Shown here in pieces: positions 1 through 64,000 of a stretch of 64,000 nucleotides of DNA. Origin of the DNA: Lentilactobacillus senioris DSM 24302 = JCM 17472 (GTDB taxonomy: Bacteria; Bacillota; Bacilli; Lactobacillales; Lactobacillaceae); assembly GCF_001436555.1 (NCBI RefSeq), contig NZ_AYZR01000004.1:425533-489532 (forward strand), written 5' to 3'. The translations under genes were made by a program, and so were the position numbers. Numbering within the stretch: position 1 is the first letter of the stretch; each line of letters begins with the position of its first letter. Under the pieces are notes generated by a model, which was not told the DNA's origin, did no database searches, and was given only the letters and a program-made list of their open reading frames with translations.

Positions 1-1
1 A

Positions 2-622
2 AAGACCAATCTTAATTTTGAGGGGACTACTTACGAAGGACATAACCTTTTATTAAAGGGGCAGTCTCAAGCACAACCCGGATTAAACGTGGATGGTTTG
101 AAGTCTGGAACGTCCGATGCCGCTGGCGGATCTTTTGTGGGAACGGCAACTAAACGGGGGCACCGAATTGTCACCGTGGTCTTGCACGCTGGCAATCAAT
201 CGCCAACTGACCCAGCTCGTTACCAACAGACTGCTAAATTAATGAAATACGTTTATAAGACTTTTAAACCAGTCACTATAGCAGCGGGCACTAAGTTAAA
301 GGGAGCCAGCAGTGCCGAAGTTCCTAATGGTAAGCAAACTACCGTTGGATTAAGAACTGCTAATATCGAAAGTGTATGGATTCCTAAAAGAGACGGTAAA
401 AATTCTGTCACTGGAAGTTTGCAACTAGATAATGGCGAAAAGACTTTGACGGCGCCGGTAGTTAATAATGTGGCAGTAGGTAACGCGTATTTTAAAGTTG
501 ATGGAACAAGCCCAACGTATTTGCCATCTAATTCCAGTGCAATTTCTTTGACCACTGTTAATTCAGTGGATAAAGCCAACATCTTTGTGCGGGCTTGGCG
601 GGCAATTGTTAACTGGTTTTAG
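2..622 (+). CDS. dacA: D-alanyl-D-alanine carboxypeptidase, 3' part (PBP5 family)
   Basis: The reading frame is open from base 2, so the gene starts before the window. The visible part opens in the penicillin-binding domain: 'NVDGLKSGTSDAAGGSF' holds the third active-site box (KSG, variant of KTG) of low-molecular-weight penicillin-binding proteins. A PBP5_C-like beta domain follows. The last residues (IFVRAWRAIVNWF) form an amphipathic helix of the kind that tethers these enzymes to the outer membrane face. The enzyme trims the terminal D-Ala from peptidoglycan stem peptides. The SxxK and SxN boxes lie outside the window. Family assignment is firm; which dac paralogue it is cannot be said. 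Confidence 0.9.
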   Translation, partial: KTNLNFEGTTYEGHNLLLKGQSQAQPGLNVDGLKSGTSDAAGGSFVGTATKRGHRIVTVVLHAGNQSPTDPARYQQTAKLMKYVYKTFKPVTIAAGTKLKGASSAEVPNGKQTTVGLRTANIESVWIPKRDGKNSVTGSLQLDNGEKTLTAPVVNNVAVGNAYFKVDGTSPTYLPSNSSAISLTTVNSVDKANIFVRAWRAIVNWF

Positions 623-640
623 GAAAACCGGTGTGTAAAG

Positions 641-690
641 GGGTTTATTATTTTGTGAAAATCACCTATAATAAATCCTGGATTTTCTTT
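641..690 (+). terminator. Probable terminator after dacA
   Basis: Arms at 641-651 and 668-678 pair over 11 bases with one G-T pair, and a T-rich stretch follows from 683. The arms are AT-rich, so it is a weak hairpin. Confidence 0.35.
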
Positions 691-728
691 TTGAATCAAT
701 TCGGTTTTAATTAGATGGAGGATTCCTT

Positions 729-1523
729 TTGGCCAACAAAGTAGCTAATTCTAGGGTAGAGTTGCCAAAGTGGCGACAGATTTTAAACGTCTCTTTACCC
801 GTTGATTTGAGTTATATTCCTATTGGTTTAGCTTGTGGGATTTTACTCAACGCGTCTGGATTTAATGTCTGGACAACACTGATGGTATCAGTAATGGTCT
901 TTTCTGGTGGGGCGCAATTTTTGATTGCATCGTTACTAGCGACCAATGCCCCTATGTATTCGGTAGTTTTGATGTTATTCTTTCTTGAACTGCGGTATGC
1001 GTTGTTAGGTTCCAGTCTCTCCAAGTATTTACACGGAGAGTCACTGAAATTTACGGCGATTTTCGCCGCTTCAATGAACGATGAAAACTACGCGATCAAT
1101 TACTTGAAGTTTTCAACTGATAAAAAATTTACCCCTCAGGATGCTTTGAAGGTGGAACATTTTACGCTACTCTTTTGGGCGGTAAGTAATATTATTGGAA
1201 GCTTAATTGGTAACGCTATTCATATTGATTTAACGGTGGTTCATTTTGCGTTAACGGCCTTGTTCTTATACATGATCGTGATGCAGTTAAAGGAATGGCT
1301 GTTAATTGTGATCTGCATTTTATCAGGATTTTTGGCCGTCTTCTTCTTAGTTTTGACGAAGTCGACACTGGGATTAGTTATTTCAACGATCGTATCTTCG
1401 TTGATCGGGTTTGCAATTGAAGCTCAAATTCGCAAGCATAATCCTAAGAGTCGGTGGATTCATCCAATGAAGAACCCAGCGGGATCACCGGTGGAAGAAG
1501 ATCTTGAAGACGAAGAAGAGTAG
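729..1523 (+). CDS. azlC: AzlC family branched-chain amino acid exporter, large subunit
   Basis: 264 aa, hydrophobic throughout, with the AzlC signature region 'GILLNASGFNVWTTLMVS...FSGGAQF' near the N-terminus and an acidic tail (EEDLEDEEE). AzlC pairs with AzlD to export branched-chain amino acids and their analogues across the membrane. The start is TTG at 729, chosen because GGAGG at 717-721 lies 7 bases upstream and no ATG fits. The azlD gene follows after 9 bases, so the two are co-transcribed up to the hairpin at 1874-1907. No regulator gene is adjacent. Confidence 0.88.
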   Translation: MANKVANSRVELPKWRQILNVSLPVDLSYIPIGLACGILLNASGFNVWTTLMVSVMVFSGGAQFLIASLLATNAPMYSVVLMLFFLELRYALLGSSLSKYLHGESLKFTAIFAASMNDENYAINYLKFSTDKKFTPQDALKVEHFTLLFWAVSNIIGSLIGNAIHIDLTVVHFALTALFLYMIVMQLKEWLLIVICILSGFLAVFFLVLTKSTLGLVISTIVSSLIGFAIEAQIRKHNPKSRWIHPMKNPAGSPVEEDLEDEEE

Positions 1524-1532
1524 GAGTAAGGC

Positions 1533-1865
1533 ATGGAATGGAATACGATGCAACATGTGTGGTTAATTTTAGCGTGCTTCGTGGTGGCGTTTGCTCCACG
1601 GTTTATTCCGCTATTGTTTTTCCGAACTAGAAAAATTCCCACATGGTTTAACGAATGGATGAAATACGTTCCCATTTCGCTATTCACGGCGTTGGTGGTT
1701 AAGGACATCTTTATTAACGAAGCTTATGCATTCTCCCTTGCTGATAAAGCACCGCAAATGATTGCGGCAGTGTTAGTAATCGGAATTGCTTATTGGACTC
1801 GTTCCATGGCTTTGTCTGTTATTTTGGGATTAGTTGCTGTGTTCTTGTTAGCAGCGTTCATTTAA
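1533..1865 (+). CDS. azlD: AzlD family branched-chain amino acid exporter, small subunit
   Basis: 110 aa with about three to four membrane segments, the usual AzlD length. The 'APRFIPLLFFRTRKIPTWFNEWMKYVP' region is typical of the family (positively charged loop followed by WxxYVP). It acts with the AzlC protein encoded 9 bases upstream. ATG at 1533 is preceded by a purine-rich AGGAGTAAGG. The transcript ends at the strong hairpin directly after the stop. Confidence 0.87.
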   Translation: MEWNTMQHVWLILACFVVAFAPRFIPLLFFRTRKIPTWFNEWMKYVPISLFTALVVKDIFINEAYAFSLADKAPQMIAAVLVIGIAYWTRSMALSVILGLVAVFLLAAFI

Positions 1866-1873
1866 AAAATTAG

Positions 1874-1907
1874 AAAAAGACCGCAAACTTAGTTTGCGGT
1901 CTTTTTA
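1874..1907 (+). terminator. Rho-independent terminator of azlCD
   Basis: Long near-perfect inverted repeat (AAAAAGACCGCAAACT and its complement) with one unpaired base in the middle and T-rich flanks. It can act in both directions. Confidence 0.9.
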
Positions 1908-1984
1908 TTAGATTAATTTTTAATTACTCCGAAATAAACCGTAGTTTCCAAGCGCAGTAGTTGAATGAGTTTCAAAAAGCAAAA

Positions 1985-2123
1985 CCTTAGCACTTTACTA
2001 AAAACGGCTTCGGGGATCAACTAACTCACTTAACTACAAAATAACAGGTAGCAACTGTCGCCGAACTACCAGTTGTTTTTAGGTTAGAAACTCGTTAGTT
2101 CCCGATCCCCTCAGCACTTTACT
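1985..2123. repeat. Large palindromic intergenic element, copy A
   Basis: A 139-base element with nested symmetry. The outer arm CGGGGATC..AACTAAC (from about 2012) pairs with GTTAGTT..GATCCCC (to 2110). The inner hairpin is 2043-2051 with 2066-2074, followed by a T-run on both strands. The ends carry near-identical 14-15-base direct repeats (1985-1999 CCTTAGCACTTTACT and 2110-2123), the right one running into the last codons of cfa. A second copy, about three-quarters similar by eye, lies at 41165-41298 behind asnS. Both sit at the 3' end of a minus-strand gene and may serve as bidirectional terminators. Confidence 0.7.
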
Positions 2124-3291
2124 TATACATATAATCTCTGGTCATTGGTAATGACTTGCCGGCCGCACCCTTAGAAATTAAGTATTGGATCACGTCGATA
2201 TTTCCTGACTTAAATGATGCTGCACAGGCCTGGAGGTAAAGATCCCACATCCGAGCAAAGTCTTCATCAAACATTTCAACTACTTGGTCACGGACTTCGT
2301 TGAAGTTAGCATCCCAAATTTCGGTAGTCTTTTGATAATGTCTACGAAGAGATTCCATATCATAGATCTGCAAATCGTTTTCTTCAATGTGTTGGATGTT
2401 TTCTACTAAACCGGGAACGTAACCACCTGGGAAGATCCATTTGTTCAACCAACCGTTAGTAGCTCCACCTTGTTGACGGGTAATTCCGTGAATCAAGGCT
2501 ACACCATCATCTGTTAAGTAGTTGTTAACACACTTGAAGTATTCACCAAGGTTTTCCTTACCCACGTGTTCGAACATTCCCACGGAAGTAATGTAATCGA
2601 ATTGAACATCACCTAATTCGCGGTAGTCTACTAATTTGACATGGGCTACGTCTTGTAAGCCCCGGTCTCTAATTTGGTCGTGAACGTAGTCATACTGTTC
2701 TTGACTCAATGTGATCCCGGTAACGTCCAAATGATATTCTTCGGCAGCTGTAAGCATCAATGTACCCCAGCCACAACCAATATCTAAGAAGGTTTTGCCT
2801 GGTTGAGGGTCCAACTTTTTCAAAATATGGTGAACTTTGTTGAGTTGAGCCGTTTCCAAATCGTCTTCTGGAGTTTCAAAGTAAGCACAAGAATAGGTCA
2901 TCGTTTTGTCTAACCATAACCGATAAAAATCGTTACCGATATCATAATGTTCCTGAATGTCTTTTTTACTTTCAGTCTCATCATGTGAAATCTTTGGTAG
3001 ATAGTGGATGAATTTCTTGTTATGGAAGAAACTACCAGCGGTATCATATGCAGAAGTTAGTAGGTCTTCTAGACTGCCATGAACTTCGATGGTGCCGTTC
3101 ATATAAGCTTCACCTAACGCAATTGAGGCATTTTTCAAAATTGCCCGAACCGGTACTTCTTGGTGGAATACAATGGATATTTCTGGAATTCCTTCTCCAT
3201 AGGTTTCCGTTTTGCCATCCCAATACGTTACTTGTAAGGGAATGGAGAAACCATTTTTGAAAAAAGTATGGTAAAATCTTTTCTCCAACAT
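2119..3291 (-). CDS. cfa: Cyclopropane-fatty-acyl-phospholipid synthase
   Basis: 390 aa. An N-terminal lipid-facing domain is followed by '[15 protein letters not shown]', the family signature, and the SAM-binding motif LDIGCGWG; 'TYSCAYF' and 'GMFEHVG' are also conserved. The enzyme transfers a methylene group from S-adenosylmethionine to double bonds of membrane unsaturated fatty acids, an acid and stress adaptation in lactobacilli. The frame is open upstream, but ATG at 3291 is chosen because AAGGAG precedes it by 8 bases and the family begins there. Single gene; the palindromic element at 1985-2123 lies at its 3' end. Confidence 0.93.
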
Positions 3292-3331
3292 ATGAACTTC
3301 TCCTTCTTTCACTATAAAATACACAATTAGC

Positions 3332-3361
3332 ATTATAACTCTTTTGGATTCTTTTTTGTAA
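3332..3361 (-). promoter_or_regulatory. Promoter of cfa
   Basis: Reading on the minus strand, TTACAA (3356-3361) and TATAAT (3332-3337) are separated by 18 bases, about 40 bases before the chosen start. Confidence 0.5.
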
Positions 3362-3446
3362 GTGGGAGATAATAAATTCCCCTGTTCGAACATTAGGGGA
3401 CTTAATGGTATAATGAAACAAATATTTAAAGCTTAGGAGGGGTCAC

Positions 3447-4433
3447 GTGAAAAAGTGGATCTGGTTAGTCGTCGCCATTATCGTCGGCTTGGCGGTTGGA
3501 GGCTATTCCTATGCTCGCCATGCTGAAAATCAAAAACTTTATGAAGATGCAATTGAACAGGGAAATTTACAGATTTCCAATAAAAAATATACTGCTGCTG
3601 AAACTGAGTTTATGAACGCCCTTAAGAAGAAACCAGGAGATAAACGGGCTAATGTCTTATTGAAGCAAACGCAGGAATATGCTGCAGGCGATAGCAGTTT
3701 TGCTGCGCGGCAGTATCCGGATGCTAAAACAAGTTATACCCAGGTTACTAACACCAAGGGTGGTAATCAGCAATTAGTTGATCGGGCTAAGGATCAATTA
3801 TCATTGATTAAAAAGATTCAAACCAATTTAGCCAAGTACACCAAAGTTTATAACAAAGCATTACAACAGCAAAAAGCTGGTCAATATGTTGATTCTAATA
3901 TTACTTTGAATGAAATTTTGACTGATAAGAATGCTAGTCAAAGTTACTACAAAACTATTTTTAACAAGGCTAAAAAATTACGGGATTCTAATAACAGTGC
4001 GATTGAAAACAATAGCATCCCAACTGATCCTAATGAAGCCGATAACTTTGAACAACCAAGTAATGATCCGGTGGATAACCCGAATGTGGCAGCTAATTCT
4101 ACTAGCTCCAGTAGTGCCAGTTCTGATACAGCTAGCACCAGTGAATCTAAGGACTCAGCTGTTAGTTCTTCTAGCTCTAGTGCTAGTCTGACTAGTTCGG
4201 AGAAAAAAGCCGCTGATAATTACAAGGGAAGTAATGAATACACCGTTCCAGATTCTAAGAAGAAGATTAATGGTAAAGATGCTACTGCTATGCAAATTAA
4301 GGAAGCTAGAGCAACCATTAAAGCTGCTGGAGTAGATGAAGGGGCATTAAGTGATCAAGACATTATTGATGCAATTAACGGTGCACTCAAGAAGAATGAA
4401 TCCTTGGCACAATATGCTAAGGAAAACTTTTAA
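3447..4433 (+). CDS. Membrane-anchored TPR-like protein with Ser-rich linker
   Basis: 328 aa. One N-terminal membrane segment (residues 5-22) without a lipobox is followed by tetratricopeptide-like helices from about residue 30 to 190 ('NKKYTAAETEFMNALKKKPGD' fits a TPR). A low-complexity Ser/Thr linker spans about 210-250, and a conserved-looking C-terminal helical domain ends the protein. The topology suggests an anchored extracellular or wall-facing protein whose TPR part binds a partner. GTG start at 3447 with AGGAGG 8 bases before. A possible link with the AI-2E-type membrane protein 20 bases downstream comes from spacing only. Function unknown. Confidence 0.65.
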   Translation: MKKWIWLVVAIIVGLAVGGYSYARHAENQKLYEDAIEQGNLQISNKKYTAAETEFMNALKKKPGDKRANVLLKQTQEYAAGDSSFAARQYPDAKTSYTQVTNTKGGNQQLVDRAKDQLSLIKKIQTNLAKYTKVYNKALQQQKAGQYVDSNITLNEILTDKNASQSYYKTIFNKAKKLRDSNNSAIENNSIPTDPNEADNFEQPSNDPVDNPNVAANSTSSSSASSDTASTSESKDSAVSSSSSSASLTSSEKKAADNYKGSNEYTVPDSKKKINGKDATAMQIKEARATIKAAGVDEGALSDQDIIDAINGALKKNESLAQYAKENF

Positions 4434-4453
4434 TAACGGGGGCCAATTAACAC

Positions 4454-5497
4454 GTGTGGGAAAAATTTGTTAATAATATTCAATTAAGGCGAATTGTGGT
4501 TTTAGCCTTAGCAATTGCAATCTTGGTAGTGTTTAGAGGGATGATGAGTATGATCTTGTTGACCTTTATTTTTACTTTGATTGTGGTTAAACTTTCTAAC
4601 TTTGTTAGTGAGAAGACACCGATTCCGCGTACTTTGGTGGTAGTAGTGGTGTATGTATTAATCCTGATTGGGTTGTTTATTACTATCACTGACTACTTGC
4701 CTCAGTTATTGGATCAAACTATTAGTTCTACTAAGGATATGATTGATTTTTATTCTGATCCGAAGAACTTACCTGATGGCCAGACCATGGGGTGGATCAA
4801 TGATGCGATTCAAAAGGCACATTTGATGGATCAAGTTCAAAACGGCGTGTCGCTGGTTTGGCACTACGTGACTAGTGTTGGAGCAATGGGAGTTACCTTG
4901 TTCCTGTCACTGATTCTTAGTTTCTTTTATGCAGTTGAACAAAACTCCATGGCTAAATTTTCTAAAGAGTTTTTAAGTAGTGATATTAGCTGGTTCTTCA
5001 GCGATCTTTACTTCTTTGGTAAAAAGTTTGTGGGTAGCTTCGGGGTAGTGATTGAAGCTCAATTCTTCATTGCCATTGTCAATACCGTGTTAACCACGAT
5101 TGTCATGTACTTTATGCACATGCCAGAATTGGCAGTTCTCTCAATTATGATTTTTATCTTGAGCTTAATTCCAGTTGCTGGAGTGATTGTGTCACTAGTA
5201 CCACTATCATTAGTGGCTTACTCTATTGGGGGCTTCACCGATGTTTTGTATATTTGGTTGATGATCTTAGCGGTGCATACCTTAGAAGCTTACGTACTAA
5301 ATCCCAAGTTTATGTCGTCTAGAACCAATCTGCCCATTTTTTACACTTTTGTGGTGTTATTAGTGGCAGAACACTTCTTTGGTACTTGGGGATTGATTTG
5401 TGGGGTACCAATCTTCACGTTCTTCCTAGATATTACTGGAGTTCAAACGGAGAGTGCGGATCATACTAAAGGAATTACCGGTGATCAGCCCAAATAA
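4454..5497 (+). CDS. AI-2E family transporter (PurR/PerM-type membrane protein)
   Basis: 347 aa with the family's layout: paired membrane helices at each end and a soluble loop around residues 85-135. The C-terminal block 'ILSLIPVAGVIVSLVPLSLVAYSIGG' carries the conserved P-x-x-G motif, and 'EAYVLNPKFMSSRTNLPIF' is also typical. Members export small molecules or act as Na+/H+ antiporters; the substrate cannot be read from sequence. GTG start at 4454, 20 bases after the TPR gene, so probably one transcript. Confidence 0.82.
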   Translation: MWEKFVNNIQLRRIVVLALAIAILVVFRGMMSMILLTFIFTLIVVKLSNFVSEKTPIPRTLVVVVVYVLILIGLFITITDYLPQLLDQTISSTKDMIDFYSDPKNLPDGQTMGWINDAIQKAHLMDQVQNGVSLVWHYVTSVGAMGVTLFLSLILSFFYAVEQNSMAKFSKEFLSSDISWFFSDLYFFGKKFVGSFGVVIEAQFFIAIVNTVLTTIVMYFMHMPELAVLSIMIFILSLIPVAGVIVSLVPLSLVAYSIGGFTDVLYIWLMILAVHTLEAYVLNPKFMSSRTNLPIFYTFVVLLVAEHFFGTWGLICGVPIFTFFLDITGVQTESADHTKGITGDQPK

Positions 5498-5566
5498 AAG
5501 CTGAATTTTAGCGTGAAATGATGTAAAATAATATGGATTAAGAGAAATTGAAAAGGGGTAATAAAC

Positions 5567-6256
5567 ATGGCAAAATTAGTATTGATTCGTCACGGTCAAA
5601 GTGAATGGAACCTTTCCAACCAATTTACTGGTTGGGTTGACGTTGATCTTAGTGAAGAAGGCGTTAAGCAAGCTCAAAACGCTGGTAAGTTAATCAAGGA
5701 AGCTGGAATCGAATTTGATTTCGCTTACACTTCAGTATTGACTCGGGCCATCAAGACTTTGCACTACGCACTTGAAGGCTCAGACCAACTCTGGATCCCA
5801 GAAACTAAGACTTGGCGTTTGAACGAACGTCACTACGGTGCTTTGCAAGGCCAAAACAAGAAGGAAGCCGCTGAAAAATTTGGTGAAGATCAAGTTCACA
5901 TTTGGCGTCGTTCTTACGATGTATTGCCTCCACTTTTGAGTGCAGACGATGAAGGTTCAGCAGCTAACGATCGTCGTTACGCTAACCTTGATCCACACAT
6001 CGTTCCTGGTGGTGAAAACCTTAAGGTTACTTTGGAACGTGTTATGCCACTATGGGAAGATGCCATAGCTCCGAAGCTTTTAGATGGTAAAAATATTATC
6101 ATTGCAGCCCATGGTAACTCACTTCGTGCCTTGAGCAAGTACATCGAAGGCATTTCTGATGAAGACATCATCAACCTTGAAATGGCTACTGGTGAACCAG
6201 TGGTTTACGACTTCGATGACAAGTTGAACGTAGTATCAAAGACTAAGCTTGACTAA
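5567..6256 (+). CDS. gpmA: 2,3-bisphosphoglycerate-dependent phosphoglycerate mutase
   Basis: 229 aa, full length for dPGM. '[10 protein letters not shown]' carries the catalytic histidine, '[10 protein letters not shown]' the acid/base region, and '[10 protein letters not shown]' the second active-site histidine. It interconverts 3- and 2-phosphoglycerate in glycolysis. Codon use is strongly biased (GGT, AAC, CGT), as expected for a highly expressed gene. AAGGGG lies 9-10 bases before ATG 5567. Its last codons, terminator and downstream tail recur at several places up to 18,665, which makes this gene the anchor of the accessory region that follows. Confidence 0.96.
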
Positions 6257-6273
6257 TTAAACTGATCGAAATG

Positions 6274-6309
6274 AAAGAGCCCATCCAAAATGGATGGGCT
6301 CTTTTTTTT
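6274..6309 (+). terminator. Terminator of gpmA
   Basis: Stem AAAGAGCCCATCCA paired across a 3-base loop and followed by eight T. Variants of this hairpin recur at 6606, 13874, 15841, 16566 and 18572. Confidence 0.93.
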
Positions 6310-6310
6310 G

Positions 6311-6375
6311 TCGCTAACTTGCGATAACGTGTCATGAAATGGTCACTAGTGGTCACTAAATGGACGCTGATCATT
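6311..6375. repeat. Left copy of the gpmA downstream tail
   Basis: This stretch (CTAACTTGCGATAACGTG..., then GGTCACTAGTGGTCACTAA) recurs with a few changes at 18600-18665, in both places right after a gpmA-type terminator T-run. The pair brackets the accessory region as direct repeats. Confidence 0.75.
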
Positions 6376-6420
6376 TATATTCTGTGTAAAACATTTGACG
6401 GAAGATGAAATTACTCCTAA

Positions 6421-6588
6421 ATGCTTGACAGCAAGCACATTATCATTGTTGTCCACGGTAACTTAAGCAAGTACGTTGAAGGTATTTCTGATGAAGACAT
6501 CATCAACCTGGAAATGGCTACCGGTGAACTAGTGGTTTACGATTTCGCCGATAAGTTGAACGTAGTATTAAAGACTAAGCTTGATTAA
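6421..6588 (+). pseudogene. Decayed copy of the gpmA 3' end (56 codons)
   Basis: In-frame remnant coding for the last part of phosphoglycerate mutase (KHIIIVVHGN, then [17 protein letters not shown], ending KTKLD). It has lost about four codons (SLRA) next to the second active-site histidine and carries several substitutions, such as FADK for FDDK. There is no N-terminal half, so it cannot be an enzyme. It keeps the stop codon and its own copy of the terminator. An ATG at 6421 opens the frame but lacks a ribosome site. Confidence 0.85.
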
Positions 6589-6605
6589 TTAAATCGATTG
6601 AAATG

Positions 6606-6640
6606 AAAGAGCTCATCCAAAATAGATGGGCTCTTTTTTT
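6606..6640 (+). terminator. Terminator belonging to gpmA copy 2
   Basis: AAAGAGCTCATCCA hairpin followed by a T-run; same architecture as 6274-6309 with a few changes. Confidence 0.85.
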
Positions 6641-6679
6641 GTTAACTTTCATAACATATGATGAAAAATATTTAGAGTA

Positions 6680-6737
6680 TTGACGAGCTACTAAAAGTAA
6701 AAGAGGATATTTTATCATAAGATATCCTCTTTGCTTA
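6680..6737. repeat. Hairpin repeat H1, copy 1
   Basis: Contains AGAGGATATTTTA and its near-complement TAAGATATCCTCT around a short centre, preceded by a 'GACGAGCTACTAAAAGTA' block. The same block and hairpin recur at 17228-17291. Read on the minus strand it ends the degraded gene at 6739-7070 and may be a terminator. Confidence 0.7.
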
Positions 6738-6738
6738 G

Positions 6739-7070
6739 CATTTGTAATAAGTGGTGTTATGCCATTTATCATTGTGAGACTGATTGAATTTGATTTTCAT
6801 TTTTTTGCTATTAGTCATACTAACGGTGATGGAATTTTTAATTCCGCCTTTAGGCGCATTATTGATCTGATAGCCTACCAGTCTAAGTCTATAGTGTTTG
6901 CGACTTAGTGACTTATATTTTACCCTAACGGTACTATTAGGGTGAGGATAAAAATAGAAAAGGATTTTTTGTAAAAATGAGCATATGCTCGACTTTTACT
7001 GGTAATTTTATCGTATTTATATATTTTTATACATGAGCGCCACTTAACACGTAGTATTTTTGGAACACCA
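6739..7070 (-). pseudogene. Possible frameshifted small protein gene
   Basis: On the minus strand two frames join around 6950-6970 at an A/T run. The first codes for '..KYDKITSKSRAYAHFYKK' (about 7070 to 6965). The second runs from about 6970 to the stop at 6739 and codes for a basic, Tyr/Lys-rich stretch ending KFNQSHNDKWHNTTYYKC. The second part looks like real protein sequence (no stop in about 75 codons, balanced composition) but has no start of its own. I do not recognise it; the composition resembles C-terminal repeats of lactobacillus surface proteins. It could also be an open stretch by chance. Confidence 0.3.
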
Positions 7071-7515
7071 TTATAAGTCTCTACGACGATAACCCCAATA
7101 GCCAATAATGAATAATGCTATCGTGACCAGGAATGTGTACCAAGATACTGTCCAATCTATACTATCAGATGGTAACGATCATCCCCAATGGAAAGAAACT
7201 AAATTCATAATCCAGTCATCTAACTGAAGTAATTTACCAAACATTAAAATAATAAAATCGAAAATAATTACAGGGTAAATAATGATGGTTGCTTTGGGAA
7301 TCCATCCAGTAAGTACCGATAATAAACCAAAAATAAATAACATTAACGGCCAATACCCAATGAATATTCTGCTGATTGCTGACCATGAAAATGGATCGCT
7401 TAAAGAACTATTTTGACCAATAAACAAACCAAAAGTCATCATGAATAAAGTGATACTTGATGTTAAAACCCCGGTGAGCAAATAACTACTATAAATCCGC
7501 AGACGCGAAATGGGA
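7071..7515 (-). pseudogene. ABC-2 type permease fragment (polyketide/tetronasin exporter-like), with internal stop
   Basis: Only the C-terminal third is present. It begins around 'SRPISRLRIYSSYLL' at 7515, where it abuts IS30-like sequence, and has several membrane helices. In frame, a TGA at 7179-7181 follows 'SFHWG'. Beyond it the frame stays open and codes a convincing family C-terminus (SLPSDSIDWTVSWYTF... GYWGYRRRDL) to TAA at 7071. The gene is thus broken twice, by truncation and by a nonsense codon. Family resemblance to COG3559-type exporters is from memory of the C-terminal motif. Confidence 0.75.
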
Positions 7516-7676
7516 CGTGATTCAATTAGGATTTGGCGTTCGTCAGATCGCCAGCCGGCTTCACCGGAGTCCCAGCACCATTTCTCGCGAATTAAAACGC
7601 GGGTTAACCACCCAGATTGATTCCCAGAAACATCGGTCATATCACTCTCTTAAAAGTTGTCTCAGGAATCAGCTTA
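7516..7676 (+). mobile_element. IS30-family transposase fragment (N-terminal HTH)
   Basis: Plus-strand translation gives 'GFGVRQIASRLHRSPSTISR' then ELKRG, the helix-turn-helix typical of IS30 transposases. Both sides are cut: the DDE domain is missing and flanking sequence changes abruptly, on the left to the permease fragment and on the right to the flavoprotein fragment. The piece is richer in G+C than its surroundings. It marks a rearrangement point that removed the ends of both neighbours. Confidence 0.75.
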
Positions 7677-7810
7677 CATCCACCACAGACGGAATAAGAA
7701 ATATCTTCTCCTTTTTCATAAACTGTAATTTTATTCTTTTCATTGTTTCGCCGAGCCTTAGCCGCGACACTGGTACCTGCCGCAACAGAACCGATAACGA
7801 CGATTTTCAT
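7677..7810 (-). pseudogene. N-terminal fragment of a CoA-disulfide reductase/NADH oxidase-like flavoprotein
   Basis: Starts at ATG 7810 (AGGTGG 5 bases upstream) and codes MKIVVIGSVAAGTSVAAKAR, a Rossmann FAD-binding start, then 'YEKGEDISYSVCG', matching the redox-active cysteine region (SxCG) of this family. After that codon the match stops where the IS30 scrap begins. It lies 9 bases after arsB and was presumably the last gene of the ars operon. An intact, different member of the same superfamily is encoded at 12081-13475. Confidence 0.75.
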
Positions 7811-7819
7811 ATTATCCAC

Positions 7820-9115
7820 CTAACCTAATAATAGTAATGATAAATACAAGCCACACAACGTAATAAATAGAACTGGAATCGTGATGGTAATCCCAATCTT
7901 GAAGTACTGCCCCCAACTAATTTTAACATTTTTTTGGGCTAAAACGTGTAACCATAATAAGGTTGCAAGTGATCCAATCGGGGTGATCTTGGGCCCTAAG
8001 TCGGAACCAATTACGTTGGCATATATCAGGCCCTTACGCACGAGTTCAGAAGCCTGAACCTGATCAATTGATAAAGCATTAATCATAACGGTTGGCATGT
8101 TATTCATTAAGGACGATAGAATCGCTGCAATAAAGCCCATACCGACTGTGCCAATAAAGAGCCCTTTTTGGGCAATGTACGTAATAGCAGATGCAATTAA
8201 AGTGGTGATACCGGCATTTTGTAGTCCATAAACAACAACGTACATGCCGATTGAAAAGAAGACAATATTCCAAGGAGCACCCTTAATAATTGCTTTAGTT
8301 TCAATCGCAGCACTACGATTAGCGACTAACAAGAAGATGACAGCAATTGTAATCGCGATGAAAGAGACGGGAATCTTTAAAAAACTACCAATGAAGTAGC
8401 CCGCTAATAGAGTGATCAAAACGATCCAAGAAAATTTGAATAAGAATGGATCAGTAATCGCCGTTTTAGGGTCAGCAACTTGGGAAACATCATAGTGTCG
8501 TGGTAATGTTTTTCTGAAATAAAGGTATAAAACGATAATGCTAGCTATGAGTGAAAACAATGTTGGGATTAACATGTGCAATGCATATGTTGAAAAACTA
8601 ATACCAAAAAAATCAGCAGAAACAATGTTGACTAAATTACTAACAACTAAAGGTAATGACATTGAATCGGCGATAAAACCACTAGCGATAATGAATGGAA
8701 ATACTTTTTCCTCATCAAAGTTTAGGGCCCGGACCATCGCTAAAACAATGGGCGTCAAGATTAGTGCGGCACCATCGTTAGCAAAGAGTGCAGAAACAAA
8801 GGCCCCTAAGACTGAGATTAAGACAAACATGCGAATGCCATGGCCATCAGCAATTCTAGCCATGTGTAGCGCACACCATTCAAAGAAGCCAACTTTATCA
8901 AGAATTAGCGAAATCATGATAATGGCGATAAATGATAATGTTGCGTTCCAAACAATACCCGTAACCGTCCAAACATCTTTAAGCGTTACAACTCTAAATA
9001 GTAGGGCCAAACCAGCTCCTACCATGGCTGACCAGCCAATTGATAAGCCCTTAGGTTGCCAAATAACAAATAAAAGTGTTAATAAAAAAATGCTAACTGC
9101 AAATGTAACTTGCAT
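7820..9115 (-). CDS. arsB: Arsenite efflux permease ArsB
   Basis: 431 aa, about twelve membrane segments, length as in classical ArsB. '[18 protein letters not shown]', '[15 protein letters not shown]' and '[22 protein letters not shown]' are hallmark ArsB/NhaD-superfamily signatures (the ND and NNMP turns). It extrudes arsenite or antimonite, alone by membrane potential or as a pump with ArsA, whose gene lies 48 bases upstream. AGGAGG precedes the ATG at 9115. Last intact gene of the minus-strand ars operon. Confidence 0.95.
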
Positions 9116-9163
9116 AATATCCTCCTATGTATCGAGAAAGCCGTTCGCCTTCTCAATTAAAAT

Positions 9164-10873
9164 TTATGCTTGCCAGCTAATGACGTTGTATTGCCCGGCA
9201 GACAATTGATCAACCTTATTAATCCAAGCAGTTTCGTTGTTTGCACGTGATGCTAGAATCGGATTATTAGTGTGCGTGGCTAATAAACTTTGATTAATAA
9301 CCCACCAAGAATGGGCCATATTAGCGCGATCCAAATCATCAGCTAAGCGCATTGATTCATAGACCGGAGTTGTCTCTGGTAAAGTGACCATGACCACTTC
9401 CGTTTGTCTAGCGTCTTGGAGTTTTGGTAGTAAATTGACGATTGATTCAGGAACGTCTCCAGACGTCCGTTCTACTTCCTTGGCATAGCTTTGGCTGGAA
9501 TCTAATAGGAGTAATGTATGCCCGGTTGGTGCAGTATCAATGACGGCAATATCACAATCATCGTCGGCTACTAATTCTGCAAAAGCGCGAAAGACTGCAA
9601 TTTCTTGAGTACAAGGCGATTGTAAATCTTCTTTGACATAATCAACATCAGCTGGTGACATCGTCAAAGCAGCTTTAGCAATCACTTCATTTTGATAATG
9701 TTTTAATTCTTGGGCTTCATCAATGTGACTTAATTTAATATTGGTAGTGTCAGTTAATATTTCGGAGATATGATCGGCTGGATCAGTTGATGCAAGATGA
9801 ACACGTTTACCACGTTTAGCGAGTTCAGTTGCGATTTTAATGGCAATTGAAGTTTTACCAACACCGCCTTTACCCATCGTGAAAATAAGTTTCTTGTTAG
9901 TATTGACGAAATCATCAATCATTAAACCAAATTCGGGTAGATTGGTGTCCCTATTATTCGTAATTTTAGTAATCGGTTGTGACTTCTTTAATAAGTTTCT
10001 AACATTATCAATCCCAGCAATATTGTAAGCCCGTAAGGGAATTTGATAACTTTTAAGTTGTTTTAAAGTATCAGGCATCCGGACCAAATCAGCTTGTTGA
10101 CGGTCGTAGAAAATTTGAGAGACAGCGTCGGTGGCTGTTTCAAAAACACCATTTAAAATTAATTTTTGATTGGTAATGCCGAGATTTTTAAGCTCAGTTG
10201 AAGCGCGATCGGCCTCAAGTAACGGGGCAAGCTGTGGACGGGTAACCATTATGAGGGTTGTTAGCGTACCATCATTTAGGGTTGCCATCGCTTTTTCATA
10301 AACGGCCTTGCGGTCACCCATACCTGCTAGTTGACCTAAGCAAGAAGCCCCTTGTTGATTTTCATCTAAGTAGCCACTCCAAGCTGATGGTAGTTGTAAC
10401 AAACGGAGTGTGTGACCAGTAGGGGCAGTATCGAAAATGATTGTATCGAAGCTGTTGGCGACATCTGGACTGGTTAAGAAATTAGCAAATTCATTAAATG
10501 CGGCAATTTCAACGGTACAAGACCCGGATAGCTGTTCTGCCATATTTTCAATTGCAGATTCAGGTAAAACACCACGATAAGGTGCGATTACCGATTCTTT
10601 ATAGTCTTCAGCAGCCGTGACTGGATCAAAATTAGCAACACTTAAACCTGGGACTTCTTCGATTTGAGTTGCTTGGTTTGTTAGTTCTCGTTGAAAAACA
10701 TCTTGTAAATTACTAGCTGGATCAGTACTAACTAACATGACCCGTCGACCATTGTCAGCCAGCTGGATGGCAGTTGCGCAAGCTGAGGTTGTTTTGCCAA
10801 CGCCGCCTTTTCCCGTGAAGAATAAGTATTTTGTGTCGAGCACTTCATTCGGATTATATAAGTTAAAATTCAT
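9164..10873 (-). CDS. arsA: Arsenite-translocating ATPase ArsA (two-domain)
   Basis: 569 aa with two homologous halves, each with a GKGGVGKT P-loop (residues 21-29 and 334-341) and a 'DTAPTGHT' switch motif. Cysteines at 119 (SGSCTVEIAAF), 178 (GASCLGQL) and 421 (SPCTQEIAVF) correspond to the three As(III)-binding cysteines of E. coli ArsA (113, 172, 422), so the metal site looks complete. It docks on ArsB and powers arsenite export with ATP. Start ATG 10873 lies 24 bases after arsD, consistent with ArsD handing metal to ArsA. Confidence 0.96.
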   Translation of the reverse strand: MNFNLYNPNEVLDTKYLFFTGKGGVGKTTSACATAIQLADNGRRVMLVSTDPASNLQDVFQRELTNQATQIEEVPGLSVANFDPVTAAEDYKESVIAPYRGVLPESAIENMAEQLSGSCTVEIAAFNEFANFLTSPDVANSFDTIIFDTAPTGHTLRLLQLPSAWSGYLDENQQGASCLGQLAGMGDRKAVYEKAMATLNDGTLTTLIMVTRPQLAPLLEADRASTELKNLGITNQKLILNGVFETATDAVSQIFYDRQQADLVRMPDTLKQLKSYQIPLRAYNIAGIDNVRNLLKKSQPITKITNNRDTNLPEFGLMIDDFVNTNKKLIFTMGKGGVGKTSIAIKIATELAKRGKRVHLASTDPADHISEILTDTTNIKLSHIDEAQELKHYQNEVIAKAALTMSPADVDYVKEDLQSPCTQEIAVFRAFAELVADDDCDIAVIDTAPTGHTLLLLDSSQSYAKEVERTSGDVPESIVNLLPKLQDARQTEVVMVTLPETTPVYESMRLADDLDRANMAHSWWVINQSLLATHTNNPILASRANNETAWINKVDQLSAGQYNVISWQA

Positions 10874-10897
10874 CAGTAAACCATCCTTTTTAGTTTA

Positions 10898-11266
10898 TTA
10901 TTCACAGCAATTAGTTGTATTGTCACCACAGCAAGCATTAGAAGATTGTTCAACAAAATAGGCACCGGTAAATTCTGATAGTTCCGCCAAAGTTGGGTAG
11001 TCACCCGATTTAACAATGACGTTATCAACACGTAAAATTGGTAAAACAGCATTACCTTCTTGTTGAATAAGCGCTAAAATATCCGGATTTTGAGCAAATG
11101 CGTCCGGCGTACTATTTAGGTTATAGCGATAAGCATCAAAGGTATCAGTATTTTTAACCATGGTATTAAATGCAGCAGTCATTAACATTAAATTTTTATC
11201 GACACTTGGACCACAAACACCAGTATTACAACATAGTGCTGCTTCAAATAATTCTACTTTTTTCAT
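10898..11266 (-). CDS. arsD: Arsenical metallochaperone/repressor ArsD
   Basis: 122 aa from the ATG at 11266, chosen because GGAGG lies 8 bases upstream and the family starts 'MKKVELFEAALCC'; the frame is open 7 codons further. Cys12, Cys13 and Cys18 form the As(III) site used to deliver arsenite to ArsA. Two further vicinal pairs (CC near 112 and 119) are also present, as in E. coli ArsD. Between arsR2 and arsA in the operon. Confidence 0.94.
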   Translation of the reverse strand: MKKVELFEAALCCNTGVCGPSVDKNLMLMTAAFNTMVKNTDTFDAYRYNLNSTPDAFAQNPDILALIQQEGNAVLPILRVDNVIVKSGDYPTLAELSEFTGAYFVEQSSNACCGDNTTNCCE

Positions 11267-11332
11267 AATAAACTCCTCCAATATCATATCAACACATTTA
11301 AATGTATCTATTTATTGTATAAAAAATATAGC

Positions 11333-11617
11333 CTAATTAGCTATTTTTTCTAATAACAATGATTTAATCTGTTCATCAAGGCTGTCTACAAAATCAACAT
11401 TTAATGAGTAATGTTGCCACTTGCCAGATTTTCGGGCTATGACAATATTTGCCTCAATTAAGACTTTCATGTGGTGCGAAAGTGTTGGCTGTGAAAATTC
11501 AAATTGATCTAATAAATCACAAGCACATTTTTCCCCAGCAGATAATAAATCAACGATTTTAACTCGATTTTTATCGGATAAAGCCTTAAAAATTTTAGCC
11601 AGTTGGTTATAGTTCAT
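11333..11617 (-). CDS. arsR: ArsR/SmtB family metalloregulator (second copy)
   Basis: 94 aa winged-helix repressor. 'GEKCACDLLDQF' is the alpha-3 As(III)-sensing CxC motif and 'SQPTLSHHMKVL' the recognition helix. The start at ATG 11617 is chosen by the family start (MNYNQLAKIFKAL) and GGAAGG upstream; the open frame begins 16 codons earlier. A good promoter (11651-11679) lies between this gene and the upstream arsR, so this copy heads the arsDAB transcript. About half its residues match the other ArsR. Confidence 0.93.
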   Translation of the reverse strand: MNYNQLAKIFKALSDKNRVKIVDLLSAGEKCACDLLDQFEFSQPTLSHHMKVLIEANIVIARKSGKWQHYSLNVDFVDSLDEQIKSLLLEKIAN

Positions 11618-11650
11618 GTATACACCTTCCATACATTGATGTTTATCTAT

Positions 11651-11679
11651 ATAATATACTTTCAAAATGTTTTTGTCAA
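11651..11679 (-). promoter_or_regulatory. Promoter of arsR2-arsD-arsA-arsB
   Basis: Minus strand TTGACA (11674-11679), 17 bases, TATTAT (11651-11656). It sits 34 bases before the start of the second arsR and just downstream of the first arsR stop. The AT-rich spacer/-10 region is a likely ArsR target. Confidence 0.75.
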
Positions 11680-11692
11680 AAGTAAATATAAT

Positions 11693-11995
11693 TTAAAATA
11701 GTGGATGGCAGACACAGATTTCCTCAACTTGTAACAGTTGATGTGTAAATTCAGGGAAACTTGTTATAAATTTTGAATTCAATGAATAGTGCTGCCACTT
11801 GCCATCTTTTTGTGCATCTACTATCCCCGCAGTTTGTAATACCTTCATATGATGAGAAAGTGTTGGTTGGGTAAAATCAAAATGATCTAAAATATCGCAG
11901 GCACACATTTTACCGCAAGATAACATGTCGATAATTTCAAGGCGACTTGCGTCGCCCATTGCTTTGATAACCATAGCATAATCTGTATAATTCAT
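11693..11995 (-). CDS. arsR: ArsR/SmtB family metalloregulator (first copy)
   Basis: 100 aa. 'GKMCACDILDHFDFTQPTLSHH' spans the metal-sensing CxC and the DNA-recognition helix. A C-terminal 'EEICVCH' adds another Cys-x-Cys not present in the second copy and could extend metal binding. It is transcribed away from the FAD oxidoreductase at 12081. A perfect dyad (12024-12043) between them is the obvious operator. Its own stop lies just before the promoter for the second arsR. Confidence 0.93.
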   Translation of the reverse strand: MNYTDYAMVIKAMGDASRLEIIDMLSCGKMCACDILDHFDFTQPTLSHHMKVLQTAGIVDAQKDGKWQHYSLNSKFITSFPEFTHQLLQVEEICVCHPLF

Positions 11996-12007
11996 TTTTT
12001 CTCCTCA

Positions 12008-12043
12008 TTGACACATAGTTAATCGTCTATATATAATATAGAC
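12008..12043 (+). promoter_or_regulatory. Promoter and dyad operator between arsR1 and the FAD oxidoreductase
   Basis: Plus strand TTGACA (12008-12013), 18 bases, TATAAT (12032-12037). The 8-base perfect arms GTCTATAT/ATATAGAC (12024-12043) overlap the -10 box. Position and symmetry fit an ArsR operator that shuts off the plus-strand gene and probably the divergent arsR. Confidence 0.75.
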
Positions 12044-12080
12044 ATCCATATGTTATCAAATAAATCACAGGAGTCTATTT

Positions 12081-13475
12081 ATGACAGTTAAAAATGAACA
12101 ACTATTGATAATTGGCGGTAGCGACGCTGGTATTTCAGCGGCAATTCAAGCTAAAGAGAGTGAGCCTACACTACAAGTTAAAATAATCCTTGCAGACGAA
12201 TACCCTAATTTATCCATTTGTGGTTTTCCATATGCTGCTAGTCGAGAAGTACCAGATTGGCATTCGCTTTCTCACCGTGGGCTTAAGGAGCTAGAAGCGC
12301 TTGGAATTGAGTTTGACTTAAACACTTTAGTTAACTCAATAGACGCAGAAAATCATCTCGTGTCAGGTGTTCGATCGAATGGTGCTGTTACTTATAAATA
12401 TAATAAATTGATAGTTGCCACGGGAGCAATTCCTAAAGTAGACGCTTTTCAAGGTTTTTCATTTAATGATACCCAAGAAAACAATAGTAAGATTCACGTT
12501 TTACACACAATGTCTGATTATTTGTCGTTAGATACAGCACTAAACCAAGCTAAAAACACCGCCATCATCGGGGCTGGGTATATCGGTGTTGAGATGGCCG
12601 AAGCAATGGCACGACGAAAATTAAACGTGACGCTATATCAACGTAGTAATGAAATTCTTTCCACAGTGGAAAATGAATTTGGATCTATGGCTCACCAGGA
12701 ACTAACACAAAATCGAGTAACAGTACTGACTGACCGCACTATTTTGAGTGTTGTTAGTTCTGATACTAGTGTAAAAATTAAATCTACAGATTTGGGCAAT
12801 ATCACTGATGAACGATCGTTTGATACGGTCTTAATTGTTACTGGAGTTCAGCCCAATACGCAATTATTAGAAGCAGCTGGTGCCAAGACTGGTGTGGCCG
12901 GAGCAATTTCAGTTGATGAATTCATGCATACGACTTTGCCAGATATCTGGGCCGCCGGTGACTTGGTTGAGACTGACCATAGGTTACTTGGAAAAACATA
13001 CCTACCCTTAGGAACTACTGCACACAAACAAGGCCGGATAGCCGGATTGAATGTCGTGGGGCAGCGACGCCGGTTTAGGGGGATCGTTGGAACCCAAGTT
13101 ATAAGGGTTTTCAATTTAGTTATTGCTAGAACTGGGCTATTGCCTAAAGAAGCAGAAAACGCTGGTTTTTCTACTTTATCCAGTACAAGTACAGTGTTCG
13201 ACCATAACTCATATTTTCCAAATGCAAGTAAAATCACCATTAAATTAACTGCTGACAAAGAAAGCGGATTGCTACTTGGTGCACAGTTAATTGGGAACTA
13301 TGGAAGTGAGATTGCAAAACGAAATGATATTTTTGCAACCGCAATTTTCAATAAAATGACTATTAATGATCTAGACGACTTAGACTTATCATATTCACCG
13401 CCAATTGCGTCACCGTGGGACCCTGTTCAACAGGCAGCACAAGATTGGGAAGCTGTGTTCGATAAATCTAAATAA
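12081..13475 (+). CDS. FAD/NAD(P)-dependent oxidoreductase of the CoA-disulfide reductase/NADH oxidase family
   Basis: 464 aa. The FAD Rossmann motif is GGSDAGISAA near residue 12, the redox-active cysteine lies in 'LSICGFPYAAS' (about residue 47), the NAD-binding motif is GAGYIGVEMAEA (about 170), and 'IWAAGDLVE' is the second FAD site. It is divergent from arsR1 across a shared ArsR-type operator, so it is probably arsenic-induced; thiol or disulfide reduction would help keep arsenite available for efflux. Substrate is not determined. AGGAG lies 8-9 bases before ATG 12081. Confidence 0.85.
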   Translation: MTVKNEQLLIIGGSDAGISAAIQAKESEPTLQVKIILADEYPNLSICGFPYAASREVPDWHSLSHRGLKELEALGIEFDLNTLVNSIDAENHLVSGVRSNGAVTYKYNKLIVATGAIPKVDAFQGFSFNDTQENNSKIHVLHTMSDYLSLDTALNQAKNTAIIGAGYIGVEMAEAMARRKLNVTLYQRSNEILSTVENEFGSMAHQELTQNRVTVLTDRTILSVVSSDTSVKIKSTDLGNITDERSFDTVLIVTGVQPNTQLLEAAGAKTGVAGAISVDEFMHTTLPDIWAAGDLVETDHRLLGKTYLPLGTTAHKQGRIAGLNVVGQRRRFRGIVGTQVIRVFNLVIARTGLLPKEAENAGFSTLSSTSTVFDHNSYFPNASKITIKLTADKESGLLLGAQLIGNYGSEIAKRNDIFATAIFNKMTINDLDDLDLSYSPPIASPWDPVQQAAQDWEAVFDKSK

Positions 13476-13765
13476 GCTCATTAAAGCATCTAATATAACA
13501 AAGCATCACCTATGTAAGAACTTAGAAGTTGTCTAAAATCTCTTGAGTAATAAAATACTAAAAACGCTAAGATGCCAATTTACATACGAACGCTATGATG
13601 ATGACCTTAGCCTTTATGTCAGTTCTATTGCAGCGCTTTTGAAAATATCAAACAGTTTCTAACCAGCGGCAGAAGTAGCCTTAAAACGTTTGCCAATTGG
13701 GAGGTAACTGGCGCTATTGAGATCCAGTACGGAGAATATGGAGAACGGCATTAAAGATCTCGTAG
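13476..13765. other. Gene-free stretch between the oxidoreductase and gpmA copy 3
   Basis: No frame longer than about 30 codons with a start and ribosome site on either strand. Short stretches are protein-like (13585-13680), as in a decayed transposase, but I could not place them in a family. Nothing else is supported here. Confidence 0.4.
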
Positions 13766-13768
13766 AGA

Positions 13769-13854
13769 TCAACCTGGAAATTGCTACTAGTGAACCATTG
13801 GTTTACGACTTCGATGACAAGTTGAACGTAGTATCAAAGACTAAGCTTGACTAA
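13769..13854 (+). pseudogene. Decayed copy of the gpmA 3' end (copy 3)
   Basis: 28 in-frame codons, [20 protein letters not shown] then VVSKTKLD, match the very end of GpmA with three changes. The nucleotide match to the parent gene is nearly exact from 13801 on and continues into 'TTAAATTGATCAAAATGAAAG' and a terminator. No upstream gpmA sequence is seen before about 13765. Confidence 0.85.
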
Positions 13855-13873
13855 TTAAATTGATCAAAATGAA

Positions 13874-13908
13874 AGAGACCCTCTCAAGGTGAGAGGGTCT
13901 CCTTTTTA
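13874..13908 (+). terminator. Terminator belonging to gpmA copy 3
   Basis: GAGACCCTCTC-AAGGT-GAGAGGGTCTC followed by CTTTTTATT. Same position relative to the gpmA stop as the parent terminator, but with a changed stem sequence. Confidence 0.9.
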
Positions 13909-14017
13909 TTAAAATTCATTTGTATAGTATCAGTAATTATTTAAAATCAAATTACAACCAATTTATAAATTTCTTGTTTAAACTAGTTATAGAAAAAGGT
14001 TTAAGGAGGAATTTTTT

Positions 14018-15151
14018 ATGTTAGCTTGGACACCAACAACTAAAGATTACTATAATAAATTAAATCGTTTGCGGAAAAGCCCGGATTTTAAAAAGGATAA
14101 AAACAACGTTATGACTAGGGTTGTTTCAGATCTTTCAGTAGTTGCAAAATATTCTGTTGATGATTTTAATCTCCACTTCATGCAAGATAACGGCGGACCA
14201 TATGCTCCTGAATCTGAAATTATGAAACGATTTAAGGGTGTTAAACCCGATAGTCCTTCGGCAAGATTTTGTTACCAATGGCGTGATCATATGGGATCTA
14301 TGGGGGTGGATATTTCTGATGGAGTAACTACCAGCAAGATTTATTCTGATAAAAATCAGATTCCTATTAGTGTTTACACGCCAGAGCTTAAAAATCCTAA
14401 TGAAAAGCTGGGAGCTTTTATTGCCTATCATGGTGGTGGTTGGATTGGCGGTAACGTTTTGGTTAATGAAAATTTTTGTAAATACATCGCCCAAAAAGCT
14501 CATTTGCGAGTTTTCAACGTGGATTATAGATTTGCTCCTGAGTATCCTGAATATACGGCCACTGATGATTGTTTTGAATCCCTTAATTTCATCGTGGAAA
14601 ATGCTGATAAGCTACATGTCGACACCAATATCGTTGTGGTATATGGGGATAGTGCAGGCGGGACCATTGCCGCTGCAATAGCTTATATGGATCGAAAAGC
14701 CGGCCATAACTATGTTACTCATCAAGTAATGTGTTACCCGTGCGTTACCTTAGATAAGGAGACCAATGACCAGATTGCATGGCCAGAATCTAAATATCAT
14801 TTAGACAGTTTTATGCAAGCTAGATACCAAAAAGATAGTATCTTTTCTGATAAAGGGTTACCGGCAATTATAGATGTTTATATTAATGGTGGCGATACTA
14901 AGGATCCAAGATTTTCACCGTATAATATGGCGGACCAAGATTATAAAAATATGCCGAAAGCTTTTATTGCTACAGATGAATTTGATCCCCTAAGACCGAC
15001 AGGATATGCTTATGCTAAAAAGTTGGCTGCTAACGGCGTTTCTACATACTATTCTAATTATCGGGGAATGACGCATGCCTTTTTAGATAAGTTTGGGATT
15101 TTTCCACAAGGCCAAGAATTTGCGGATCAGGTAGCAAAATGGATTAACTAA
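14018..15151 (+). CDS. Alpha/beta hydrolase of the hormone-sensitive-lipase esterase family
   Basis: 377 aa. 'YHGGGWIGGN' is the oxyanion-hole HGGG motif, 'YGDSAGGTIAAA' the nucleophile elbow (GDSAG), 'ATDEFDPLRPTG' supplies the acid, and 'GMTHAFLDKFG' the histidine, so the triad is complete. It hydrolyses carboxyl esters, probably small or medium acyl chains in the cytoplasm (no signal peptide). AAGGAGG lies 8 bases before ATG 14018. It stands alone between gpmA copies 3 and 4 as cargo of the accessory region. The roughly 120-residue N-terminal extension before HGGG is longer than in minimal members. Confidence 0.88.
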   Translation: MLAWTPTTKDYYNKLNRLRKSPDFKKDKNNVMTRVVSDLSVVAKYSVDDFNLHFMQDNGGPYAPESEIMKRFKGVKPDSPSARFCYQWRDHMGSMGVDISDGVTTSKIYSDKNQIPISVYTPELKNPNEKLGAFIAYHGGGWIGGNVLVNENFCKYIAQKAHLRVFNVDYRFAPEYPEYTATDDCFESLNFIVENADKLHVDTNIVVVYGDSAGGTIAAAIAYMDRKAGHNYVTHQVMCYPCVTLDKETNDQIAWPESKYHLDSFMQARYQKDSIFSDKGLPAIIDVYINGGDTKDPRFSPYNMADQDYKNMPKAFIATDEFDPLRPTGYAYAKKLAANGVSTYYSNYRGMTHAFLDKFGIFPQGQEFADQVAKWIN

Positions 15152-15338
15152 ATATAGTTGACTTAAAACAGCCTAGGATTGCTAAATCACAGGTTGTTTT
15201 TATTTTAATTAAATCACTAAGATAAATTTGTAATTATGATATTTCCTTTGTCATAGAATTTGAAGCCTTAGAGGCGAGTTTCTTCACAACTACTTACTAA
15301 TAACTTAAAATGTGTTATTTTTGGATGAGAGGTGTTGT

Positions 15339-15710
15339 ATGAATAAAAAAAGTGGTTATCAATATTTCGGAGTATTAGTTTTTGTCATACTGTGCTTTGC
15401 AGGTGGATATATGTATTTAAATTCTGACATGTATACGGTGAATCAATTGAATACTCAGATGAATAACATGATTAGCAAAAAAGATTATAAGCAAATGAAA
15501 TCCGTTGCCAATAATCATGATACATATCTATTTCTAAGAAACTTGTCTAGTAAAGATAAAGTTTATGACACCTCAGATTTTCAAGGCGGATCTAACGAGA
15601 ATGTGTATTACGTTACTGTAGTAAACAATAAAAACCTGGATGTCTATATGCGTAAAGCGGGGATGGCTAGTTGGGAGATAAAACATGTCGGAAAACAATC
15701 TATGTCTTGA
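15339..15710 (+). CDS. Small membrane-anchored protein of unknown function
   Basis: 123 aa from ATG 15339, chosen over GTG 15312 because GAGAGG lies 6 bases upstream. One N-terminal hydrophobic helix (residues 9-26) is followed by a hydrophilic extracytoplasmic part with no cysteines. No family recognised; the shape resembles small anchored lipoprotein-like or DUF proteins of lactobacilli. It ends just before gpmA copy 4, so it is another cargo gene of the island. Confidence 0.55.
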   Translation: MNKKSGYQYFGVLVFVILCFAGGYMYLNSDMYTVNQLNTQMNNMISKKDYKQMKSVANNHDTYLFLRNLSSKDKVYDTSDFQGGSNENVYYVTVVNNKNLDVYMRKAGMASWEIKHVGKQSMS

Positions 15711-15718
15711 TTAAGTAA

Positions 15719-15822
15719 ATCGAAGGCATTTCTGATGAAGACATCATCAACCTTGAAATGGCTACTGGTGGTACGACTTCGATGATAAGTTGAACGTAGT
15801 ATCAAAGACTAAGCTTGACTAA
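15719..15822 (+). pseudogene. Decayed copy of the gpmA 3' end (copy 4)
   Basis: Nearly exact match to the last about 110 bases of gpmA ([17 protein letters not shown]..), then a deletion of about ten bases that shifts the frame before 'YDFDDKL', then the exact gpmA tail to the TAA at 15820-15822. The low divergence suggests it is younger than copy 2. Confidence 0.85.
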
Positions 15823-15840
15823 TTAAATTGATCAAAAGAA

Positions 15841-15875
15841 AAGAGACCGCCTCGATGTGAGGGGGTCTCTTTTTA
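15841..15875 (+). terminator. Terminator belonging to gpmA copy 4
   Basis: AAGAGACCGCCTC/GAGGGGGTCTCTTTTT hairpin after the gpmA remnant, close in sequence to the copy 3 terminator. Confidence 0.85.
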
Positions 15876-15950
15876 CTGAATATAAGTGAAATTGGATTTG
15901 TTAGCTTGATTATAAGGTGTTGAGGCCAAAAATTAAATAAGTCAAAATTA

Positions 15951-16145
15951 CTAAGAAGTGGGATGAAATAGCGTATCCACCGTTGTTTCTAGCTGTTGCG
16001 CTAAACTAAAGGCCAATTTTAAGGTTGGATCATACTTGTCATTTTCAATGGCATTAATAGTTTGGCGACTGACGTTACAGAGTTTAGCCAGTGTATCTTG
16101 AGAAATACCAGCCTGTTTACGTAAAATGCGAATTTGATTTTGCAA
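15951..16145 (-). CDS. XRE-family small transcriptional regulator
   Basis: 64 aa, almost entirely one HTH_3 domain: 'LRKQAGISQDTLAKLCNVSR' then QTINAIENDKYDPTLKLA. This is the compact YozG/XRE type that often pairs with a small membrane protein. Its start is 2 bases after the stop of the membrane gene at 16148-16450, so the two are co-translated, and the pair may be autoregulated. Target unknown. Confidence 0.88.
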   Translation of the reverse strand: MQNQIRILRKQAGISQDTLAKLCNVSRQTINAIENDKYDPTLKLAFSLAQQLETTVDTLFHPTS

Positions 16146-16147
16146 TG

Positions 16148-16450
16148 TTAATCACCAAGCTTTTTAGAGGTAGTATGTAACTCTAGCAAAAAGATAATGG
16201 CGCTAATCAGTAATAAGTGAAAGGGCTTCAAGTTAGTGGGGGTTTTACTGAGAAAGATACTAATAATTTGACCAATCACGTCAAGAACCAGTAGTCCCAT
16301 GAGAATATAAAAAGTGTTGGCCGAAGCCGTCATGATAATTTGTTTGCGGCGTTCGTCACCCTGTTTACTGATGGTTCGAAACATAGTGATTATGGCACCA
16401 AACGAAACGATTAAAAAAAATAATACAAAAATTAAAATAGCGATTTCCAT
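16148..16450 (-). CDS. Small membrane protein paired with an XRE regulator
   Basis: 100 aa with three hydrophobic helices (residues 2-24, about 43-68, 78-92) and a basic loop 'KQGDERRKQIIMTASANTF'. The ERRKQI loop plus first helices resemble DUF2178/DUF3796-type proteins encoded next to small XRE regulators. Function unknown. GGAGG lies about 9 bases upstream of ATG 16450. First gene of a two-gene minus-strand operon. Confidence 0.7.
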   Translation of the reverse strand: MEIAILIFVLFFLIVSFGAIITMFRTISKQGDERRKQIIMTASANTFYILMGLLVLDVIGQIISIFLSKTPTNLKPFHLLLISAIIFLLELHTTSKKLGD

Positions 16451-16565
16451 AATTGGGCCTCCAAATGTAAAAAGTATTTGACTATTAGAGTATAGGAAAT
16501 TAAATTTTTAATGTCAAATAAGTTTGACATATTTTAGAGTAACCAAAACATAGAAAATTTAATAA

Positions 16566-16600
16566 AAGAGACCGTCTCAATGTGAGAAAGTCTCTTTTCT
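16566..16600 (+). terminator. gpmA-type terminator, copy 5 (hairpin only)
   Basis: AAAAGAGACCGTCTCAATGTGAGAAAGTCTCTTTTC resembles the copy 3, 4 and 6 terminators (same AATGTGAG loop as copy 6), but no gpmA coding remnant precedes it. Confidence 0.7.
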
Positions 16601-16624
16601 AATAATTATAGCTGTGAATAGTCT

Positions 16625-17125
16625 TTATTTAGTTTGTTGTTCTGCCAGCTTAACCATGACGTTATAGAGTTGATCCAAGTAACGCTTTAATTCTGGTCCT
16701 TGTTTAAAGCGAGAATAAATACGTTCAGCATTTAGGCAGAAGACAGCAATATCTTTCTGTTTTTTGTCTGGAACGGGATAATCCATGACGACTAGTTCGT
16801 CTTCACCGAAGAACATTGTGTCGTTCTTGTAAGTAATTGGTTGGTGAAAAACGTCTTCGATTCCGTTCAAGAAAGCTTGGTTAAACTTAGTGTAGTTACC
16901 AATCGGATGTAGATTGTAGCCACCATAAATAGCGCCATCGTCGAATTCGGCAATAAGTAATTGTTGTCCGCGTGATTTGCGTTCGGACAAAAAGGCGGTA
17001 AAACTGATAGGATCATTGGTGTTACTGGTATGAATTGGTTGATCCTGCCAAGTCAGTGTAGTATCTGCTCCTGAGTTGGCCATGGCTGCTTGGCGTTCTT
17101 TGCGTTTTCGGGATCCTTTTCCCAT
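16625..17125 (-). CDS. Conserved hypothetical protein with basic N-terminus
   Basis: 166 aa from ATG 17125 (AAAGG 9 bases upstream; the ATG three codons earlier is too close to it). A short basic start 'MGKGSRKRKERQAAM' resembles small basic or SEC-C-like starts, followed by a globular, slightly acidic domain with no cysteine cluster and no membrane segment. No family recognised. It lies between a gpmA-type terminator and the plasmid remnant. Confidence 0.6.
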   Translation of the reverse strand: MGKGSRKRKERQAAMANSGADTTLTWQDQPIHTSNTNDPISFTAFLSERKSRGQQLLIAEFDDGAIYGGYNLHPIGNYTKFNQAFLNGIEDVFHQPITYKNDTMFFGEDELVVMDYPVPDKKQKDIAVFCLNAERIYSRFKQGPELKRYLDQLYNVMVKLAEQQTK

Positions 17126-17227
17126 GATAATCATCCTTTCAGAATTAATAGCTCACTATTGAGTGTAAACTATTCAATTAAGCAACTCAAATTGAACCGA
17201 AATATCTCCGAATCCTTTGGAATGATT

Positions 17228-17291
17228 AGAGTAGTGACGAGCTACGAAAAGTAAAAGAGGATATCTTATCATAAGATATCCTCTTTTCTTA
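17228..17291. repeat. Hairpin repeat H1, copy 2
   Basis: Perfect 13-base arms AGAGGATATCTTA/TAAGATATCCTCT with a 3-4-base centre, preceded by 'GTGACGAGCTACGAAAAGTA'. Nearly identical to 6680-6737. Here it abuts the truncated mob gene at 17294. Confidence 0.75.
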
Positions 17292-17293
17292 TA

Positions 17294-17413
17294 CGAGCGT
17301 TCCGTATCAATATCTTTGTTTGAATGATTGTCAGTTAACCGTTGATTATGATTACCCATGCCGACTAAATTTCCAGCTTTCATCTTTTGCATTCTTGCGA
17401 CTAAATAACTCAT
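17294..17413 (-). pseudogene. Truncated plasmid mobilization relaxase (MobV/Pre), first 40 codons
   Basis: [20 protein letters not shown] then [20 protein letters not shown] is the conserved N-terminus of Pre/Mob relaxases of rolling-circle plasmids (the [15 protein letters not shown] motif is diagnostic). GGAGG precedes the second ATG by 7 bases. The match stops at 17294, where hairpin repeat H1 begins. The catalytic histidine motif region and all the rest are lost, so this is a relic. Confidence 0.88.
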
Positions 17414-17497
17414 CATAAGTCCTCCATTCTTTGGTTTGGCGAATTAGCGGTAAAAAAACGTATCTGGGGTTTTGAAGTTAGGATTAAAAAAATATAA

Positions 17498-17525
17498 GAA
17501 AAGCCCCATTTAAGGGGCTTTTTTA
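17498..17525 (-). terminator. Terminator after cadD
   Basis: AAAAGCCCC-ATTTAA-GGGGCTTTT hairpin with T-runs on both strands, starting 2 bases after the cadD stop. Confidence 0.9.
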
Positions 17526-17526
17526 T

Positions 17527-18153
17527 CTATAAAATAAAGTTTAGAAAAGTCTCTATCGCGCCACTTTCATACATGATGTATAGTCCAAGTGGAATGAATA
17601 CTAAGGGAACAACGATTCGCTTGTATTTTTCAATTGTCTCGGATATTAACGGAATAGAGGATAGCACCCGACTAAGCTCGCAAAAGATAATTATGCCGAT
17701 TGCAAACACAAGCAACGCCACGAGGGTCTGTGCCCAATCTAACGAAGCAAAATAAGGTATATAGATACCTAAATTATCTCCGCCAGACGCAATTGTCAGC
17801 AATGTAACTGTCCAAAACAGTTGATTTGCCTTGCTTTGTTCTAATCTTTCAATAATTTCTTCCTCTTCCTCTTCTTCTTCCTCACCTTCTCCAACAATTG
17901 CAAAGCGAATCCCTAAATAGATAGGGATTAAACCAAGCAGTCCAACCATCCATGCTTCAGGCACGAAATTGACGACATAAGCAGCAACTAAACTCACCCC
18001 TACAAGTAAGCCCGTGCCTAGATATTGCCCCGCATAAATATGCCATTTCTGTTTATTCTGTGATAGCTGTGCAAATAAAATAATCAAAACAATTAAATAA
18101 TCGATACTGGTGGAAATATAAACACCAATAGCAGATATGATTGTCTGTCCCAT
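17527..18153 (-). CDS. cadD: Cadmium resistance transporter CadD
   Basis: 208 aa with five to six membrane helices and the CadD family start 'IGVYISTSIDYLIVLIILFA'; 'ASGGDNLGIYIPYFA' carries the conserved GGDN. It exports cadmium (LysE superfamily). The central loop carries a run of nine glutamates (EGEEEEEEEEE) that could bind cations, more acidic than I expect for the family. AGGAGG lies 6 bases before ATG 18153. No cadX/cadC regulator is adjacent. A 24-codon leader frame with its own ribosome site precedes it, and the gene sits between a pMV158-type oriT and a mob remnant, so it is plasmid-derived. Confidence 0.9.
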   Translation of the reverse strand: MGQTIISAIGVYISTSIDYLIVLIILFAQLSQNKQKWHIYAGQYLGTGLLVGVSLVAAYVVNFVPEAWMVGLLGLIPIYLGIRFAIVGEGEEEEEEEEEIIERLEQSKANQLFWTVTLLTIASGGDNLGIYIPYFASLDWAQTLVALLVFAIGIIIFCELSRVLSSIPLISETIEKYKRIVVPLVFIPLGLYIMYESGAIETFLNFIL

Positions 18154-18183
18154 AAAAAACCTCCTGTATTAGTCAGTAATAAA

Positions 18184-18258
18184 TCAGCAGATTTTAGGGG
18201 AGCACAGACACATTAATTTAGCTATCGCTAGTGGGTAATGCCGGACGTAAGAAAGCAT
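18184..18258 (-). CDS. Candidate 24-aa leader peptide upstream of cadD
   Basis: GAGGAGG 6 bases before ATG 18258 opens a frame MLSYVRHYPLAIAKLMC ending CSPKIC, stop TGA at 18184-18186, 30 bases before cadD. The ribosome site is as strong as that of cadD itself. The 3' half has three cysteine codons, so translation could respond to metal or cysteine. The match of an ideal ribosome site with a short closed frame is seen; the regulatory role is inference. Confidence 0.45.
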   Translation of the reverse strand: MLSYVRHYPLAIAKLMCLCSPKIC

Positions 18259-18318
18259 TTTACTCCTCCTCAAAACGTAGTTACAAAATGGTTTCTAACT
18301 GGAATTCGGTGATTACTT

Positions 18319-18358
18319 CCAAGTAAAGTATAACCCACTATACTTTACTTCGTAAAGG
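18319..18358 (-). other. oriT / recombination site A of pMV158-type (MobV) plasmids
   Basis: On the minus strand CTTTACGAAGTAAAG is followed by TATAGTGGGTTATACTTTAC, the two inverted repeats and core of the pMV158 oriT (TATAGTGTG/TTATACTTTA, nick after GTG). One core base differs. It normally lies just upstream of mob; here the cadD unit separates it from the mob remnant by about 0.9 kb. The site also contains TATACT, so it may serve as a promoter reading toward cadD. Confidence 0.85.
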
Positions 18359-18360
18359 TG

Positions 18361-18500
18361 GGCTCGCCGAGGGGTCTTGCAGACGGATCTGTCGGCTCTT
18401 TTGAGCCGAGTATCAGCGCACCCTATGGTGCAATTAGCTGATACCTGTTTGACGTTTTGCTGCCCTACTTTTTTAAGTAGGTATGCAAACCTCAAACTAA
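18361..18500 (-). other. Hairpin-rich plasmid sequence, possible single-strand origin
   Basis: On the minus strand a large stem GTATCAGC...GCTGATAC encloses GCACC/GGTGC, followed by CGGCTC-AAAA-GAGCCG, then the oriT. Clustered hairpins next to oriT are what single-strand origins of rolling-circle plasmids look like. I could not match a named sso type, so this is inference from structure and position. The long open frame across it is not a gene. Confidence 0.45.
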
Positions 18501-18527
18501 AATAAAAGCCCCCTTCGACTTGTGCCA

Positions 18528-18569
18528 TACCCCTAAAGTTGAAGTAAAAATACTTTAACTTTAGGGGTA
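18528..18569. repeat. 19-bp-arm hairpin at the junction of plasmid sequence and gpmA-type repeat
   Basis: Left arm 18528-18546 (TACCCCTAAAGTTGAAGTA), loop AAAA, right arm 18551-18569 with a single mismatch. It lies two bases before the gpmA-type terminator half at 18572, exactly where plasmid-like sequence ends. Confidence 0.7.
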
Positions 18570-18571
18570 CA

Positions 18572-18665
18572 CCCCAATGTGAGAGGGTCTCTTTTTTTGA
18601 TAACTTGCGATACCGTATGATGAAATGGTCACCAGCGGTCACTAATTTGACGCTAATGAGTTGAT
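18572..18665. repeat. Right boundary repeat: gpmA-type terminator half plus downstream tail
   Basis: CCCCAATGTGAGAGGGTCTC then seven T, then a tail (TAACTTGCGATACCGTATGATG..., GGTCACCAGCGGTCACTAA) matching 6311-6375. The 5' arm of the hairpin has been replaced by plasmid-like sequence. With the left copy it brackets the accessory region. Confidence 0.75.
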
Positions 18666-18686
18666 TATCTAAATTGTTTTTTTCAG

Positions 18687-19154
18687 TTAGTAACTACTAT
18701 TTTTTAACAAAAAGTTTTTTAGATCATTTTTATTAGTATAACGAAATCCTCCTGCTAACGTTGCTCCACTGCTCTTACTCATTTTTCTCAAGTAAGGTAA
18801 AGAATCAGATAGTGGGGTACTCATGCTAGTTGTGAAGGGGACAATAGTTTTATCTTTAAAATCGGCTTCATCAAATAGAGAATGGATAATCATCGGCGGT
18901 TGCTGCCACCAAGTTGGAAAACCAATATAAACAGTTTGGTAGGTAGTTAAATCTGGTAATTTAGTTTTAATTTGGGGGTGCTGTTGATTGTCTAATTGTT
19001 GCTTACCCCAGGCAACGATACTTTCGTAATCATCAGAAAATCCATGTACTGGTTCAAGTTGAATTAAATCAGCATTAATTAGTTGTTTTAATTGCTGAGC
19101 AGCCTCTTGGGTTATTCCAGTTGCCGAAAAGTAAATAATTAAATTCTTTGGCAT
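18687..19154 (-). CDS. Flavodoxin-like FMN protein
   Basis: 155 aa from ATG 19154 (AAGGAG 7 bases upstream; the frame is open 35 codons further but without signals). 'IIYFSATGITQEAAQQL' is the FMN phosphate loop (Y/F-S-x-T-G-x-T), 'IGFPTWWQQPP' the second FMN loop and 'PFTTSMSTPL' the third. It probably reduces quinones or serves as an electron carrier. The promoter has the 19-base spacer of MerR-controlled genes, and the adjacent gene is a MerR regulator that has lost its DNA-binding domain. Confidence 0.88.
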   Translation of the reverse strand: MPKNLIIYFSATGITQEAAQQLKQLINADLIQLEPVHGFSDDYESIVAWGKQQLDNQQHPQIKTKLPDLTTYQTVYIGFPTWWQQPPMIIHSLFDEADFKDKTIVPFTTSMSTPLSDSLPYLRKMSKSSGATLAGGFRYTNKNDLKNFLLKNSSY

Positions 19155-19185
19155 AATGATTCTCCTTTCAAAATTAATTGTTCTT

Positions 19186-19216
19186 ACTATAATCCCTAAA
19201 GTTGACTCTAAGGCAA
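19186..19216 (-). promoter_or_regulatory. MerR-type promoter of the flavodoxin gene
   Basis: Minus strand TTGCCT (19211-19216), 19-base spacer, TATAGT (19186-19191). The spacer holds the dyad CCTTAGAGT-CA-ACTTTAGGG (7 of 9 pairs), the over-long spaced layout that MerR activators untwist. Confidence 0.75.
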
Positions 19217-19227
19217 TAAAAATAAAT

Positions 19228-19818
19228 TTGAAATTATTTCTTGCCTTTGCGCTCCTCAAGGTTCTCGGTTTCCGATTAGCTGATATTCGTGAAATTCTCA
19301 GGCAAGAAAACCCCGGTGAATTTATTCAGGATCGTTTAGATAAACAGTTGCAGGAATTTAAAACCGAAATTGATGCTGCTAAAGAATCAGTGGAAACTAT
19401 AAAAGCTCTGCAGCCATATTTAAGTCATTTAAATGATTTACCGATCACTAGTATCGGAGAAATGGGGGACATTATGCAAAATAAGAAAGATTTGCGTAAC
19501 ACTAGAACCGTTTTATTTGCGGCGGGAATTGCAATTGATATCGTGGAAGTAGTGGCGTTTGTGGTTAGTTTGCGAACCGGTCAGTGGGGGTGGTTCATCG
19601 GTGCCATCGTGCTTGCTGTTTTAGGTGCTACCTGGTTAGTTAATTTTATGTACCACCGGGTCGCTTACGTTTGCCCCAATTGCGGCTTCATTTTTCGACC
19701 AACTAAAAAGGCCTTCTTTTTCTCAGCTCACACGCTTGCTACTCGCAAATTGAAGTGCCCTAACTGTCATGAAACTAATTCTTGCTTAGAGATTAGTGCG
19801 AACGCGAAGGAATATTAA
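19228..19818 (+). pseudogene. MerR-family regulator lacking its DNA-binding domain
   Basis: The open frame (TTG 19228, no ribosome site) begins inside what is normally helix 3-4 of MerR ('FALLKVLGFRLADIREIL'), continues as the dimerization coiled coil, then two membrane helices ('TVLFAAGIAIDIVEVVAFVV', 'WFIGAIVLAVLGATWLVNFM') and a C-terminal zinc ribbon (CPNCG...CPNCHE). The roughly 60 residues of winged helix that should precede are absent, and the operator lies right before the frame, so a deletion removed the start. Possibly inactive, or a membrane zinc-ribbon product remains. Confidence 0.65.
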
Positions 19819-20256
19819 TTGAAATAAACTCTACGAAAAGGTGCCAGTTGATAAAATAGGGCACTTTTTTAATAGGTCAAATTATTAGAGTAATGAATTT
19901 TATTAATTTCCGTTTTATGTGTTATCCTTTTAAAGGTAGTTATTTTAATATAATTTTTGTTGCAATAGCTAAAATAAATATTTAGTTATTACTAATGGCT
20001 ATATCATTTAATTATCATTATAAAAACTCATTGGTTATTAATTCTTGTGAAATTGAAGATCGTAATATTATGTCAGAATTATTTACATATAGAGAAGTAA
20101 AACGATTGACCTAGTCAAGTTCAATTGTAAAGAATAATTGAAAATATTATGGTTTTTTTAAATATTTAGATTTACCCCCTATCATAGTTCTAATATGGTA
20201 AATTTAATTAAGTAATTAATAATTTTTGGGGAAAGAAAGTCTAGAGGAAAAGAATT
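19819..20256. other. AT-rich intergenic region before oatA
   Basis: No gene seen. A weak hairpin with a T-run (about 19840-19870, GGTGCC/GGGCAC) may end the merR remnant. The rest is very AT-rich and presumably holds the oatA promoter; CAATT-GTAAAGAAT-AATTG near 20122 is a small dyad. No other structure supported. Confidence 0.5.
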
Positions 20257-22173
20257 ATGAAACGTGCAGAATGGCGAAATCAACAAATGGCAAAAAAAAC
20301 GCATAAACGACGTTATATTTCAGGAATTGATGGTCTAAGGACCTTAGCGGTTATTGGTGTGATTGTCTTTCATTTGGCTCCGTCAGCTCTTCAAGGGGGG
20401 TTCTTAGGGGTTCCAATTTTCTTAGTATTAGCTGGTTATTTGGTAACCTACTTTATGTTGTTGGATTGGGACAATGAACGCTCATTACATATTTGGGCAT
20501 TTTTGAAGCGAAGAATATCCAGGTTGTATCCAACGTTAGTGACCGTTTTGGTGGCAACCACGGCTTACATTACGTTATTTAATCGGTCACTATTAACTAA
20601 TATCAAGGCCACTCTGGCCACTAATCTAACCTTTGTGTATAACTGGTTTGAAATTGGCCATGGCCAATCGTATTTTGATCGGGCAATGGGGGAATCACCA
20701 TTTACTCACTTATGGACATTGTCTTTAGAAGGCCAATTCTATTTAATTTGGCCCTTTGTAATTATTTTGTTATTAACCATTACTAAGAAACGGTGGCAAT
20801 CAGCCTTGATTTTATTTGTAGGTGCGATTGCGTCAGCTGTAGAAATGGCGATTTTGTATGATCCTAACAATATTAACCGAGTATATTACGGTACTGATAC
20901 CCGCTTTTTCGCATTATTATTGGGAGCATCATTGGCGTTCATCTGGCCAATTCATAAATTGTCAGAAAATGCTAGCAAGGGAAGCCGCTTGACGTTTGAC
21001 GGAGTGGGCTTGCTGTTGATGCTAGGGATGATTTATTACTATATCACCATGTCCGGTTCAGATGCTTGGGCTTACCATGGCGGAATGTTTATCTTCTCAC
21101 TTTTGGCAACTTTATTCGTTGCTATTATTGTCCATCCAGCTAGTCATTGGAATCAGTGGTTAACTAATCCGGTATTCACTTATATCGGTAAACGCAGTTA
21201 CGGGATCTATGTTTACCAATTCCCCGTAATGATTTTCTACGAAAATAGTGTGAAGAGTATTGGTAACCATCCGGTGATTAATGCTCTGATTCAAGTAGCG
21301 ATTATTCTTTTAATTAGTGAGTTAAGTTACCGCTACATTGAAACACCTCTTAAACATTTTGATTGGCATCAATTAGGTGCCAGCTTAAAGAACCCAACTA
21401 GAGCAGTAACTGCTGCTATTATGGCTGTAATGGTTGTTTTGACCTTTGTGGGAATGGCTACTAAACCAGAACAATCTACTGCTGACTCGTTAAAGAAGAC
21501 GATTACTGCCCGGCAAGCTGCTGCAGATAAGAAAAACCAAAAGGCAGAATTGCTTCAAAAGAAGCAAGCAGCTCAGGCTAAGAAGTTTGCACATAATCGA
21601 AAGTTAGAAAAGCAAGCAATTAAGCACTTGTCAGCTAAGAAACGCAAAGTTATGAAAGAATACGGAATCACTGCTCAGGAAATGGTCACTTTGCAACATA
21701 CTCCTTTAACCAGTGTAGGGGATTCCGTTATGATTGATATTTCAGGTGGCTTGCAACAACTCTTCCCAGGAGCTGTCGTAGATGGACAGGTTGGACGTCA
21801 AATGGATGCGGCCCAATCTATCGTTCAGCAAATGGCAAGCAGTGGTAAAATTAGCAACAACTTGCTATTGAACCTAGGAACTAACGGAACAGTTACTTCC
21901 GATCAGGTCGAAGCCGTTATGGACGCTGTTGGTAAGAAATGTGATGTTTACTGGACTACCGCCTATGTTCCAAATAGAAGTTGGCAAAACGAAGTTAACA
22001 GTACAATTATTGCCGCTTCTAAGAAGCATAAGAATCTTCACATTATTGATTGGTACAGTTTGGCTAAAAAGCATCCGGGCTGGTTTACTAGTGATGGTAT
22101 TCATCCTAATAATACTGGGGTTCGCTACTTTGCTAGATTGGTTGCTAAGTCGATTGCGAAGGATAAACAGTAA
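20257..22173 (+). CDS. oatA: Peptidoglycan O-acetyltransferase (acyltransferase-3 plus SGNH domain)
   Basis: 638 aa. Residues about 20-380 form the acyltransferase-3 membrane domain: 'SGIDGLRTLAVIGVIVFHL' with its catalytic histidine, and 'FTHLWTLSLEGQFYL'. A Lys-rich coiled linker (about 410-460) leads to an extracellular SGNH hydrolase-like domain: 'TSVGDSVMID' (Ser), 'LLLNLGTNG' (Asn), 'SDGIHPNNTG' (Asp/His), so the triad is complete. It acetylates the C6 hydroxyl of MurNAc and gives lysozyme resistance. GAGGAAAAG precedes ATG 20257. Monocistronic, ended by the hairpin at 22189. Confidence 0.92.
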   Translation: MKRAEWRNQQMAKKTHKRRYISGIDGLRTLAVIGVIVFHLAPSALQGGFLGVPIFLVLAGYLVTYFMLLDWDNERSLHIWAFLKRRISRLYPTLVTVLVATTAYITLFNRSLLTNIKATLATNLTFVYNWFEIGHGQSYFDRAMGESPFTHLWTLSLEGQFYLIWPFVIILLLTITKKRWQSALILFVGAIASAVEMAILYDPNNINRVYYGTDTRFFALLLGASLAFIWPIHKLSENASKGSRLTFDGVGLLLMLGMIYYYITMSGSDAWAYHGGMFIFSLLATLFVAIIVHPASHWNQWLTNPVFTYIGKRSYGIYVYQFPVMIFYENSVKSIGNHPVINALIQVAIILLISELSYRYIETPLKHFDWHQLGASLKNPTRAVTAAIMAVMVVLTFVGMATKPEQSTADSLKKTITARQAAADKKNQKAELLQKKQAAQAKKFAHNRKLEKQAIKHLSAKKRKVMKEYGITAQEMVTLQHTPLTSVGDSVMIDISGGLQQLFPGAVVDGQVGRQMDAAQSIVQQMASSGKISNNLLLNLGTNGTVTSDQVEAVMDAVGKKCDVYWTTAYVPNRSWQNEVNSTIIAASKKHKNLHIIDWYSLAKKHPGWFTSDGIHPNNTGVRYFARLVAKSIAKDKQ

Positions 22174-22188
22174 TCTAAATATTGACTA

Positions 22189-22217
22189 AAAAGGTATTTC
22201 GGGGGAAATACCTTTTT
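22189..22217 (+). terminator. Terminator of oatA
   Basis: AAAAAGGTATTTC-GGGG-GAAATACCTTTTT, perfect 13-base stem with T-run. Confidence 0.93.
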
Positions 22218-22295
22218 ATTTTTTAAGCTTTAGCAAACGGTTTCAATGTTGTACAATTGATTAAACTTCGTTGTAGGAGAGGAGGATCTCGTGTT

Positions 22296-23357
22296 ATGTA
22301 TTTAGCGACACATGAATTAAAAGCTAATAAGGGCCGTTATGGACTGGTGATCTTGATGCTTTTTTTAATTGCATATTTGATTTATTTTCTTACGGGATTA
22401 GCTTATGGGCTTGCTTCTAACAACCGGCTAGCGGTTGATCAATGGGATGCTAACCGAGTCAGTATCAGTAAATATGCCGACAGTAATTTAGCGGCTTCAA
22501 CCCTTTCAGGAATCAATTTAAAGCAATTAAACTCCAATCAGGCACCAGTAGGAGAAATGAACGCGGTAGCGACCTTAAACGGCGGTGATGATAACATTGA
22601 TGCTACTATTTTTGGAATTAACTTTCAGAGCTTTATTAAACCGAAATTAGTGAAGGGTCATCAAGTGCGGTCTAATAACCAAGTAGTAGTTGATGAACAG
22701 TTTAATGACGGTAAAGTTAAACTGGGAGATAGGTTAAAAATTAACGGAAGTAAGCAGCGCTACCGGGTGGTGGGGTTAACTCAGGACAATTTATACGGGA
22801 CATTACCGGTGGTTTTCACTACTTTGCAAACATATAATCAACTTAAATATACTAATGCTAATGCAGGTAATATCAGTGGCATTGTATACAAAAAGCAATC
22901 CGATATTAAGCGAATTACTAATGCCGAAGTGATCACTCCCAAAACGTTAATTAACAATATTCCGGGATATAGTGCTCAAAACTCAACCTTTAGTTTGATG
23001 ATTGGTTCATTGTTTGTCATTGTGTTATTTATCGTGGGAATTTTTATGTATATTTTGACGGTTCAAAAAATTAGTGTTTATGGAATCATGCGTGCGCAGG
23101 GAATTAGTAGCAGAATTTTAGTGAATAGTATTGTGGCGCAGGCTTTAATCTTAGGAATTATTGGTATTGGCTTAGGCCTGATTGCTAACCAGTTAACAGT
23201 GCTAGTTTTACCTGCGGCAATACCGTATGCGAATAATGGTTTGTTGGTAGGCGGTTTTTCTATCGGTTTACTAATTATGGTTGTTTTGGGGTCTATCTTT
23301 TCAATTCGGCAAATTCTTAAAATTGATCCAATTAGTGCGATTGGGGGGACAGCATAA
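22296..23357 (+). CDS. FtsX-family ABC transporter permease (MacB/DevC-like)
   Basis: 353 aa from ATG 22296, chosen because GGAGAGGAGG lies 9 bases upstream. A single N-terminal membrane helix (about 15-35), a roughly 200-residue extracellular domain, then three membrane helices in the C-terminal 110 residues, the standard half-size FtsX layout. 'VYGIMRAQGISSRILVNS' is the coupling segment. Its stop overlaps the start of the ATPase gene by one base (TAATG), so the two form one transporter, probably for peptides or lipophilic compounds; substrate unknown. Confidence 0.85.
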   Translation: MYLATHELKANKGRYGLVILMLFLIAYLIYFLTGLAYGLASNNRLAVDQWDANRVSISKYADSNLAASTLSGINLKQLNSNQAPVGEMNAVATLNGGDDNIDATIFGINFQSFIKPKLVKGHQVRSNNQVVVDEQFNDGKVKLGDRLKINGSKQRYRVVGLTQDNLYGTLPVVFTTLQTYNQLKYTNANAGNISGIVYKKQSDIKRITNAEVITPKTLINNIPGYSAQNSTFSLMIGSLFVIVLFIVGIFMYILTVQKISVYGIMRAQGISSRILVNSIVAQALILGIIGIGLGLIANQLTVLVLPAAIPYANNGLLVGGFSIGLLIMVVLGSIFSIRQILKIDPISAIGGTA

Positions 23358-24019
23358 TGGCAGTACTAGAGTTAAAACAAGTGAGCAAAACCTTCGGGAG
23401 CAACGAGACAGCAACTACTGCAGTGGCACCGTTAGATCTAACCGTTGATGCTGGCGAATTCATTATTTTAACTGGTCCTTCAGGCTCCGGGAAAACTACC
23501 TTATTAACAATGATGGGGGGATTATTAACCCCAACAAATGGCCAAGTATTATTAAAGGGACAAGATCTAAGCAAGATGACGGAAAAACAACGTGGCCAAG
23601 TTAGATTTGATCAGTACGGATTTGTTTTGCAGTCTTCAAATTTAATTCCGTTTTTGACGGTCGGAGAACAATTTGAATTAGTCGATCTGATTAGCAAGCA
23701 AGATCACGATGGTTACGCTGAACAGTTGTTAAATGAGTTGGGAGTAGCCAGCGAGCGCGCCAGTTTACCTGCCAATTTATCAGGTGGGCAGAGACAACGA
23801 GTGGCCATTGCCCGAGCGCTGTACAATCATCCAGCGGTTATTTTTGCGGATGAACCGACAGCGGCATTAGATTCTAAGCGTGCCTTTCAGGTGGTTCAAA
23901 CATTAAAAAACCAAGCCAAGGAACACAAAGTTGCTGTGATCATGGTGACCCATGATGATGACCTATTGGCGGAAGCTGATCGAGTGTATACGATGGTGGA
24001 TGGGAAGCTGAAAGACTGA
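23357..24019 (+). CDS. ABC transporter ATP-binding protein (MacB/LolD type)
   Basis: 220 aa with all ABC motifs: Walker A 'GPSGSGKTT', Q-loop 'VLQSSNLIPFLTV', signature 'LSGGQRQRVAIARAL', Walker B 'VIFADEPTAALD' and the switch histidine in 'MVTHDDDL'. It energises the FtsX-type permease encoded one base-overlap upstream. A small zinc-ribbon gene follows after 27 bases and may belong to the same transcript. Confidence 0.93.
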   Translation: MAVLELKQVSKTFGSNETATTAVAPLDLTVDAGEFIILTGPSGSGKTTLLTMMGGLLTPTNGQVLLKGQDLSKMTEKQRGQVRFDQYGFVLQSSNLIPFLTVGEQFELVDLISKQDHDGYAEQLLNELGVASERASLPANLSGGQRQRVAIARALYNHPAVIFADEPTAALDSKRAFQVVQTLKNQAKEHKVAVIMVTHDDDLLAEADRVYTMVDGKLKD

Positions 24020-24046
24020 AATTTATTCACGAAAGGAACCTCAACC

Positions 24047-24190
24047 GTGACTACCAATATTTCACAATTACATGAACGTAGTATTTCTGGAAATTGTCCT
24101 CATTGCGGGCGTAGTATGACAATTCATTATGGATTGAACCGGTGTCCGAAATGTCGCTATATTTTTAAATCGAACTTTAAGGTGAAGTAA
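24047..24190 (+). CDS. 47-aa zinc-ribbon protein
   Basis: GTG 24047 with AAGGAA 8 bases before it. The product carries 'GNCPHCGRSM' and 'NRCPKCRYIFKS', two CxxC knuckles 15 residues apart, a treble-clef or ribbon that should bind one zinc. It lies 27 bases after the ABC ATPase gene and ends just before a hairpin, so it is transcribed as the last gene of that operon. Function unknown; such proteins often assist RNA, DNA or protein contacts. Confidence 0.65.
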   Translation: MTTNISQLHERSISGNCPHCGRSMTIHYGLNRCPKCRYIFKSNFKVK

Positions 24191-24202
24191 CCAAAGAATG
24201 TC

Positions 24203-24243
24203 AAAAAAATCCCGGCAATCATTACGACTGCTGGGATTTTTAA
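24203..24243. terminator. Bidirectional terminator
   Basis: AAAAATCCCGGCA.. paired with ..TGCTGGGATTTTT, T-run on both strands. It serves the plus-strand ABC/zinc-ribbon operon and the minus-strand gene ending at 24245. Confidence 0.85.
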
Positions 24244-24244
24244 A

Positions 24245-24601
24245 TTAAGGTTGAAGTTTGTTAATTTCGTCAATAATAGTTAAGAGCTTGGCCTTGGCTT
24301 GCCGATAATCGTTTAAGTTGTTAGCAAATTTATCGTTAAAACCTTCTAAGCCTCCAGTAGCATAAGCATCCTCATACTGGTAAACGGCTTCGTACGCTGC
24401 AGCAAACGAGGCAAGTAAGGCGTGATTTTGCTCGCCAGTTAATTGCAAAGCTACCTCAATAACCCGAAAGTCAGTATAGGCTAGTTCAAAATGAATGGGA
24501 AATGCCCGGGTAAACGAGCGTTGCTGCTGAATATAATTGAAGTGTTGCTCCGTTGTAGTTGTTAAATTATTAATAGATCCTTTTACATCAAGCATTGTCA
24601 T
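24245..24601 (-). CDS. Hypothetical helical protein
   Basis: 118 aa from ATG 24601, preceded by GGGGGA; a TTG 14 codons earlier keeps the frame open but lacks a ribosome site. All-helical, soluble, no cysteine, rich in Ala, Gln and Asn, with 'FAAAYEAVYQYEDAYATGG' in the middle. I do not recognise it. Single gene between two terminators. Confidence 0.6.
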   Translation of the reverse strand: MTMLDVKGSINNLTTTTEQHFNYIQQQRSFTRAFPIHFELAYTDFRVIEVALQLTGEQNHALLASFAAAYEAVYQYEDAYATGGLEGFNDKFANNLNDYRQAKAKLLTIIDEINKLQP

Positions 24602-24683
24602 ATTAGATTCCCCCAAATCAAGATTATCCTCATTATAGTTCAATGCCGATAAAATGAAAGCAATTGGCTAACGTAAATATATT

Positions 24684-24715
24684 AAAAAAGAACAGTTAGG
24701 GTTAGCTCTTTTTTA
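24684..24715 (-). terminator. Possible terminator after the VOC gene
   Basis: AAAAAAGA...TCTTTTTT with a short, partly mismatched stem, downstream of the minus-strand gene ending at 24742. Confidence 0.4.
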
Positions 24716-24741
24716 TTTGCACTTATCCCCATGTGGAAAAC

Positions 24742-25101
24742 TTAGCTATTCTTTGCAATAACAAAATAATTGCCTTCAGGATCACTAAAATTAAAAGTGG
24801 CAATATCGTTATCCGCCATAATTACACCGGTATTGGGAAGCTGGGCGTGTAATTGTTCAAAGTTATCCACAAATAACATTAACGATGGAAGGTTGTCCAA
24901 GACTTCTGGGGAATATTTGCGAATAAATTCTTTGGAAAAGAGTGCTAATTCGGTAGTTGGGGATAATTGTAACACCGTACCGACAAACTTTTCTGGTAAT
25001 TCTAAGTTTTCCACTACCTGAGCTTTCAAATTAGTCTGCCAGAATTCACTGATGGTTTGAACATTATCTACGTAAAACATGATCCGGGTTTTAGCAATCA
25101 T
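24742..25101 (-). CDS. VOC/glyoxalase-superfamily protein
   Basis: 119 aa of one VOC domain: 'RIMFYVDNVQTISEFWQTNL' at the start and 'ATFNFSDPEGNYFVIAKN' at the end (DPxGN is the family's C-terminal mark). Members bind a divalent metal and act on small electrophiles or bind antibiotics. His/Glu metal ligands are not obvious, so it may be a binding rather than catalytic member. GAGGTG lies upstream of ATG 25101; it stands alone. Confidence 0.82.
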   Translation of the reverse strand: MIAKTRIMFYVDNVQTISEFWQTNLKAQVVENLELPEKFVGTVLQLSPTTELALFSKEFIRKYSPEVLDNLPSLMLFVDNFEQLHAQLPNTGVIMADNDIATFNFSDPEGNYFVIAKNS

Positions 25102-25229
25102 TTTGCCACCTCATTTCTTAGTTTACAGGTAATTGTATCTGATCGAATGAACGAGTGGAATTTCTACGACTTTATTCCCCAATTGGCTTTAGGTTTGTTA
25201 AACTTAAACTAACGGGAGGTAGTTGTTCC

Positions 25230-26567
25230 ATGTTTAAAAAACTTACCCAACACCGACTGTCATTGGTGCAGGGGCTAACATTAGGTTTTATTGGTTTCAT
25301 TGTTTTAGGGACTGGGTTGTTGATGCTGCCCGTATCGGCGCACGAATCTACCAGTTTGATTCACGCGTTGTTTACGGCCACCTCAGCAACTTGCGTAACT
25401 GGCTTGACCGTTGTGAATACTGCAGCGCATTGGACTATTTTTGGCAAACTAGTGATTTTAGCTTTGATTGAAATTGGTGGACTAGGTTTTATGACTTTCG
25501 TAGTATTACTGTTCATGTCTACCAGGCGTCATTTGGATCTGTCTACTCAGCTGATGGCGCAAGAATCACTAAATCTGGTGAGCTTATCCCAGATCGCATT
25601 AATTCGCTGGATCGTTTCGTTTTCTTTTGGGGTCCAAATGGTGGGAGCGGTGTTGCTATCATTTGATTTCATTCCACGATACGGACTAGGTAAGGGAATG
25701 TGGTATAGCTTTTTTCACGCTATTTCAGCTTTTTGTAACGCAGGATTTGATTTATTCGGGAATAGTTTAGAAAATTTCGCTACTGATCCCTATGTTTTGA
25801 TTGTAATTATGCTGTTGATTATTAGCGGCTCGTTTGGTTTCTTAGTTTTGGCTGATTTATTAGCCTACCGCAAACAACACCATTTAACGTTACATACTAA
25901 ATTGGCGCTGACCACATCTGGGATTTTGCTGGGACTCAGTGTCGTGGTGTATTTATTTACAGAACAAAATGCTCAGCAACTGTCTCAGCTAACGCCAGTG
26001 CAAAGATTTGTTAATACCTTATTTTTGGCGGTCACTCCTAGAACGGCAGGCTTTGATACCATTCCGTTTGCACATTTATCCATGGCCGGCATTGTTTTCA
26101 CCATGGTCTTAATGTTTATTGGGGGAACGCCTGGATCAACCGCTGGGGGAATCAAAACCACCACAGCTGGGGTATTGATTATCCAAGGAATGGCTACTTT
26201 ACGTGGCAAGCGAGATGCCACCTTTGCTCATCGTAGATTTACCCGCCAAAATGTTGCGCACGCTATGACCATGTTTTTTATTGCGCTGGCTTTGGTAGTA
26301 GTAGCAGTTATGATTATGGCTGCTACTGAAACGGTGCCCCAAAATGTGGGTCTTGAGTATATTTTATTTGAAGTACTAACGGCATTTGGAACGACCGGAG
26401 CGACGTTGGGACTGACCCCGGACCTAACCGTTTGGGGACAACTAGTCATTATCTTTATGATGTTTATCGGTCGGGTCGGAATCTACACCGTTATGTACGC
26501 AGTATTAAATTCTAACCATCTCGACGATGGTTATCGTTATCCAGAGGAGAGTGTGTTAATTGGCTAA
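25230..26567 (+). CDS. ktrB: Potassium uptake channel subunit KtrB (TrkH family)
   Basis: 445 aa from ATG 25230, chosen by GGGAGG upstream and the family length. Four M1-P-M2 repeats are visible by their filter loops: 'TSATCVTGLTV', 'SAFCNAGFDLFG', 'VTPRTAGFDTI' and 'LTAFGTTGATLGLT', the glycines that line the K+ filter. 'GTPGSTAGGIKTTT' is the intramembrane gate loop region. It works with the regulatory subunit KtrA, whose gene overlaps by 8 bases. Sodium-dependent K+ uptake for osmotic and pH homeostasis. Confidence 0.94.
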   Translation: MFKKLTQHRLSLVQGLTLGFIGFIVLGTGLLMLPVSAHESTSLIHALFTATSATCVTGLTVVNTAAHWTIFGKLVILALIEIGGLGFMTFVVLLFMSTRRHLDLSTQLMAQESLNLVSLSQIALIRWIVSFSFGVQMVGAVLLSFDFIPRYGLGKGMWYSFFHAISAFCNAGFDLFGNSLENFATDPYVLIVIMLLIISGSFGFLVLADLLAYRKQHHLTLHTKLALTTSGILLGLSVVVYLFTEQNAQQLSQLTPVQRFVNTLFLAVTPRTAGFDTIPFAHLSMAGIVFTMVLMFIGGTPGSTAGGIKTTTAGVLIIQGMATLRGKRDATFAHRRFTRQNVAHAMTMFFIALALVVVAVMIMAATETVPQNVGLEYILFEVLTAFGTTGATLGLTPDLTVWGQLVIIFMMFIGRVGIYTVMYAVLNSNHLDDGYRYPEESVLIG

Positions 26568-27234
26568 GCAAGCAGCAAAAAATTATGCGGTTATCGGGTT
26601 AGGTCTGTTTGGCGGCAGTATTTGTAAGACCTTAGTTAAACGAGGCCAAGAAGTGTTAGCAATTGATAGTAACGAAACGGTGATCGATGATTATGCTCCG
26701 CTAGTTACTCAAGCAGTGATTGCGGATGCTACTGATGAGATTGCGATGAAAAATTTGGCGTTAGGCCAATTTGACCACGTCTTTATCTGCATCGGTCAAA
26801 ACATGCAGGCTAGTATCATGGCCACCTTGATCATGAAAGAATTAGGTGCAAAAAATGTAATCTGCAAGGCAGAATCACCATTGCACGCGCGAGTGTTGAA
26901 AAAGGTTGGTGCCGATCAAGTAATTCAACCAGAAGTGGATATGGGACGGCGAGTAGCGGAACGAATTTTGGAACCCAATATTTTGCATTATTTGATGCTG
27001 AACAAAGATGTTTCTTTGTCTGACGTTCGGTTAGAAAACAAGCAGTTAGTGGGTCAAACTTTAAGACAATTGGCGTTAAATGATCGTTATCAGGTAACGG
27101 TAATTGCCATTAGTCACCAAGATCAAGTCCACGTATCTCCTAGTCCAGACACAGAATTAATGTTGGATGATAGACTGACCGTGGTAGGAAAAGCTACCGC
27201 TGTGGATAAATTTAATCAGATTGCGAGTGCGTAA
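26560..27234 (+). CDS. ktrA: Potassium uptake regulatory subunit KtrA (RCK domain)
   Basis: 224 aa. RCK_N Rossmann fold with 'YAVIGLGLFGGSICKTL' (GxGxFG nucleotide site) and 'AIDSNE', then an RCK_C domain from about residue 140 ('VSLSDVRLENKQLVGQTL'). An octameric ring binding ATP/ADP gates KtrB. TTG start at 26560 overlaps ktrB by 8 bases with GGAGAG 9 bases upstream, so translation is coupled. Terminator follows at once. Confidence 0.94.
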   Translation: MAKQAAKNYAVIGLGLFGGSICKTLVKRGQEVLAIDSNETVIDDYAPLVTQAVIADATDEIAMKNLALGQFDHVFICIGQNMQASIMATLIMKELGAKNVICKAESPLHARVLKKVGADQVIQPEVDMGRRVAERILEPNILHYLMLNKDVSLSDVRLENKQLVGQTLRQLALNDRYQVTVIAISHQDQVHVSPSPDTELMLDDRLTVVGKATAVDKFNQIASA

Positions 27235-27266
27235 AAAAGAGCCGGAAAGTTTTCCGGCTCTTTTGG
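27235..27266 (+). terminator. Terminator of ktrBA
   Basis: AAAAGAGCCGGAAA-GT-TTTCCGGCTCTTTT, strong perfect stem. Confidence 0.94.
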
Positions 27267-27274
27267 ATTGATAT

Positions 27275-27390
27275 GGTTGTCCCCAATGGCACCCATTATC
27301 ATAAAGATATTAAAGGTTGTCCCCAAGGGCACCCATTATCATAAAGATATTAAAGGTTGTCCCCAAGGGCACTTATTATTTTAAAAATAC
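27275..27390. repeat. Three tandem 40-bp repeats
   Basis: Units start at 27275, 27315 and 27355. The unit begins GGTTGTCCCCAAGGGCACCC and ends ATTATCATAAAGATATTAAA. The first two are identical except one base (AATGG for AAGGG); the third degrades after about 22 bases. Within each, TGTCCCCAAGGGCA is a short dyad (TGTCCCC/GGGCA). It lies between convergent genes, with no protein-coding sense. Confidence 0.9.
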
Positions 27391-27659
27391 TATAGGTCAT
27401 TTTCTTCGACATTCTTGAGGATTTTACGTTCAGGATGAGGAGTGTCGTCACGGAAAAATTCAGCCTGAGGGGATTCCTGGGCCTTGGTATTAGCTTGACG
27501 GGTTTGAATACGATTACGGACGAAAAAGAAGATGCCGACAACCGCAGCTACAACCACTGCTGCTAAGATTAACCGCCATGCTAAAACCAGACTAAGAACG
27601 ATTAGTACGGTTGAAATAATAAAGCGTAACGGATTGTGACTAAACAGGTTAAGGGTCAA
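27390..27659 (-). CDS. Small membrane protein of unknown function
   Basis: 89 aa, TTG start at 27659 with GGAGG 8 bases before. Two adjacent hydrophobic helices (residues about 12-28 and 30-47, AVVVAAVVGIFFFV) and a charged cytoplasmic tail. No family recognised. The tandem repeats begin at its stop codon. Confidence 0.6.
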   Translation of the reverse strand: MTLNLFSHNPLRFIISTVLIVLSLVLAWRLILAAVVVAAVVGIFFFVRNRIQTRQANTKAQESPQAEFFRDDTPHPERKILKNVEENDL

Positions 27660-27864
27660 TTAAAGTTCCTCCATAATTCTTTTATTTGAAAAATGATTTT
27701 ACCAGTTTCCATCCGAAAAGCAAGCTTTTACAGTGACTTTAAACTTATTTAATTAATACCAGCAATCAGTCGGTTACGATCCAATTAAATTTGAAAAAAT
27801 GCAGTCAAGTTAAAATGATTGTGGGATAATGTTCTAGTCGAAACTAAATTTGGAGTTAAATTAC

Positions 27865-28569
27865 ATGAAAAAATGGTTAACAATTATCGGCTGCTTAGTT
27901 GTACTGCTATGGATGCCGGCTTTACCAGCATTTGCCCGTGCCGGTGGTTCCACCGGTGGCGGCGGTAGTGCTGGTGGAAGTACTGGAGGCGGCGGTAGTA
28001 CCTATGTTGGTGGCGGCACTAGCAGTTACGGTGGCGGCTATTACGGCGGCCGCGGCTATGGTCGCGGTGCTGGCTGGGCATTGCTAGCTCCGTTAGGATT
28101 CATTGGAATTTTAGCGGGACGTAATCGCTACAAGCAACGGCAGTTCGAACGTAACCTGCCTCATGATGTGGGCCCGATTGATCCGCAGCTAGCTGCCCAA
28201 TTCGAAGAATTATTTTATACGGTGGAATCCGCTTGGTCCCAAACTGATCAGGAACAGTTAGTGAAATTAATGACCCCGGACTACTATGACAAGCAAAAAC
28301 GAATTCTGACTAATTGGCAAAAAGAAGGTAAAATCAATCGGCTAGATAACGTGGCCATTGTTGATTTACAACAAGAATTCAGCGATCCCCACGCCACTCA
28401 TGTAGTGGTGGTTGCGCAAGCCAAAGACTACTTTGAATATCCGCACCAATCTGAACAGTATAATCAGTTCAAGCAAGATGAAGCGTTAATTCAACGCTTT
28501 ACTGAGGTGTGGGAGCTCACAACCAACTCAACTGGCCAATTAATAGTAGAGAATATTCGCCAATCGTAA
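27865..28569 (+). CDS. Secreted/membrane protein with Gly-rich segment and Tim44-like domain
   Basis: 234 aa from ATG 27865 (GGAG 9 bases upstream). A signal peptide ends near 'PAFARA', a Gly/Ser/Tyr low-complexity region (about residues 27-70) follows, then one membrane helix (ALLAPLGFIGILAG), then a soluble Tim44-like fold ('LAAQFEELFYTVESAWSQTDQEQLVKLMTPDYY'). The layout matches bacterial Tim44-domain proteins whose role is unknown. The Gly region makes the DNA locally GC-rich and repetitive. Confidence 0.78.
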   Translation: MKKWLTIIGCLVVLLWMPALPAFARAGGSTGGGGSAGGSTGGGGSTYVGGGTSSYGGGYYGGRGYGRGAGWALLAPLGFIGILAGRNRYKQRQFERNLPHDVGPIDPQLAAQFEELFYTVESAWSQTDQEQLVKLMTPDYYDKQKRILTNWQKEGKINRLDNVAIVDLQQEFSDPHATHVVVVAQAKDYFEYPHQSEQYNQFKQDEALIQRFTEVWELTTNSTGQLIVENIRQS

Positions 28570-28604
28570 TAAAAGCCACCAATCATTTGATTGGTGGCTT
28601 TTAG
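28569..28604. terminator. Bidirectional terminator
   Basis: AAAAGCCACCAATCA-TT-TGATTGGTGGCTTTT. It serves the Tim44-like gene (plus) and the HxlR gene ending at 28601 (minus). Confidence 0.92.
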
Positions 28605-28915
28605 TTTACTTCGGTAGCCAAATGGTTGAGAGCTTGGCGACCTAGCGTTTCAATGTGGGCTAATATTCGTTGGATTTGTTGACCATTTGCTGTGAGCCGG
28701 TATTCATAATCGGTATTACTAGCCACTAAATTAAGTTCTTCCAGTTGTTCTAATTTAAGTAAAAAGTTAAAGGTCGAGATCCCCCGAATGGCGGTTCTTA
28801 ATTCCATAAACGGAATAAATTCTGAAGTCAGTTGTGTTAAAATCAAGGCGTTCCATTTGTCGGCGATGATTTCTAAACCAACATAGGTACTAAAGTTAAC
28901 ATCGTGCACGGCCAT
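28601..28915 (-). CDS. HxlR-family winged-helix regulator
   Basis: 104 aa. 'LEIIADKWNALILTQL' and 'FMELRTAIRGISTFNFLLKLEQLEELNLV' are the HxlR helix-turn-helix and wing. The usual N-terminal redox cysteine (CPVE) is replaced by 'STYVG', so a thiol-sensing mechanism is unlikely. Gene between the Tim44-like and CLC genes; target unknown. Confidence 0.82.
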   Translation of the reverse strand: MAVHDVNFSTYVGLEIIADKWNALILTQLTSEFIPFMELRTAIRGISTFNFLLKLEQLEELNLVASNTDYEYRLTANGQQIQRILAHIETLGRQALNHLATEVN

Positions 28916-28989
28916 AAGCTACCTCCCGAAAATTTGAGTACCTTTAACCTAGCACTATTACTTACTAAATACAAGTGCTAAACCGTTAA

Positions 28990-30192
28990 TTAGGCGGCAG
29001 ATTCAGAACGGGGCAGTAGTTTGTGTACTCCAGCACTGGCTAAGCTACTAACTACCACTATCGGAAATAGTGATAGTGGTAAAACTAAGATTAACAGCCC
29101 ACAAACCAATAATGGTTTTTGCATAATGTTAGTTAAAATCACCGCGCAAGAGACCGTTGCTACTGCAATAACTGGCAGTCCCAAGGCGACTCCGACGGCT
29201 AACCCTAAGCAAATTGATCCGAAAATATTAGGGAAAATATCACCCCCACGCCAACCAGTGGCATTATAAAAAATTGCTAAGAGCATTTTGCCAATGCCTA
29301 AGATGATCAAAAAGCCTACGGACATTTTAGAGTAGTTTTGTAATAGGGTGACGATGCTTTCTTCGCCAGAAAATAATAAATAGGAAGACCACATTCCAGT
29401 GAGACCTAAAACTAACCCACCTAACAGAGCCAGCCAAATCGGTTGTGGCAGTTTACCAAGGGCTTCAAGCGGTTTGATGGCTTGAAAGTACAACCAACTA
29501 TAAGCTTCAGCTAAGACAAAGGCTAATAATCCGGCCCATAACCAGCTCCAAGACCAGTTAAAGTGTTGAAAACGTAGGTGGAAAAAAGGAGTGCTCACCA
29601 ATTTTTGCAGCGTAGAAAAAACTAACCAAGCACTAGCGATGGTCGCAATGTTAACAGCGTAGTGGGCAGCGGATTTGGTTTTGGCTGGTTCGTGATCGAT
29701 TTGTTCCGACAGACCAAAGAAGGGATTGGTGAAGACAAGGGCCATCACCGCTCCAAGACCGTTGGTGGTCAAAAACTCAGGATTAGAATCAGCGTACTGC
29801 AGTCGATCATTAATCCAAACTACAAAGCAAGCTACGATCGCAACTAAGGCCGCTTCTGGTCCGACCCCCGCTCCAAAAATTAAGATCACTATGGCGTTTA
29901 CAAAATTACGCCAGGTTTTGCCCCGGTAAAATTGAGGCTGCTTAGTCCTTTTTAGGGTTTCTTGCATATGGTAAGGATAGGGGCCAACGTATTTTTGGAG
30001 AAGTCCGACCACCAAGCCACCCACTAAACCAATGAGTAGTGGCCAAAATACCGGTTGGCCTAATTCTGCCGGCAAAAATTCCCAAAGTAGCCAAGTTCCC
30101 CAGTGAACTAAACTAGTAAATAGAACAATAATAAGCGCTGTAATAATTCCTAACCCCACACCATAGCCCAGCTCCTTGATAAATTTGTGCAT
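28990..30192 (-). CDS. CLC-family chloride channel/antiporter
   Basis: 400 aa with about ten to twelve membrane helices. 'FGAGVGPEAALVAIVA' corresponds to the GxxGPE selectivity/gating segment and 'GWRGGDIFPNIFGS' to the later ion-coordinating loop (GxFxP in classical CLC, here GDIFP). It conducts or exchanges Cl- or F- across the membrane, perhaps in acid or fluoride stress. Short for a CLC and without CBS domains. GAGG-type site upstream of ATG 30192. Confidence 0.83.
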   Translation of the reverse strand: MHKFIKELGYGVGLGIITALIIVLFTSLVHWGTWLLWEFLPAELGQPVFWPLLIGLVGGLVVGLLQKYVGPYPYHMQETLKRTKQPQFYRGKTWRNFVNAIVILIFGAGVGPEAALVAIVACFVVWINDRLQYADSNPEFLTTNGLGAVMALVFTNPFFGLSEQIDHEPAKTKSAAHYAVNIATIASAWLVFSTLQKLVSTPFFHLRFQHFNWSWSWLWAGLLAFVLAEAYSWLYFQAIKPLEALGKLPQPIWLALLGGLVLGLTGMWSSYLLFSGEESIVTLLQNYSKMSVGFLIILGIGKMLLAIFYNATGWRGGDIFPNIFGSICLGLAVGVALGLPVIAVATVSCAVILTNIMQKPLLVCGLLILVLPLSLFPIVVVSSLASAGVHKLLPRSESAA

Positions 30193-30280
30193 CTGGCCTC
30201 GCCCCTTTCAAACTTTATTTACGTATAGCGTACGAAAGAGTCTGGCCCACGTCAATTTACCAGTTTGGCGACTAAAATAA

Positions 30281-30322
30281 AAAACCAAAACGTAGCGGGG
30301 AATGCTAAGCGTTTTGGTTTTA
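30281..30322. terminator. Terminator upstream of the CLC gene, serving aldo/keto reductase
   Basis: Perfect 12-base arms AAAACCAAAACG/CGTTTTGGTTTT around a 17-base loop; ends the minus-strand reductase gene at 30328. Confidence 0.88.
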
Positions 30323-30327
30323 GTAAT

Positions 30328-31191
30328 TTATTGTTCGTTACCGGTGTACCAATCAAAGGTGGTTAACCAGTAACTAGTTCTTAAATGTTGGTCTAAGGCC
30401 TTTAATTGACACAAATCGTCGGAATCTAACTCAAAATCGAACACATCGGCGTTAGCTTGAATATATTCTGGGTGAACTGATTTCGGAATCGTAACGTAAC
30501 TGTTTTGAAGATCCCATCTAATTAAAACTTGAGCAGGTGACTTGTGGTGCTTTAAGGCGATGTCGCCAATGATTGGATTTTGCATCAAGTTACCACCAGT
30601 ACCGCCAAGTGGGGACCAGGCTTCGGCCTGAATCCCTTGAGCATCCAAATATTGTTTCAATTCAGGTTGTTGCAAGAGGGGATGGTATTCGATTTGGTTG
30701 ACCATCGGTTTAATTTCACTTTGGGCGATTAAAGATTGCATGGTAGCTTCGGTGAAGTTGCAAACCCCAATCGCTCTAACTCTGCCGTCGTTATATAGTT
30801 TTTCAAACGCCCGCCAGGTTTCGGCCCACTTGCCAGCGACTGGCCAGTGAATTAAGTAGAGATCCAGATAATCAAGTTGTAGCCTGTCCAAGCTAGCTTG
30901 GAAGTTTTCTAGGGTAGATTCATAACCTTGGTCCGCATTAGCTAACTTAGTGGTGATAAATAAATCTTCTCGGCTTTTGCCGGTAGCAGCTAGTCCGGCT
31001 TTGATTCCTTCACCAACTTCGGCTTCATTGCCGTAAGCTTTGGCGGTATCAATTAATAGGTAGCCAGTTTCAATGGCGGTTTTAACCGCGTTAATCGTGT
31101 CTTCGGGGGCTGCTTGCCAGACGCCTAACCCGAGTCTGGGCATTTTGACGCCGTTAGCCAAAGTGACTGTGTCTTCAATATTATTAAGCAT
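30328..31191 (-). CDS. Aldo/keto reductase (2,5-diketo-gluconate reductase type)
   Basis: 287 aa TIM-barrel. Catalytic tetrad is visible: Asp and Tyr in 'LIDTAKAYGNE', Lys in 'FITTKLAN', His in 'LYLIHWPV'. 'VNQIEYHPLLQQ' and the NADPH-binding 'IPKSVHPEYIQAN' region are also present. It reduces aldehydes or ketones with NADPH. ATG 31191 is favoured (GAGG 8 bases upstream) over a TTG two codons earlier. Single gene. Confidence 0.92.
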   Translation of the reverse strand: MLNNIEDTVTLANGVKMPRLGLGVWQAAPEDTINAVKTAIETGYLLIDTAKAYGNEAEVGEGIKAGLAATGKSREDLFITTKLANADQGYESTLENFQASLDRLQLDYLDLYLIHWPVAGKWAETWRAFEKLYNDGRVRAIGVCNFTEATMQSLIAQSEIKPMVNQIEYHPLLQQPELKQYLDAQGIQAEAWSPLGGTGGNLMQNPIIGDIALKHHKSPAQVLIRWDLQNSYVTIPKSVHPEYIQANADVFDFELDSDDLCQLKALDQHLRTSYWLTTFDWYTGNEQ

Positions 31192-31258
31192 GTGCAATAC
31201 CTCACTTTCTCTACTATTAGCCTAATGCTAATCATGACACTTGTATAGTCATTTTAGT

Positions 31259-31534
31259 TTAGTTTTTCTTATACTGTTCAAAGTATACATTATGGCTTCG
31301 TGGAAATTCAGTGGCAAAACTATGCTTAAATTGATGCTTGGCCTCTGCGATGGTTAATTCAGAATAAGTTTGGTGACGATAGCCGGTTTCTATAATGGTA
31401 ATGGTATTTTCAATTCCCACTACGGTTAACGAACGATCTTTTTTAAACGTTAAAAGGGTAATTCGCTGATCATTTGGTCGCTTCCAAAAAGATTTGAGAT
31501 GTTTATTTAGGGCGTTAATAGCGATTAACTTCAT
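31259..31534 (-). CDS. Small basic protein of unknown function
   Basis: 91 aa from ATG 31534, chosen because GGGAGG lies 7 bases upstream (the frame is open 43 codons further without signals). Basic, one compact domain, no cysteine, no membrane helix: 'SFWKRPNDQRITLLTFKKDRS', 'YRHQTYSELTIAEAKHQFK'. Not recognised. Divergent from the BceAB-like operon across 186 bases. Confidence 0.6.
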   Translation of the reverse strand: MKLIAINALNKHLKSFWKRPNDQRITLLTFKKDRSLTVVGIENTITIIETGYRHQTYSELTIAEAKHQFKHSFATEFPRSHNVYFEQYKKN

Positions 31535-31640
31535 CTGGGTACCTCCCAACTTCATTAATTGAATTATAGGGCTAAATGCTCGTGAGTTCGAATGAAATAA
31601 CGTAAACTGGGGGTGTAACAAGGTTACTACTGAAAAATAG

Positions 31641-31669
31641 TTGACTTTTAAATTGAATACCAATATAGT
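31641..31669 (+). promoter_or_regulatory. Promoter of the BceAB-like operon
   Basis: TTGACT (31641-31646), 17 bases, TATAGT (31664-31669), 51 bases before the ATPase start. The TTACACAAGTGATTAAC just downstream could hold a regulator site but shows no clear dyad. Confidence 0.7.
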
Positions 31670-31720
31670 TAGTTACACAAGTGATTAACCAACAAACAAA
31701 CTAGGATCGAGGAGATTACT

Positions 31721-32479
31721 ATGACAGAACAACCAATTATTAAAGTAACGGACTTGCGAAAAACCTATGGTCGTAAAGGTGAAAAGCAATACGAGGCCTT
31801 GAAGGGCATTAATTTCACAATGCAACCAGGAGATTTTGTCGGTATCATGGGGGCTTCCGGCTCCGGGAAGACTACTTTGTTAAACATGCTTGCAACGCTA
31901 GATCAGCCCACTAGTGGGCGGGTAGAAATTAACGGTCAAGACGTTACCCGGTTAAGGGGAGATCAAGTGTCTGACTTTCGGGCTAAGCAAATTGGGTTTA
32001 TCTTCCAAGATTTTAACCTGTTAGAGACCCTCACTAGCTTTGAAAACATTGCATTACCGTTGTCTCTGCAAGGTACTAATCGTAGTGCAATTAACGCTGC
32101 TGTCCAGAAAATTGCTGAAACCCTTTCGATTACGGATATTTTAAGTAAGTATCCGGCAGAATTATCCGGGGGCCAAAAACAACGGGTAGCGGCTGCTCGC
32201 GGGATTATAGCTAACCCAGCGCTGTTATTTGGGGATGAACCAACTGGAGCGTTGGATTCTAGTAGTGCCAGAGAATTATTGGAGCTCTTAACTGAAATTA
32301 ACCGTAAACAACATATTTCAGTCCTCTTAGTTACCCATGATCCGTTTTCTGCTAGTTACTGTAACCGGATTTTGTTCATTAAAGACGGGGTTATCGGCAA
32401 AGAAATCAGCAGGGATGGTCGCGACCGAATAGAATTTTATCACGATATTTTAGAACAGCTAGGAACGTTTGAACAGTAG
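31721..32479 (+). CDS. BceA-like ABC transporter ATP-binding protein
   Basis: 252 aa. Walker A 'GASGSGKTT', signature 'LSGGQKQRVAAARGI', Walker B 'LLFGDEPTGALD', and 'VTHDPFSASYCNRILFIKDG', the longer C-terminal form typical of peptide-antibiotic exporters (BceA/VraD). With the ten-helix permease encoded next, it probably removes or protects against cell-wall-active peptides such as bacitracin. No histidine kinase or response regulator gene lies next to it, unlike most Bce modules. AGGAG precedes ATG 31721 closely. Confidence 0.88.
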   Translation: MTEQPIIKVTDLRKTYGRKGEKQYEALKGINFTMQPGDFVGIMGASGSGKTTLLNMLATLDQPTSGRVEINGQDVTRLRGDQVSDFRAKQIGFIFQDFNLLETLTSFENIALPLSLQGTNRSAINAAVQKIAETLSITDILSKYPAELSGGQKQRVAAARGIIANPALLFGDEPTGALDSSSARELLELLTEINRKQHISVLLVTHDPFSASYCNRILFIKDGVIGKEISRDGRDRIEFYHDILEQLGTFEQ

Positions 32480-32495
32480 AAAGGAGGGTGGTGTC

Positions 32496-34289
32496 ATGAT
32501 AGTTAAATTAACGATGGCTAACATCAAAAGCCATATTCGAGACTACGTGGTCTTATTGACCGGGTTAGTCATGTCTTCAGCTATTTTTTATATGTTTGCT
32601 AATTTAGCAACTAACGAGACTTTGATTAAGTCTAACGTTAACTTTAAATACGCTTCCATTATGTTTATATTTGGATTAGTTTTATTAGCCATAATCACTT
32701 TAGTCTATGTAATGTATGCCAATAGTTTTTTACTTAATATGCGGCAACATGATTACGGCTTATTCATGATGCTGGGAGCTAAAAAGAGCCGGGTTAGTCG
32801 CTTAATGGTACTAGAGACCCTGTTGGTGGGGTTAGTAGCTACCGCAATCGGAATTGTCTTAGGAATTCTGGCTACCGCGTGGCTTTCTGGCTGGTTGTTG
32901 GACCAATTAGGATTGGTAATGCACAATTTTAATCCAATTTATCCGAAGGCCATCTTAGTTACCTTATTGTTATTCGTGGCGTTATTCATCATTGCAGCGT
33001 TAATGAACTTACAGCGGATGATTAAGACCCCGGTTCTCAAACTATTGCGACAGTCAGACACTGTTGACCGGGTGGTTTTTAAGCCGAGCTGGTTAGTTCT
33101 ACAAACGATTCTTGGGATTGGGTTACTTGCGATTGGTTATTGGGCAATGGCTAACATCACCACGTTAGTGTTAAGTGCGGTTCCAATCGCCTTAGTTACT
33201 ATTACCCTAGGAAGTTATTTGATTTTTCATTCGGTGGTCCTATTATTATTATCGGCTCTAAAGAAAACCAACTGGGCTATTAAGGGCCTAAACGGCTTTA
33301 CCCTGTCTCAAATAATGTTTCGGGTTCGCGATTATACTAAAATTTTGACGGTGACTTCGCTGTTGTTTGCCATGGCTTTAGGGGCAATTACCGTTGGAAC
33401 GGGATTTCGGCGTGACATTCCCACAATTGCCAAAAATTCATCAGCATACACTTTAGCGATTAATGATGCTGACGAGCAGCAAAAGCAGCAAATTAGTGGG
33501 CTAAGTGATGCTAAGACCATTACTTATCAACAAAAAATAGTCGGCCAAACGGTTTATTACCTCCAATCCGAGTTCACCAGTCATCCTTACCAGACGGCGG
33601 TGATTGGTAATGAAGCCCATGCGCAGGCTAAGTATCAAGACACCCCCACTAACAAATTAACTAACGGGCAACAATCTGAGTTTGGGTATCTGGCGGGAAC
33701 CGAGAAGCAACTAAACGCAAAATTTGTTTCGCAAAGCCAATTTAACCAATTAGCGGCTAATACTAAACGGGTAACCTTGGTGAAGGTTCAAGACATTCCA
33801 GCTAACTACCAAAAACTAGTTAAGCTGGCTGATTCCCAAAATCAAAAACACCCAAGAGCAGTTGGTACTGGTGGATTTGGGGCCTTCACGACTTATCAGT
33901 TGGTTATTGGCATCTTTGGGGGCTTGGAATTTGTGGGCTACTTCTTAGGAATTGCTTTCTTAGCAATGCTAGCTAGTTGCTTAATGTTTAAAATCTTATC
34001 CGGAGCTACTCAGGATCAAATTCGTTACCAAATGTTGGCCAAGATTGGGGCGCGACAAAAATTACTCAAACAAAGTATTAACCGAGAAATTTTAGTGCTC
34101 TTCACACTACCAGCTATTTTAGGGGTGGTGGATGTCCTCTTTGGCCTTCAACTATTTAAGGTGGTAATGACTGATCCTTACTACCAAATCGGTTGGATCA
34201 TTTTAATATTTGTCCTGATCTATCTGGTTTATTATTTACTCACGGTGTGGTTATACCGGTTGTTGGTTCTTCCCAGTAAGAAGAAATAG
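32496..34289 (+). CDS. BceB-like ABC transporter permease
   Basis: 597 aa from ATG 32496 (GGAGG 8-9 bases upstream). Ten predicted helices in the BceB arrangement: two FtsX-like halves and a roughly 180-residue extracellular loop (about residues 310-470) between helices 7 and 8, where the peptide is sensed. 'YGLFMMLGAKKSRVSRLMVLE' is the coupling motif. It starts 16 bases after the ATPase stop. Substrate is inferred from the fold only. Confidence 0.88.
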   Translation: MIVKLTMANIKSHIRDYVVLLTGLVMSSAIFYMFANLATNETLIKSNVNFKYASIMFIFGLVLLAIITLVYVMYANSFLLNMRQHDYGLFMMLGAKKSRVSRLMVLETLLVGLVATAIGIVLGILATAWLSGWLLDQLGLVMHNFNPIYPKAILVTLLLFVALFIIAALMNLQRMIKTPVLKLLRQSDTVDRVVFKPSWLVLQTILGIGLLAIGYWAMANITTLVLSAVPIALVTITLGSYLIFHSVVLLLLSALKKTNWAIKGLNGFTLSQIMFRVRDYTKILTVTSLLFAMALGAITVGTGFRRDIPTIAKNSSAYTLAINDADEQQKQQISGLSDAKTITYQQKIVGQTVYYLQSEFTSHPYQTAVIGNEAHAQAKYQDTPTNKLTNGQQSEFGYLAGTEKQLNAKFVSQSQFNQLAANTKRVTLVKVQDIPANYQKLVKLADSQNQKHPRAVGTGGFGAFTTYQLVIGIFGGLEFVGYFLGIAFLAMLASCLMFKILSGATQDQIRYQMLAKIGARQKLLKQSINREILVLFTLPAILGVVDVLFGLQLFKVVMTDPYYQIGWIILIFVLIYLVYYLLTVWLYRLLVLPSKKK

Positions 34290-34339
34290 TTAAGCTAGAT
34301 AAGTTTAACGGCTCCATTCTAGTAATAAATAGCACCAAA

Positions 34340-34383
34340 CAAAAACTGGAATCTTGATATTGACGTCAAGATTCCAGTTTTTA
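34340..34383 (+). terminator. Terminator of the BceAB-like operon
   Basis: AAAAACTGGAATCTTGA.. TCAAGATTCCAGTTTTT, 17-base perfect stem with T-run. Confidence 0.94.
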
Positions 34384-34418
34384 TTTATAAAGTTTAGAGT
34401 TGTAGCTTAACGATTAAG

Positions 34419-34631
34419 CTACTTAACTTCTACGTAGTATTTGCCGTTAGCCTCTTTAATTTCAAAATGCTTATTAGGAGCAACTTCTTTGGCAATTCCC
34501 AGTGCGGCTTCTGCTTCTTCGTGGGTTTCAAAGCGCCGATCACCGATCACTTTAGCGGAGTCAATTTGACCTGAGGTTTCCTTTTTAACGGCGTTAATAA
34601 ATTGGTTTCGATCTTCACTGCTCATATCCAT
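34419..34631 (-). CDS. Small conserved hypothetical protein
   Basis: 70 aa, hydrophilic: 'METHEEAEAALGIAKEV'-like middle (FETHEEAEAALGIAKEVAP) and an end 'HFEIKEANGKYYVEVK' that resembles small SPOR-like or YegP-like folds common in lactobacilli. GGGGGA precedes the start. Single gene. Function unknown. Confidence 0.65.
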   Translation of the reverse strand: MDMSSEDRNQFINAVKKETSGQIDSAKVIGDRRFETHEEAEAALGIAKEVAPNKHFEIKEANGKYYVEVK

Positions 34632-34701
34632 AATAAAATTCCCCCTTATTTTTTACAACATTAGTATAGCGCTTAATGGACTAAAAGCAGTGGAATTTGA
34701 C

Positions 34702-35766
34702 TTAGCGGGTACTAAAATAAGCTGCCGCTGAAGCTGAAAGAAGAGCAAGGATGAAGAAAAAGATGTGCCACTTTTTGTATTTTAAAAAGATGGCTACGTA
34801 TTCTCGAATGAGGGCGGCAGGAATGAAGAAGAGGGAAGTTTTGGCCCCGATACCATCAGCGTTAAGGCCTACTTGGCGGGCCATCCTAGCAGCCCGGTAG
34901 GTGTGGTAATTGTTGCTAACAAAGATGGTATTGTGAGTTCCTGGACGTTGCTCAATGATTTCCTTAGAGTTACGCATATTTTCGTAGGTGTTAGCGGACT
35001 TAGTTTCAGCGATCCCTTGTTCCGCAGGTAGACCCTGTTGTAACGCGTATTGTAACATGGCTTGACCTTCTGAAGTAGTTTCACCAGGCCCCTGGCCACC
35101 AGAAAAAATCAAAATGGCTTTTTTCCCCGTTTGGGCTAATTGTTGCTGATAAAAGGCTAAGCCCCGATTAATCCGGGCTGCTAATAAAGGGGTAACCTGG
35201 TCCCCGTTCATTAAGCCGGCACCTAAAACGATGATGTAATCTTGATCCGGTTTAGGTCGGTTAAATTGGTACAGTAACGAAACGGTAAGGAAATTATAGG
35301 CCCAAACGAATATATAGAAGAGAACTGAATCCCCAAGATTGGTGAAAAAGACGTTAATGACTTTGGGTAAAAACGGTTGAAGTAATCGGATGACAATGGG
35401 TTCTAATAAGAGCACAATCCCAATAATCAGAGTCAAAGTATTAGCTAGAGTATGACTTTCTCTGCGCCACATTATGATACCGTTCCAAATAAAGAAAAAG
35501 GCTTGGAGCATAAAAGTAAGAATGATAATCACTATAATGGCTAAAGCTATGTACATGGCAGTATTAATTAGAAGTGCGTTTTGGGTACCAATAATACTAA
35601 AGCCTAAGCAGATTAAAAATGAAAAGAAGAAGAGATTAAACCAAACACCGTCAACTAGCTTCACTTTGTTGTGCCGGTATCGCAATGCAAAAATAGCAAA
35701 GCAAGCAACCGGGATTATCCACAACCAGTAAACGGCTGGTGAAATAGAATATACGTTGTTATGCAT
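34702..35766 (-). CDS. YdcF/DUF218 family membrane protein
   Basis: 354 aa. Six or so N-terminal membrane helices occupy residues 1-165, then a DUF218 domain: 'YIIVLGAGLMNGDQVTPLLAARINRGLAFY', 'ILIFSGGQGPGETTSEGQAM', 'TKSANTYENMRNSKEII' and 'FVSNNYHTYRAARMARQVG'. A last helix ends the protein. DUF218 proteins such as E. coli SanA/ElyC/YdcF are tied to envelope integrity. Exact role unknown. Confidence 0.85.
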   Translation of the reverse strand: MHNNVYSISPAVYWLWIIPVACFAIFALRYRHNKVKLVDGVWFNLFFFSFLICLGFSIIGTQNALLINTAMYIALAIIVIIILTFMLQAFFFIWNGIIMWRRESHTLANTLTLIIGIVLLLEPIVIRLLQPFLPKVINVFFTNLGDSVLFYIFVWAYNFLTVSLLYQFNRPKPDQDYIIVLGAGLMNGDQVTPLLAARINRGLAFYQQQLAQTGKKAILIFSGGQGPGETTSEGQAMLQYALQQGLPAEQGIAETKSANTYENMRNSKEIIEQRPGTHNTIFVSNNYHTYRAARMARQVGLNADGIGAKTSLFFIPAALIREYVAIFLKYKKWHIFFFILALLSASAAAYFSTR

Positions 35767-35859
35767 GAGACTACTCCTAACTAGATTATTTATATGTTTA
35801 ATGTACCATAAATTTTCTGGGGATAATATGATTAGGAATTGTTGGTGAGAATAAAAAGA

Positions 35860-35898
35860 AAAAGCCGGTGTTAGAACTAATTCTAATACCGACTTTGA
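35860..35898. terminator. Terminator after the TDT transporter gene
   Basis: AAAGCCGGTGTTAGAA-CTAA-TTCTAATACCGACTTT with two mismatches, just past the minus-strand stop at 35910. Confidence 0.75.
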
Positions 35899-35909
35899 CT
35901 TGTATATTT

Positions 35910-36902
35910 TTAATAATTACTTACTTCTTTGTTACCCACGTTACTAGTGTGCACATGTTCCGTAATCGTAATTCTAAGAAAACGAGCGTATTGGACTAAT
36001 ACAAACAAGATCACTACTACGGAGAAGCCTTGTTCGATGTATGCCAACCAAGTTCCCGCAATAGTAAAACTGGTTTGAGGTAGGCGAGTCATTAGCAAGA
36101 ATAATCCGGTAGAAGAAATTACCATTGGGAAAGTGAATGCTGCAAAACTAGGGAAGAAGTGTAGTAGGGAATGTCGAGAAGAAACGTAAATTCGTAACAT
36201 GGTCAAAATAGTGGTGAAGTAAAGTAACTGAGCCAAGATTCCCAGTGCTGAGGCAAAAAGAACATTAAACTGAGCAAATGAGAATAGGTAACCAGTTAAG
36301 CACAGGGAAGCTGGAGCGGCAGTAATGGTGATAAGTGGTAAGGCGCCTTCCGGCATTTCCTTGTACTTGTACAACCGCCATAAAACGATTGGCAATAAAA
36401 TAACGTAAAATACGAGCGCTACGTACAAAAGGATGCGACCTAGTAATGGGATGAATTGACTGGCAGTAACTGGTACTACGCCAATCCCCACAAAAGTTAC
36501 AAACCAGCTTGGGTAAACATGTTCAATTCCAACTTCTGGCTTGATCAAATGAAGGTAAATAAAAGTTCCAGTGATAAATAGGTGAATGGCAATCGCTACA
36601 CACCATAAGATTAAGCCAAAGGTATGAAACCCCCAGCGCCCCCAGAAAGTAGCGATGACCATCAAGGCCATGGTAAAAGTAGGCATAGTAGCTGCTGACA
36701 TCGGGTTAGTTAGTTCTTGCCAAACTGAACCGCCGGCTAGGGCTAATTTTAAGATTACGATAGCCATTAAAATCATGGCAATGACTCCCCAGATGTTACC
36801 GATAGAAGCTAGATTTTCGTTTACAAACAAGTTACCTAGTGAGGCGATCCCCAAGATTAAACCACAAATGGCCATGGGAACTTTTTTTAAGATTTCCAAC
36901 AT
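35910..36902 (-). CDS. TDT-family transporter (TehA/Mae1-like)
   Basis: 330 aa with ten helices, the normal number for TDT. 'VPMAICGLILGIASLGNLF' is the conserved first helix (G-L-x-L-G-x-A-x-L-G), and 'HVYPSWFVTFVGIGVVPVT' is typical of the malate/sulfite/tellurite group. The substrate is probably a small anion such as malate, sulfite or chloride. Divergent LysR gene at 37041 is likely its regulator. AGGAG upstream of ATG 36902. Confidence 0.87.
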   Translation of the reverse strand: MLEILKKVPMAICGLILGIASLGNLFVNENLASIGNIWGVIAMILMAIVILKLALAGGSVWQELTNPMSAATMPTFTMALMVIATFWGRWGFHTFGLILWCVAIAIHLFITGTFIYLHLIKPEVGIEHVYPSWFVTFVGIGVVPVTASQFIPLLGRILLYVALVFYVILLPIVLWRLYKYKEMPEGALPLITITAAPASLCLTGYLFSFAQFNVLFASALGILAQLLYFTTILTMLRIYVSSRHSLLHFFPSFAAFTFPMVISSTGLFLLMTRLPQTSFTIAGTWLAYIEQGFSVVVILFVLVQYARFLRITITEHVHTSNVGNKEVSNY

Positions 36903-37040
36903 AGATAGTAAGCTCCTTTTTTAAATGTTTTTCTTTACGGTTTTTATTTTAGAAAGATTACTATAATAAGTCAAAACAATCATTTTTATTGTTATAATAA
37001 AAATATTTAATAGTAAATTTGCTAAAAAGGGGTAAGGGCC

Positions 37041-37880
37041 ATGAATGATTACTTGGAAACGTTTATCAGTGTTTACGAAAGTCGGAGCTTTTCAATTGCC
37101 GCCAAAGAGCTCTTTGTAACCCAACCGACCGTATCGGTTAGAATTGAGCAACTAGAAAAGAAGTTAGGAGTCCAATTATTTGTCAGAAAGTACCGGCAGG
37201 AAATTGTCCCCACCGAAGCCGGAAAAATTTTGTACCACCAAGCAATTAGGATGCGCGAACTATGGCGTGATACCGAAGATGAAATTCGGTACGTAGGCGA
37301 TAACGAACGCCACTTAGTCAGAATGGGATTTTCACAAACACTAGCAGTAACGATTGCTCCCCGGTTTTTAAAAAGCGCCCAACAAAAAAATCCCAGTTAC
37401 GATTGGAATATTACCGTGGATAATTCCGAAAGTATTCTGGGCTTAATTGATAATAAACGCTTAGACGTGGGCTTAATTGAAAAGTCCATGCTCACTGATA
37501 CTGACTTGGTGGTTAGAAGGGAACTAGCAACTGACCAGTTGGTCCGGATCGGCGAACCCACTGGCACCTGGCTAATTCGAGAACCGGGATCGGGAATTGA
37601 ACACTACACAGAACTTTTCTTTAACGAGTATGATATCAAACCAGAACACACTATCATGTTGAACCGTAATGATTTAATCATGGAACTAGTTGCTAGTGGC
37701 GTAGGCGAAACCATTATTTCTAAAAGTGTGTTGCCGTCAGATTATCCGTATACTGAACTAAATCCGCACTTCAAGCGTTCGCTATACTTTTTAAACAGCA
37801 AGCACATGAACAGGGAAATCCTAGAACTGGTGTATGACTCGGTAAAACAAATTGCCCAAGAAATTTATCCTATGGATTAA
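37041..37880 (+). CDS. LysR-family regulator next to the TDT transporter
   Basis: 279 aa. 'FISVYESRSFSIAAKELFVTQPTVSVRIEQLEKKLGVQLFVR' is the LysR winged helix; an effector domain follows from about residue 90. AAGGGG-type site before ATG 37041. The 138-base gap to the divergent TDT gene holds AT-rich dyads (TTATTGTTATAATAA near 36996) suited for LysR binding. It probably activates the transporter in response to its substrate. Ends 11 bases into the convergent glycosylase gene. Confidence 0.9.
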   Translation: MNDYLETFISVYESRSFSIAAKELFVTQPTVSVRIEQLEKKLGVQLFVRKYRQEIVPTEAGKILYHQAIRMRELWRDTEDEIRYVGDNERHLVRMGFSQTLAVTIAPRFLKSAQQKNPSYDWNITVDNSESILGLIDNKRLDVGLIEKSMLTDTDLVVRRELATDQLVRIGEPTGTWLIREPGSGIEHYTELFFNEYDIKPEHTIMLNRNDLIMELVASGVGETIISKSVLPSDYPYTELNPHFKRSLYFLNSKHMNREILELVYDSVKQIAQEIYPMD

Positions 37881-38487
37881 GTAATTGCTTGAGGATATCT
37901 AAATCCTGATAGGCTAAATTACGTTTGCTAGGAAACCGACGAACGTATGAAGGATGAAACAGCGGAAATAATTGATAAGTTTGTTGAGTTAATTCGTATT
38001 TGTTAGTAACGGGATCTAATCGTTGGACGGGCGCGGTGATTAACTGACCATGGAGGTTGGTAATGGTTGCTTGTTTTCCTAACAACCGAGATAGGGCGGT
38101 GCCACCGACCGGGACAATTAAGCGATCAGTAAAATGAGTGAGCTCGGCATCCAATAACGGAGCAAAGGCTTTTAACTCTGCATTGGTGGGCTTTCGGTCA
38201 CTCTTACGCTCGGCTTTAAGCTTGAAGGGTCTACCAAATACGGTTTTAGCAAAGTAGACTTCAGTACGCTTAATACCTAGATAGTCTAACCACTTATTAA
38301 GTTCTTGACCGCTGGGGCCCATAAACGGTAGGCCAGTTTCGATTTCCTTAGCGCCCGGGGCTTCAGCTACTAATACCAGCTTAGGATCTAAACTGCCGGC
38401 ACTAATGACCAGCCCCTCTAAATTATCATTATCGGTCACTAATTGTCGTGCCAGTTTAACTTGGTCTGTTGATAGGTATGTTTCCAC
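37870..38487 (-). CDS. Uracil-DNA glycosylase superfamily protein (family 4/5-like)
   Basis: 205 aa from GTG 38487, chosen because AGGAG lies 8 bases upstream; the frame is open 13 codons further. 'AEAPGAKEIETGLPFMGPSGQELNKWL' is the uracil/water-activating motif I and 'LFHPSYVRR' motif II (HPS). The four cysteines that hold the 4Fe-4S cluster in classical family 4 enzymes are absent. It removes uracil from DNA in base-excision repair. It overlaps the convergent LysR gene by 11 bases. Confidence 0.83.
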   Translation of the reverse strand: METYLSTDQVKLARQLVTDNDNLEGLVISAGSLDPKLVLVAEAPGAKEIETGLPFMGPSGQELNKWLDYLGIKRTEVYFAKTVFGRPFKLKAERKSDRKPTNAELKAFAPLLDAELTHFTDRLIVPVGGTALSRLLGKQATITNLHGQLITAPVQRLDPVTNKYELTQQTYQLFPLFHPSYVRRFPSKRNLAYQDLDILKQLLNP

Positions 38488-38523
38488 AATCCTCACTCCT
38501 AACTTATTGTTATTAGTGTAAAA

Positions 38524-38567
38524 CAAAAACCCCCTAATTGGAATTGATCCGAATTAGGAGGTTTCTT
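38524..38567 (-). terminator. Terminator of the YeiH-like gene
   Basis: Minus strand AAACCTCCTAATTCGG..CCAATTAGGGGGTTTTT, T-run 43 bases after the stop at 38610. Confidence 0.85.
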
Positions 38568-38609
38568 ATTTATATTCATCTTACCCGCAATAAATCGATG
38601 AAGTAAATA

Positions 38610-39647
38610 TTAGAAGAATAACTTACTTACTACCGCTACAAAAATTAATAGGATGGTAGAAGCAATTGCTGAGGCGGTAAATGGTTTAGCACCTCGATTA
38701 GCAATTACTCGGAAATTAACACTCATTCCTAAGGCAGCCATGGCCATTCCTAAGAAGATGTAGGCTAGTTTAACCAACCAAGTTAAAACAGTTGCGCCAA
38801 GGGGAACGAAAGTCCCAATCACACTAGCTAAAATAAAACCGGCCATGAACCAAGGAATTGGTAACTTACCGTTGGTTTCAGATTGAACGCCGTGTTTTTT
38901 AGCTTGACGTTGCCACCATGCTCCAATGATAAAGGCAGCTGGGGCTAACATCAAAACTCGAGAAAGCTTAGTGATAATGGCAGTGTCCAAACTAACTGGA
39001 CCACCAGCACCACCAGCAGCAACAGCGTGGGCGATTTCGTGAAGCGAACCACCGGTCATAACCCCAAATTGAGTAGGAGTCATGTGTAAAATTGGCTTCA
39101 AACCAATTTCAAGCAAGGTGAAGACCGTTCCCATAATGGCAACGATGGCTACAGCCAATACTTCGTCTTCGTGCTTTTTTTGACTTTCAGATTTGGAAAC
39201 CGTAATTTGAGGTGAAATTCCCATCACCGCAGCGGCCCCACAAATTCCAGTCCCACTGGCAGTTAAGATAGAAAGGGCAGGATCTACCCCCATTTTCCGA
39301 GCAATCCAGTAGGTTAAAATAATTGTCCCGGTAACTACAAAAATAGCTAAAGTAATGGTTTTGACTCCGGCAGCTGCCAAGTCAATCAAGTTCAACTTGA
39401 ACCCTAATAAAATAATTCCGAGCCGTAAAAATTTGTTGGAAATAAAGCCGATTCCACTTTCAGCAGCGTTAACCCCGGTACGCCAAACTTGAAAGACCAT
39501 TCCCAACAATAATGAAATAACTAATGAACCAACCACTGCCAAATATGGTAAAGTGGCTAAGAAAGACCCCGCTACCGCACAGATCAAAGTGAAAATCGCT
39601 GCGACCCAGAAGCTGCGGGTGGACATTGTTTCGATAATTGCCTTCAT
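38610..39647 (-). CDS. YeiH family (UPF0324) membrane protein, putative sulfur anion exporter
   Basis: 345 aa, about ten helices. 'SGTGICGAAAVMGISPQI' and 'TGGSLHEIAHAVAAGGAGG' are the paired signature motifs of UPF0324; 'FGMSVNFR'-like end (LGMSVNFRVIANRG). Family members with a CysL/YeiE-type LysR gene are proposed to export sulfite or sulfonate. The divergent LysR gene at 39766 fits that arrangement exactly. Function inferred from this conserved pairing. Confidence 0.88.
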   Translation of the reverse strand: MKAIIETMSTRSFWVAAIFTLICAVAGSFLATLPYLAVVGSLVISLLLGMVFQVWRTGVNAAESGIGFISNKFLRLGIILLGFKLNLIDLAAAGVKTITLAIFVVTGTIILTYWIARKMGVDPALSILTASGTGICGAAAVMGISPQITVSKSESQKKHEDEVLAVAIVAIMGTVFTLLEIGLKPILHMTPTQFGVMTGGSLHEIAHAVAAGGAGGPVSLDTAIITKLSRVLMLAPAAFIIGAWWQRQAKKHGVQSETNGKLPIPWFMAGFILASVIGTFVPLGATVLTWLVKLAYIFLGMAMAALGMSVNFRVIANRGAKPFTASAIASTILLIFVAVVSKLFF

Positions 39648-39765
39648 GAATACATTCCTCTCTAAAAAAACATTACCTATTGATTTTACTAGTTTTGTTG
39701 CATAAAATAAAATTATTAATTGTTATTCATTAATAAAAATAACTTATCTAAAATGGAGGGCCACC

Positions 39766-40629
39766 ATGCTTGATCATCGTTACCATACTTTTTTGACGTT
39801 GGTTCAGACCGGTTCCTATACCGTTACTGCTGAACACTTATATATTAGTCAACCAGCAGTGACTCAACAAATCAAGAGCTTAGAGCGCGAAATTGGGGTG
39901 CCATTAGTACGATACCATCGACCTCATCTGCAAATTACGGTTGAAGGTCAAAAACTAGCCCAATTTATTTCCACGATTGAAGTACAATCACAACAGGTAA
40001 TGCAGCAATTAAGAACCCCCAACGTAGAACGGGAAATTTCGTTTGCAGCTACCTTATCAGTGAGTGATTTTTTAGTTCCCCAATTGATTTTAAAGCTTCA
40101 AAAGTTGGGCTACACTAGAATTGATTGTCAAACTGCAAACACTGAATCAGCTTTAAAAAAATTGGATGATGGAACTAGTCAGTTTGCACTGATTGAAGGT
40201 AATTTTGATAAGGATAATTACGATTACCAAGTAATTCGGCAGGAACCATTTATTGGAGTGGCCTCAGTAGCCAATGAATTGGTTAATCAAACTAATTTGA
40301 CCGTTCCGGAATTACAAGCTCAATCCTTATTATTAAGAGAACCTGGTTCAGGAACGCGCGATATTTTTAAAAATTTTGCGGGCTCGTTAAATATTGAGTT
40401 GACTGACTTTAGCCAGGTAGTAACGGTAGATAGTCCGACGGCAATTAGGGAGTTATTGTTACAAAACGCCGGGATCAGCTTTATGTATCAGTCATTAGTT
40501 CAAAGTGAAATTGATGCTGGCCTATTAGCTAAGTTACCATTACAGGACCTACAATTGCAACATGAACTTACGCTGGTTTGGATAAAGGACAGCTACTTTG
40601 CTGAGGAATACGAACATTTATTTGAATGA
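39766..40629 (+). CDS. LysR-family regulator (CysL/YeiE-like)
   Basis: 287 aa. 'FLTLVQTGSYTVTAEHLYISQPAVTQQIKSLEREIGVPLV' is the winged helix; the effector domain shows 'LLREPGSGTRDIF', the anion-binding loop seen in CysB/CysL/YeiE types. GGAGGG lies upstream of ATG 39766. Divergent from the YeiH-like exporter across 118 bases and likely controls it, with sulfite or a related anion as signal. Confidence 0.9.
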   Translation: MLDHRYHTFLTLVQTGSYTVTAEHLYISQPAVTQQIKSLEREIGVPLVRYHRPHLQITVEGQKLAQFISTIEVQSQQVMQQLRTPNVEREISFAATLSVSDFLVPQLILKLQKLGYTRIDCQTANTESALKKLDDGTSQFALIEGNFDKDNYDYQVIRQEPFIGVASVANELVNQTNLTVPELQAQSLLLREPGSGTRDIFKNFAGSLNIELTDFSQVVTVDSPTAIRELLLQNAGISFMYQSLVQSEIDAGLLAKLPLQDLQLQHELTLVWIKDSYFAEEYEHLFE

Positions 40630-40665
40630 AAAAAAGTTTTGACATTATTGTCAAAACTTTTTTTA
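40628..40665. terminator. Bidirectional terminator
   Basis: AAAAAAAGTTTTGACA-TTAT-TGTCAAAACTTTTTTT between the convergent LysR gene and the DUF805 gene. Confidence 0.94.
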
Positions 40666-40668
40666 TTC

Positions 40669-41058
40669 TTAGTCTTCTGCTACGTAGTTATCGCTCCAAC
40701 GGTTTGGCTTAGATGGTAGTACCATTAAGATAAAGAACCAGATGGTCCCGATAATTGGAATGATCGAAATTAAAATCCACCAACCAGAGTGGTCGGTATC
40801 ATGCAACCGGCGGAACTTTACTGAAAGGGTTCCAAACCAGACAATAATAAATACAATTTGGACAACCAAGTTAGTGGTAATTTGACTCCAGGTCATAATG
40901 TCACTATCAATGGAGTGTCCGGTAATTAAGTCGGCAATAATAACAACAACAATAGCTAAAATATAATTAAGGATCATTGGCCACCAGTAATCTGGCCGGT
41001 TTGCAGTTCCAGAAAAGTTTCCTAGATTACTCCAGAAACGTTTGTATGATTCAATCAT
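40669..41058 (-). CDS. DUF805 membrane protein
   Basis: 129 aa from ATG 41058 (GGGGGG 8 bases upstream). Four helices; 'YKRFWSNLGNFSGTANRPDYWWP' (F-x-G-R-x-x-R-x-x-Y/F-W type start) and 'VKFRRLHDTDHSGWWILI' (RRLHDTxxSGWW) are the DUF805 hallmarks. Function unknown; often phage- or stress-linked in other bacteria. Single gene. Confidence 0.88.
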   Translation of the reverse strand: MIESYKRFWSNLGNFSGTANRPDYWWPMILNYILAIVVVIIADLITGHSIDSDIMTWSQITTNLVVQIVFIIVWFGTLSVKFRRLHDTDHSGWWILISIIPIIGTIWFFILMVLPSKPNRWSDNYVAED

Positions 41059-41164
41059 ATAAATCCCCCCTCTTATTGAATAAATTAAGAATAACATAAA
41101 TCTAAATTAAGGGTTCACGAAAAGCTCATAAATAAATCACTTATAATTCAAATTCATTTTAGCT

Positions 41165-41298
41165 CCTTATTACTCTGTAAAACGGCTTCGGAACCCAACT
41201 AACTCACCTAACTACAAAAAAACAGGTAGTGGCTATTGCCAAACTACCTGTCATTTTTAGGTTAGCAACTCGTTAGTTCCCGAGTTCCTTAGTACTCT
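41165..41298. repeat. Large palindromic intergenic element, copy B
   Basis: Counterpart of 1985-2123. Shared blocks in order: AAAACGGCTTCGG, CAACTAACTCACCTAACTAC, AACAGGTAG, CTACCTGTC, TTTTTAGGTTAG, AACTCGTTAGTTCCCGA. Inner hairpin arms 41221-41229 and 41244-41251; T-rich on both sides. Flanked by direct repeats CCTTATTACTCT (41165) and CCTTAGTACTCT (41287), the right one 4 bases from the asnS stop. The compensating base changes in the arms (GGATC in A, GAACCC in B) keep pairing. Confidence 0.7.
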
Positions 41299-41302
41299 AT
41301 TT

Positions 41303-42691
41303 TTAGAATTCCGCATTCCCCGGTGTTCTTGGGTAAGGGATCACGTCTCGGATGTTTTCCATCCCAGTTACGTACATCAAGAGGCGTTCAAAGCCAATAC
41401 CAAATCCGGAATGTTCTGTTTCCCCGTATTTCCGTAAATCAAGGTACCATTGGTATTCTTCCATTGGCATATCTAGTTCCTTAATCTTGGCAGCGAGGAC
41501 GTCTTCCCGTTCTTCCCGTTGACTACCACCGATTAATTCCCCAATTTCAGGAACTAAAAGGTCCACAGCAGCAACGGTCTTATCATCATCGTTAACTCTC
41601 ATGTAGAAAGCCTTGATGTCTTTAGGGTAGTCAGTTAAGAAAACTGGTTTCTTAAAGACTTGTTCTGAAAGGTAACGTTCGTGTTCACTTTCAAGATCTA
41701 GCCCCCAATAAACTGGTACTTCGAAGTCAACATCGGCCTTTTGCAAAAGGTCGATAGCTTCGGTGTAAGTGATTTGAGCAAATGGTTCTTCGCGAGTCTT
41801 AGTCAAACGTTCGATTAAGTGTTCGTCAACGTTATCGTTTAAGAATTGTAGTTCATCCATAGCGTGATCGAAGAGGTAGCTAACTACGTACTTCAAGAGT
41901 CCTTCGGCTTCTACGATAACGTCTTTTAAGTCAGCAAATGCCATTTCGGGTTCGATCATCCAAAATTCCGCAGCGTGCCGAGAAGTGTGAGAATTTTCAG
42001 CTCTAAAGGTAGGGCCGAAAGTATAAACGTTCTTGAACGCCAACGCGAATGGTTCTACAGCCAATTGGCCACTAACTGTCAAATTAGTTTCCTTCTTGAA
42101 GAAGTCTTCGTGGTCATCGACCTTTCCGTCTTCGGTGCGTGGCAAGTTTTCCATGTCCAAGGTGGTTACCCGGAACATTTCGCCAGCCCCTTCAGCATCA
42201 CTACTAGTGATAATTGGGGTGTTTACGTAAACGAAATCTTCTGATTGAAGATATTGGTGAATAGCGAAAGCAGCTAAGGAACGGATCCGGAAAACAGCGT
42301 AGAATGTGTTAGTCCGGGGACGTAAGTGGGCCATTGTCCGTAAGTATTCGTAAGTGTGCTTCTTCTTTTGAAGTGGGTAATCGTTGTCAGAATGACCTTC
42401 TAATTCGATGGATTCAGCGTGAATTTCTAAGGGTTGTTTAGCTTCTGGAGTGTAAACAACGGTCCCAGTAACGCCAATCGTAGAGCTAATTGGCAATTTA
42501 GTGAGTTCCTCGTAGTTAGGTAAGTCACTTTGCATAACGATTTGGGCACGCTTGAAGCAGCTACCATCGCTTAATTCGATGAAGCCAACTCGTTTAGAGC
42601 CCCGAACGGTTTTAACCCAACCGTGTAAGGTGATTTGTTCGTCTTCAGCAAAGTGTTGGTCGCTGAATAATTGTTTAACTGTAATATCCAT
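41303..42691 (-). CDS. asnS: Asparaginyl-tRNA synthetase
   Basis: 462 aa from ATG 42691 (GAGGAG upstream). N-terminal OB-fold anticodon domain ('[23 protein letters not shown]'), class II motif 2 '[22 protein letters not shown]' and motif 3 '[30 protein letters not shown]' are complete. It charges tRNA-Asn. Expression is set by the T-box leader immediately upstream, and the palindromic element B lies past the stop. The in-frame sequence before 42691 is part of the leader, not protein. Confidence 0.96.
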
Positions 42692-42711
42692 AATGGTTCT
42701 CCTCTCGATAG

Positions 42712-42990
42712 TTGAGAAAATAAAAAAGCCTTTCCTCCCTTGATAGGGACGAAAGACTTCCGCGGTACCACCCAAATTGTCCGTTACTGCCCGGACCAGC
42801 TTAAACGTACTAACATACGTTCCGCTTGATAACGTTGCGGTGACGGCGCGTCCTACTAAGGAGTTCAGACGGCAACTAAAAGGGTGTTATTCGGTTACCA
42901 AATTTTATTAGGCTCGCACTCTTCCTAACTCGCTTCAAAACTTTAGTAACTTACTTGTCCGCTTTTCTCGTTTTTTTCTGATTGGCTTGA
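42712..42990 (-). promoter_or_regulatory. T-box riboswitch of asnS
   Basis: Minus strand: the T-box TGGGTGGTACCGCGG is at 42760-42774, followed by the terminator hairpin GTCTTTCGTCCC..GGAGGAAAGGC with six T (42722-42756). The long structured stem I region lies before it (42800-42970). Uncharged tRNA-Asn should pair its end with the TGGT bulge and allow read-through. AAC triplets occur near 42894-42906, but I cannot fix the specifier codon by eye. Confidence 0.93.
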
Positions 42991-43018
42991 TTTTAGCATA
43001 GCTGAACGGCTACTGCAA
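42990..43018 (-). promoter_or_regulatory. Promoter of the asnS leader
   Basis: TTGCAG (43013-43018), 17 bases, TAAAAT (42990-42995) on the minus strand, directly before the T-box leader. Confidence 0.7.
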
Positions 43019-43046
43019 GATGGCTGATTTATTTAGGGGTCATTAC

Positions 43047-43105
43047 TTCACCACCATGCCAAATTAGCGTACAATGATAGTACATAATTATTGGAATGAT
43101 TCTAA
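43047..43105 (+). promoter_or_regulatory. fetAB promoter with PerR/Fur-like operator
   Basis: TTCACC (43047-43052), 17 bases, TACAAT (43070-43075). At 43091-43105 TTGGAAT-G-ATTCTAA is a 7-1-7 inverted repeat (6 of 7 pairs), in the early transcribed region. The same right half occurs at the VIT operon (47174-47188). Confidence 0.55.
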
Positions 43106-43121
43106 AGAGGGAGACAAGGGA

Positions 43122-43778
43122 ATGAACATTTTAGAAGTGGAGCACGTTGGCTTTCAAGCGGACAATCGGCAAATTTTAAATGACATTAATTTTACGGTGG
43201 CCGACCAAGAAGTGGTGACCATCTCGGGACCTTCTGGGAGTGGTAAATCAACGTTGGTGCGAATCATTGCTACGTTGCAATCTAGAACTGCCGGTGAGAT
43301 TACATACAACGGTAAAAGTATTGATAGTTATGATCCGATTGAATACCGGCGAGAAGTGTCATACTGTTTTCAACAGCCAACGCTGTTTGGCGATACGGTG
43401 CGGGATAATTTGAAGTTTCCGTATGACATTCGTAACCAAGCTTTTGATGAACAACACGCTCAAAATGCTCTGCAATCAGTAGATTTAGCTGCTAACTATT
43501 TGGATAAACAAATTACGGAACTGTCTGGGGGGGAACGACAACGAGTTGCTTTACTTAGAAACGTGATGTTTCCTCCGCGGATTTTAATTTTAGACGAAGT
43601 TACCGCTGGGTTGGATGAAACCAATAAACATATTGTTCACCAGATGATGCAGCGGTTCAATCAAGACGACAAAATTACGATGTTGATTATTACCCATGAT
43701 CAAGAGGAAATGGATAGTGCTAAACGGTTAATTACCATTGAAAATGGTCAACTTAAGGGGGATGAAAACCGTGAATAA
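43122..43778 (+). CDS. fetA: Iron export ABC transporter, ATP-binding protein
   Basis: 218 aa from ATG 43122 (GGGAGACAAGGG upstream). Walker A 'GPSGSGKST', signature 'LSGGERQRVALLRN', Walker B 'ILILDEVTAGLD' and 'IITHDQEEM'. The pairing with a UPF0014 permease identifies the FetAB (YbbLM) iron exporter, which relieves iron-driven peroxide stress in E. coli. fetB overlaps by 8 bases. A PerR/Fur-like box lies between promoter and start. Confidence 0.85.
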   Translation: MNILEVEHVGFQADNRQILNDINFTVADQEVVTISGPSGSGKSTLVRIIATLQSRTAGEITYNGKSIDSYDPIEYRREVSYCFQQPTLFGDTVRDNLKFPYDIRNQAFDEQHAQNALQSVDLAANYLDKQITELSGGERQRVALLRNVMFPPRILILDEVTAGLDETNKHIVHQMMQRFNQDDKITMLIITHDQEEMDSAKRLITIENGQLKGDENRE

Positions 43779-44547
43779 TTTAGCGATTTCAAATACATCA
43801 TTGGCAATGGCTGCCGGCTTAGTTTTAGTCGCTCTTTTTATTGGTTATCGTGAACGGTTGGGAATTGACCGTGATATGGTCATTGGGGTGATCAGAGCCG
43901 TTATTCAGTTATTCTTGGTAGGTTACTTACTGCGTTATGTAATCAAGGTCGACAGTATTATTTTAACGGTTGTCCTAATGCTGATTATCATTTTCAATGC
44001 TGGGTATAATGCAATGAAGCGCAGCCAGGGAATCCCGCACACTTTTTGGATTTCAGTCGGTGCAATTTTTATCAGTACTACGGTAGCCGTGGGGACGATG
44101 GTGTTAACTCACGCACTGAGATTCATTCCGGCTCAAATGATTCCAATCACCGGGATGATGGCTTCTCAATCCATGGTGGCAATTGGTTTGTGTTATCGTA
44201 ACCTTAACTCTAATTTCCATGATGAACGCCAGCAAGTTCTGGAAAAGCTATCATTAGGGGGAACGGTAAAACAGTCTTCCATGCATATCATTAGAGAAAG
44301 CATTAAAACTGGAATGCAGCCAACGGTAGATGCCACCAAAACGATGGGGATTGTGGCACTTCCTGGGATGATGAGTGGGATGATTTTTGCCGGAGTCAAT
44401 CCAGTCTATGCCATTAAATACCAAATCATGGTAACTTTCATGTTGCTAGCCGCCACTAGTTTAGGATCATTTTTGGCGGTATATTGGTCGTATAAAGGTT
44501 TTTATAATAACAAGGCCCAATTAACTTTACCGGAAGCAAAAAAATAA
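43771..44547 (+). CDS. fetB: Iron export ABC transporter permease (UPF0014)
   Basis: 258 aa from GTG 43771, 7-8 bases after AAGGGGG and overlapping fetA by 8 bases; an ATG three codons earlier touches that ribosome site and is less likely. Six to seven helices and 'GYNAMKRSQGIPHTFWISVGAIF', 'GTVKQSSMHIIRESIKTGMQPTVDATKTMGIVALPGMMSGMIFAG' are the UPF0014/FetB blocks. It moves iron outward with FetA energy. Confidence 0.88.
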   Translation: MNNLAISNTSLAMAAGLVLVALFIGYRERLGIDRDMVIGVIRAVIQLFLVGYLLRYVIKVDSIILTVVLMLIIIFNAGYNAMKRSQGIPHTFWISVGAIFISTTVAVGTMVLTHALRFIPAQMIPITGMMASQSMVAIGLCYRNLNSNFHDERQQVLEKLSLGGTVKQSSMHIIRESIKTGMQPTVDATKTMGIVALPGMMSGMIFAGVNPVYAIKYQIMVTFMLLAATSLGSFLAVYWSYKGFYNNKAQLTLPEAKK

Positions 44548-44548
44548 T

Positions 44549-44582
44549 AAAAAGGAATGCCAGTGGCATTCCTTTTTATTAT
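44549..44582. terminator. Bidirectional terminator of fetAB and dhaT
   Basis: AAAAAGGAATGCCA-G-TGGCATTCCTTTTT between the convergent genes. Confidence 0.93.
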
Positions 44583-44584
44583 TG

Positions 44585-45757
44585 CTATTCTGCATCGTAT
44601 GCTGCTTGGAAAATTTTAACGAGGTCGTCAACAGTTCCCTTGCGAGGGTTAGAGAAGGCGTTGCCGTCTTTTAAGGCATTTTCAGCCATCATCCGGAAGT
44701 CTTCTGGCTTAGCACCAATTTCCTTGATGGATTTTGGAATACCAACGTCTTCTGACATTTGCTTCATGGCTTTAATGGATAATTCAGCGGCATCTCTGGT
44801 TGAAAGACCGTCAGTATTTTCGCCCATGAATTCTGCTAATTCCGCAAATCGTTGTGGATCAGCAATCAAATTGTATTGTTCTACGTAAGGGAGAAGTAAA
44901 GCACAGCAGACACCATGAGGGGCATCGTATTGCCCGCCGAGTTGGTGAGCCATGGCATGAACATAACCTAGGTTGGCGTTGTTAAATGCCATTCCGGCTA
45001 GCATTTCAGCTTCTACCATTGCGGTTCTAGCTTCGAGATTGTGACCATTTGCAACAGCTTCTCGTAAAGAACCTTCAATTAACTTAATAGCTTCAATACA
45101 TTGAGAATCTGTAATGGGGTTGTGATCAACAGAAACGTAAGGTTCAATGGCTTGAACAAACGCGTCCATCCCGGTTGCGGCAGTTAAAGATGCGGGTACA
45201 TCTAACATTAAGGTTGGATCATTAAATGAAACTAGTGGAATGTTACGCCAAGAAACAACTACGAATTTTAAGTGGGTTTCTTCGTTAGTGATTACTGCGT
45301 GTCGGGTTAGTTCTGAACCAGTCCCGGCAGTAGTATTAACAGCGATTAGTGGAGGAAGGGGATTGTTTAAAGTTTCGATTCCGGCTAATTCGGTGATATC
45401 ATCGCCATTAGTTAAAATAATGCCGGCACCCTTACCAGTATCGTGAGCAGAACCACCACCGACAGTAATAATTGAGTCGGCACCTGACTCTTCATAAAGT
45501 TTCTTAACTTCTTTAATGTTGCGTACTTTAGGGTTAGGTTCAACACCGTTATAAATAACGTAATCTACTCCGGCAGCATCTAAAGATGCTAAGGTTTGTT
45601 GAGCTGCTCCGTCCTTTAGGCCTTCCAAAAATTTATCGGTAACGATGACTGGTTTTTTCATTCCCAGCATTTTGGCTCTGTCACCAATTTTTTCAATGAC
45701 TCCAGGCCCAAAGAAATTCACACTGGGCATCAAGAAATCGTAACTGCGTTCACTCAT
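44585..45757 (-). CDS. dhaT: Iron-dependent alcohol dehydrogenase, 1,3-propanediol dehydrogenase type
   Basis: 390 aa from ATG 45757 (AAGGA 8 bases upstream; the frame is open 11 codons more). 'TVGGGSAHDTGKGAG' is the NAD site, 'NTTAGTGSELTRHAVI' the class III ADH signature, and the iron ligands lie in 'AFVQAIE', 'HAMAHQLGGQYDAPHG'. It matches lactobacillus DhaT closely from memory. It reduces 3-hydroxypropionaldehyde (from glycerol) or similar aldehydes to regenerate NAD+, useful for heterofermenters. A CcpA-like cre site follows the promoter. Confidence 0.88.
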   Translation of the reverse strand: MSERSYDFLMPSVNFFGPGVIEKIGDRAKMLGMKKPVIVTDKFLEGLKDGAAQQTLASLDAAGVDYVIYNGVEPNPKVRNIKEVKKLYEESGADSIITVGGGSAHDTGKGAGIILTNGDDITELAGIETLNNPLPPLIAVNTTAGTGSELTRHAVITNEETHLKFVVVSWRNIPLVSFNDPTLMLDVPASLTAATGMDAFVQAIEPYVSVDHNPITDSQCIEAIKLIEGSLREAVANGHNLEARTAMVEAEMLAGMAFNNANLGYVHAMAHQLGGQYDAPHGVCCALLLPYVEQYNLIADPQRFAELAEFMGENTDGLSTRDAAELSIKAMKQMSEDVGIPKSIKEIGAKPEDFRMMAENALKDGNAFSNPRKGTVDDLVKIFQAAYDAE

Positions 45758-45812
45758 AAAAACAATCCTTCTTTCCGTCTCAAGGGACAAATCAATATGT
45801 TTATGAAAAAAA

Positions 45813-45838
45813 TATAAGCGCTTACAGGTTAATTATAA
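45813..45838 (-). promoter_or_regulatory. dhaT promoter with cre-like site
   Basis: Minus strand TATAAT (45833-45838) is followed by TGTAAGCGCTTATA (45813-45826), a palindrome that fits the CcpA cre consensus except at one position. Placement at the transcription start suggests catabolite repression. Confidence 0.65.
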
Positions 45839-45901
45839 TGACAGGGTACTTATTATTCAATAACAAATTACAAAAATCATAAAAAAGTTGAGTCACGCCC
45901 T

Positions 45902-45927
45902 ATATTATTTAGTGGGGTAAATAATAT
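45902..45927. terminator. Hairpin after the quinone reductase gene
   Basis: Perfect 10-base arms ATATTATTTA/TAAATAATAT around GTGGGG, two bases past the minus-strand stop at 45930. No T-run follows on that strand, so termination is uncertain. Confidence 0.5.
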
Positions 45928-45929
45928 TT

Positions 45930-46520
45930 TTAAATTAAATATTTAGATACCTTCTTAAGATCGGCTTGACGTTGAGTTTCAGATCGATTTTCTGGATTGA
46001 AATTGTTCCAGTGATAATTGAATAACCCTAGTTTGTTAAAGGTTCCACGTTTTAAGGCTTTGCTGACGGGATTACCAAAGACCAGTTTATAAAGGAAAGT
46101 GGGGGTACCAGAGACAGTAAAGGTAACAACTCTGGATTTCTTAGGTAAGATATGGGGGCGACTAGATTGGTAGTGGCTTTTACTGAGGACTTTGTCTAAA
46201 AAACCCTTGGTCATGGTTGGCATTACTTCCCACCAGATAGGAAAGATAAAAATAATTTGGTCGGCTTGAGCTAGCCGTTGATAATAGTCCTCTGCAACGG
46301 GATCGACAATTTGTTTGGTTCGCCAATTAGTTAGTTCGGTTGCACTCATAACCGGGTTAAAGTGGTCTGCGTGTAAATCGATTACGTCGACCTCTTCATT
46401 TCGTTGTTGAAGGACTTGAAGGCATTCTTGAGTGATAGCGGCGCCGTAACTACGGTGGTGGGGCTGATTAAATCCAGCGCTTAAAGTATAGGGATGATCA
46501 AAGACGATTACTGTTTTCAT
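45930..46520 (-). CDS. NAD(P)H-dependent quinone/FMN reductase (MdaB/Kef-associated type)
   Basis: 196 aa flavodoxin-like fold: 'VFDHPYTLSAGFNQPHHRSY' at the start, 'VIDLHADHFNPVM', and 'ADQIIFIFPIWWEVMPTMTKGFLDKVL', the FMN-binding FPxWW motif of NQO1/MdaB-like enzymes. Two-electron reduction of quinones avoids radical formation. The divergent MarR gene at 46609 with two matching palindromes between them points to induction by quinones or electrophiles. Confidence 0.88.
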   Translation of the reverse strand: MKTVIVFDHPYTLSAGFNQPHHRSYGAAITQECLQVLQQRNEEVDVIDLHADHFNPVMSATELTNWRTKQIVDPVAEDYYQRLAQADQIIFIFPIWWEVMPTMTKGFLDKVLSKSHYQSSRPHILPKKSRVVTFTVSGTPTFLYKLVFGNPVSKALKRGTFNKLGLFNYHWNNFNPENRSETQRQADLKKVSKYLI

Positions 46521-46545
46521 AATTAACTACCTCGTTTGCATTTTT

Positions 46546-46605
46546 ATATTCCGTGGAATATTATATACATAGTAAAAGAAAAGTCAAATATATTCGGAGG
46601 AATAT
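46546..46605. promoter_or_regulatory. Two MarR-type operators between the quinone reductase and marR
   Basis: O1 46546-46561 ATATTCCGTGGAATAT and O2 46590-46605 ATATTCGGAGGAATAT: same 16-base site differing by two bases, spaced 44 bases centre to centre. O2 contains the GGAGG ribosome site of marR (46596-46600). O1 sits 26-41 bases before the quinone reductase start. Confidence 0.75.
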
Positions 46606-46608
46606 AAA

Positions 46609-47100
46609 ATGAAAAACATTAATAATGAAACTTTGGATACATTAGCCAATCAAATTAATAGTGAATTGACTACGTTTCGTAATCGAGAAATTGATCCCCA
46701 AACTAATGAATGGTTCAAACAGCACAGTTCATCAGCCGTAAGGGACTTAATTACTAAGTTAAAAATTACTGATTTGGATTTAATTACCATTATTGAACAG
46801 TATCCTGAAAGTCGACTAAGTGATTTGACGCAATTTACTAATGTAAGGCAGGGGACCGTTTCGAAAATGGTAAATAAGTTTGTAAAGCTGGGATTAGTTG
46901 CTAAATATCATCAAGGTGATAATTTAAAGAACACTTATTTGCAATTAACCACTAGCGGAACTGAGTTAGCTGAACTTCATATTGAGTTTCATCGAATTAA
47001 CCAGCAAAAAATGAAAAAGGCTTTAAGCGATTTTTCTGCCGCGGATCTCCAGGTAGTTGCCAATTTCTTACAGCGGATTAATGAATTAGACGGCCAGTAA
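46609..47100 (+). CDS. MarR-family regulator
   Basis: 163 aa. Winged helix 'RLSDLTQFTNVRQGTVSKMVNKFVKLGLVAKYHQGDNLKNTYLQLT' in the middle and dimerization helices at both ends. No cysteine, so it is a ligand-binding rather than thiol-switch type. GGAGG 8 bases before ATG 46609 is embedded in a palindrome that matches the operator upstream of the divergent quinone reductase, so the protein likely represses both genes, its own also by masking the ribosome-site DNA. Confidence 0.9.
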   Translation: MKNINNETLDTLANQINSELTTFRNREIDPQTNEWFKQHSSSAVRDLITKLKITDLDLITIIEQYPESRLSDLTQFTNVRQGTVSKMVNKFVKLGLVAKYHQGDNLKNTYLQLTTSGTELAELHIEFHRINQQKMKKALSDFSAADLQVVANFLQRINELDGQ

Positions 47101-47134
47101 AGTAGGCTCAGCTTCCTTATCAATCCTTGGTAAG

Positions 47135-47188
47135 TTGCGTTTTTATTCAAAATAGCGTAGAATCAGAATTTGTTAATAATGATTCTAA
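47135..47188 (+). promoter_or_regulatory. VIT operon promoter with PerR/Fur-like operator
   Basis: TTGCGT (47135-47140), 17 bases, TAGAAT (47158-47163). TAATAAT-G-ATTCTAA at 47174-47188 is a 7-1-7 box with 12 of 14 positions of the B. subtilis PerR consensus TTATAATNATTATAA, placed just after the start of transcription. Confidence 0.65.
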
Positions 47189-47209
47189 TTTACATACGGA
47201 GATGACATT

Positions 47210-47887
47210 TTGAAGAAAAAACTATCACTTGCTCAAAAAGTTAATATTTTGCGGGCCAGCGTTATGGGGGCGAATGACGGTATTTTATCAGTAGCCGGAA
47301 TCGTTGTTGGGGTGGCTGGTGCTACCACTAATAGCTTTGCAATTTTAATTTCCGGGTTGGCTGGCATGTTAGCGGGGACAGTATCCATGGCCATGGGGGA
47401 ATACGTTTCAGTTAATACCCAAAAAGATGCTCAAAAACAGGCGGTAGAAAATGAAAAACAGGCATTAAAAGATAACTACCAACAGGAATTTGAATTTGTA
47501 GAAACCAAGTACAGTGATACTGGTATGGCACCAGCTCTGGCTCATCAAGCCACTAAGGAAATGCTAGCCAAAGATCCATTAACTGCAGTAGTCCGGGAAC
47601 GATATGGATTTGATGCTAATGAATTCACCAGTCCTTATGATGCCGCCATTGCTTCCATGATTTCATTTCCAACCGGTTCGGTTTTACCTTTACTAGCTAT
47701 TTGGCTCTTTCCTAAGGACATCAGGGTTACCGCGACTATTATTGCCGTTACTTTGGCGTTAGCAGTTACCGGCTATTTTGCCGCCATCTTAGGTAAGTCC
47801 GATTGGAAACGAGGCATTTTACGGAACGTGGTGGCAGGATTGCTTACCATGATTGTGACTTACTATATCGGGACGTTATTTGCCTAG
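47210..47887 (+). CDS. VIT1/CCC1-family iron/manganese transporter (first copy)
   Basis: 225 aa. 'LRASVMGANDGILSVAGIVVGVAGAT' is the family's first helix with the metal-site NDG; 'AGTVSMAMGEYVSVNTQKDAQ' and the C-terminal 'FPTGSVLPLLAIWLFP' are also typical. The cytoplasmic Glu-rich metal-binding domain (about residues 70-125) is present. It moves Fe2+ or Mn2+ out of the cytoplasm. TTG start at 47210 with GGAG 8 bases upstream. Followed by a second family gene after 11 bases; a PerR-like box precedes it. Confidence 0.88.
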   Translation: MKKKLSLAQKVNILRASVMGANDGILSVAGIVVGVAGATTNSFAILISGLAGMLAGTVSMAMGEYVSVNTQKDAQKQAVENEKQALKDNYQQEFEFVETKYSDTGMAPALAHQATKEMLAKDPLTAVVRERYGFDANEFTSPYDAAIASMISFPTGSVLPLLAIWLFPKDIRVTATIIAVTLALAVTGYFAAILGKSDWKRGILRNVVAGLLTMIVTYYIGTLFA

Positions 47888-47898
47888 GAGGGAAAAAT

Positions 47899-48615
47899 AT
47901 GCAAGTTGAAACTCATAAATCATCCCAAGCTACCAAACCGGCTAAGAATAAAATGACGATGGATGAAAAATTAAACGCGTTAAGAGCCGGGGTCCTCGGC
48001 TCCAATGACGGTATTCTAACCGTAGTTGGCGTTTTATTCAGTGTTGCGGCAGCGACGACTAATAGTTTTACTATTTTTATTGCTGGATTATCTGATTTAC
48101 TCGCCTGTGCGTTTTCAATGGCTTCCGGAGAATATGCTTCTGTAAGTACCCAAAAAGATACTGAAAAAGCAGCGGTGGCTAAGGAAGAGCAGCTATTACA
48201 AACTAATTTTGAAGATGAAGTCAAAGTAGTTCAGCAATATTACATAGCTAAGGGAGTGACTCCAGCTACGGCGTTGGCAATTGCACAAGATTTAATGGCT
48301 AAAAAGCCGTTAGAAACGATCGTGGATGTTAAGTACGACATTAAACTAGGTCATTATATGAATCCGTGGGATGCAGCTTTTGCATCACTGTTTTCCGCAG
48401 CGGCCGGAGGAATTTTTCCGTTAGCTGCGATTACATTATTGCCGGATGCCATTAAATGGCCGGGAACTATTTTAGCAGTCTGCGTTTCCGTGGCGTTAAC
48501 TGGTTATTTAAGTGCTAAGCTAGGAAAAGGCAACGTCAAAGTTGCCGTTATTCGAAATATCTTGGTGGGAATTATTACTATTATTATTCACTACGGAATT
48601 GGGAAATTATTTTAA
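47899..48615 (+). CDS. VIT1/CCC1-family iron/manganese transporter (second copy)
   Basis: 238 aa from ATG 47899 (AGGAGGG upstream), 11 bases after the first copy. 'LRAGVLGSNDGILTVVGVLFSVAAAT' and 'ACAFSMASGEYASVSTQKDTE' mirror the first copy, but identity is only around half. The N-terminal roughly 20 residues add a Thr/Lys-rich extension. Two co-transcribed VIT genes suggest a heteromer or two substrates (Fe and Mn). Confidence 0.88.
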   Translation: MQVETHKSSQATKPAKNKMTMDEKLNALRAGVLGSNDGILTVVGVLFSVAAATTNSFTIFIAGLSDLLACAFSMASGEYASVSTQKDTEKAAVAKEEQLLQTNFEDEVKVVQQYYIAKGVTPATALAIAQDLMAKKPLETIVDVKYDIKLGHYMNPWDAAFASLFSAAAGGIFPLAAITLLPDAIKWPGTILAVCVSVALTGYLSAKLGKGNVKVAVIRNILVGIITIIIHYGIGKLF

Positions 48616-48619
48616 ACTC

Positions 48620-48659
48620 AAAAAAGGATTAACACTTAATTGTGTTAATCCTTTTTTTG
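48620..48659 (+). terminator. Terminator of the VIT operon
   Basis: AAAAAAGGATTAACAC-TTAATT-GTGTTAATCCTTTTTTT. Confidence 0.94.
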
Positions 48660-48702
48660 AAAGCTATCATGGTCATCTTACTGACTGTAGTTTTGTGGAT
48701 GA

Positions 48703-49509
48703 TTATTCTAGTGTTCCGGTGGTTGGCAAATCCGCATCACTGACTTGGTATTGGTTAAATAGTTTTTGGTAACGGTCAATTTCTTCTGGGGTATCTTCCG
48801 TACTGTAAAAACTAATTTGGCCTTTTTCCTGGTTATCGGTGTTAAGGTTGCCTTCGTTGAGTTTGTGCTTGAGCATCTTGGTTACCCCTAAGAAACCATC
48901 GTAAAAGTTGGCATTAGGGAAAAATTCTTGAATGCTGTTACGGACAAATGGGTAGTGAGTGCAGCCTAAGACCACGCCGTCAATTTGGTTGGCGTTAAAT
49001 TCACTGAGGTTATCAGCTAAAAAGTCTTTAATAGCTGGACCACTAACTACCCCAGTTTCAATAATATCAACTAGCCCGGGTAGTGGCTTAAGATCAATTT
49101 GAGTTTGATCTTCAAAGCGATGATATTGAGCCTGAAACTTAGTTAGTTTCATAGTTAAAGCGGTCCCTAACACTAAGATATCTTGGTTGCCAGCTTCCAC
49201 AGCTGGTTTTAGGGCTGGTTCAATGCCAATGATAGGAACATTATATTCAGCCATTAATTCAGTTTTAGCAGCACTGGTGGCCGTGTTACAAGCAATTACA
49301 ATGGCTTTAACACCCTTGTTCAATAAGAATTCCACATTATTGCGAGAAAATTGGAGGATCTGGTCTTTTTCCTTGTCACCATAAGGGGCGTTTTTAGAAT
49401 CCCCTAAAAAAATGAATGACTCGTTAGGCAAGATAGTTGCCATAGTTTTTAGAGTTGAAAGCCCCCCGATTCCAGAATCAAATACCCCAATTGGCCGATT
49501 ATCAGTCAT
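48703..49509 (-). CDS. murI: Glutamate racemase
   Basis: 268 aa from ATG 49509 (GGAG 8 bases upstream). 'IGVFDSGIGGLSTLK' holds the first catalytic region, 'IVIACNTATSAA' the first catalytic cysteine and 'GVVLGCTHYPFV' the second (Cys-Thr-His). It makes D-glutamate for peptidoglycan. Conventional length. Convergent with the VIT operon; the divergent YbaK-like gene starts 125 bases away. Confidence 0.95.
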   Translation of the reverse strand: MTDNRPIGVFDSGIGGLSTLKTMATILPNESFIFLGDSKNAPYGDKEKDQILQFSRNNVEFLLNKGVKAIVIACNTATSAAKTELMAEYNVPIIGIEPALKPAVEAGNQDILVLGTALTMKLTKFQAQYHRFEDQTQIDLKPLPGLVDIIETGVVSGPAIKDFLADNLSEFNANQIDGVVLGCTHYPFVRNSIQEFFPNANFYDGFLGVTKMLKHKLNEGNLNTDNQEKGQISFYSTEDTPEEIDRYQKLFNQYQVSDADLPTTGTLE

Positions 49510-49634
49510 GGTTTCATCTCCAGTTCGAAAGTTTTGTAGCTTATATTGTAGCATTGAATGCCGGCAATTCAAAATATGGTTGTTAATTTGAGTTACCGGT
49601 TTATAATGAGGGCAAATTGAAGGCGGTGATGTTG

Positions 49635-50099
49635 GTGAGTTTAGAGGCGGTTAAACAGTATTTTGCAGAACAAGGATTGGCAGGTAGAATTGTAGTTCAC
49701 GATCAGGCTAGTGATACAGTAGAACATGCGGCAACGGTAATTGGTTGTTCGCCAGGGCAAATTGCTAAAACCATGGCTTTTCAACAAAAAGAAGGCGTGG
49801 TGTTAGTAGTTATGGCCGGTGATTATAAAATTAACAATCAGGCCTACAAGGCCCAATTTCACCAAAAAGCCTCTATGGTGCCGTTTGCTGAAGTGGCTAC
49901 CATAGTGGGACACGAACCGGGAGGAGTGTGTCCTTTTGCAATTAATCCCGGTATCTCAATTTATCTAGACGAATCATTGAATCAATACGAAACGGTCTAT
50001 CCGGCAGCAGGAAGTCCAGATAGCACAATTGAACTAACAGTGGCTGAATTAGCTAAGTATAGTCAGGGAACCTGGGTGGCGGTAACTAAACCCAGATAA
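49635..50099 (+). CDS. YbaK/ProX-family aminoacyl-tRNA deacylase
   Basis: 154 aa. 'AATVIGCSPGQIAKTMAFQQ' (conserved Lys in IAKTM), 'MAGDYKINNQAYKAQF', and 'GHEPGGVCPFAINPGISIYLDESL' (GGxxPF loop) are the YbaK/ProX signatures. It hydrolyses mischarged tRNAs in trans. GTG 49635 is chosen because AAGGCGGTGAT (49620-49630), one base off the full anti-SD complement, sits 8 bases ahead; ATG at 49629 falls inside that match. Confidence 0.88.
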   Translation: MSLEAVKQYFAEQGLAGRIVVHDQASDTVEHAATVIGCSPGQIAKTMAFQQKEGVVLVVMAGDYKINNQAYKAQFHQKASMVPFAEVATIVGHEPGGVCPFAINPGISIYLDESLNQYETVYPAAGSPDSTIELTVAELAKYSQGTWVAVTKPR

Positions 50100-50150
50100 A
50101 AAGAGGAGTGAGCTTAGAAGTTAGGGACTTTTAAACTCACTCCTCTTTAT
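50099..50150. terminator. Bidirectional terminator
   Basis: AAAGAGGAGTGAG.. CTCACTCCTCTTT between the convergent deacylase and antiporter genes. Confidence 0.9.
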
Positions 50151-52150
50151 TATTGAGGTGTAAAAGCATCGTTATTTTGTAAGTAGGCCATTTCATCGTA
50201 AACAATGTGTTCTTGTAAAATTTGGGCATCAGCGACGGAGAGTTTCTGGTCACTTATGGCTTGCTGCATGAATTCGTATTCACTATGAAAAGCTAATAGA
50301 AAAGTTTGATATAGAATGGTTGGATCCGGCTCGCCGTAGTTGATTCGGCGGTGACGTTGTAAGTAAAAGCGACGTACTAGGTGCAGTTCGACAGTGTCCT
50401 TGTGCTGCCGACGGGCATTTCTTAATGCATGTTCTGCGGCGTTGTAGCCGATATTTTCGATTTTAGCAAAGTCTTCTCCATGCTTATCAAATGTATGCTT
50501 CCAGTAGTATTGTTCTGCGATTAATGGTGAAGTTAAGAACATATTTTGAGTGGCTTGTAGGTTTTGTGACATCCGACCAGTATGCATTCCAAATCTGACT
50601 CGCAACCAAAAGTTTTTTAATTGGTTATTGTTTACCGTGTAAAGACTCATTGAAATGAATTCTTGGTAGTAATGGGACTCGGTTGCAGTGATTTTATTAT
50701 CTTGTTCTAATTCCTGTACGGCGGTTAACTCAGCATGGTAGGCCAATTGATACAATTGACGCAAATATCGTTTATTAGTATGGCCATGTTGATGTAGCTG
50801 CTGGCTAAGAGCGTCAACTACAATTTGACTTTCAGCAGGATGATCTGAGGATTGTTGCTTTACTTTGTTCAAGGCCACCATGATCATTTCACGCAACCAT
50901 TGATGCTTATGAGCTTTAGCGTTATCGGCTGGATCTGCTTTAGTGATAATTGGGACAAAAACTGCTGCAACGGTTAAGCTAATTAAAATGATAACGGCAA
51001 TAATAAATATTAATGAATTGCGATTAATATAGGAATGAAGATTGTCTGGAATGGAAAAAGCCAATGAGAGCGAGATGGTTCCACTAGCACCGCTGACGGC
51101 CATCAACCAACTATCTTGCCAGCGATGAGGACTCTTCAAATGCATCCAGACTAGGTAGCGAGTCCAAACTAAACGAATAATGAACTTAAAAATGTATAAA
51201 CTTATTCCAATTAATACCAACAAACCTAAGAGATTCTTGTGTTGAGCGTAAATAGCAAGGGTAATAGTGGGTAAGGACAACCCTAACAAAATGAAAATAA
51301 TGCCGGTTAGGGCGTTTTCTAAGACTTCCCACACGTTAGTTTTCACCAATTGCATTCGAGCAGAAACAAAACGAAGATTATCGTTTTCTACTCCCTGAAC
51401 CAATCCAGCAGCAACGACCGCTAAGATTCCTGAAAGATCTAATTCTTCAGCTAAGTAGTAGACCAAAAATGGTACTGTTAGTTCCAAAACGATCATGATT
51501 AAAGGACTATCATCAGCTAATGAGATCAACCATAGTCGTAAACGATGAAATAAAACACCGATTAGAGAGCCTAATACCAATCCTCCTACAAACTCAACTA
51601 AAAATAAGGCGATGGCGTGGCTCCAAGCGAATTGTCCCTGCAAGAATGCACTGAGGGCTAAGCTAAAGGCAACAAATCCAGTAGCATCGTTGAATAACGA
51701 TTCATTTTGTAAAATAATAAACGGAATCTGAAACTTAGGATTAGGCTTAGCAAACGCACTAACAGCTGAAGCGTCGGTAGGGGTAACAATTGCACCTAAG
51801 GTAAATGCTAAGGCTAACGGCACAATTGGAAATAGCCAATTAATTAAGCCGCCAACTACTAAAACGGTGGTAACCACTAACAGGATCGATAGTGACAAAA
51901 TGTTAACAGCCCCCCTGCCGATCCAGTAACGAGAAGCATTTTGAGCGTCGTTATACAGTAAAGGGGTAACCACTAGGAACATGAATAATTCTGGATTAAA
52001 TAAAAAATGGCGATAAAACGGAATTATCGATAGTAACAGGCCACCAAGAATATAGAGCATGGGTAGTGGTAGCCATTTGATATGGTTACTAACTACATTA
52101 GCTGCGACTACACCTAATAGTATAATTAACACAAAAAAAGTGGCAGTCAT
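50150..52150 (-). CDS. CPA1-family Na+/H+ antiporter (NhaP/YjcE type)
   Basis: 666 aa. Twelve to thirteen N-terminal helices (residues 1-400) with 'TLGAIVTPTDASAVSAFAK' and 'LQNESLFNDATGFVAFSLAL', the CPA1 ion-site motifs (TDP variant and ND). A long cytoplasmic His/Gln-rich C-terminal domain (about 405-666) probably regulates by pH. It extrudes Na+ or K+ in exchange for protons. Single gene; ATG 52150 with GAAAGGAG upstream. Confidence 0.9.
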   Translation of the reverse strand: MTATFFVLIILLGVVAANVVSNHIKWLPLPMLYILGGLLLSIIPFYRHFLFNPELFMFLVVTPLLYNDAQNASRYWIGRGAVNILSLSILLVVTTVLVVGGLINWLFPIVPLALAFTLGAIVTPTDASAVSAFAKPNPKFQIPFIILQNESLFNDATGFVAFSLALSAFLQGQFAWSHAIALFLVEFVGGLVLGSLIGVLFHRLRLWLISLADDSPLIMIVLELTVPFLVYYLAEELDLSGILAVVAAGLVQGVENDNLRFVSARMQLVKTNVWEVLENALTGIIFILLGLSLPTITLAIYAQHKNLLGLLVLIGISLYIFKFIIRLVWTRYLVWMHLKSPHRWQDSWLMAVSGASGTISLSLAFSIPDNLHSYINRNSLIFIIAVIILISLTVAAVFVPIITKADPADNAKAHKHQWLREMIMVALNKVKQQSSDHPAESQIVVDALSQQLHQHGHTNKRYLRQLYQLAYHAELTAVQELEQDNKITATESHYYQEFISMSLYTVNNNQLKNFWLRVRFGMHTGRMSQNLQATQNMFLTSPLIAEQYYWKHTFDKHGEDFAKIENIGYNAAEHALRNARRQHKDTVELHLVRRFYLQRHRRINYGEPDPTILYQTFLLAFHSEYEFMQQAISDQKLSVADAQILQEHIVYDEMAYLQNNDAFTPQ

Positions 52151-52295
52151 GGTTTTCTCCTTTCGAATACACTTACTAAGTCATAGTATACAGTGAACTG
52201 TAATCAGATGAAAATAGTTTGCAATTCTGTCTTGACGTAGTTTTAGCGGGGGTGAATACTAAAATAGTTAATAAAAAATGGGAAGTGCATAAATT

Positions 52296-53519
52296 TTGAA
52301 ATTATTGAATTATAAAGAGCAACCCCAGTGGCAAAAAAACGTCTACGCATTGTGGATTGGTAATTTTGCTACCGGAGCTGGTTCTAGCATGAGCCTACCG
52401 TTTTTACCACTATTCATTGCCACTATGGGAAATTTTCCTAAGTGGGAATTAACATTGTATGCTGGATTAGGTTACGCTGCTACCTATTTAAGTCAAGCAA
52501 TTGCCTCACCGCTATGGGGTAAGTTAGCCGATCGTACTGGTCGCAAGCCGATGTTATTGCGAGCTAGTATTGGGATGACAATTACCGCCACGTTAACTGG
52601 TTTTTCCACTAGTGTGTGGATGTTGATTAGTTTGCGGTTTATTCAAGGGATGTTTTCCGGATATATTAATAACGCTTTTGCTTTGATTGCTAGTGAAGTT
52701 CCTCAAAAACAAAGCGGCAAGACGATGGGGACCTTGACCACGGGAAGTGTGGGGGGGCAATTAGTCGGTCCCATTTTTGGCGGCTTTATTGCCGGTATTT
52801 GGGGCTATCGAATTCCATTTTACGTTTTCGGTGGATTAATGTTCTTGGCAGCGTTAGCAACTTATTTTGGAGTGAAAGAAGACTTCACTCCGATTGAAAA
52901 GGATAGTCAACAAGCTAAGCAAAGCGCGTTTGCCGGAATCAAGAATTTGTGGATTGTTTGGGCAATGATTATTTCTTCCATGTTAATTCAAGCTGCTACC
53001 AATTCTATTAACCCGATTTTGAGTTTGTTTGTTAGGGAATTAATGCACGGAACTGGTAACATTGCCTGGGTTAGTGGGGTTATTGCGGCATTGCCTGGAA
53101 TCGCCACATTGGCGACGGCTTCACGACTGGGAGCTTTGGGTGATCGAATTGGGCCTAGAAAAGTATTAGTAGGCGGTTTGATTCTATCTGCTGCGATGTT
53201 TTTCCCAATGTTTCTCACCACTTCAGTAGTTGTGTTGGGGATTTTGCGATTCATAATTGGAATTGCTGATGCGGCATTAATGCCGGTAACCCAAACGGTA
53301 ACGATGCTAAACACTCCACCAGATGCCATTAGTCGGATTTTTAGTTATAATCAATCAGCTCAAGCCATGGGTTCCGTGGTGGGACCATTGCTGGCTTCTG
53401 CAGTGGCAGGGATTTTAGATTACCGGTTTGTCTTTTTAATGACTTGTATTTTAGTTCTGATTAACTTAATAGTAGTGTTAGTTGCTTACCGTAAGGACGG
53501 GATGGCACTAATTGGTTAA
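52296..53519 (+). CDS. MFS multidrug efflux transporter
   Basis: 407 aa, twelve helices. 'PLWGKLADRTGRKPMLLRASIG' is the MFS loop 2-3 motif (GxLaDrxGrkpml) and 'VGGQLVGPIFGGFIAG' resembles motif C (GxxxGPxxGG) of drug:H+ antiporters. TTG start at 52296 with GGAAG about 8-10 bases before. The substrate is unknown; motif C argues for export. Terminator follows at once. Confidence 0.88.
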   Translation: MKLLNYKEQPQWQKNVYALWIGNFATGAGSSMSLPFLPLFIATMGNFPKWELTLYAGLGYAATYLSQAIASPLWGKLADRTGRKPMLLRASIGMTITATLTGFSTSVWMLISLRFIQGMFSGYINNAFALIASEVPQKQSGKTMGTLTTGSVGGQLVGPIFGGFIAGIWGYRIPFYVFGGLMFLAALATYFGVKEDFTPIEKDSQQAKQSAFAGIKNLWIVWAMIISSMLIQAATNSINPILSLFVRELMHGTGNIAWVSGVIAALPGIATLATASRLGALGDRIGPRKVLVGGLILSAAMFFPMFLTTSVVVLGILRFIIGIADAALMPVTQTVTMLNTPPDAISRIFSYNQSAQAMGSVVGPLLASAVAGILDYRFVFLMTCILVLINLIVVLVAYRKDGMALIG

Positions 53520-53552
53520 AGATGGTTACTGTAGCTAACCATCTTTTTTATT
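53518..53552 (+). terminator. Terminator of the MFS gene
   Basis: AAAGATGGTTA-CTGTAGC-TAACCATCTTT with T-run. Confidence 0.9.
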
Positions 53553-53801
53553 TGGACAACGTTATTAGTTATTGTGTTGTGGCTAAATGGTTATGTTGCG
53601 AGTTACAAAATTCTATTATTTTTTAACAATTGTCACAAAATAAATGCGATTAAAGCCAGTTTACCGGTATTTTCAGAAAAATAAGGGTTAAAACGTTGTA
53701 ATATTTCTTTACCTGTTTGAAATTTTTCCGTTCGGTTCCTGTAGCAATTGCACAGTACAATGTTCACTGTAGATTAGAGAAATCAGTTCGGAGGATATGT
53801 T

Positions 53802-54551
53802 TTGAAAAATTACATAAGTAAATTAGCCATCGTGGGCGTCGCAGTTTCAGCAATGACGATTGGAGCAAACGTAACTTCCACATCAACAGCACACGCTGCC
53901 GGCACCAATACTATTTCTAATTTGAAGTCGGTGACCAAAAAAGCTTACGTTAGAAAGTCGGCCACTGGTTGGACTTATAATATTAATACTGCTAATAAAA
54001 CATTTAACTGGGGAAAGAAAACCCACTATTTAAAAAATTACCCTAACACAACTTGGTATGTAACTAAGTCAATGAAAGTTACTACTTCTAAAAATACGAC
54101 CGGAACTTTTTACTACGTTACTAATAGTAAGAAAACCGTTAATGGTTGGATTTGGAGTGGCTATTTAAAAGCTAAGAGCACTAAAACGTTTGCTAATGTG
54201 TATGCCACTGCCAAGAAATACCTAGGAACCCGCTACATTTATGGTGGGACTACTCCTTATGGATTCGATTGTTCCGGTTATACTCAATATGTATATAAAA
54301 AGTCAATTAAAAAGAACCTTGCTCGAACTGCCCAAGCTCAGTACAATAGTACCAGTAAGGTTTCCAGTTCTAAAGTCCAAAAGGGCGATTTGGTATACTT
54401 TGGTGCTAGCAAGAGAAGCATCAGCCACGTTGGAATCTACATCGGTAATGGCAATATGATTGATTCTCAAAACAATGGTGTGGTAATTGAAAAAGTTAAC
54501 GCTCCATGGTGGAACAAAGTTGGTTATTCACGACCAGCTAATTTAGCTTAA
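53802..54551 (+). CDS. Secreted NlpC/P60 peptidoglycan endopeptidase
   Basis: 249 aa. A signal peptide (residues 1-33, ending 'AHAAG') is followed by an SH3-like/GW-like domain (about 40-130, 'TWYVTKSMKVTT...WIWSGYLKA') and a C-terminal NlpC/P60 domain with 'FDCSGYTQYVYK' (Cys), 'ISHVGIYIGNG' (His) and a polar third residue shortly after. It cleaves peptidoglycan stem peptides, likely D-Glu to diamino acid. TTG start with GGAGG 8-9 bases before. The lysozyme-like gene follows after 25 bases, so both wall enzymes are likely coexpressed. Confidence 0.92.
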   Translation: MKNYISKLAIVGVAVSAMTIGANVTSTSTAHAAGTNTISNLKSVTKKAYVRKSATGWTYNINTANKTFNWGKKTHYLKNYPNTTWYVTKSMKVTTSKNTTGTFYYVTNSKKTVNGWIWSGYLKAKSTKTFANVYATAKKYLGTRYIYGGTTPYGFDCSGYTQYVYKKSIKKNLARTAQAQYNSTSKVSSSKVQKGDLVYFGASKRSISHVGIYIGNGNMIDSQNNGVVIEKVNAPWWNKVGYSRPANLA

Positions 54552-54576
54552 GCTTGGAAAATAGAGGGATACAGTT

Positions 54577-55965
54577 ATGACAACGAGATTAGGTAAGGCA
54601 TTATTAGGATTAGGGTTAGTCGGTGGAATGTTGATGGCTGGCGGAGCAACGGCAAGTGCCGATACTACGTTAAGCGAAAAACCTGCCGGAACAATGGGAT
54701 CTAGTTACCCAGTGCAACAGTACAACGCGTTTGCAAAGTCACGGGTTTCCATTAGTCGCTCCAATTCAGTGCCTGATTTATCTGAATGGCAAGGTAGTTT
54801 TACGGATGCCCAAGTAAAAAAATTAAAGGATCAAGTGCCATTTGTTATTTTACGAGTTCAATACGGTAGTGATTACAAGGATAAGACCTTCAATCACAAC
54901 GTAGCATTGATGCAAAAATATGGTGTGCCTTATGGGGTATATTCATTTAGTCAATATAGTTCTGCTAGCGATGCTAAGACTGAAGCTAGAGATTTGTATA
55001 ATCGAGCTCCGGATGCTGAATTTTACGTTAATGATTACGAAGACCAAACTTCTAGTGGCAACACTAATACCGCAGCTACTAATTGGTACAACACAATTAA
55101 GCCGTTAGCTGGTTCACGAAAAGTATTACTTTATTCTTACGCTAGTTTTATGCAATCATATGCAAGTAAGGCTGTTAAAGACTATGACGGTTTTTGGTTA
55201 GCTGCTTACCAAACTAGTGAACCAACTACTGCTAGCCACGTGTTGTGGCAATACACGGACTCATACTACATGAGTTCTTTGGGTCAATCAGTAGATGCTA
55301 GTGTTTCAACTAGTAAGGATAGTTCTTGGTTCTTAAGTGGAGCAAGCACTGGTTCTGATAGTAATACTGGTTCAGATAATAGTGGCGATACCGATAATAC
55401 TGGTAGTACCGATCCAGATGATTCCACTGGTTCAAACAACAGCAATTCTACTACTAAGCCAAGTTCTAACTTTAATTACGTTAATATCGATAGCCAGTTT
55501 ACCGTTAAAAATAATCCAGGACATAACTTCTTTAACCATATTCCTAATGAAGGACGTTATAGCTACAAGAAGTTACACAATGGTTCGGCTTATGCTGGCA
55601 AGAACATTACTGTTGATTCCCAAGGAACCATAAAATCTGGTTCTTCTCATTCTTACTACCGAGCATACTATAAGGGTAAGAAGATTGGTTGGATCTACGA
55701 TAAGGCTTTAGCCGCTAAGATTACTTATACTTCTCCTAGCTTGAAAGTAAAAGTAAAGGCTAACCCAACTTCTAACTTCTACAATCACATTACTAACAGT
55801 AAGTACACTGTTAAAAAGACCCATAATGGTTCTGCCTATGCTGGTAAAACTTTGACAGTTAACGCTGCTGGGGTTAAGTATGGCTGGAAGACTCCATACT
55901 ATCGAGCATATTACAACGGCAAACTAGTTGGCTGGATTTATGGTGCTTCTGTTGACGTTAAATAA
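54577..55965 (+). CDS. Secreted GH25 lysozyme-like muramidase with C-terminal repeats
   Basis: 462 aa. A signal peptide (to about 'ASADT') is followed by a GH25 catalytic domain at about 60-255: 'VPDLSEWQG', 'FVILRVQYG' and 'EFYVNDYEDQT', giving the catalytic D/E pair. A Ser/Thr/Asp/Asn low-complexity linker (about 260-295) follows, then two related wall-binding repeats of about 75 residues ('KKLHNGSAYAGKNITV..YYRAYYKGKKIGWIY' and 'KKTHNGSAYAGKTLTV..YYRAYYNGKLVGWIY'). It cuts the glycan MurNAc-GlcNAc bond. Same transcript as the NlpC/P60 gene. Confidence 0.93.
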   Translation: MTTRLGKALLGLGLVGGMLMAGGATASADTTLSEKPAGTMGSSYPVQQYNAFAKSRVSISRSNSVPDLSEWQGSFTDAQVKKLKDQVPFVILRVQYGSDYKDKTFNHNVALMQKYGVPYGVYSFSQYSSASDAKTEARDLYNRAPDAEFYVNDYEDQTSSGNTNTAATNWYNTIKPLAGSRKVLLYSYASFMQSYASKAVKDYDGFWLAAYQTSEPTTASHVLWQYTDSYYMSSLGQSVDASVSTSKDSSWFLSGASTGSDSNTGSDNSGDTDNTGSTDPDDSTGSNNSNSTTKPSSNFNYVNIDSQFTVKNNPGHNFFNHIPNEGRYSYKKLHNGSAYAGKNITVDSQGTIKSGSSHSYYRAYYKGKKIGWIYDKALAAKITYTSPSLKVKVKANPTSNFYNHITNSKYTVKKTHNGSAYAGKTLTVNAAGVKYGWKTPYYRAYYNGKLVGWIYGASVDVK

Positions 55966-55975
55966 TATAGTAAAG

Positions 55976-56007
55976 AAAAAGACGATCTGACAAGATCGTC
56001 TTTTTTA
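55976..56007 (+). terminator. Terminator of the wall-hydrolase operon
   Basis: AAAAAGACGATCT-GACA-AGATCGTCTTTTT. Confidence 0.93.
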
Positions 56008-56079
56008 TGATATTAAGCCACTTGTTTCCTTTTAATAAAACGATTACACTTTGGAAAAAGACAAAAAGAGGGGCATATC

Positions 56080-56982
56080 ATGAATCCAATTACTAGTTTA
56101 TTGGGCACTCAGTATCCGTTGATACAAGGATCACTAGCTCATATTTCAACTTATCCTTTGGTAGCAGCAGTTAGCGAAGCTGGTGGTTTAGGTACTTTAA
56201 GCTCTACTGGCTTGAATTCTAAACAACTCACGCTACAAATTCAGCGGGTAAGAGAGTTAACTAATAATCCGTTTGCGGTTAATTTAACTTTACTAGATGC
56301 CAACGTAGAATCACTAGTTAATACGGTAATTGATCAAAAAGTACCGGTGGTAATTACCAGTGCCGGGACGCCTAAAAAATTTATCCCTGCTTTAAAGCAG
56401 GCCGGAATTAAAACCCTGGCGGTGATTCCCAACGTTAAAATTGCACAAAAAATGGAGAAGCTAGGGGTAGATGCCGTAATTGCTGAAGGAATGGAGTCCG
56501 GAGGCCATATTGGCCAATTAACTACTATGAGTTTGGTACCTCAAGTAGCAACGGTCGTGAATATTCCGGTGGTGGCTGCAGGAGGGATTGCTGATCATCG
56601 TGGAGTTAAAGCGGTTCAAGCGTTAGGAGCCCAAGGAGTTCAGATTGGAACGGCGTTTTTAGTGGCTAAGGAAACCCCGATTTCACCAGAATACAAACGA
56701 GCTGTTATCGAGGCCAGTGATACTGCTACGGTGGTAACGGGTAGTGGAGCAGATGCAGTGCGGGGAATCGCTAATGGATTAACTAAACGATATTTTCAGA
56801 TGGCAGCAGACAATGCCTGGCCTGAAGAATTAGCTGAACTGACCACCGGTAGTTTACAACGAGCCATTCACGGTGATGTTACCACCGGCTCGTTGATGGC
56901 AGGTCAAGTTGCTGGGATGGTAACTAAGGAAGAACCGGCTGTTAATATAATCCGTAAGTTAATGGTAGAAGCGGAGGATTAA
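56080..56982 (+). CDS. NAD(P)H-dependent flavin oxidoreductase, nitronate monooxygenase/FabK-like
   Basis: 300 aa FMN TIM-barrel. 'YPLIQGSLAHISTYPLVAAVSEAGGLGTL' and 'EGMESGGHIGQL' (EGxESGGH) are signatures shared by enoyl-ACP reductase II and nitronate monooxygenase; 'VVAAGGIADHRGV' and 'QIGTAFLV' bind FMN phosphate. It lies outside any fatty-acid gene cluster here, so nitronate or another substrate is at least as likely as FabK. GAGGGG precedes ATG 56080. Next gene after 2 bases. Confidence 0.82.
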   Translation: MNPITSLLGTQYPLIQGSLAHISTYPLVAAVSEAGGLGTLSSTGLNSKQLTLQIQRVRELTNNPFAVNLTLLDANVESLVNTVIDQKVPVVITSAGTPKKFIPALKQAGIKTLAVIPNVKIAQKMEKLGVDAVIAEGMESGGHIGQLTTMSLVPQVATVVNIPVVAAGGIADHRGVKAVQALGAQGVQIGTAFLVAKETPISPEYKRAVIEASDTATVVTGSGADAVRGIANGLTKRYFQMAADNAWPEELAELTTGSLQRAIHGDVTTGSLMAGQVAGMVTKEEPAVNIIRKLMVEAED

Positions 56983-56984
56983 GT

Positions 56985-57863
56985 ATGAAAATTGGATTTA
57001 TCGGAACCGGAGTCATGGGGAGCGCCATGATTAAAAATTTATTGAAAGCTGATTTTGCAGTGACGGTATATAATCGCACAAAGGAGCATGCTCAAGCCGT
57101 AATAGCTGCTGGCGCTACCTGGGCTAATTCACCAGCTGAAGTGGCCAGTCAATCTGACGTGGTGATTACAATGGTGGGCTTTCCTAAAGACGTCAAAGGT
57201 GTTTATTTTGGTAGTAAAGGAATTTTCAAGCGGGTTCATGCAGGCCAGGTGTTAGTTGATATGACCACTAGTTCTCCCAAGTTAGCCCAACAGATTTTTG
57301 TTGAAGGTAAAAAACGGGGAGTGGAAGTATTGGACGCGCCGGTTTCTGGTGGCGATGTAGGGGCCCAAAATGCTACCCTTACTGTTATGGTAGGGGGCTT
57401 AGAGTCCACGTATCAAAAAATGCAACCAGTATTTTCAGTGGTTGGCCAATCAATTACTTATTTTGGTGCTGCTGGATCGGGACAGAACGCTAAAATGGCT
57501 AATCAAATTATGATTGCCGGAACGATGACTGGGATGAGCGAAATGTTAGTATATGCTAAAGCAGCCAACCTTGATCTAGAGCAAGTAATCAAGACAGTGG
57601 ATAACGGTGGTGGTCAAAATTGGAGTTTGGCAAATTATGGCCCCAGAGTTCTAAAGGGAGATTATCGGCCCGGCTTTTACGCTAAACATTTTTTGAAGGA
57701 TCTTAAAATTGCTTTAGACGTTGCTGACGAAATGGAATTGAATTTGCCAGCGACCGAGCTGGCTAAACGATTATACGATAGGATGGTTAATGGTGCTGGC
57801 TTAGGCAACGAAAGTACGGATGGCTTAGTCAATATTTACCATAGTTGGCGAGAAGACGACTGA
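56985..57863 (+). CDS. 3-hydroxyisobutyrate dehydrogenase family NAD(P) oxidoreductase
   Basis: 292 aa. 'IGFIGTGVMGSAMIKNL' is the Rossmann motif, 'DAPVSGGDVGAQNATLTVMVGG' the substrate-binding signature, 'GSGQNAKMANQIMIAG' holds the catalytic lysine. It oxidises or reduces a beta-hydroxyacid (e.g. 3-hydroxyisobutyrate, tartronate semialdehyde); exact substrate unknown. ATG 56985 begins 2 bases after the upstream stop, so both enzymes are translated from one mRNA. Confidence 0.9.
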   Translation: MKIGFIGTGVMGSAMIKNLLKADFAVTVYNRTKEHAQAVIAAGATWANSPAEVASQSDVVITMVGFPKDVKGVYFGSKGIFKRVHAGQVLVDMTTSSPKLAQQIFVEGKKRGVEVLDAPVSGGDVGAQNATLTVMVGGLESTYQKMQPVFSVVGQSITYFGAAGSGQNAKMANQIMIAGTMTGMSEMLVYAKAANLDLEQVIKTVDNGGGQNWSLANYGPRVLKGDYRPGFYAKHFLKDLKIALDVADEMELNLPATELAKRLYDRMVNGAGLGNESTDGLVNIYHSWREDD

Positions 57864-57874
57864 TTTAAATATTA

Positions 57875-57911
57875 AAAAAGGACTTAACGATTTTTCGTTA
57901 AGTCCTTTTAT
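57875..57911. terminator. Bidirectional terminator
   Basis: AAAAGGACTTAACGA-TTT-TTCGTTAAGTCCTTTT between convergent genes. Confidence 0.93.
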
Positions 57912-58099
57912 TTTGATTTACGTTTATCCCTAGCGTTAGCAAAGTTAATCCAGATGGAAATTCCCAAACAAATTACGGCTACAATAATGAGTAATACCCG
58001 AATAGTGGTTGTTGATTCAGATCGTTGAATGTACCATGCTAACAAGATGGAAATGATTAGGCAGATATCCGCCAAAATTAACTTAGGAGAAAATCCCAT
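57908..58099 (-). CDS. Small two-helix membrane protein
   Basis: 63 aa, two hydrophobic segments (residues 7-23 and 32-52) joined by 'QRSESTTTIR' and a basic tail (ARDKRKSK). AAGGGA 9 bases before ATG 58099. No family recognised. Single gene between the terminator and pyruvate oxidase. Confidence 0.6.
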   Translation of the reverse strand: MGFSPKLILADICLIISILLAWYIQRSESTTTIRVLLIIVAVICLGISIWINFANARDKRKSK

Positions 58100-58152
58100 T
58101 ATTATCAGTCCCTTCTGCGTTATTATAGCAGATTTGTACTGATAAAAAATGT

Positions 58153-59901
58153 TTAATTTTGTTGATCTAAGAAGTAGCTAAGTGGTTGAAGATCTTCAGC
58201 TAGGTAGCGTTTCTTAAAGGCGTTAATCTGGTCGGCACTAAACTGACTAGGATCTAATTGTAAGTGTTCTACTGGAATAGGACGTTCATCTAAAATGTGA
58301 ATGTTAATTAAAACTGGAGAGCCGGATTGTGCTACTTCATTAGCTTGATCAAAGGCGGCTTCTAGTTCACTCATTTTAGTAACCGTAATGCCCTTGACTC
58401 CTTGAGCCTCAGCAATTTGGGCAAAGTCCATAGAATTTAAATCAATGCCGAAAAATTCGTGGTGTTCGTCTTCTTGTTCATCTTGAATAAAACCTAAAAC
58501 GTCATTGGAGAAAACGACGTTGATAATTGGTAAATGGTAACGGCGTTCGGTGATTAAATCTTGCATAATCATTGAGAAGGCTCCGTCACCAGTTAGGTTA
58601 AAGACTTGGCGTCCTGGATATTGTAAGGCTGCGGCTAAAGCTCCCGGAAGACCAAAGCCCATCGTAGCAAACAGTCCTGAAGTAAACCAGCGTCTCTGAC
58701 CGTTCATTCTTAACATCCGTACGGCATTTTGATCAACCTGTCCAACATCAATTGAAAAGATAGCATCTGGATCTGCAATTCGATTGAGTTGCTTGAAAGC
58801 TGGTTCGACTCTCATTGGATCATCAGTGCGATCCATGAGGTGGTTAAGGTACTGCCACCAGTTAGCAACGTTAGCTACGTTAGCAGCATACCAATCAGAC
58901 TTAGGAGCTGGAGTGCTTAATGCTACTAACTTGGCCAAGGCTTCGGAAGCATCAGTTAAAATAGCTACGTCTGCGTGGTGTCGTTTACCCAGCTTAGCTG
59001 GATTAGAATCAATTTGAATAAATTTAACTTCAGGTCGGAATTCAATTTGACCAAATGGCAAATCAGAACCAACGAATAAAATCAAATCCGTTTTAGTAAG
59101 GGCTTCGTTAGCTGGCTTAGATGCCACTCGCATAGAAGATCCTAGCAATGCTTCAAAGTCAGAAGGAATAATGTCCTTGGCAATAGCAGAAGTCATCACA
59201 GGCATTTGTAATTTAGTGGATAATTCCATAATGGCATCTGCGTCGTTTTTAGTACCGACCCCTACAAACATCACCGGCCGTTTAGCTTCAGCAATTAAGC
59301 TGAGGGCAGATTTGATGTCTTGATCGTTAGGAGCGGCTAAATGGTTATAGCGGTGAGCATTGGCAGAAGAATAGTTACCCTCTGCCGGAATTTCTTTCCC
59401 AGCTAAATCGTTAGGAATAATAACAACGGCAGGTCCGTGATAAGCGTATGCGCGACGGATAGCCTCGTCTACCACATGTGGCAAACTAACTGCGGTGGTT
59501 ACTGTACGTGCGTACACTGCACCATCTTGAAAGAGGGGATCTTCGTCCATTTCCTGGAAAGCATCGAAATTCATATCACTTTGTGGGGACTGACCTACTA
59601 GGTAAAGGGCGGGAACTTTATCCATTTTGGCATCATAGATTCCTTGTAACAAGTGAGTAGCGCCAGGACCAGCAGAACCAATCGCTACCCCAATTTGACC
59701 GGCGATTTTATAATCAGCACTGGCAGCCATTGCTCCAACTTCTTCGTGGCGGACGTGAATGAAGTTAATATTGTCTTTTTCAGCATCTAAGGCATACATC
59801 AAGTTATTTACGGTTCCTCCCGGTAGTCCATAAACATGATTGACTCCCCAACTTTCCAAGGTTTGAACCATGGCAACGCCTGAATTAATGGTTTCACTCA
59901 T
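58153..59901 (-). CDS. Pyruvate oxidase (ThDP/FAD-dependent)
   Basis: 582 aa from ATG 59901 (GGAGGAAG 6-9 bases upstream; the open frame begins 6 codons before). 'WGVNHVYGLPGG' and 'HVRHEEVGAMAAS' carry the thiamine-activating Glu; the C-terminal domain has 'TGDGAFSMIMQDLITERRYHLPIINVVFSNDVLG', the GDG-N thiamine-Mg motif. It converts pyruvate, phosphate and O2 to acetyl phosphate, CO2 and H2O2, an aerobic energy route and peroxide source. Length and start fit lactobacillus Pox rather than acetolactate synthase. Confidence 0.87.
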   Translation of the reverse strand: MSETINSGVAMVQTLESWGVNHVYGLPGGTVNNLMYALDAEKDNINFIHVRHEEVGAMAASADYKIAGQIGVAIGSAGPGATHLLQGIYDAKMDKVPALYLVGQSPQSDMNFDAFQEMDEDPLFQDGAVYARTVTTAVSLPHVVDEAIRRAYAYHGPAVVIIPNDLAGKEIPAEGNYSSANAHRYNHLAAPNDQDIKSALSLIAEAKRPVMFVGVGTKNDADAIMELSTKLQMPVMTSAIAKDIIPSDFEALLGSSMRVASKPANEALTKTDLILFVGSDLPFGQIEFRPEVKFIQIDSNPAKLGKRHHADVAILTDASEALAKLVALSTPAPKSDWYAANVANVANWWQYLNHLMDRTDDPMRVEPAFKQLNRIADPDAIFSIDVGQVDQNAVRMLRMNGQRRWFTSGLFATMGFGLPGALAAALQYPGRQVFNLTGDGAFSMIMQDLITERRYHLPIINVVFSNDVLGFIQDEQEDEHHEFFGIDLNSMDFAQIAEAQGVKGITVTKMSELEAAFDQANEVAQSGSPVLINIHILDERPIPVEHLQLDPSQFSADQINAFKKRYLAEDLQPLSYFLDQQN

Positions 59902-60076
59902 AGCTAACTTCCTCCTCAATATGTAAATTTATAATTTTCTTACCCAAAGTCTAGCGCTACAGTTAGGCAAATACAATTAAGTTGACCTGAAAAAGTGTAC
60001 TTTTAAATAATTAGTAAAATATCTCGGAAATTAAAACTAGATATTAGATTTTGCCAGCTAGTATGGCTTGATGTGA

Positions 60077-60105
60077 TTGACATTTATAGTGATACCCCGT
60101 AAGAT
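60077..60105 (+). promoter_or_regulatory. Promoter of the tyrS leader
   Basis: TTGACA (60077-60082), 17 bases, TAAGAT (60100-60105). Confidence 0.75.
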
Positions 60106-60111
60106 GAAAAT

Positions 60112-60340
60112 ATCATATTGCGTTGAGCAAATAGAGTAGAAGGTTAGGGGCCAAATAGAAAGCTAACGGACGCTGCAAGTTAGCCAAACTAATCTTTGAA
60201 ATTACAATTTGGGAGCAATTTAAAATCCGGGTCATTTCGTTATCAATGCTAATGAAGCGATTATCTTATTTGATAATAACCTGGGTGGTAACGCGGAAAA
60301 TTTCGTCCCTGACATCAATTGATGTTGGGGACTTTTTATT
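60112..60340 (+). promoter_or_regulatory. T-box riboswitch of tyrS
   Basis: CTGGGTGGTAACGCGG at 60281-60296 is the T-box, followed by the terminator hairpin GTCCCTGACATCAATTGATG..GGGGAC with T-run (60305-60338) and, 14 bases later, the tyrS ribosome site. The stem I region lies between 60115 and 60240. Tyrosine tRNA is the expected ligand from the gene downstream; I did not fix the specifier codon. Confidence 0.92.
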
Positions 60341-60355
60341 TAGGAGGAACTTTTG

Positions 60356-61612
60356 ATGAATATTTTAGATGATTTAAAGTGGCGGGGCGCCATTAACCAA
60401 GAAACCGATCACGACGGTTTATACGAATTAGTTAACGACAAATCCGTGGGAATTTACGTGGGAATCGATCCTACTGGTGACAGTATGCATATCGGACATT
60501 TAATTCCCTTCATGATCTTGAAACGATTCCAATTAGCCGGTCACAAACCAGTAATCGTGATCGGTGGGGGAACTGGTTCAATTGGTGATCCAAGTGGTAA
60601 GAACTCTGAACGAGTTTTGCAAACCATGGACCAAGTTCACCATAATGAACAAGCCCTTACTAAGCAACTAACTGGGTTGTTTGGTAGCGACGGTAAATTT
60701 GATATTGTTAATAACTATGAATGGTTATCTCAATTATCACTTCTAGATTTCTTGCGAGACTACGGTAAGCTCTTTAACGTTAATACCATGCTAAACAAAG
60801 AAGTAGTGGCTAGCCGGTTAGAAGTCGGAATTTCCTTCACAGAATTTACCTACCAAATTTTGCAATCTATCGACTTCTTGCACCTTTACCAAAATAATGA
60901 AGTCCAAGTCCAATTAGGTGGTGCCGATCAATGGGGTAATATTACTGCCGGAATTGATTTGATCCACAAGGTTGAAGGCCCTAACGCTGGCGTTTACGGC
61001 TTAACGATTCCGTTGATGTTAAAGGCCGACGGTACTAAATTTGGTAAAACTGCTGGTGGAGCCGTGTGGTTAGATGCCGATAAGACCACCCCTTACGAAT
61101 TCTACCAATTCTGGTTGAACCAAGATGACCGGGATGTAATCAAGTACTTGAAGTACTTCACTTTCTTAACCCAAGAGGAAATTGAAGACTTAGAAGAACA
61201 AGTGAAGACCCAACCTGAAAAGCGAGCTGCTCAACGTCGGTTGGCTGAAGAAGTTACGGCCTTTGTTCACGGAGAAAGTGCAGTGGCGGAAGCTGAACAT
61301 ATTTCTGCAGCTTTGTTCTCCGGTGATGTCGCTAACTTAACCGCTGCCGAAATTGAACAAGGTTTTAAGAACATGCCTACTGTGGACGTAACTAGTGAAC
61401 CAGCTAACATCGTAGAATGGTTAGTAGATGTGACTGGGATTGAACCTTCACGGCGTCAAGCTCGGGAGGACGTTTCTAATGGTGCCATCCGGATTAACGG
61501 TGAAAAAGTGACTGATACCGATGCTACTATTAATCCAGCTGATCATTTTGATGGTCGCTTTGTGATTGTTCGGCGAGGTAAGAAGAAGTATTTCTTGGCT
61601 CGGGTTAAATAA
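60356..61612 (+). CDS. tyrS: Tyrosyl-tRNA synthetase
   Basis: 418 aa. Class I 'GIDPTGDSMHIGHLIPFM' is the HIGH motif, 'LKADGTKFGKTAGGAVWL' the KMSKS-equivalent (KFGKT) and the C-terminal S4 RNA-binding domain begins about residue 350 ('PSRRQAREDVSNGAIRINGEKV'). It charges tRNA-Tyr. ATG 60356 is chosen over the TTG one codon earlier because AGGAGG lies 8 bases before it. Regulated by the T-box leader just upstream. Confidence 0.96.
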   Translation: MNILDDLKWRGAINQETDHDGLYELVNDKSVGIYVGIDPTGDSMHIGHLIPFMILKRFQLAGHKPVIVIGGGTGSIGDPSGKNSERVLQTMDQVHHNEQALTKQLTGLFGSDGKFDIVNNYEWLSQLSLLDFLRDYGKLFNVNTMLNKEVVASRLEVGISFTEFTYQILQSIDFLHLYQNNEVQVQLGGADQWGNITAGIDLIHKVEGPNAGVYGLTIPLMLKADGTKFGKTAGGAVWLDADKTTPYEFYQFWLNQDDRDVIKYLKYFTFLTQEEIEDLEEQVKTQPEKRAAQRRLAEEVTAFVHGESAVAEAEHISAALFSGDVANLTAAEIEQGFKNMPTVDVTSEPANIVEWLVDVTGIEPSRRQAREDVSNGAIRINGEKVTDTDATINPADHFDGRFVIVRRGKKKYFLARVK

Positions 61613-61618
61613 TTAAAG

Positions 61619-61658
61619 TAAACAGGACCTAGCTTATGTAGCTAAGTCCTGTTTTTAC
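61619..61658 (+). terminator. Terminator of tyrS
   Basis: AACAGGACCTAGC.. GCTAAGTCCTGTT with one mismatch and T-run. Confidence 0.9.
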
Positions 61659-61746
61659 TTTACAAGTCGTTTAATTTGTATTTTAATCCTAAAGATTTAA
61701 AATCAAGAAGAAGATCTAATCATAATATAGAAGGAAAGTGACCGAG

Positions 61747-61962
61747 ATGCTCGAAATTGTGTATACAGATGGTGGCGAACCAGCAGAAATTAGCTATGCT
61801 TCAGCTAAAGACTTTGTAGCTAACCAACAATTAGAAGTGCCGGACCTAGAAGATTATTACGTGGTGGTAGATGCAACCATTAATGGTAAGCCCATTGAGC
61901 TAGAGGATAAAACTATTTTGGGACTTTATAATTTTTTGGAATCTCAAGAACGTTCAGAATAA
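61747..61962 (+). CDS. DUF4649-like small acidic protein
   Basis: 71 aa from ATG 61747 (AAGGAAAGTGA upstream; a GTG at 61738 is too near it). Acidic, beta-rich start 'MLEIVYTDGGEPAEISYASAKDF', then 'DYYVVVDATINGKPIEL' and 'LGLYNFL', the pattern I associate with the lactobacillus/streptococcus DUF4649 family. Function unknown. Single gene ended by a strong hairpin. Confidence 0.68.
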   Translation: MLEIVYTDGGEPAEISYASAKDFVANQQLEVPDLEDYYVVVDATINGKPIELEDKTILGLYNFLESQERSE

Positions 61963-61967
61963 TCGAA

Positions 61968-62012
61968 AAAATAGGTAATAGCGGTCAATGTTGATCACTA
62001 TTACCTATTTAA
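61968..62012. terminator. Bidirectional terminator
   Basis: AAATAGGTAATAG.. CTATTACCTATTT, 13-base perfect arms, between convergent genes. Confidence 0.9.
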
Positions 62013-62024
62013 ATTTAAGTACTT

Positions 62025-63485
62025 TTATTTCTTAGTTGGATCGTGCATCATTTCATCCATTGATAATAAATGGTACTTAACTGGATGCTTAGGATCGTAA
62101 ATTTCAATTTGAGCCATCATCCCAGTATCTTCATGTTCCAAAATATGGCAATGATACATAAATACTCCGGGCTTGGTAAATTGAATTTTAATCAAGACGG
62201 TTTCACCTGGATTGACGCCGATGGTATCTTTCCAACCATGTTCATTGGCATAGACGTCGTGACCATCTCGTTTAAGAACTTGGAATTGGCAACCGTGAAC
62301 GTGGAAGGGATGGATCATACCATCATCCATATCGTTGGTGTTAGTGACTTCCCAGAGAGCCACTTTGTTTAATTCTTGCCGGGTGTCGATTCGCTGCATA
62401 TCAAATAACTTGCCATCCAAGCGAACTTCGTCATCCATTCCAGACATAACGGTATGAAATGTTGGTTCGGGATCGTCAGGGGTAAGATCAGGAATTGTAG
62501 CCAAAGTTTCCGGTAAATTCAAATCTTCAGGATCAAACTTGCCGATTTTAAAAGTCAAAAATGACAAATCATCGGTTTGAAGGGTCACCACGTCGCCCTC
62601 TTGGTAGTCAGAAAAGTTAACTAAAACGTCAGCTCGTTCGGCGGTAGTTAGCATTAAGTGGTCGAATTCAACTGGTTGAGGAAGGAGACCACCGTCACTG
62701 CTAATTTGGGTGAAGGGATGGTTATCACTGAAGTGTAGACGCCATTCTCTTCTATTAGAACCGTCCAAAAACCTCAAGCGCACAATCGGGCTAGTAACTT
62801 CAAAGTATGGATTGAGGGTCCCATTGATTAATGGGTATTCGCCAAGGGTGCCATCGACGTCATAGCTTTTCTGATAGTTCAGTTGATTATCATAGTAGGT
62901 TCTGTCCTGCATAATAACCGGAATATCATTTTTGCCCCAGTCAGCTGGTAGATTTAATGAACGTTCGTGGTCGTCCTTGATCAGTACCATGGCAGCTAAC
63001 CCGTTCCAAACTTGGCGAGCTGTTTCTGGACATGGATGGGGATGAAGCCATAACGTAGCAGAAGGCTGATCTACGGTAAAGGTAATTTTGCGTTCGCCAC
63101 CAGGATATACTGGAGCGTGGGGACCACCATCATCATAAGGACCCACAATGTTTAAGCCGTGCCAGTGGAAGGTAGTGACTTCGTTTAGCGCATTTTTCAA
63201 GGTAATATGGTAGGTTTTACCAGTTTCAAATAAAACGGTCGGTCCTAATAAGGAGCCATTGTAGCCCCAAGTTTGGGTAACTGCTCCGGTAAGTAGTTGG
63301 GTAGAACCTGTTTGAGCGGTTAGGGTATAGTAGATATCATCGCCATCTACTTTATCTGGAGTTAACATCTCCGGAACATTTAATGGTGCTTCTGGAGTAT
63401 TCGGTTGTTGTAAATGAATGTAAGCACCGTCTCGGGAGTCAAATGCGGTTTTATCAAAAAAGTAATCGTGAATTGGTGAGTTCAT
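62025..63485 (-). CDS. Multicopper oxidase (CotA/SufI/CueO type)
   Basis: 486 aa with three cupredoxin domains. All four copper clusters are visible: 'TTFHWHGLNIVG', 'ATLWLHPHPCPETA', 'IHPFHVHGCQFQVL' and 'FMYHCHILEHEDTGMM' (type 1 Cys-His and ligand Met). No signal peptide, so the enzyme is probably cytoplasmic, unusual for copper efflux oxidases but known for lactobacillus laccases. It oxidises metals or phenols with reduction of O2 to water; ferroxidase or Cu(I) oxidation are candidates. AGGAGG 8 bases before ATG 63485. It follows a 54-aa membrane gene under a palindromic operator. Confidence 0.92.
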   Translation of the reverse strand: MNSPIHDYFFDKTAFDSRDGAYIHLQQPNTPEAPLNVPEMLTPDKVDGDDIYYTLTAQTGSTQLLTGAVTQTWGYNGSLLGPTVLFETGKTYHITLKNALNEVTTFHWHGLNIVGPYDDGGPHAPVYPGGERKITFTVDQPSATLWLHPHPCPETARQVWNGLAAMVLIKDDHERSLNLPADWGKNDIPVIMQDRTYYDNQLNYQKSYDVDGTLGEYPLINGTLNPYFEVTSPIVRLRFLDGSNRREWRLHFSDNHPFTQISSDGGLLPQPVEFDHLMLTTAERADVLVNFSDYQEGDVVTLQTDDLSFLTFKIGKFDPEDLNLPETLATIPDLTPDDPEPTFHTVMSGMDDEVRLDGKLFDMQRIDTRQELNKVALWEVTNTNDMDDGMIHPFHVHGCQFQVLKRDGHDVYANEHGWKDTIGVNPGETVLIKIQFTKPGVFMYHCHILEHEDTGMMAQIEIYDPKHPVKYHLLSMDEMMHDPTKK

Positions 63486-63507
63486 TAAGCTTCCTCCTAT
63501 GTATTAG

Positions 63508-63672
63508 TTATTTTCGAAAGCAATCAATTAGACAGATCAGGGATTCTAAAAACATACCAACAGCCATCACGTACATAGCTGCAGTCATTTGCCCAGCAAA
63601 TACTAAATAAATTAAAATCGCATATAATATGGTGAAACAAGCAGCGATAATTTTGGAATTAGTCATTAACAT
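63508..63672 (-). CDS. 54-aa membrane protein upstream of the multicopper oxidase
   Basis: ATG 63672 with AAGGAAGTGA 8 bases upstream; stop TAA at 63508. The product has two hydrophobic segments, 'IIAACFTILYAILIYLVFA' and 'MTAAMYVMAVGMFLESLICL', with a polar turn GQ between, and a basic end (CFRK). It lies 22 bases before the oxidase gene and directly behind the promoter at 63708-63736, so it is the first gene of that operon. No family recognised; the position suggests a metal-handling partner or anchor for the oxidase. Confidence 0.7.
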   Translation of the reverse strand: MLMTNSKIIAACFTILYAILIYLVFAGQMTAAMYVMAVGMFLESLICLIDCFRK

Positions 63673-63694
63673 GGGGTTCACTTCCTTGATTTAG

Positions 63695-63736
63695 TTAGAA
63701 CAGTTCTAATTTAATCCCCTTTCAATTGAATGTAAA
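63695..63736 (-). promoter_or_regulatory. Promoter and palindromic operator of the multicopper oxidase operon
   Basis: Minus strand TTTACA (63731-63736), 17 bases, TAAATT (63708-63713). The perfect 7-1-7 palindrome TTAGAAC-A-GTTCTAA (63695-63709) starts inside the -10 box. It resembles the boxes at 43091 and 47174. Confidence 0.7.
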
Positions 63737-63777
63737 GGAATACATCTCAAAAAATGAAACTAATTTACAAAAAAGGC

Positions 63778-63806
63778 TTGTGCTCGTCACTTGTATATGG
63801 TTTAAT
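63778..63806 (+). promoter_or_regulatory. Upstream rRNA promoter P1
   Basis: TTGTGC (63778-63783), 17 bases, TTTAAT (63801-63806). Confidence 0.5.
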
Positions 63807-63873
63807 AGTTCTTGTCGGTTGCGACGGGTAACACATCAACGAAAAGCTTTTGAAAATTAATTTTAAAAAGTTG

Positions 63874-64000
63874 TTGACGACAAGCGCTTCTGATGATATG
63901 ATATAACACGTTGCTTAAGAGATGAATAAGTTCTTAGCAATGCAAGTAGACCTTTGAAAACTGAACAAAATATTCGATGAAAACAAATGTGCTGGGCGTC
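63874..64000 (+). promoter_or_regulatory. rRNA promoter P2 and 16S leader
   Basis: TTGACG (63874-63879), 17 bases, TATGAT (63897-63902), then a leader containing 'GACCTTTGAAAACTGAACAA' (63951-63970), the conserved sequence before 16S genes in lactobacilli. The 16S gene itself starts beyond the window. Confidence 0.8.

Follow-up and report, generated by a model that had tools for sequence, protein, structure and literature searches.

The region behind gpmA in the 64-kb stretch of DNA analysed here (the window) is very probably a stack of CIME-like units without an integrase, left by site-specific integration into gpmA. Judged from sequence comparison, its truncated gpmA 3' ends are likely attachment-site scars, and a clade of tyrosine recombinases present in relatives is the likely enzyme. 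Foreign genes, among them those for arsenic and cadmium resistance, would have gathered here because integrase-carrying islands insert at one point in gpmA and leave a copy of its tail. An incoming element would bring its own last 69 gpmA codons together with a terminator and arm sites, so that gpmA is restored, and the displaced gpmA end would remain as a scar on the far side of the element. In the window lineage, the recombinase would have been lost and later arrivals added in tandem; pieces of lactic acid bacterial (LAB) plasmids with ars and cadD would have been built in by other means. The donors may be SCC-like islands with tyrosine recombinases.

The original prediction proposed that elements had inserted at gpmA several times, each with its own copy of the target end, and left a site-specific or a Campbell-type mechanism open. 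Comparison of relatives bears out the repeated insertion and decides for the site-specific mechanism: the copies have a common start inside gpmA in five genera and share a core, and relatives have a recombinase clade located at gpmA.

Table 1 Features of gpmA and the region behind it (window positions).
Feature	Position	Strand	Details
gpmA, 229 aa, intact target gene	5567..6256	+	last 69 codons beyond crossover core
Putative crossover core CCACTATGGGAAGA (attB-like), gpmA nt 481-494	6047..6060	+	common start of truncated copies, alignments
gpmA stop, terminator (6274-6309) and tail	6256..6376	+	direct repeat GGTCACTAGTGGTCACTAA at 6341-6359
Truncated gpmA copy 1, from nt 489, with terminator	6400..6666	+	79% over 285 columns, E 1e-60
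IS30-family transposase fragment, beside ars block	7518..7644	+	98.4% to IS30 genes on lactobacillus plasmids
Arsenic block: arsB, arsA, arsD, two arsR, FAD oxidoreductase	7683..13777		plasmid matches, Pfam
Truncated gpmA copy 2, from nt 604, with terminator	13768..13907	+	89%, E 1e-38
Esterase unit, CDS 14018-15151	13944..15151	+	Abhydrolase_3; 81.6% over 1,205 nt to G011
Small membrane or secreted protein (by eye)	15312..15710	+	end runs into gpmA copy 3
Truncated gpmA copy 3, from nt 561, with terminator	15703..15874	+	84%, E 2e-43
XRE regulator and membrane protein pair	15951..16450	-	HTH_3; pair in G019
Block common with G019 contig C8	16558..18551		gene 16625-17134, 17174-17416, cadD 17527-18153
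Lone terminator	16561..16605	+	16566-16600 in same repeat family as other terminators
Half terminator and GGTCAC tail	18572..18665	+	tail 18574-18662: 78%, E 3e-14
Flavodoxin gene	18687..19259	-	PF12682
Truncated MerR gene	19244..19818	+	identity with G019 resumes here

We compared 26 truncated gpmA copies from 21 chosen loci. Sixteen start at nt 470-495 of the gene, eight of them exactly at nt 481 (codon 161; window position 6047), and these eight are spread over seven genomes of five genera. Upstream of the common start, the match of the copies to gpmA stops. The remaining ten start elsewhere, at nt 496-633, and no copy in the 21 loci starts at nt 60-469 except one gene cut by the edge of its locus. 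A naive binomial calculation for the common start gives 6e-17, a value that is overstated because the copies are related and the loci were selected for having copies or the recombinase. The common core, for which the original prediction had suggested an alignment of the copies, is nearly whole in 9 of the 14 copies displayed; it occupies gpmA codons 161-165 and places the crossover 210 bp before the gene end. A motif ~41 bp upstream of the core, picked after the fact, reaches 9/12 in 6 of 14 copies, a level likewise seen in 2 of 2,000 resampled sets, and may serve as a lead only.

The tail repeat GGTCACTAGTGGTCACTAA would provide the integrase arm sites of the left end. Allowing up to 4 mismatches, the repeat occurs at two places in the window, 6341 (0 mismatches) and 18627 (2 mismatches). 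At the same tolerance it is present in loci of G000, G010, G011, G019, G023 and L. parabrevis, is absent from the single-copy relatives G012, G002, G013 and G001, and, of the recombinase loci in other genera, showed up only in that of L. parabrevis. The recombinase of L. parabrevis is the nearest to the tyrosine recombinase P0001. The gpmA gene itself has 12 differences to that of G019 within nt 486-545, versus 5 in the other 630 (Fisher 2.8e-10). The mosaic is unclean, as nt 546-690 again match G019 (1 difference), and the genes of G019 and G011 agree closely already from ~nt 391; those pairs therefore do not show replacement of the whole end at the core.

In relatives, the recombinase clade is located between gpmA and a truncated gpmA copy. 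The P0001 tyrosine recombinase or a remnant of it was found at 11 loci, ten of which contain gpmA sequence; at the eleventh, the contig ends ~190 bp past the gene. Strains with the recombinase include L. kosonis NBRC 111893, Levilactobacillus parabrevis ATCC 53295 and Liquorilactobacillus sucicola DSM 21376. The P0001 group contains the Phage_integrase domain (PF00589) and separates as a single clade (100/99) from 10 other recombinases of the genus. Across seven genomes of the genus, the 5 match rows with 42-100% identity fall within gpmA islands and the 25 rows with 22-34% elsewhere. The relatives thus combine both marks of a tyrosine-recombinase element, the Phage_integrase domain and a core common to the host gene and the element end. 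The search covered 301 Lactobacillaceae genomes. Relatives without copies, also expected, exist: a single gpmA 3' end is present in 19 of 24 Lentilactobacillus genomes, all of other species than that of the window.

The absence of an integrase from the region, noted earlier, is confirmed: window positions 1-22000 gave no integrase or backbone profile match, and Pfam searches of the region's proteins agree. In the window island, the second locus described below and the given loci of G019 and G023, searches for a recombinase, an excisionase (by eye) or a backbone gene found none; the window retains scars and cargo alone. The window region thus resembles a CIME in having lost its own integrase and transfer genes. 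Twenty stretches of viral contigs matched a pattern, and none encodes a relative of the recombinase. Such relatives in phage and plasmid records are all below 60% identity (27-32% in the 40 rows listed). Codons 161-229 of GpmA are matched by 17 phage records, all without annotation, at 37-62%, and by 199 plasmid records, all below 80% identity (20 of 199 displayed); annotated gpmA genes and very large replicons are among those listed. In the matches listed, neither a phage nor a plasmid record showed a convincing attP.

The three decayed gpmA 3' ends with their own terminators that had been reported in the window are real, and all listed copies are above chance and in the same orientation. Copy 1 is the best preserved, its start lying beside the common start, and the interval of ~0.35 kb from the gpmA core to this copy is gene-less. 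Copies 2 and 3 (2 of 3) are off the core. As copy 1 is near the core and the other two are cut short, not every unit has two att sites. Copy 2 begins where the ars plasmid DNA ends. An extension of this copy back to codon 186, suggested by tblastn, was dropped because plasmid identity continues to 13777. A gpmA copy likewise precedes the XRE/membrane pair in G019, whose two genes are 98% and 85% identical to those of the window. The small protein upstream of copy 3 has no Pfam match.

The lone terminator belongs to the repeat family, as proposed, but a separate insertion is not required to explain it. It may be an ancestral gpmA 3' end, or it may have come with the cadD block, judging by two observations: in G011, a gpmA 3' copy starting at nt 481 continues across a terminator of this kind into a relative of gene 16625-17134, and the block common to the window and G019 starts inside the terminator. 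This block is 98.65% identical over 2,001 columns, with collinear flanking blocks at 83-93%. A repeat pair, 6667-6737 and 17221-17291, occurs at these two places in the genome.

The stretches 6274-6375 and 18572-18665, each taken as gpmA terminator plus tail, had been regarded as the two ends of one island. At the latter the tail stands, but only the right half of a terminator is left, and it is of the GAGACC class versus the GAGCCC class after gpmA. We take a further unit to begin here, with this stretch as its left end rather than a right border, because the GGTCAC repeat in L. kosonis mostly lies 3' of gpmA-type terminators; the flavodoxin gene would be the cargo of that unit. The region reaches ~19244, where the MerR gene is cut off. 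This gene is complete in G019, to which identity is 92.8% from 19244 on.

The ars block consists of two plasmid-derived pieces with a junction at 11702, which match LAB plasmids at 98.8% (7683-11703) and 98.6% (11702-13777); an oxidoreductase fragment is present at 7637-7819. On these identities the block is plasmid DNA that became joined to the region and not, as first proposed, a cargo unit bounded by gpmA copies, and it does not fit delivery by the recombinase. The cadD part (PF03596) is 92-98% identical to LAB plasmids. Plasmid DNA therefore did enter the region, as would be expected if plasmids bearing gpmA fragments had integrated repeatedly by Campbell-type homologous exchange. Such exchange predicts no fixed point, whereas most copies start at one in five genera; the 199 plasmid matches to the gpmA end all fall below 80% identity, and two ars/cadD plasmid stretches, read by annotation, are without gpmA fragments. 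We consider this origin very improbable.

Two more gpmA copies are located elsewhere in the genome (C3:310414-310606 and C3:314900-314944), flanking ribDEAH. This second scarred locus surrounds the riboflavin operon and lies between ccpA and yebC, the position at which the esterase gene sits in G011. Copies at such a site, the IS30 fragment adjoining the ars block and the bounds of block 16558-18551, near terminators rather than cores, could point to gpmA ends and terminators shuffled by insertion sequences or illegitimate recombination, with the recombinase as a passenger. Shuffling would leave unexplained both the fixed start with its core and the tie of one recombinase clade to gpmA at 10 of 11 loci, and is still less probable. 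Least probable is tandem gpmA duplication followed by deletions that left 3' ends: the shared orientation of the window copies and the ten scattered starts would fit it, but the eight starts at one nucleotide in five genera, the lack of starts at nt 60-469 and the recombinase clade at the site argue against it, and no tandem near-full copies were seen in the loci inspected.

Several donor islands carry an SCC-type backbone of PolA, a small protein, a DUF5906 or Cch helicase, DUF1643 and DUF960, a gene set also present in the two Ccr-bearing elements used for comparison. PolA was found at 5 of the 11 loci, the DUF5906 helicase at six and a Cch-type helicase at one; DUF1643 is present at nine, including an 82-aa piece in G010 without a Pfam match, and DUF960 at two. 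Replication-module proteins matched a Ccr-bearing element by BLASTP with E 5e-28 and 2e-56. The Cch1 model matched at E 2e-48, yet under the model's cut-off, and the likeness of the small protein is only 78% by hhalign. PDB searches returned only ordinary DNA polymerases for the element polymerase and nothing useful for the small protein. The PolA/small protein/helicase module is absent from the window.

We favour, with some reserve, the view that these islands form a branch of SCC-type cassettes in Lactobacillaceae, in which one or two tyrosine recombinases replace the ccr serine recombinases and are targeted inside gpmA, carrying both defence systems and metabolic genes between genera. Genes would collect at gpmA, and chromosomal genes (the esterase, the riboflavin operon) would be picked up or dropped at secondary sites such as ccpA-yebC. 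If the SCC link is true, the replication and accessory module of SCC is served by another class of recombinase, and the origin and modularity of SCC become comparable outside staphylococci. For Lactobacillaceae, a family of food and gut bacteria, our analysis names a hotspot on the chromosome together with its core, enzyme and traces; islands behind gpmA thereby become recognisable even after all their mobility genes have been lost. Literature searches turned up no account of integration into gpmA in lactobacilli. The target, its recombinase clade and the SCC-like variant, the last not sought by name in the literature, appear to be new.

SCC elements insert at the 3' end of rlmH and form composite islands. 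The gpmA donor islands share with them the insertion at a gene 3' end, the composite make-up, the replication module and DUF1643/DUF960, but differ in target gene and in having one or two tyrosine recombinases with no match to the large serine recombinase Ccr (E<=1e-3, ORFs of 11 loci; the two Ccr-bearing elements matched as expected). In the available text on pPDL2 of Sphingobium, a phosphoglycerate mutase ORF follows int in both integrase modules, but it encodes a 206-residue protein and is not a target-gene end; the attB tested is the 3' end of a seryl-tRNA gene (PMC3516476). Strand-biased circularizing integrative elements are described from Gammaproteobacteria; they have inverted repeats and a footprint of 6 bp, and share with some gpmA islands two tyrosine recombinases with a gene between (PMC10214605). 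The gpmA islands differ in duplicating 210 bp of a gene and in having DUF1643 as the middle gene. The E. coli phage-type elements e14 and phage 21 integrate in icd, a different gene, and likewise replace the 3' end of a metabolic gene. That DNA accretes behind housekeeping genes is already known, and one such gene, fda, belongs to glycolysis. The available sections on Streptococcus salivarius describe CIMEs of 1.2-13 kb and gene-less microCIMEs of 130-220 bp accreted at the 3' ends of fda, rpsI, rpmG and rplL, with cadmium resistance mostly inside CIMEs (PMC7563491, PMC5704250). The gpmA islands differ from them in their target, with its crossover well inside the gene, in a longer gene-less unit (~0.35 kb), and in that no relaxase, coupling protein, VirB4 or conjugation family was matched among the donor proteins scanned (Pfam and NCBIfam, part of the ORFs). 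Both systems consist of tandem integrase-free units behind a housekeeping gene with att copies at unit borders, in the gpmA stack putative ones and not on both sides of every unit.

Matches to the gpmA 3' end are single in 19 of the 24 genus genomes. More than one is present in the other five: the window genome (nine contigs, 1.57 Mb), Lentilactobacillus kosonis NBRC 111893 (G010) and genomes G011, G019 and G023. Besides the features of the window, the window genome has matches at C3:310414-310606 and C3:314900-314944.

gpmA-derived features of the window
Feature	Position	Strand or orientation	Remark
gpmA	5567-6256	+	gene at head of region
Truncated gpmA 3' end, copy 1	6400-6666	gpmA orientation	
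Truncated gpmA 3' end, copy 2	13768-13907	gpmA orientation	
Truncated gpmA 3' end, copy 3	15703-15874	gpmA orientation	
Lone terminator	16566-16600	gpmA orientation	
Half terminator and tail	18572-18665	gpmA orientation	

A single script found 26 truncated copies across 21 loci, which had been selected for holding gpmA copies or a recombinase; seven full genes, two copies cut by contig edges and one gene cut by a locus edge were left out of the count. Of the 26, 16 begin within gpmA nt 470-495 and 10 within nt 496-633. The start is exactly nt 481 in eight copies (G010, G011, Liquorilactobacillus sucicola, Lactiplantibacillus herbarum, G142, G186 and two in G251). The naive binomial for this common start, 6e-17, is an overstatement because the copies are related and the loci were chosen. 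The core, CC(A/T)(C/T)T(A/C)TGGGAAGA (nt 481-494, window 6047-6060), is nearly intact in 9 of 14 start-aligned copies, with G101_1 deviating at the first base, and decayed in five (G010_b, G023_a, G023_b, G101_3 and the window copy). Upstream of it the gpmA match is gone, except in G019 contig C34 (L041), which is terminated by a copy starting 11 nt earlier, at nt 470. The upstream flanks are alike between the two G251 copies and likewise between two G101 copies, and a weak motif about 41 bp upstream is common to some copies. The copies show the anatomy of a putative attachment core within gpmA, with the last 210 bp of the gene predicted to move with the element. In the family genome G101 (L068), three consecutive truncated copies stand behind the recombinase, at 11296, 13723 and 15850, which is parallel accretion in another genus.

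In L. kosonis, gpmA is followed at a distance of 5 kb by the gene for a full-length tyrosine recombinase, P0001. G011 retains a C-terminal recombinase remnant, 81% identical to P0001, between gpmA and the gpmA copy. Nine relatives were found in eight of the 301 family genomes searched (E<=1e-60), and a scan of named genomes returned L. kosonis, Levilactobacillus parabrevis, L. sucicola (G268) and L. herbarum (G297). Merged, the scans give 11 recombinase loci, leaving out a 37% relative in G182, whose 10.2-kb contig contains no gpmA. The gpmA gene is on the recombinase contig at eight loci (G010, G011, L. parabrevis, L. sucicola, L. herbarum, G142, G251-C34 and G101), and truncated copies accompany the recombinase at two (G251-C25 and G186). 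The remaining contig (G280), viewed from 2.5 kb onward, stops about 190 bp past the recombinase. Across seven genus genomes, the five match rows at 42-100% identity fall within gpmA islands, and the 25 rows at 22-34% elsewhere. In the recombinase tree, its root placed for drawing only, branch support of 100/99 separates the gpmA-type recombinases and that of G182 from ten other genus recombinases. Five loci carry two recombinases, the second mostly belonging to an inner group, L. parabrevis excepted.

A direct repeat, GGTCACTAGTGGTCACTAA, is located behind the gpmA terminator (window 6341-6359). Allowing up to four mismatches, the window has two occurrences (6341 and 18627), the two L. kosonis loci together have seven and the G023 loci four, and there is one each in G019 C4, in G019 C8, in G011 and behind the L. 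parabrevis gpmA; the L. parabrevis recombinase groups with P0001. At this threshold, among the 28 loci scanned, it is absent at the single-copy gpmA of G012, G002, G013 and G001 and from loci of other genera save L. parabrevis. One L. kosonis match and the G011 match precede a copy, rather than lying behind a terminator. We read the repeats as putative arm sites for this recombinase branch.

In the window, a gene-less 0.35 kb separates the core (6047) from copy 1 (6400). Between the window gpmA and its G019 counterpart, 12 of 60 sites differ within nt 486-545, against 5 of 630 elsewhere (Fisher 2.8e-10), a pattern compatible with a foreign piece inserted at the core. The two genes agree again over nt 546-690, and those of G019 and G011 agree closely from about nt 391 onward; the exchange is therefore not simply one of the entire gpmA end.

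Block 16558-18551 matches another G019 contig (C8) at 98.65% identity, compared with 83-93% for the collinear flanking blocks; the first gene of the block is also present in G019 as an 80.8% version. From these identities we infer a probable recent transfer between species. In G011, a gpmA 3' copy continues through its terminator directly into a relative of gene 16625-17134, before which the lone terminator stands in the window; the lone terminator may therefore be an ancestral gpmA end. The block shared with G019 C8 starts inside it, so it may instead have arrived with the block. In all three genomes (window, G011 and G019), gene 16625-17134 (169 aa) adjoins a gpmA-type terminator; it has no match in Pfam or PHROG, and G019 contains an identical copy as well as broken or diverged ones. 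A further unit, carrying the flavodoxin gene, seems to begin on its left with the half terminator and tail; at about 19244 this unit meets a MerR gene whose G019 counterpart is complete.

Among the best 15 of 503 records, LAB plasmids match the ars block at 98.3-98.8% identity (stretches 7683-11703 and 11702-13777). The block is flanked by an IS30 fragment (7518-7644) and copy 2 (junction 13777). For the cadD part (17291-18521), identity to LAB plasmids is 92-98% among the matches listed (8 of 63 rows). The ars and cadD stretches are plasmid DNA that was joined in, without bounding cores. Past arsB, an N-terminal FAD oxidoreductase fragment (7637-7819) is truncated beside the IS30 fragment; plasmid NZ_CP029967 has a longer annotated FAD oxidoreductase at the equivalent position. 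A 71-nt repeat whose core is palindromic is found at 6667-6737 and 17221-17291 (92% between copies), its two places in the window genome, and once in G019 C8 among the fetched loci. In G019 C8 (L040), a gpmA 3' end and the shared cadD block enclose a unit with one GH43 and one transporter-like gene.

A second locus lies between yebC and a gene that we take to be ccpA (Pfam gives the LacI family). This interval holds little in G002 and G023 and an esterase gene among others in G011, and contains no gpmA match in these three genomes. The G011 esterase is 81.6% identical to the window esterase (13944-15151) over 1,205 nt; its home is the locus that bears gpmA scars in the window genome. There, ribDEAH is located between gpmA 3' remnants (C3:310414-315031; L036 10415-15031), and a third gpmA-like terminator is visible by eye immediately before yebC. 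In G019, gpmA sequence stands at either end of the contig that carries the rib operon (L039), and contig C34 (L041) terminates in the copy from nt 470. We read the second locus as probable secondary-site integration, with cargo apparently swapped between both loci.

The L. parabrevis island, one of the recombinase-bearing donor islands, encodes a family A DNA polymerase, a 162-aa protein, a P4-family/DUF5906 helicase, an excisionase-type HTH protein, a Mor-like regulator and a DUF1643 gene flanked by two tyrosine recombinases. Profile searches of the 11 loci as fetched found PolA at 5, the DUF5906 helicase at 6, a Cch-type helicase at 1 (G101), DUF1643 at 9, DUF960 at 2, RadC at 6 and Ccr at none; these counts describe rather than test, because most seeds were drawn from the same loci. 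The Pfam matches are independent of those seeds. The G011 and L. herbarum loci have the recombinase alone among the profiles searched. Defence models matched 8 of 10 scanned cargo proteins, one at no better than 0.005, and include restriction enzymes, AbiJ and a reverse transcriptase type. The G182 island (L069) carries PolA, the DUF5906 helicase, an excisionase-type gene and one tyrosine recombinase, and within its contig does not sit at gpmA; the combination is therefore wider than the gpmA target.

The backbone is common to these islands and staphylococcal cassette chromosome (SCC) elements. A search of 398 class genomes with the island polymerase (E<=1e-20) matched two, of a single genus, both with the order polymerase, small protein, DUF5906 helicase and two serine recombinases, plus DUF960 and DUF1643. 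The best models for these serine recombinases are CcrA and CcrB (E 2e-94 to 8e-149), and the SCC model Cch1 hits the G101 helicase (E 2e-48); all of these scores fall below the cut-offs of the models. Between gpmA islands and Ccr-bearing elements, the polymerases match by BLASTP at E 5e-28 and the helicases at 2e-56, and profile alignment gives 100% for the helicases and 78% for the small proteins. In PMC10821479, a DUF5906 protein, ccrC, DUF1643 and hsdR of SCC elements are tabulated near one another. The donor islands have neither the SCC recombinase nor the SCC target, and are not classed as SCC; the window contains none of the SCC-like backbone. Its gene-less unit is somewhat longer than the gene-less cis-mobilizable elements (microCIMEs) of S. 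salivarius, given as 130-220 bp in PMC7563491. Integrase-less units accreting behind a housekeeping gene are of a known kind. As far as our literature searches show, the SCC-like backbone with tyrosine recombinases (not searched by name), the recombinase clade, and the gpmA target with its core are new.
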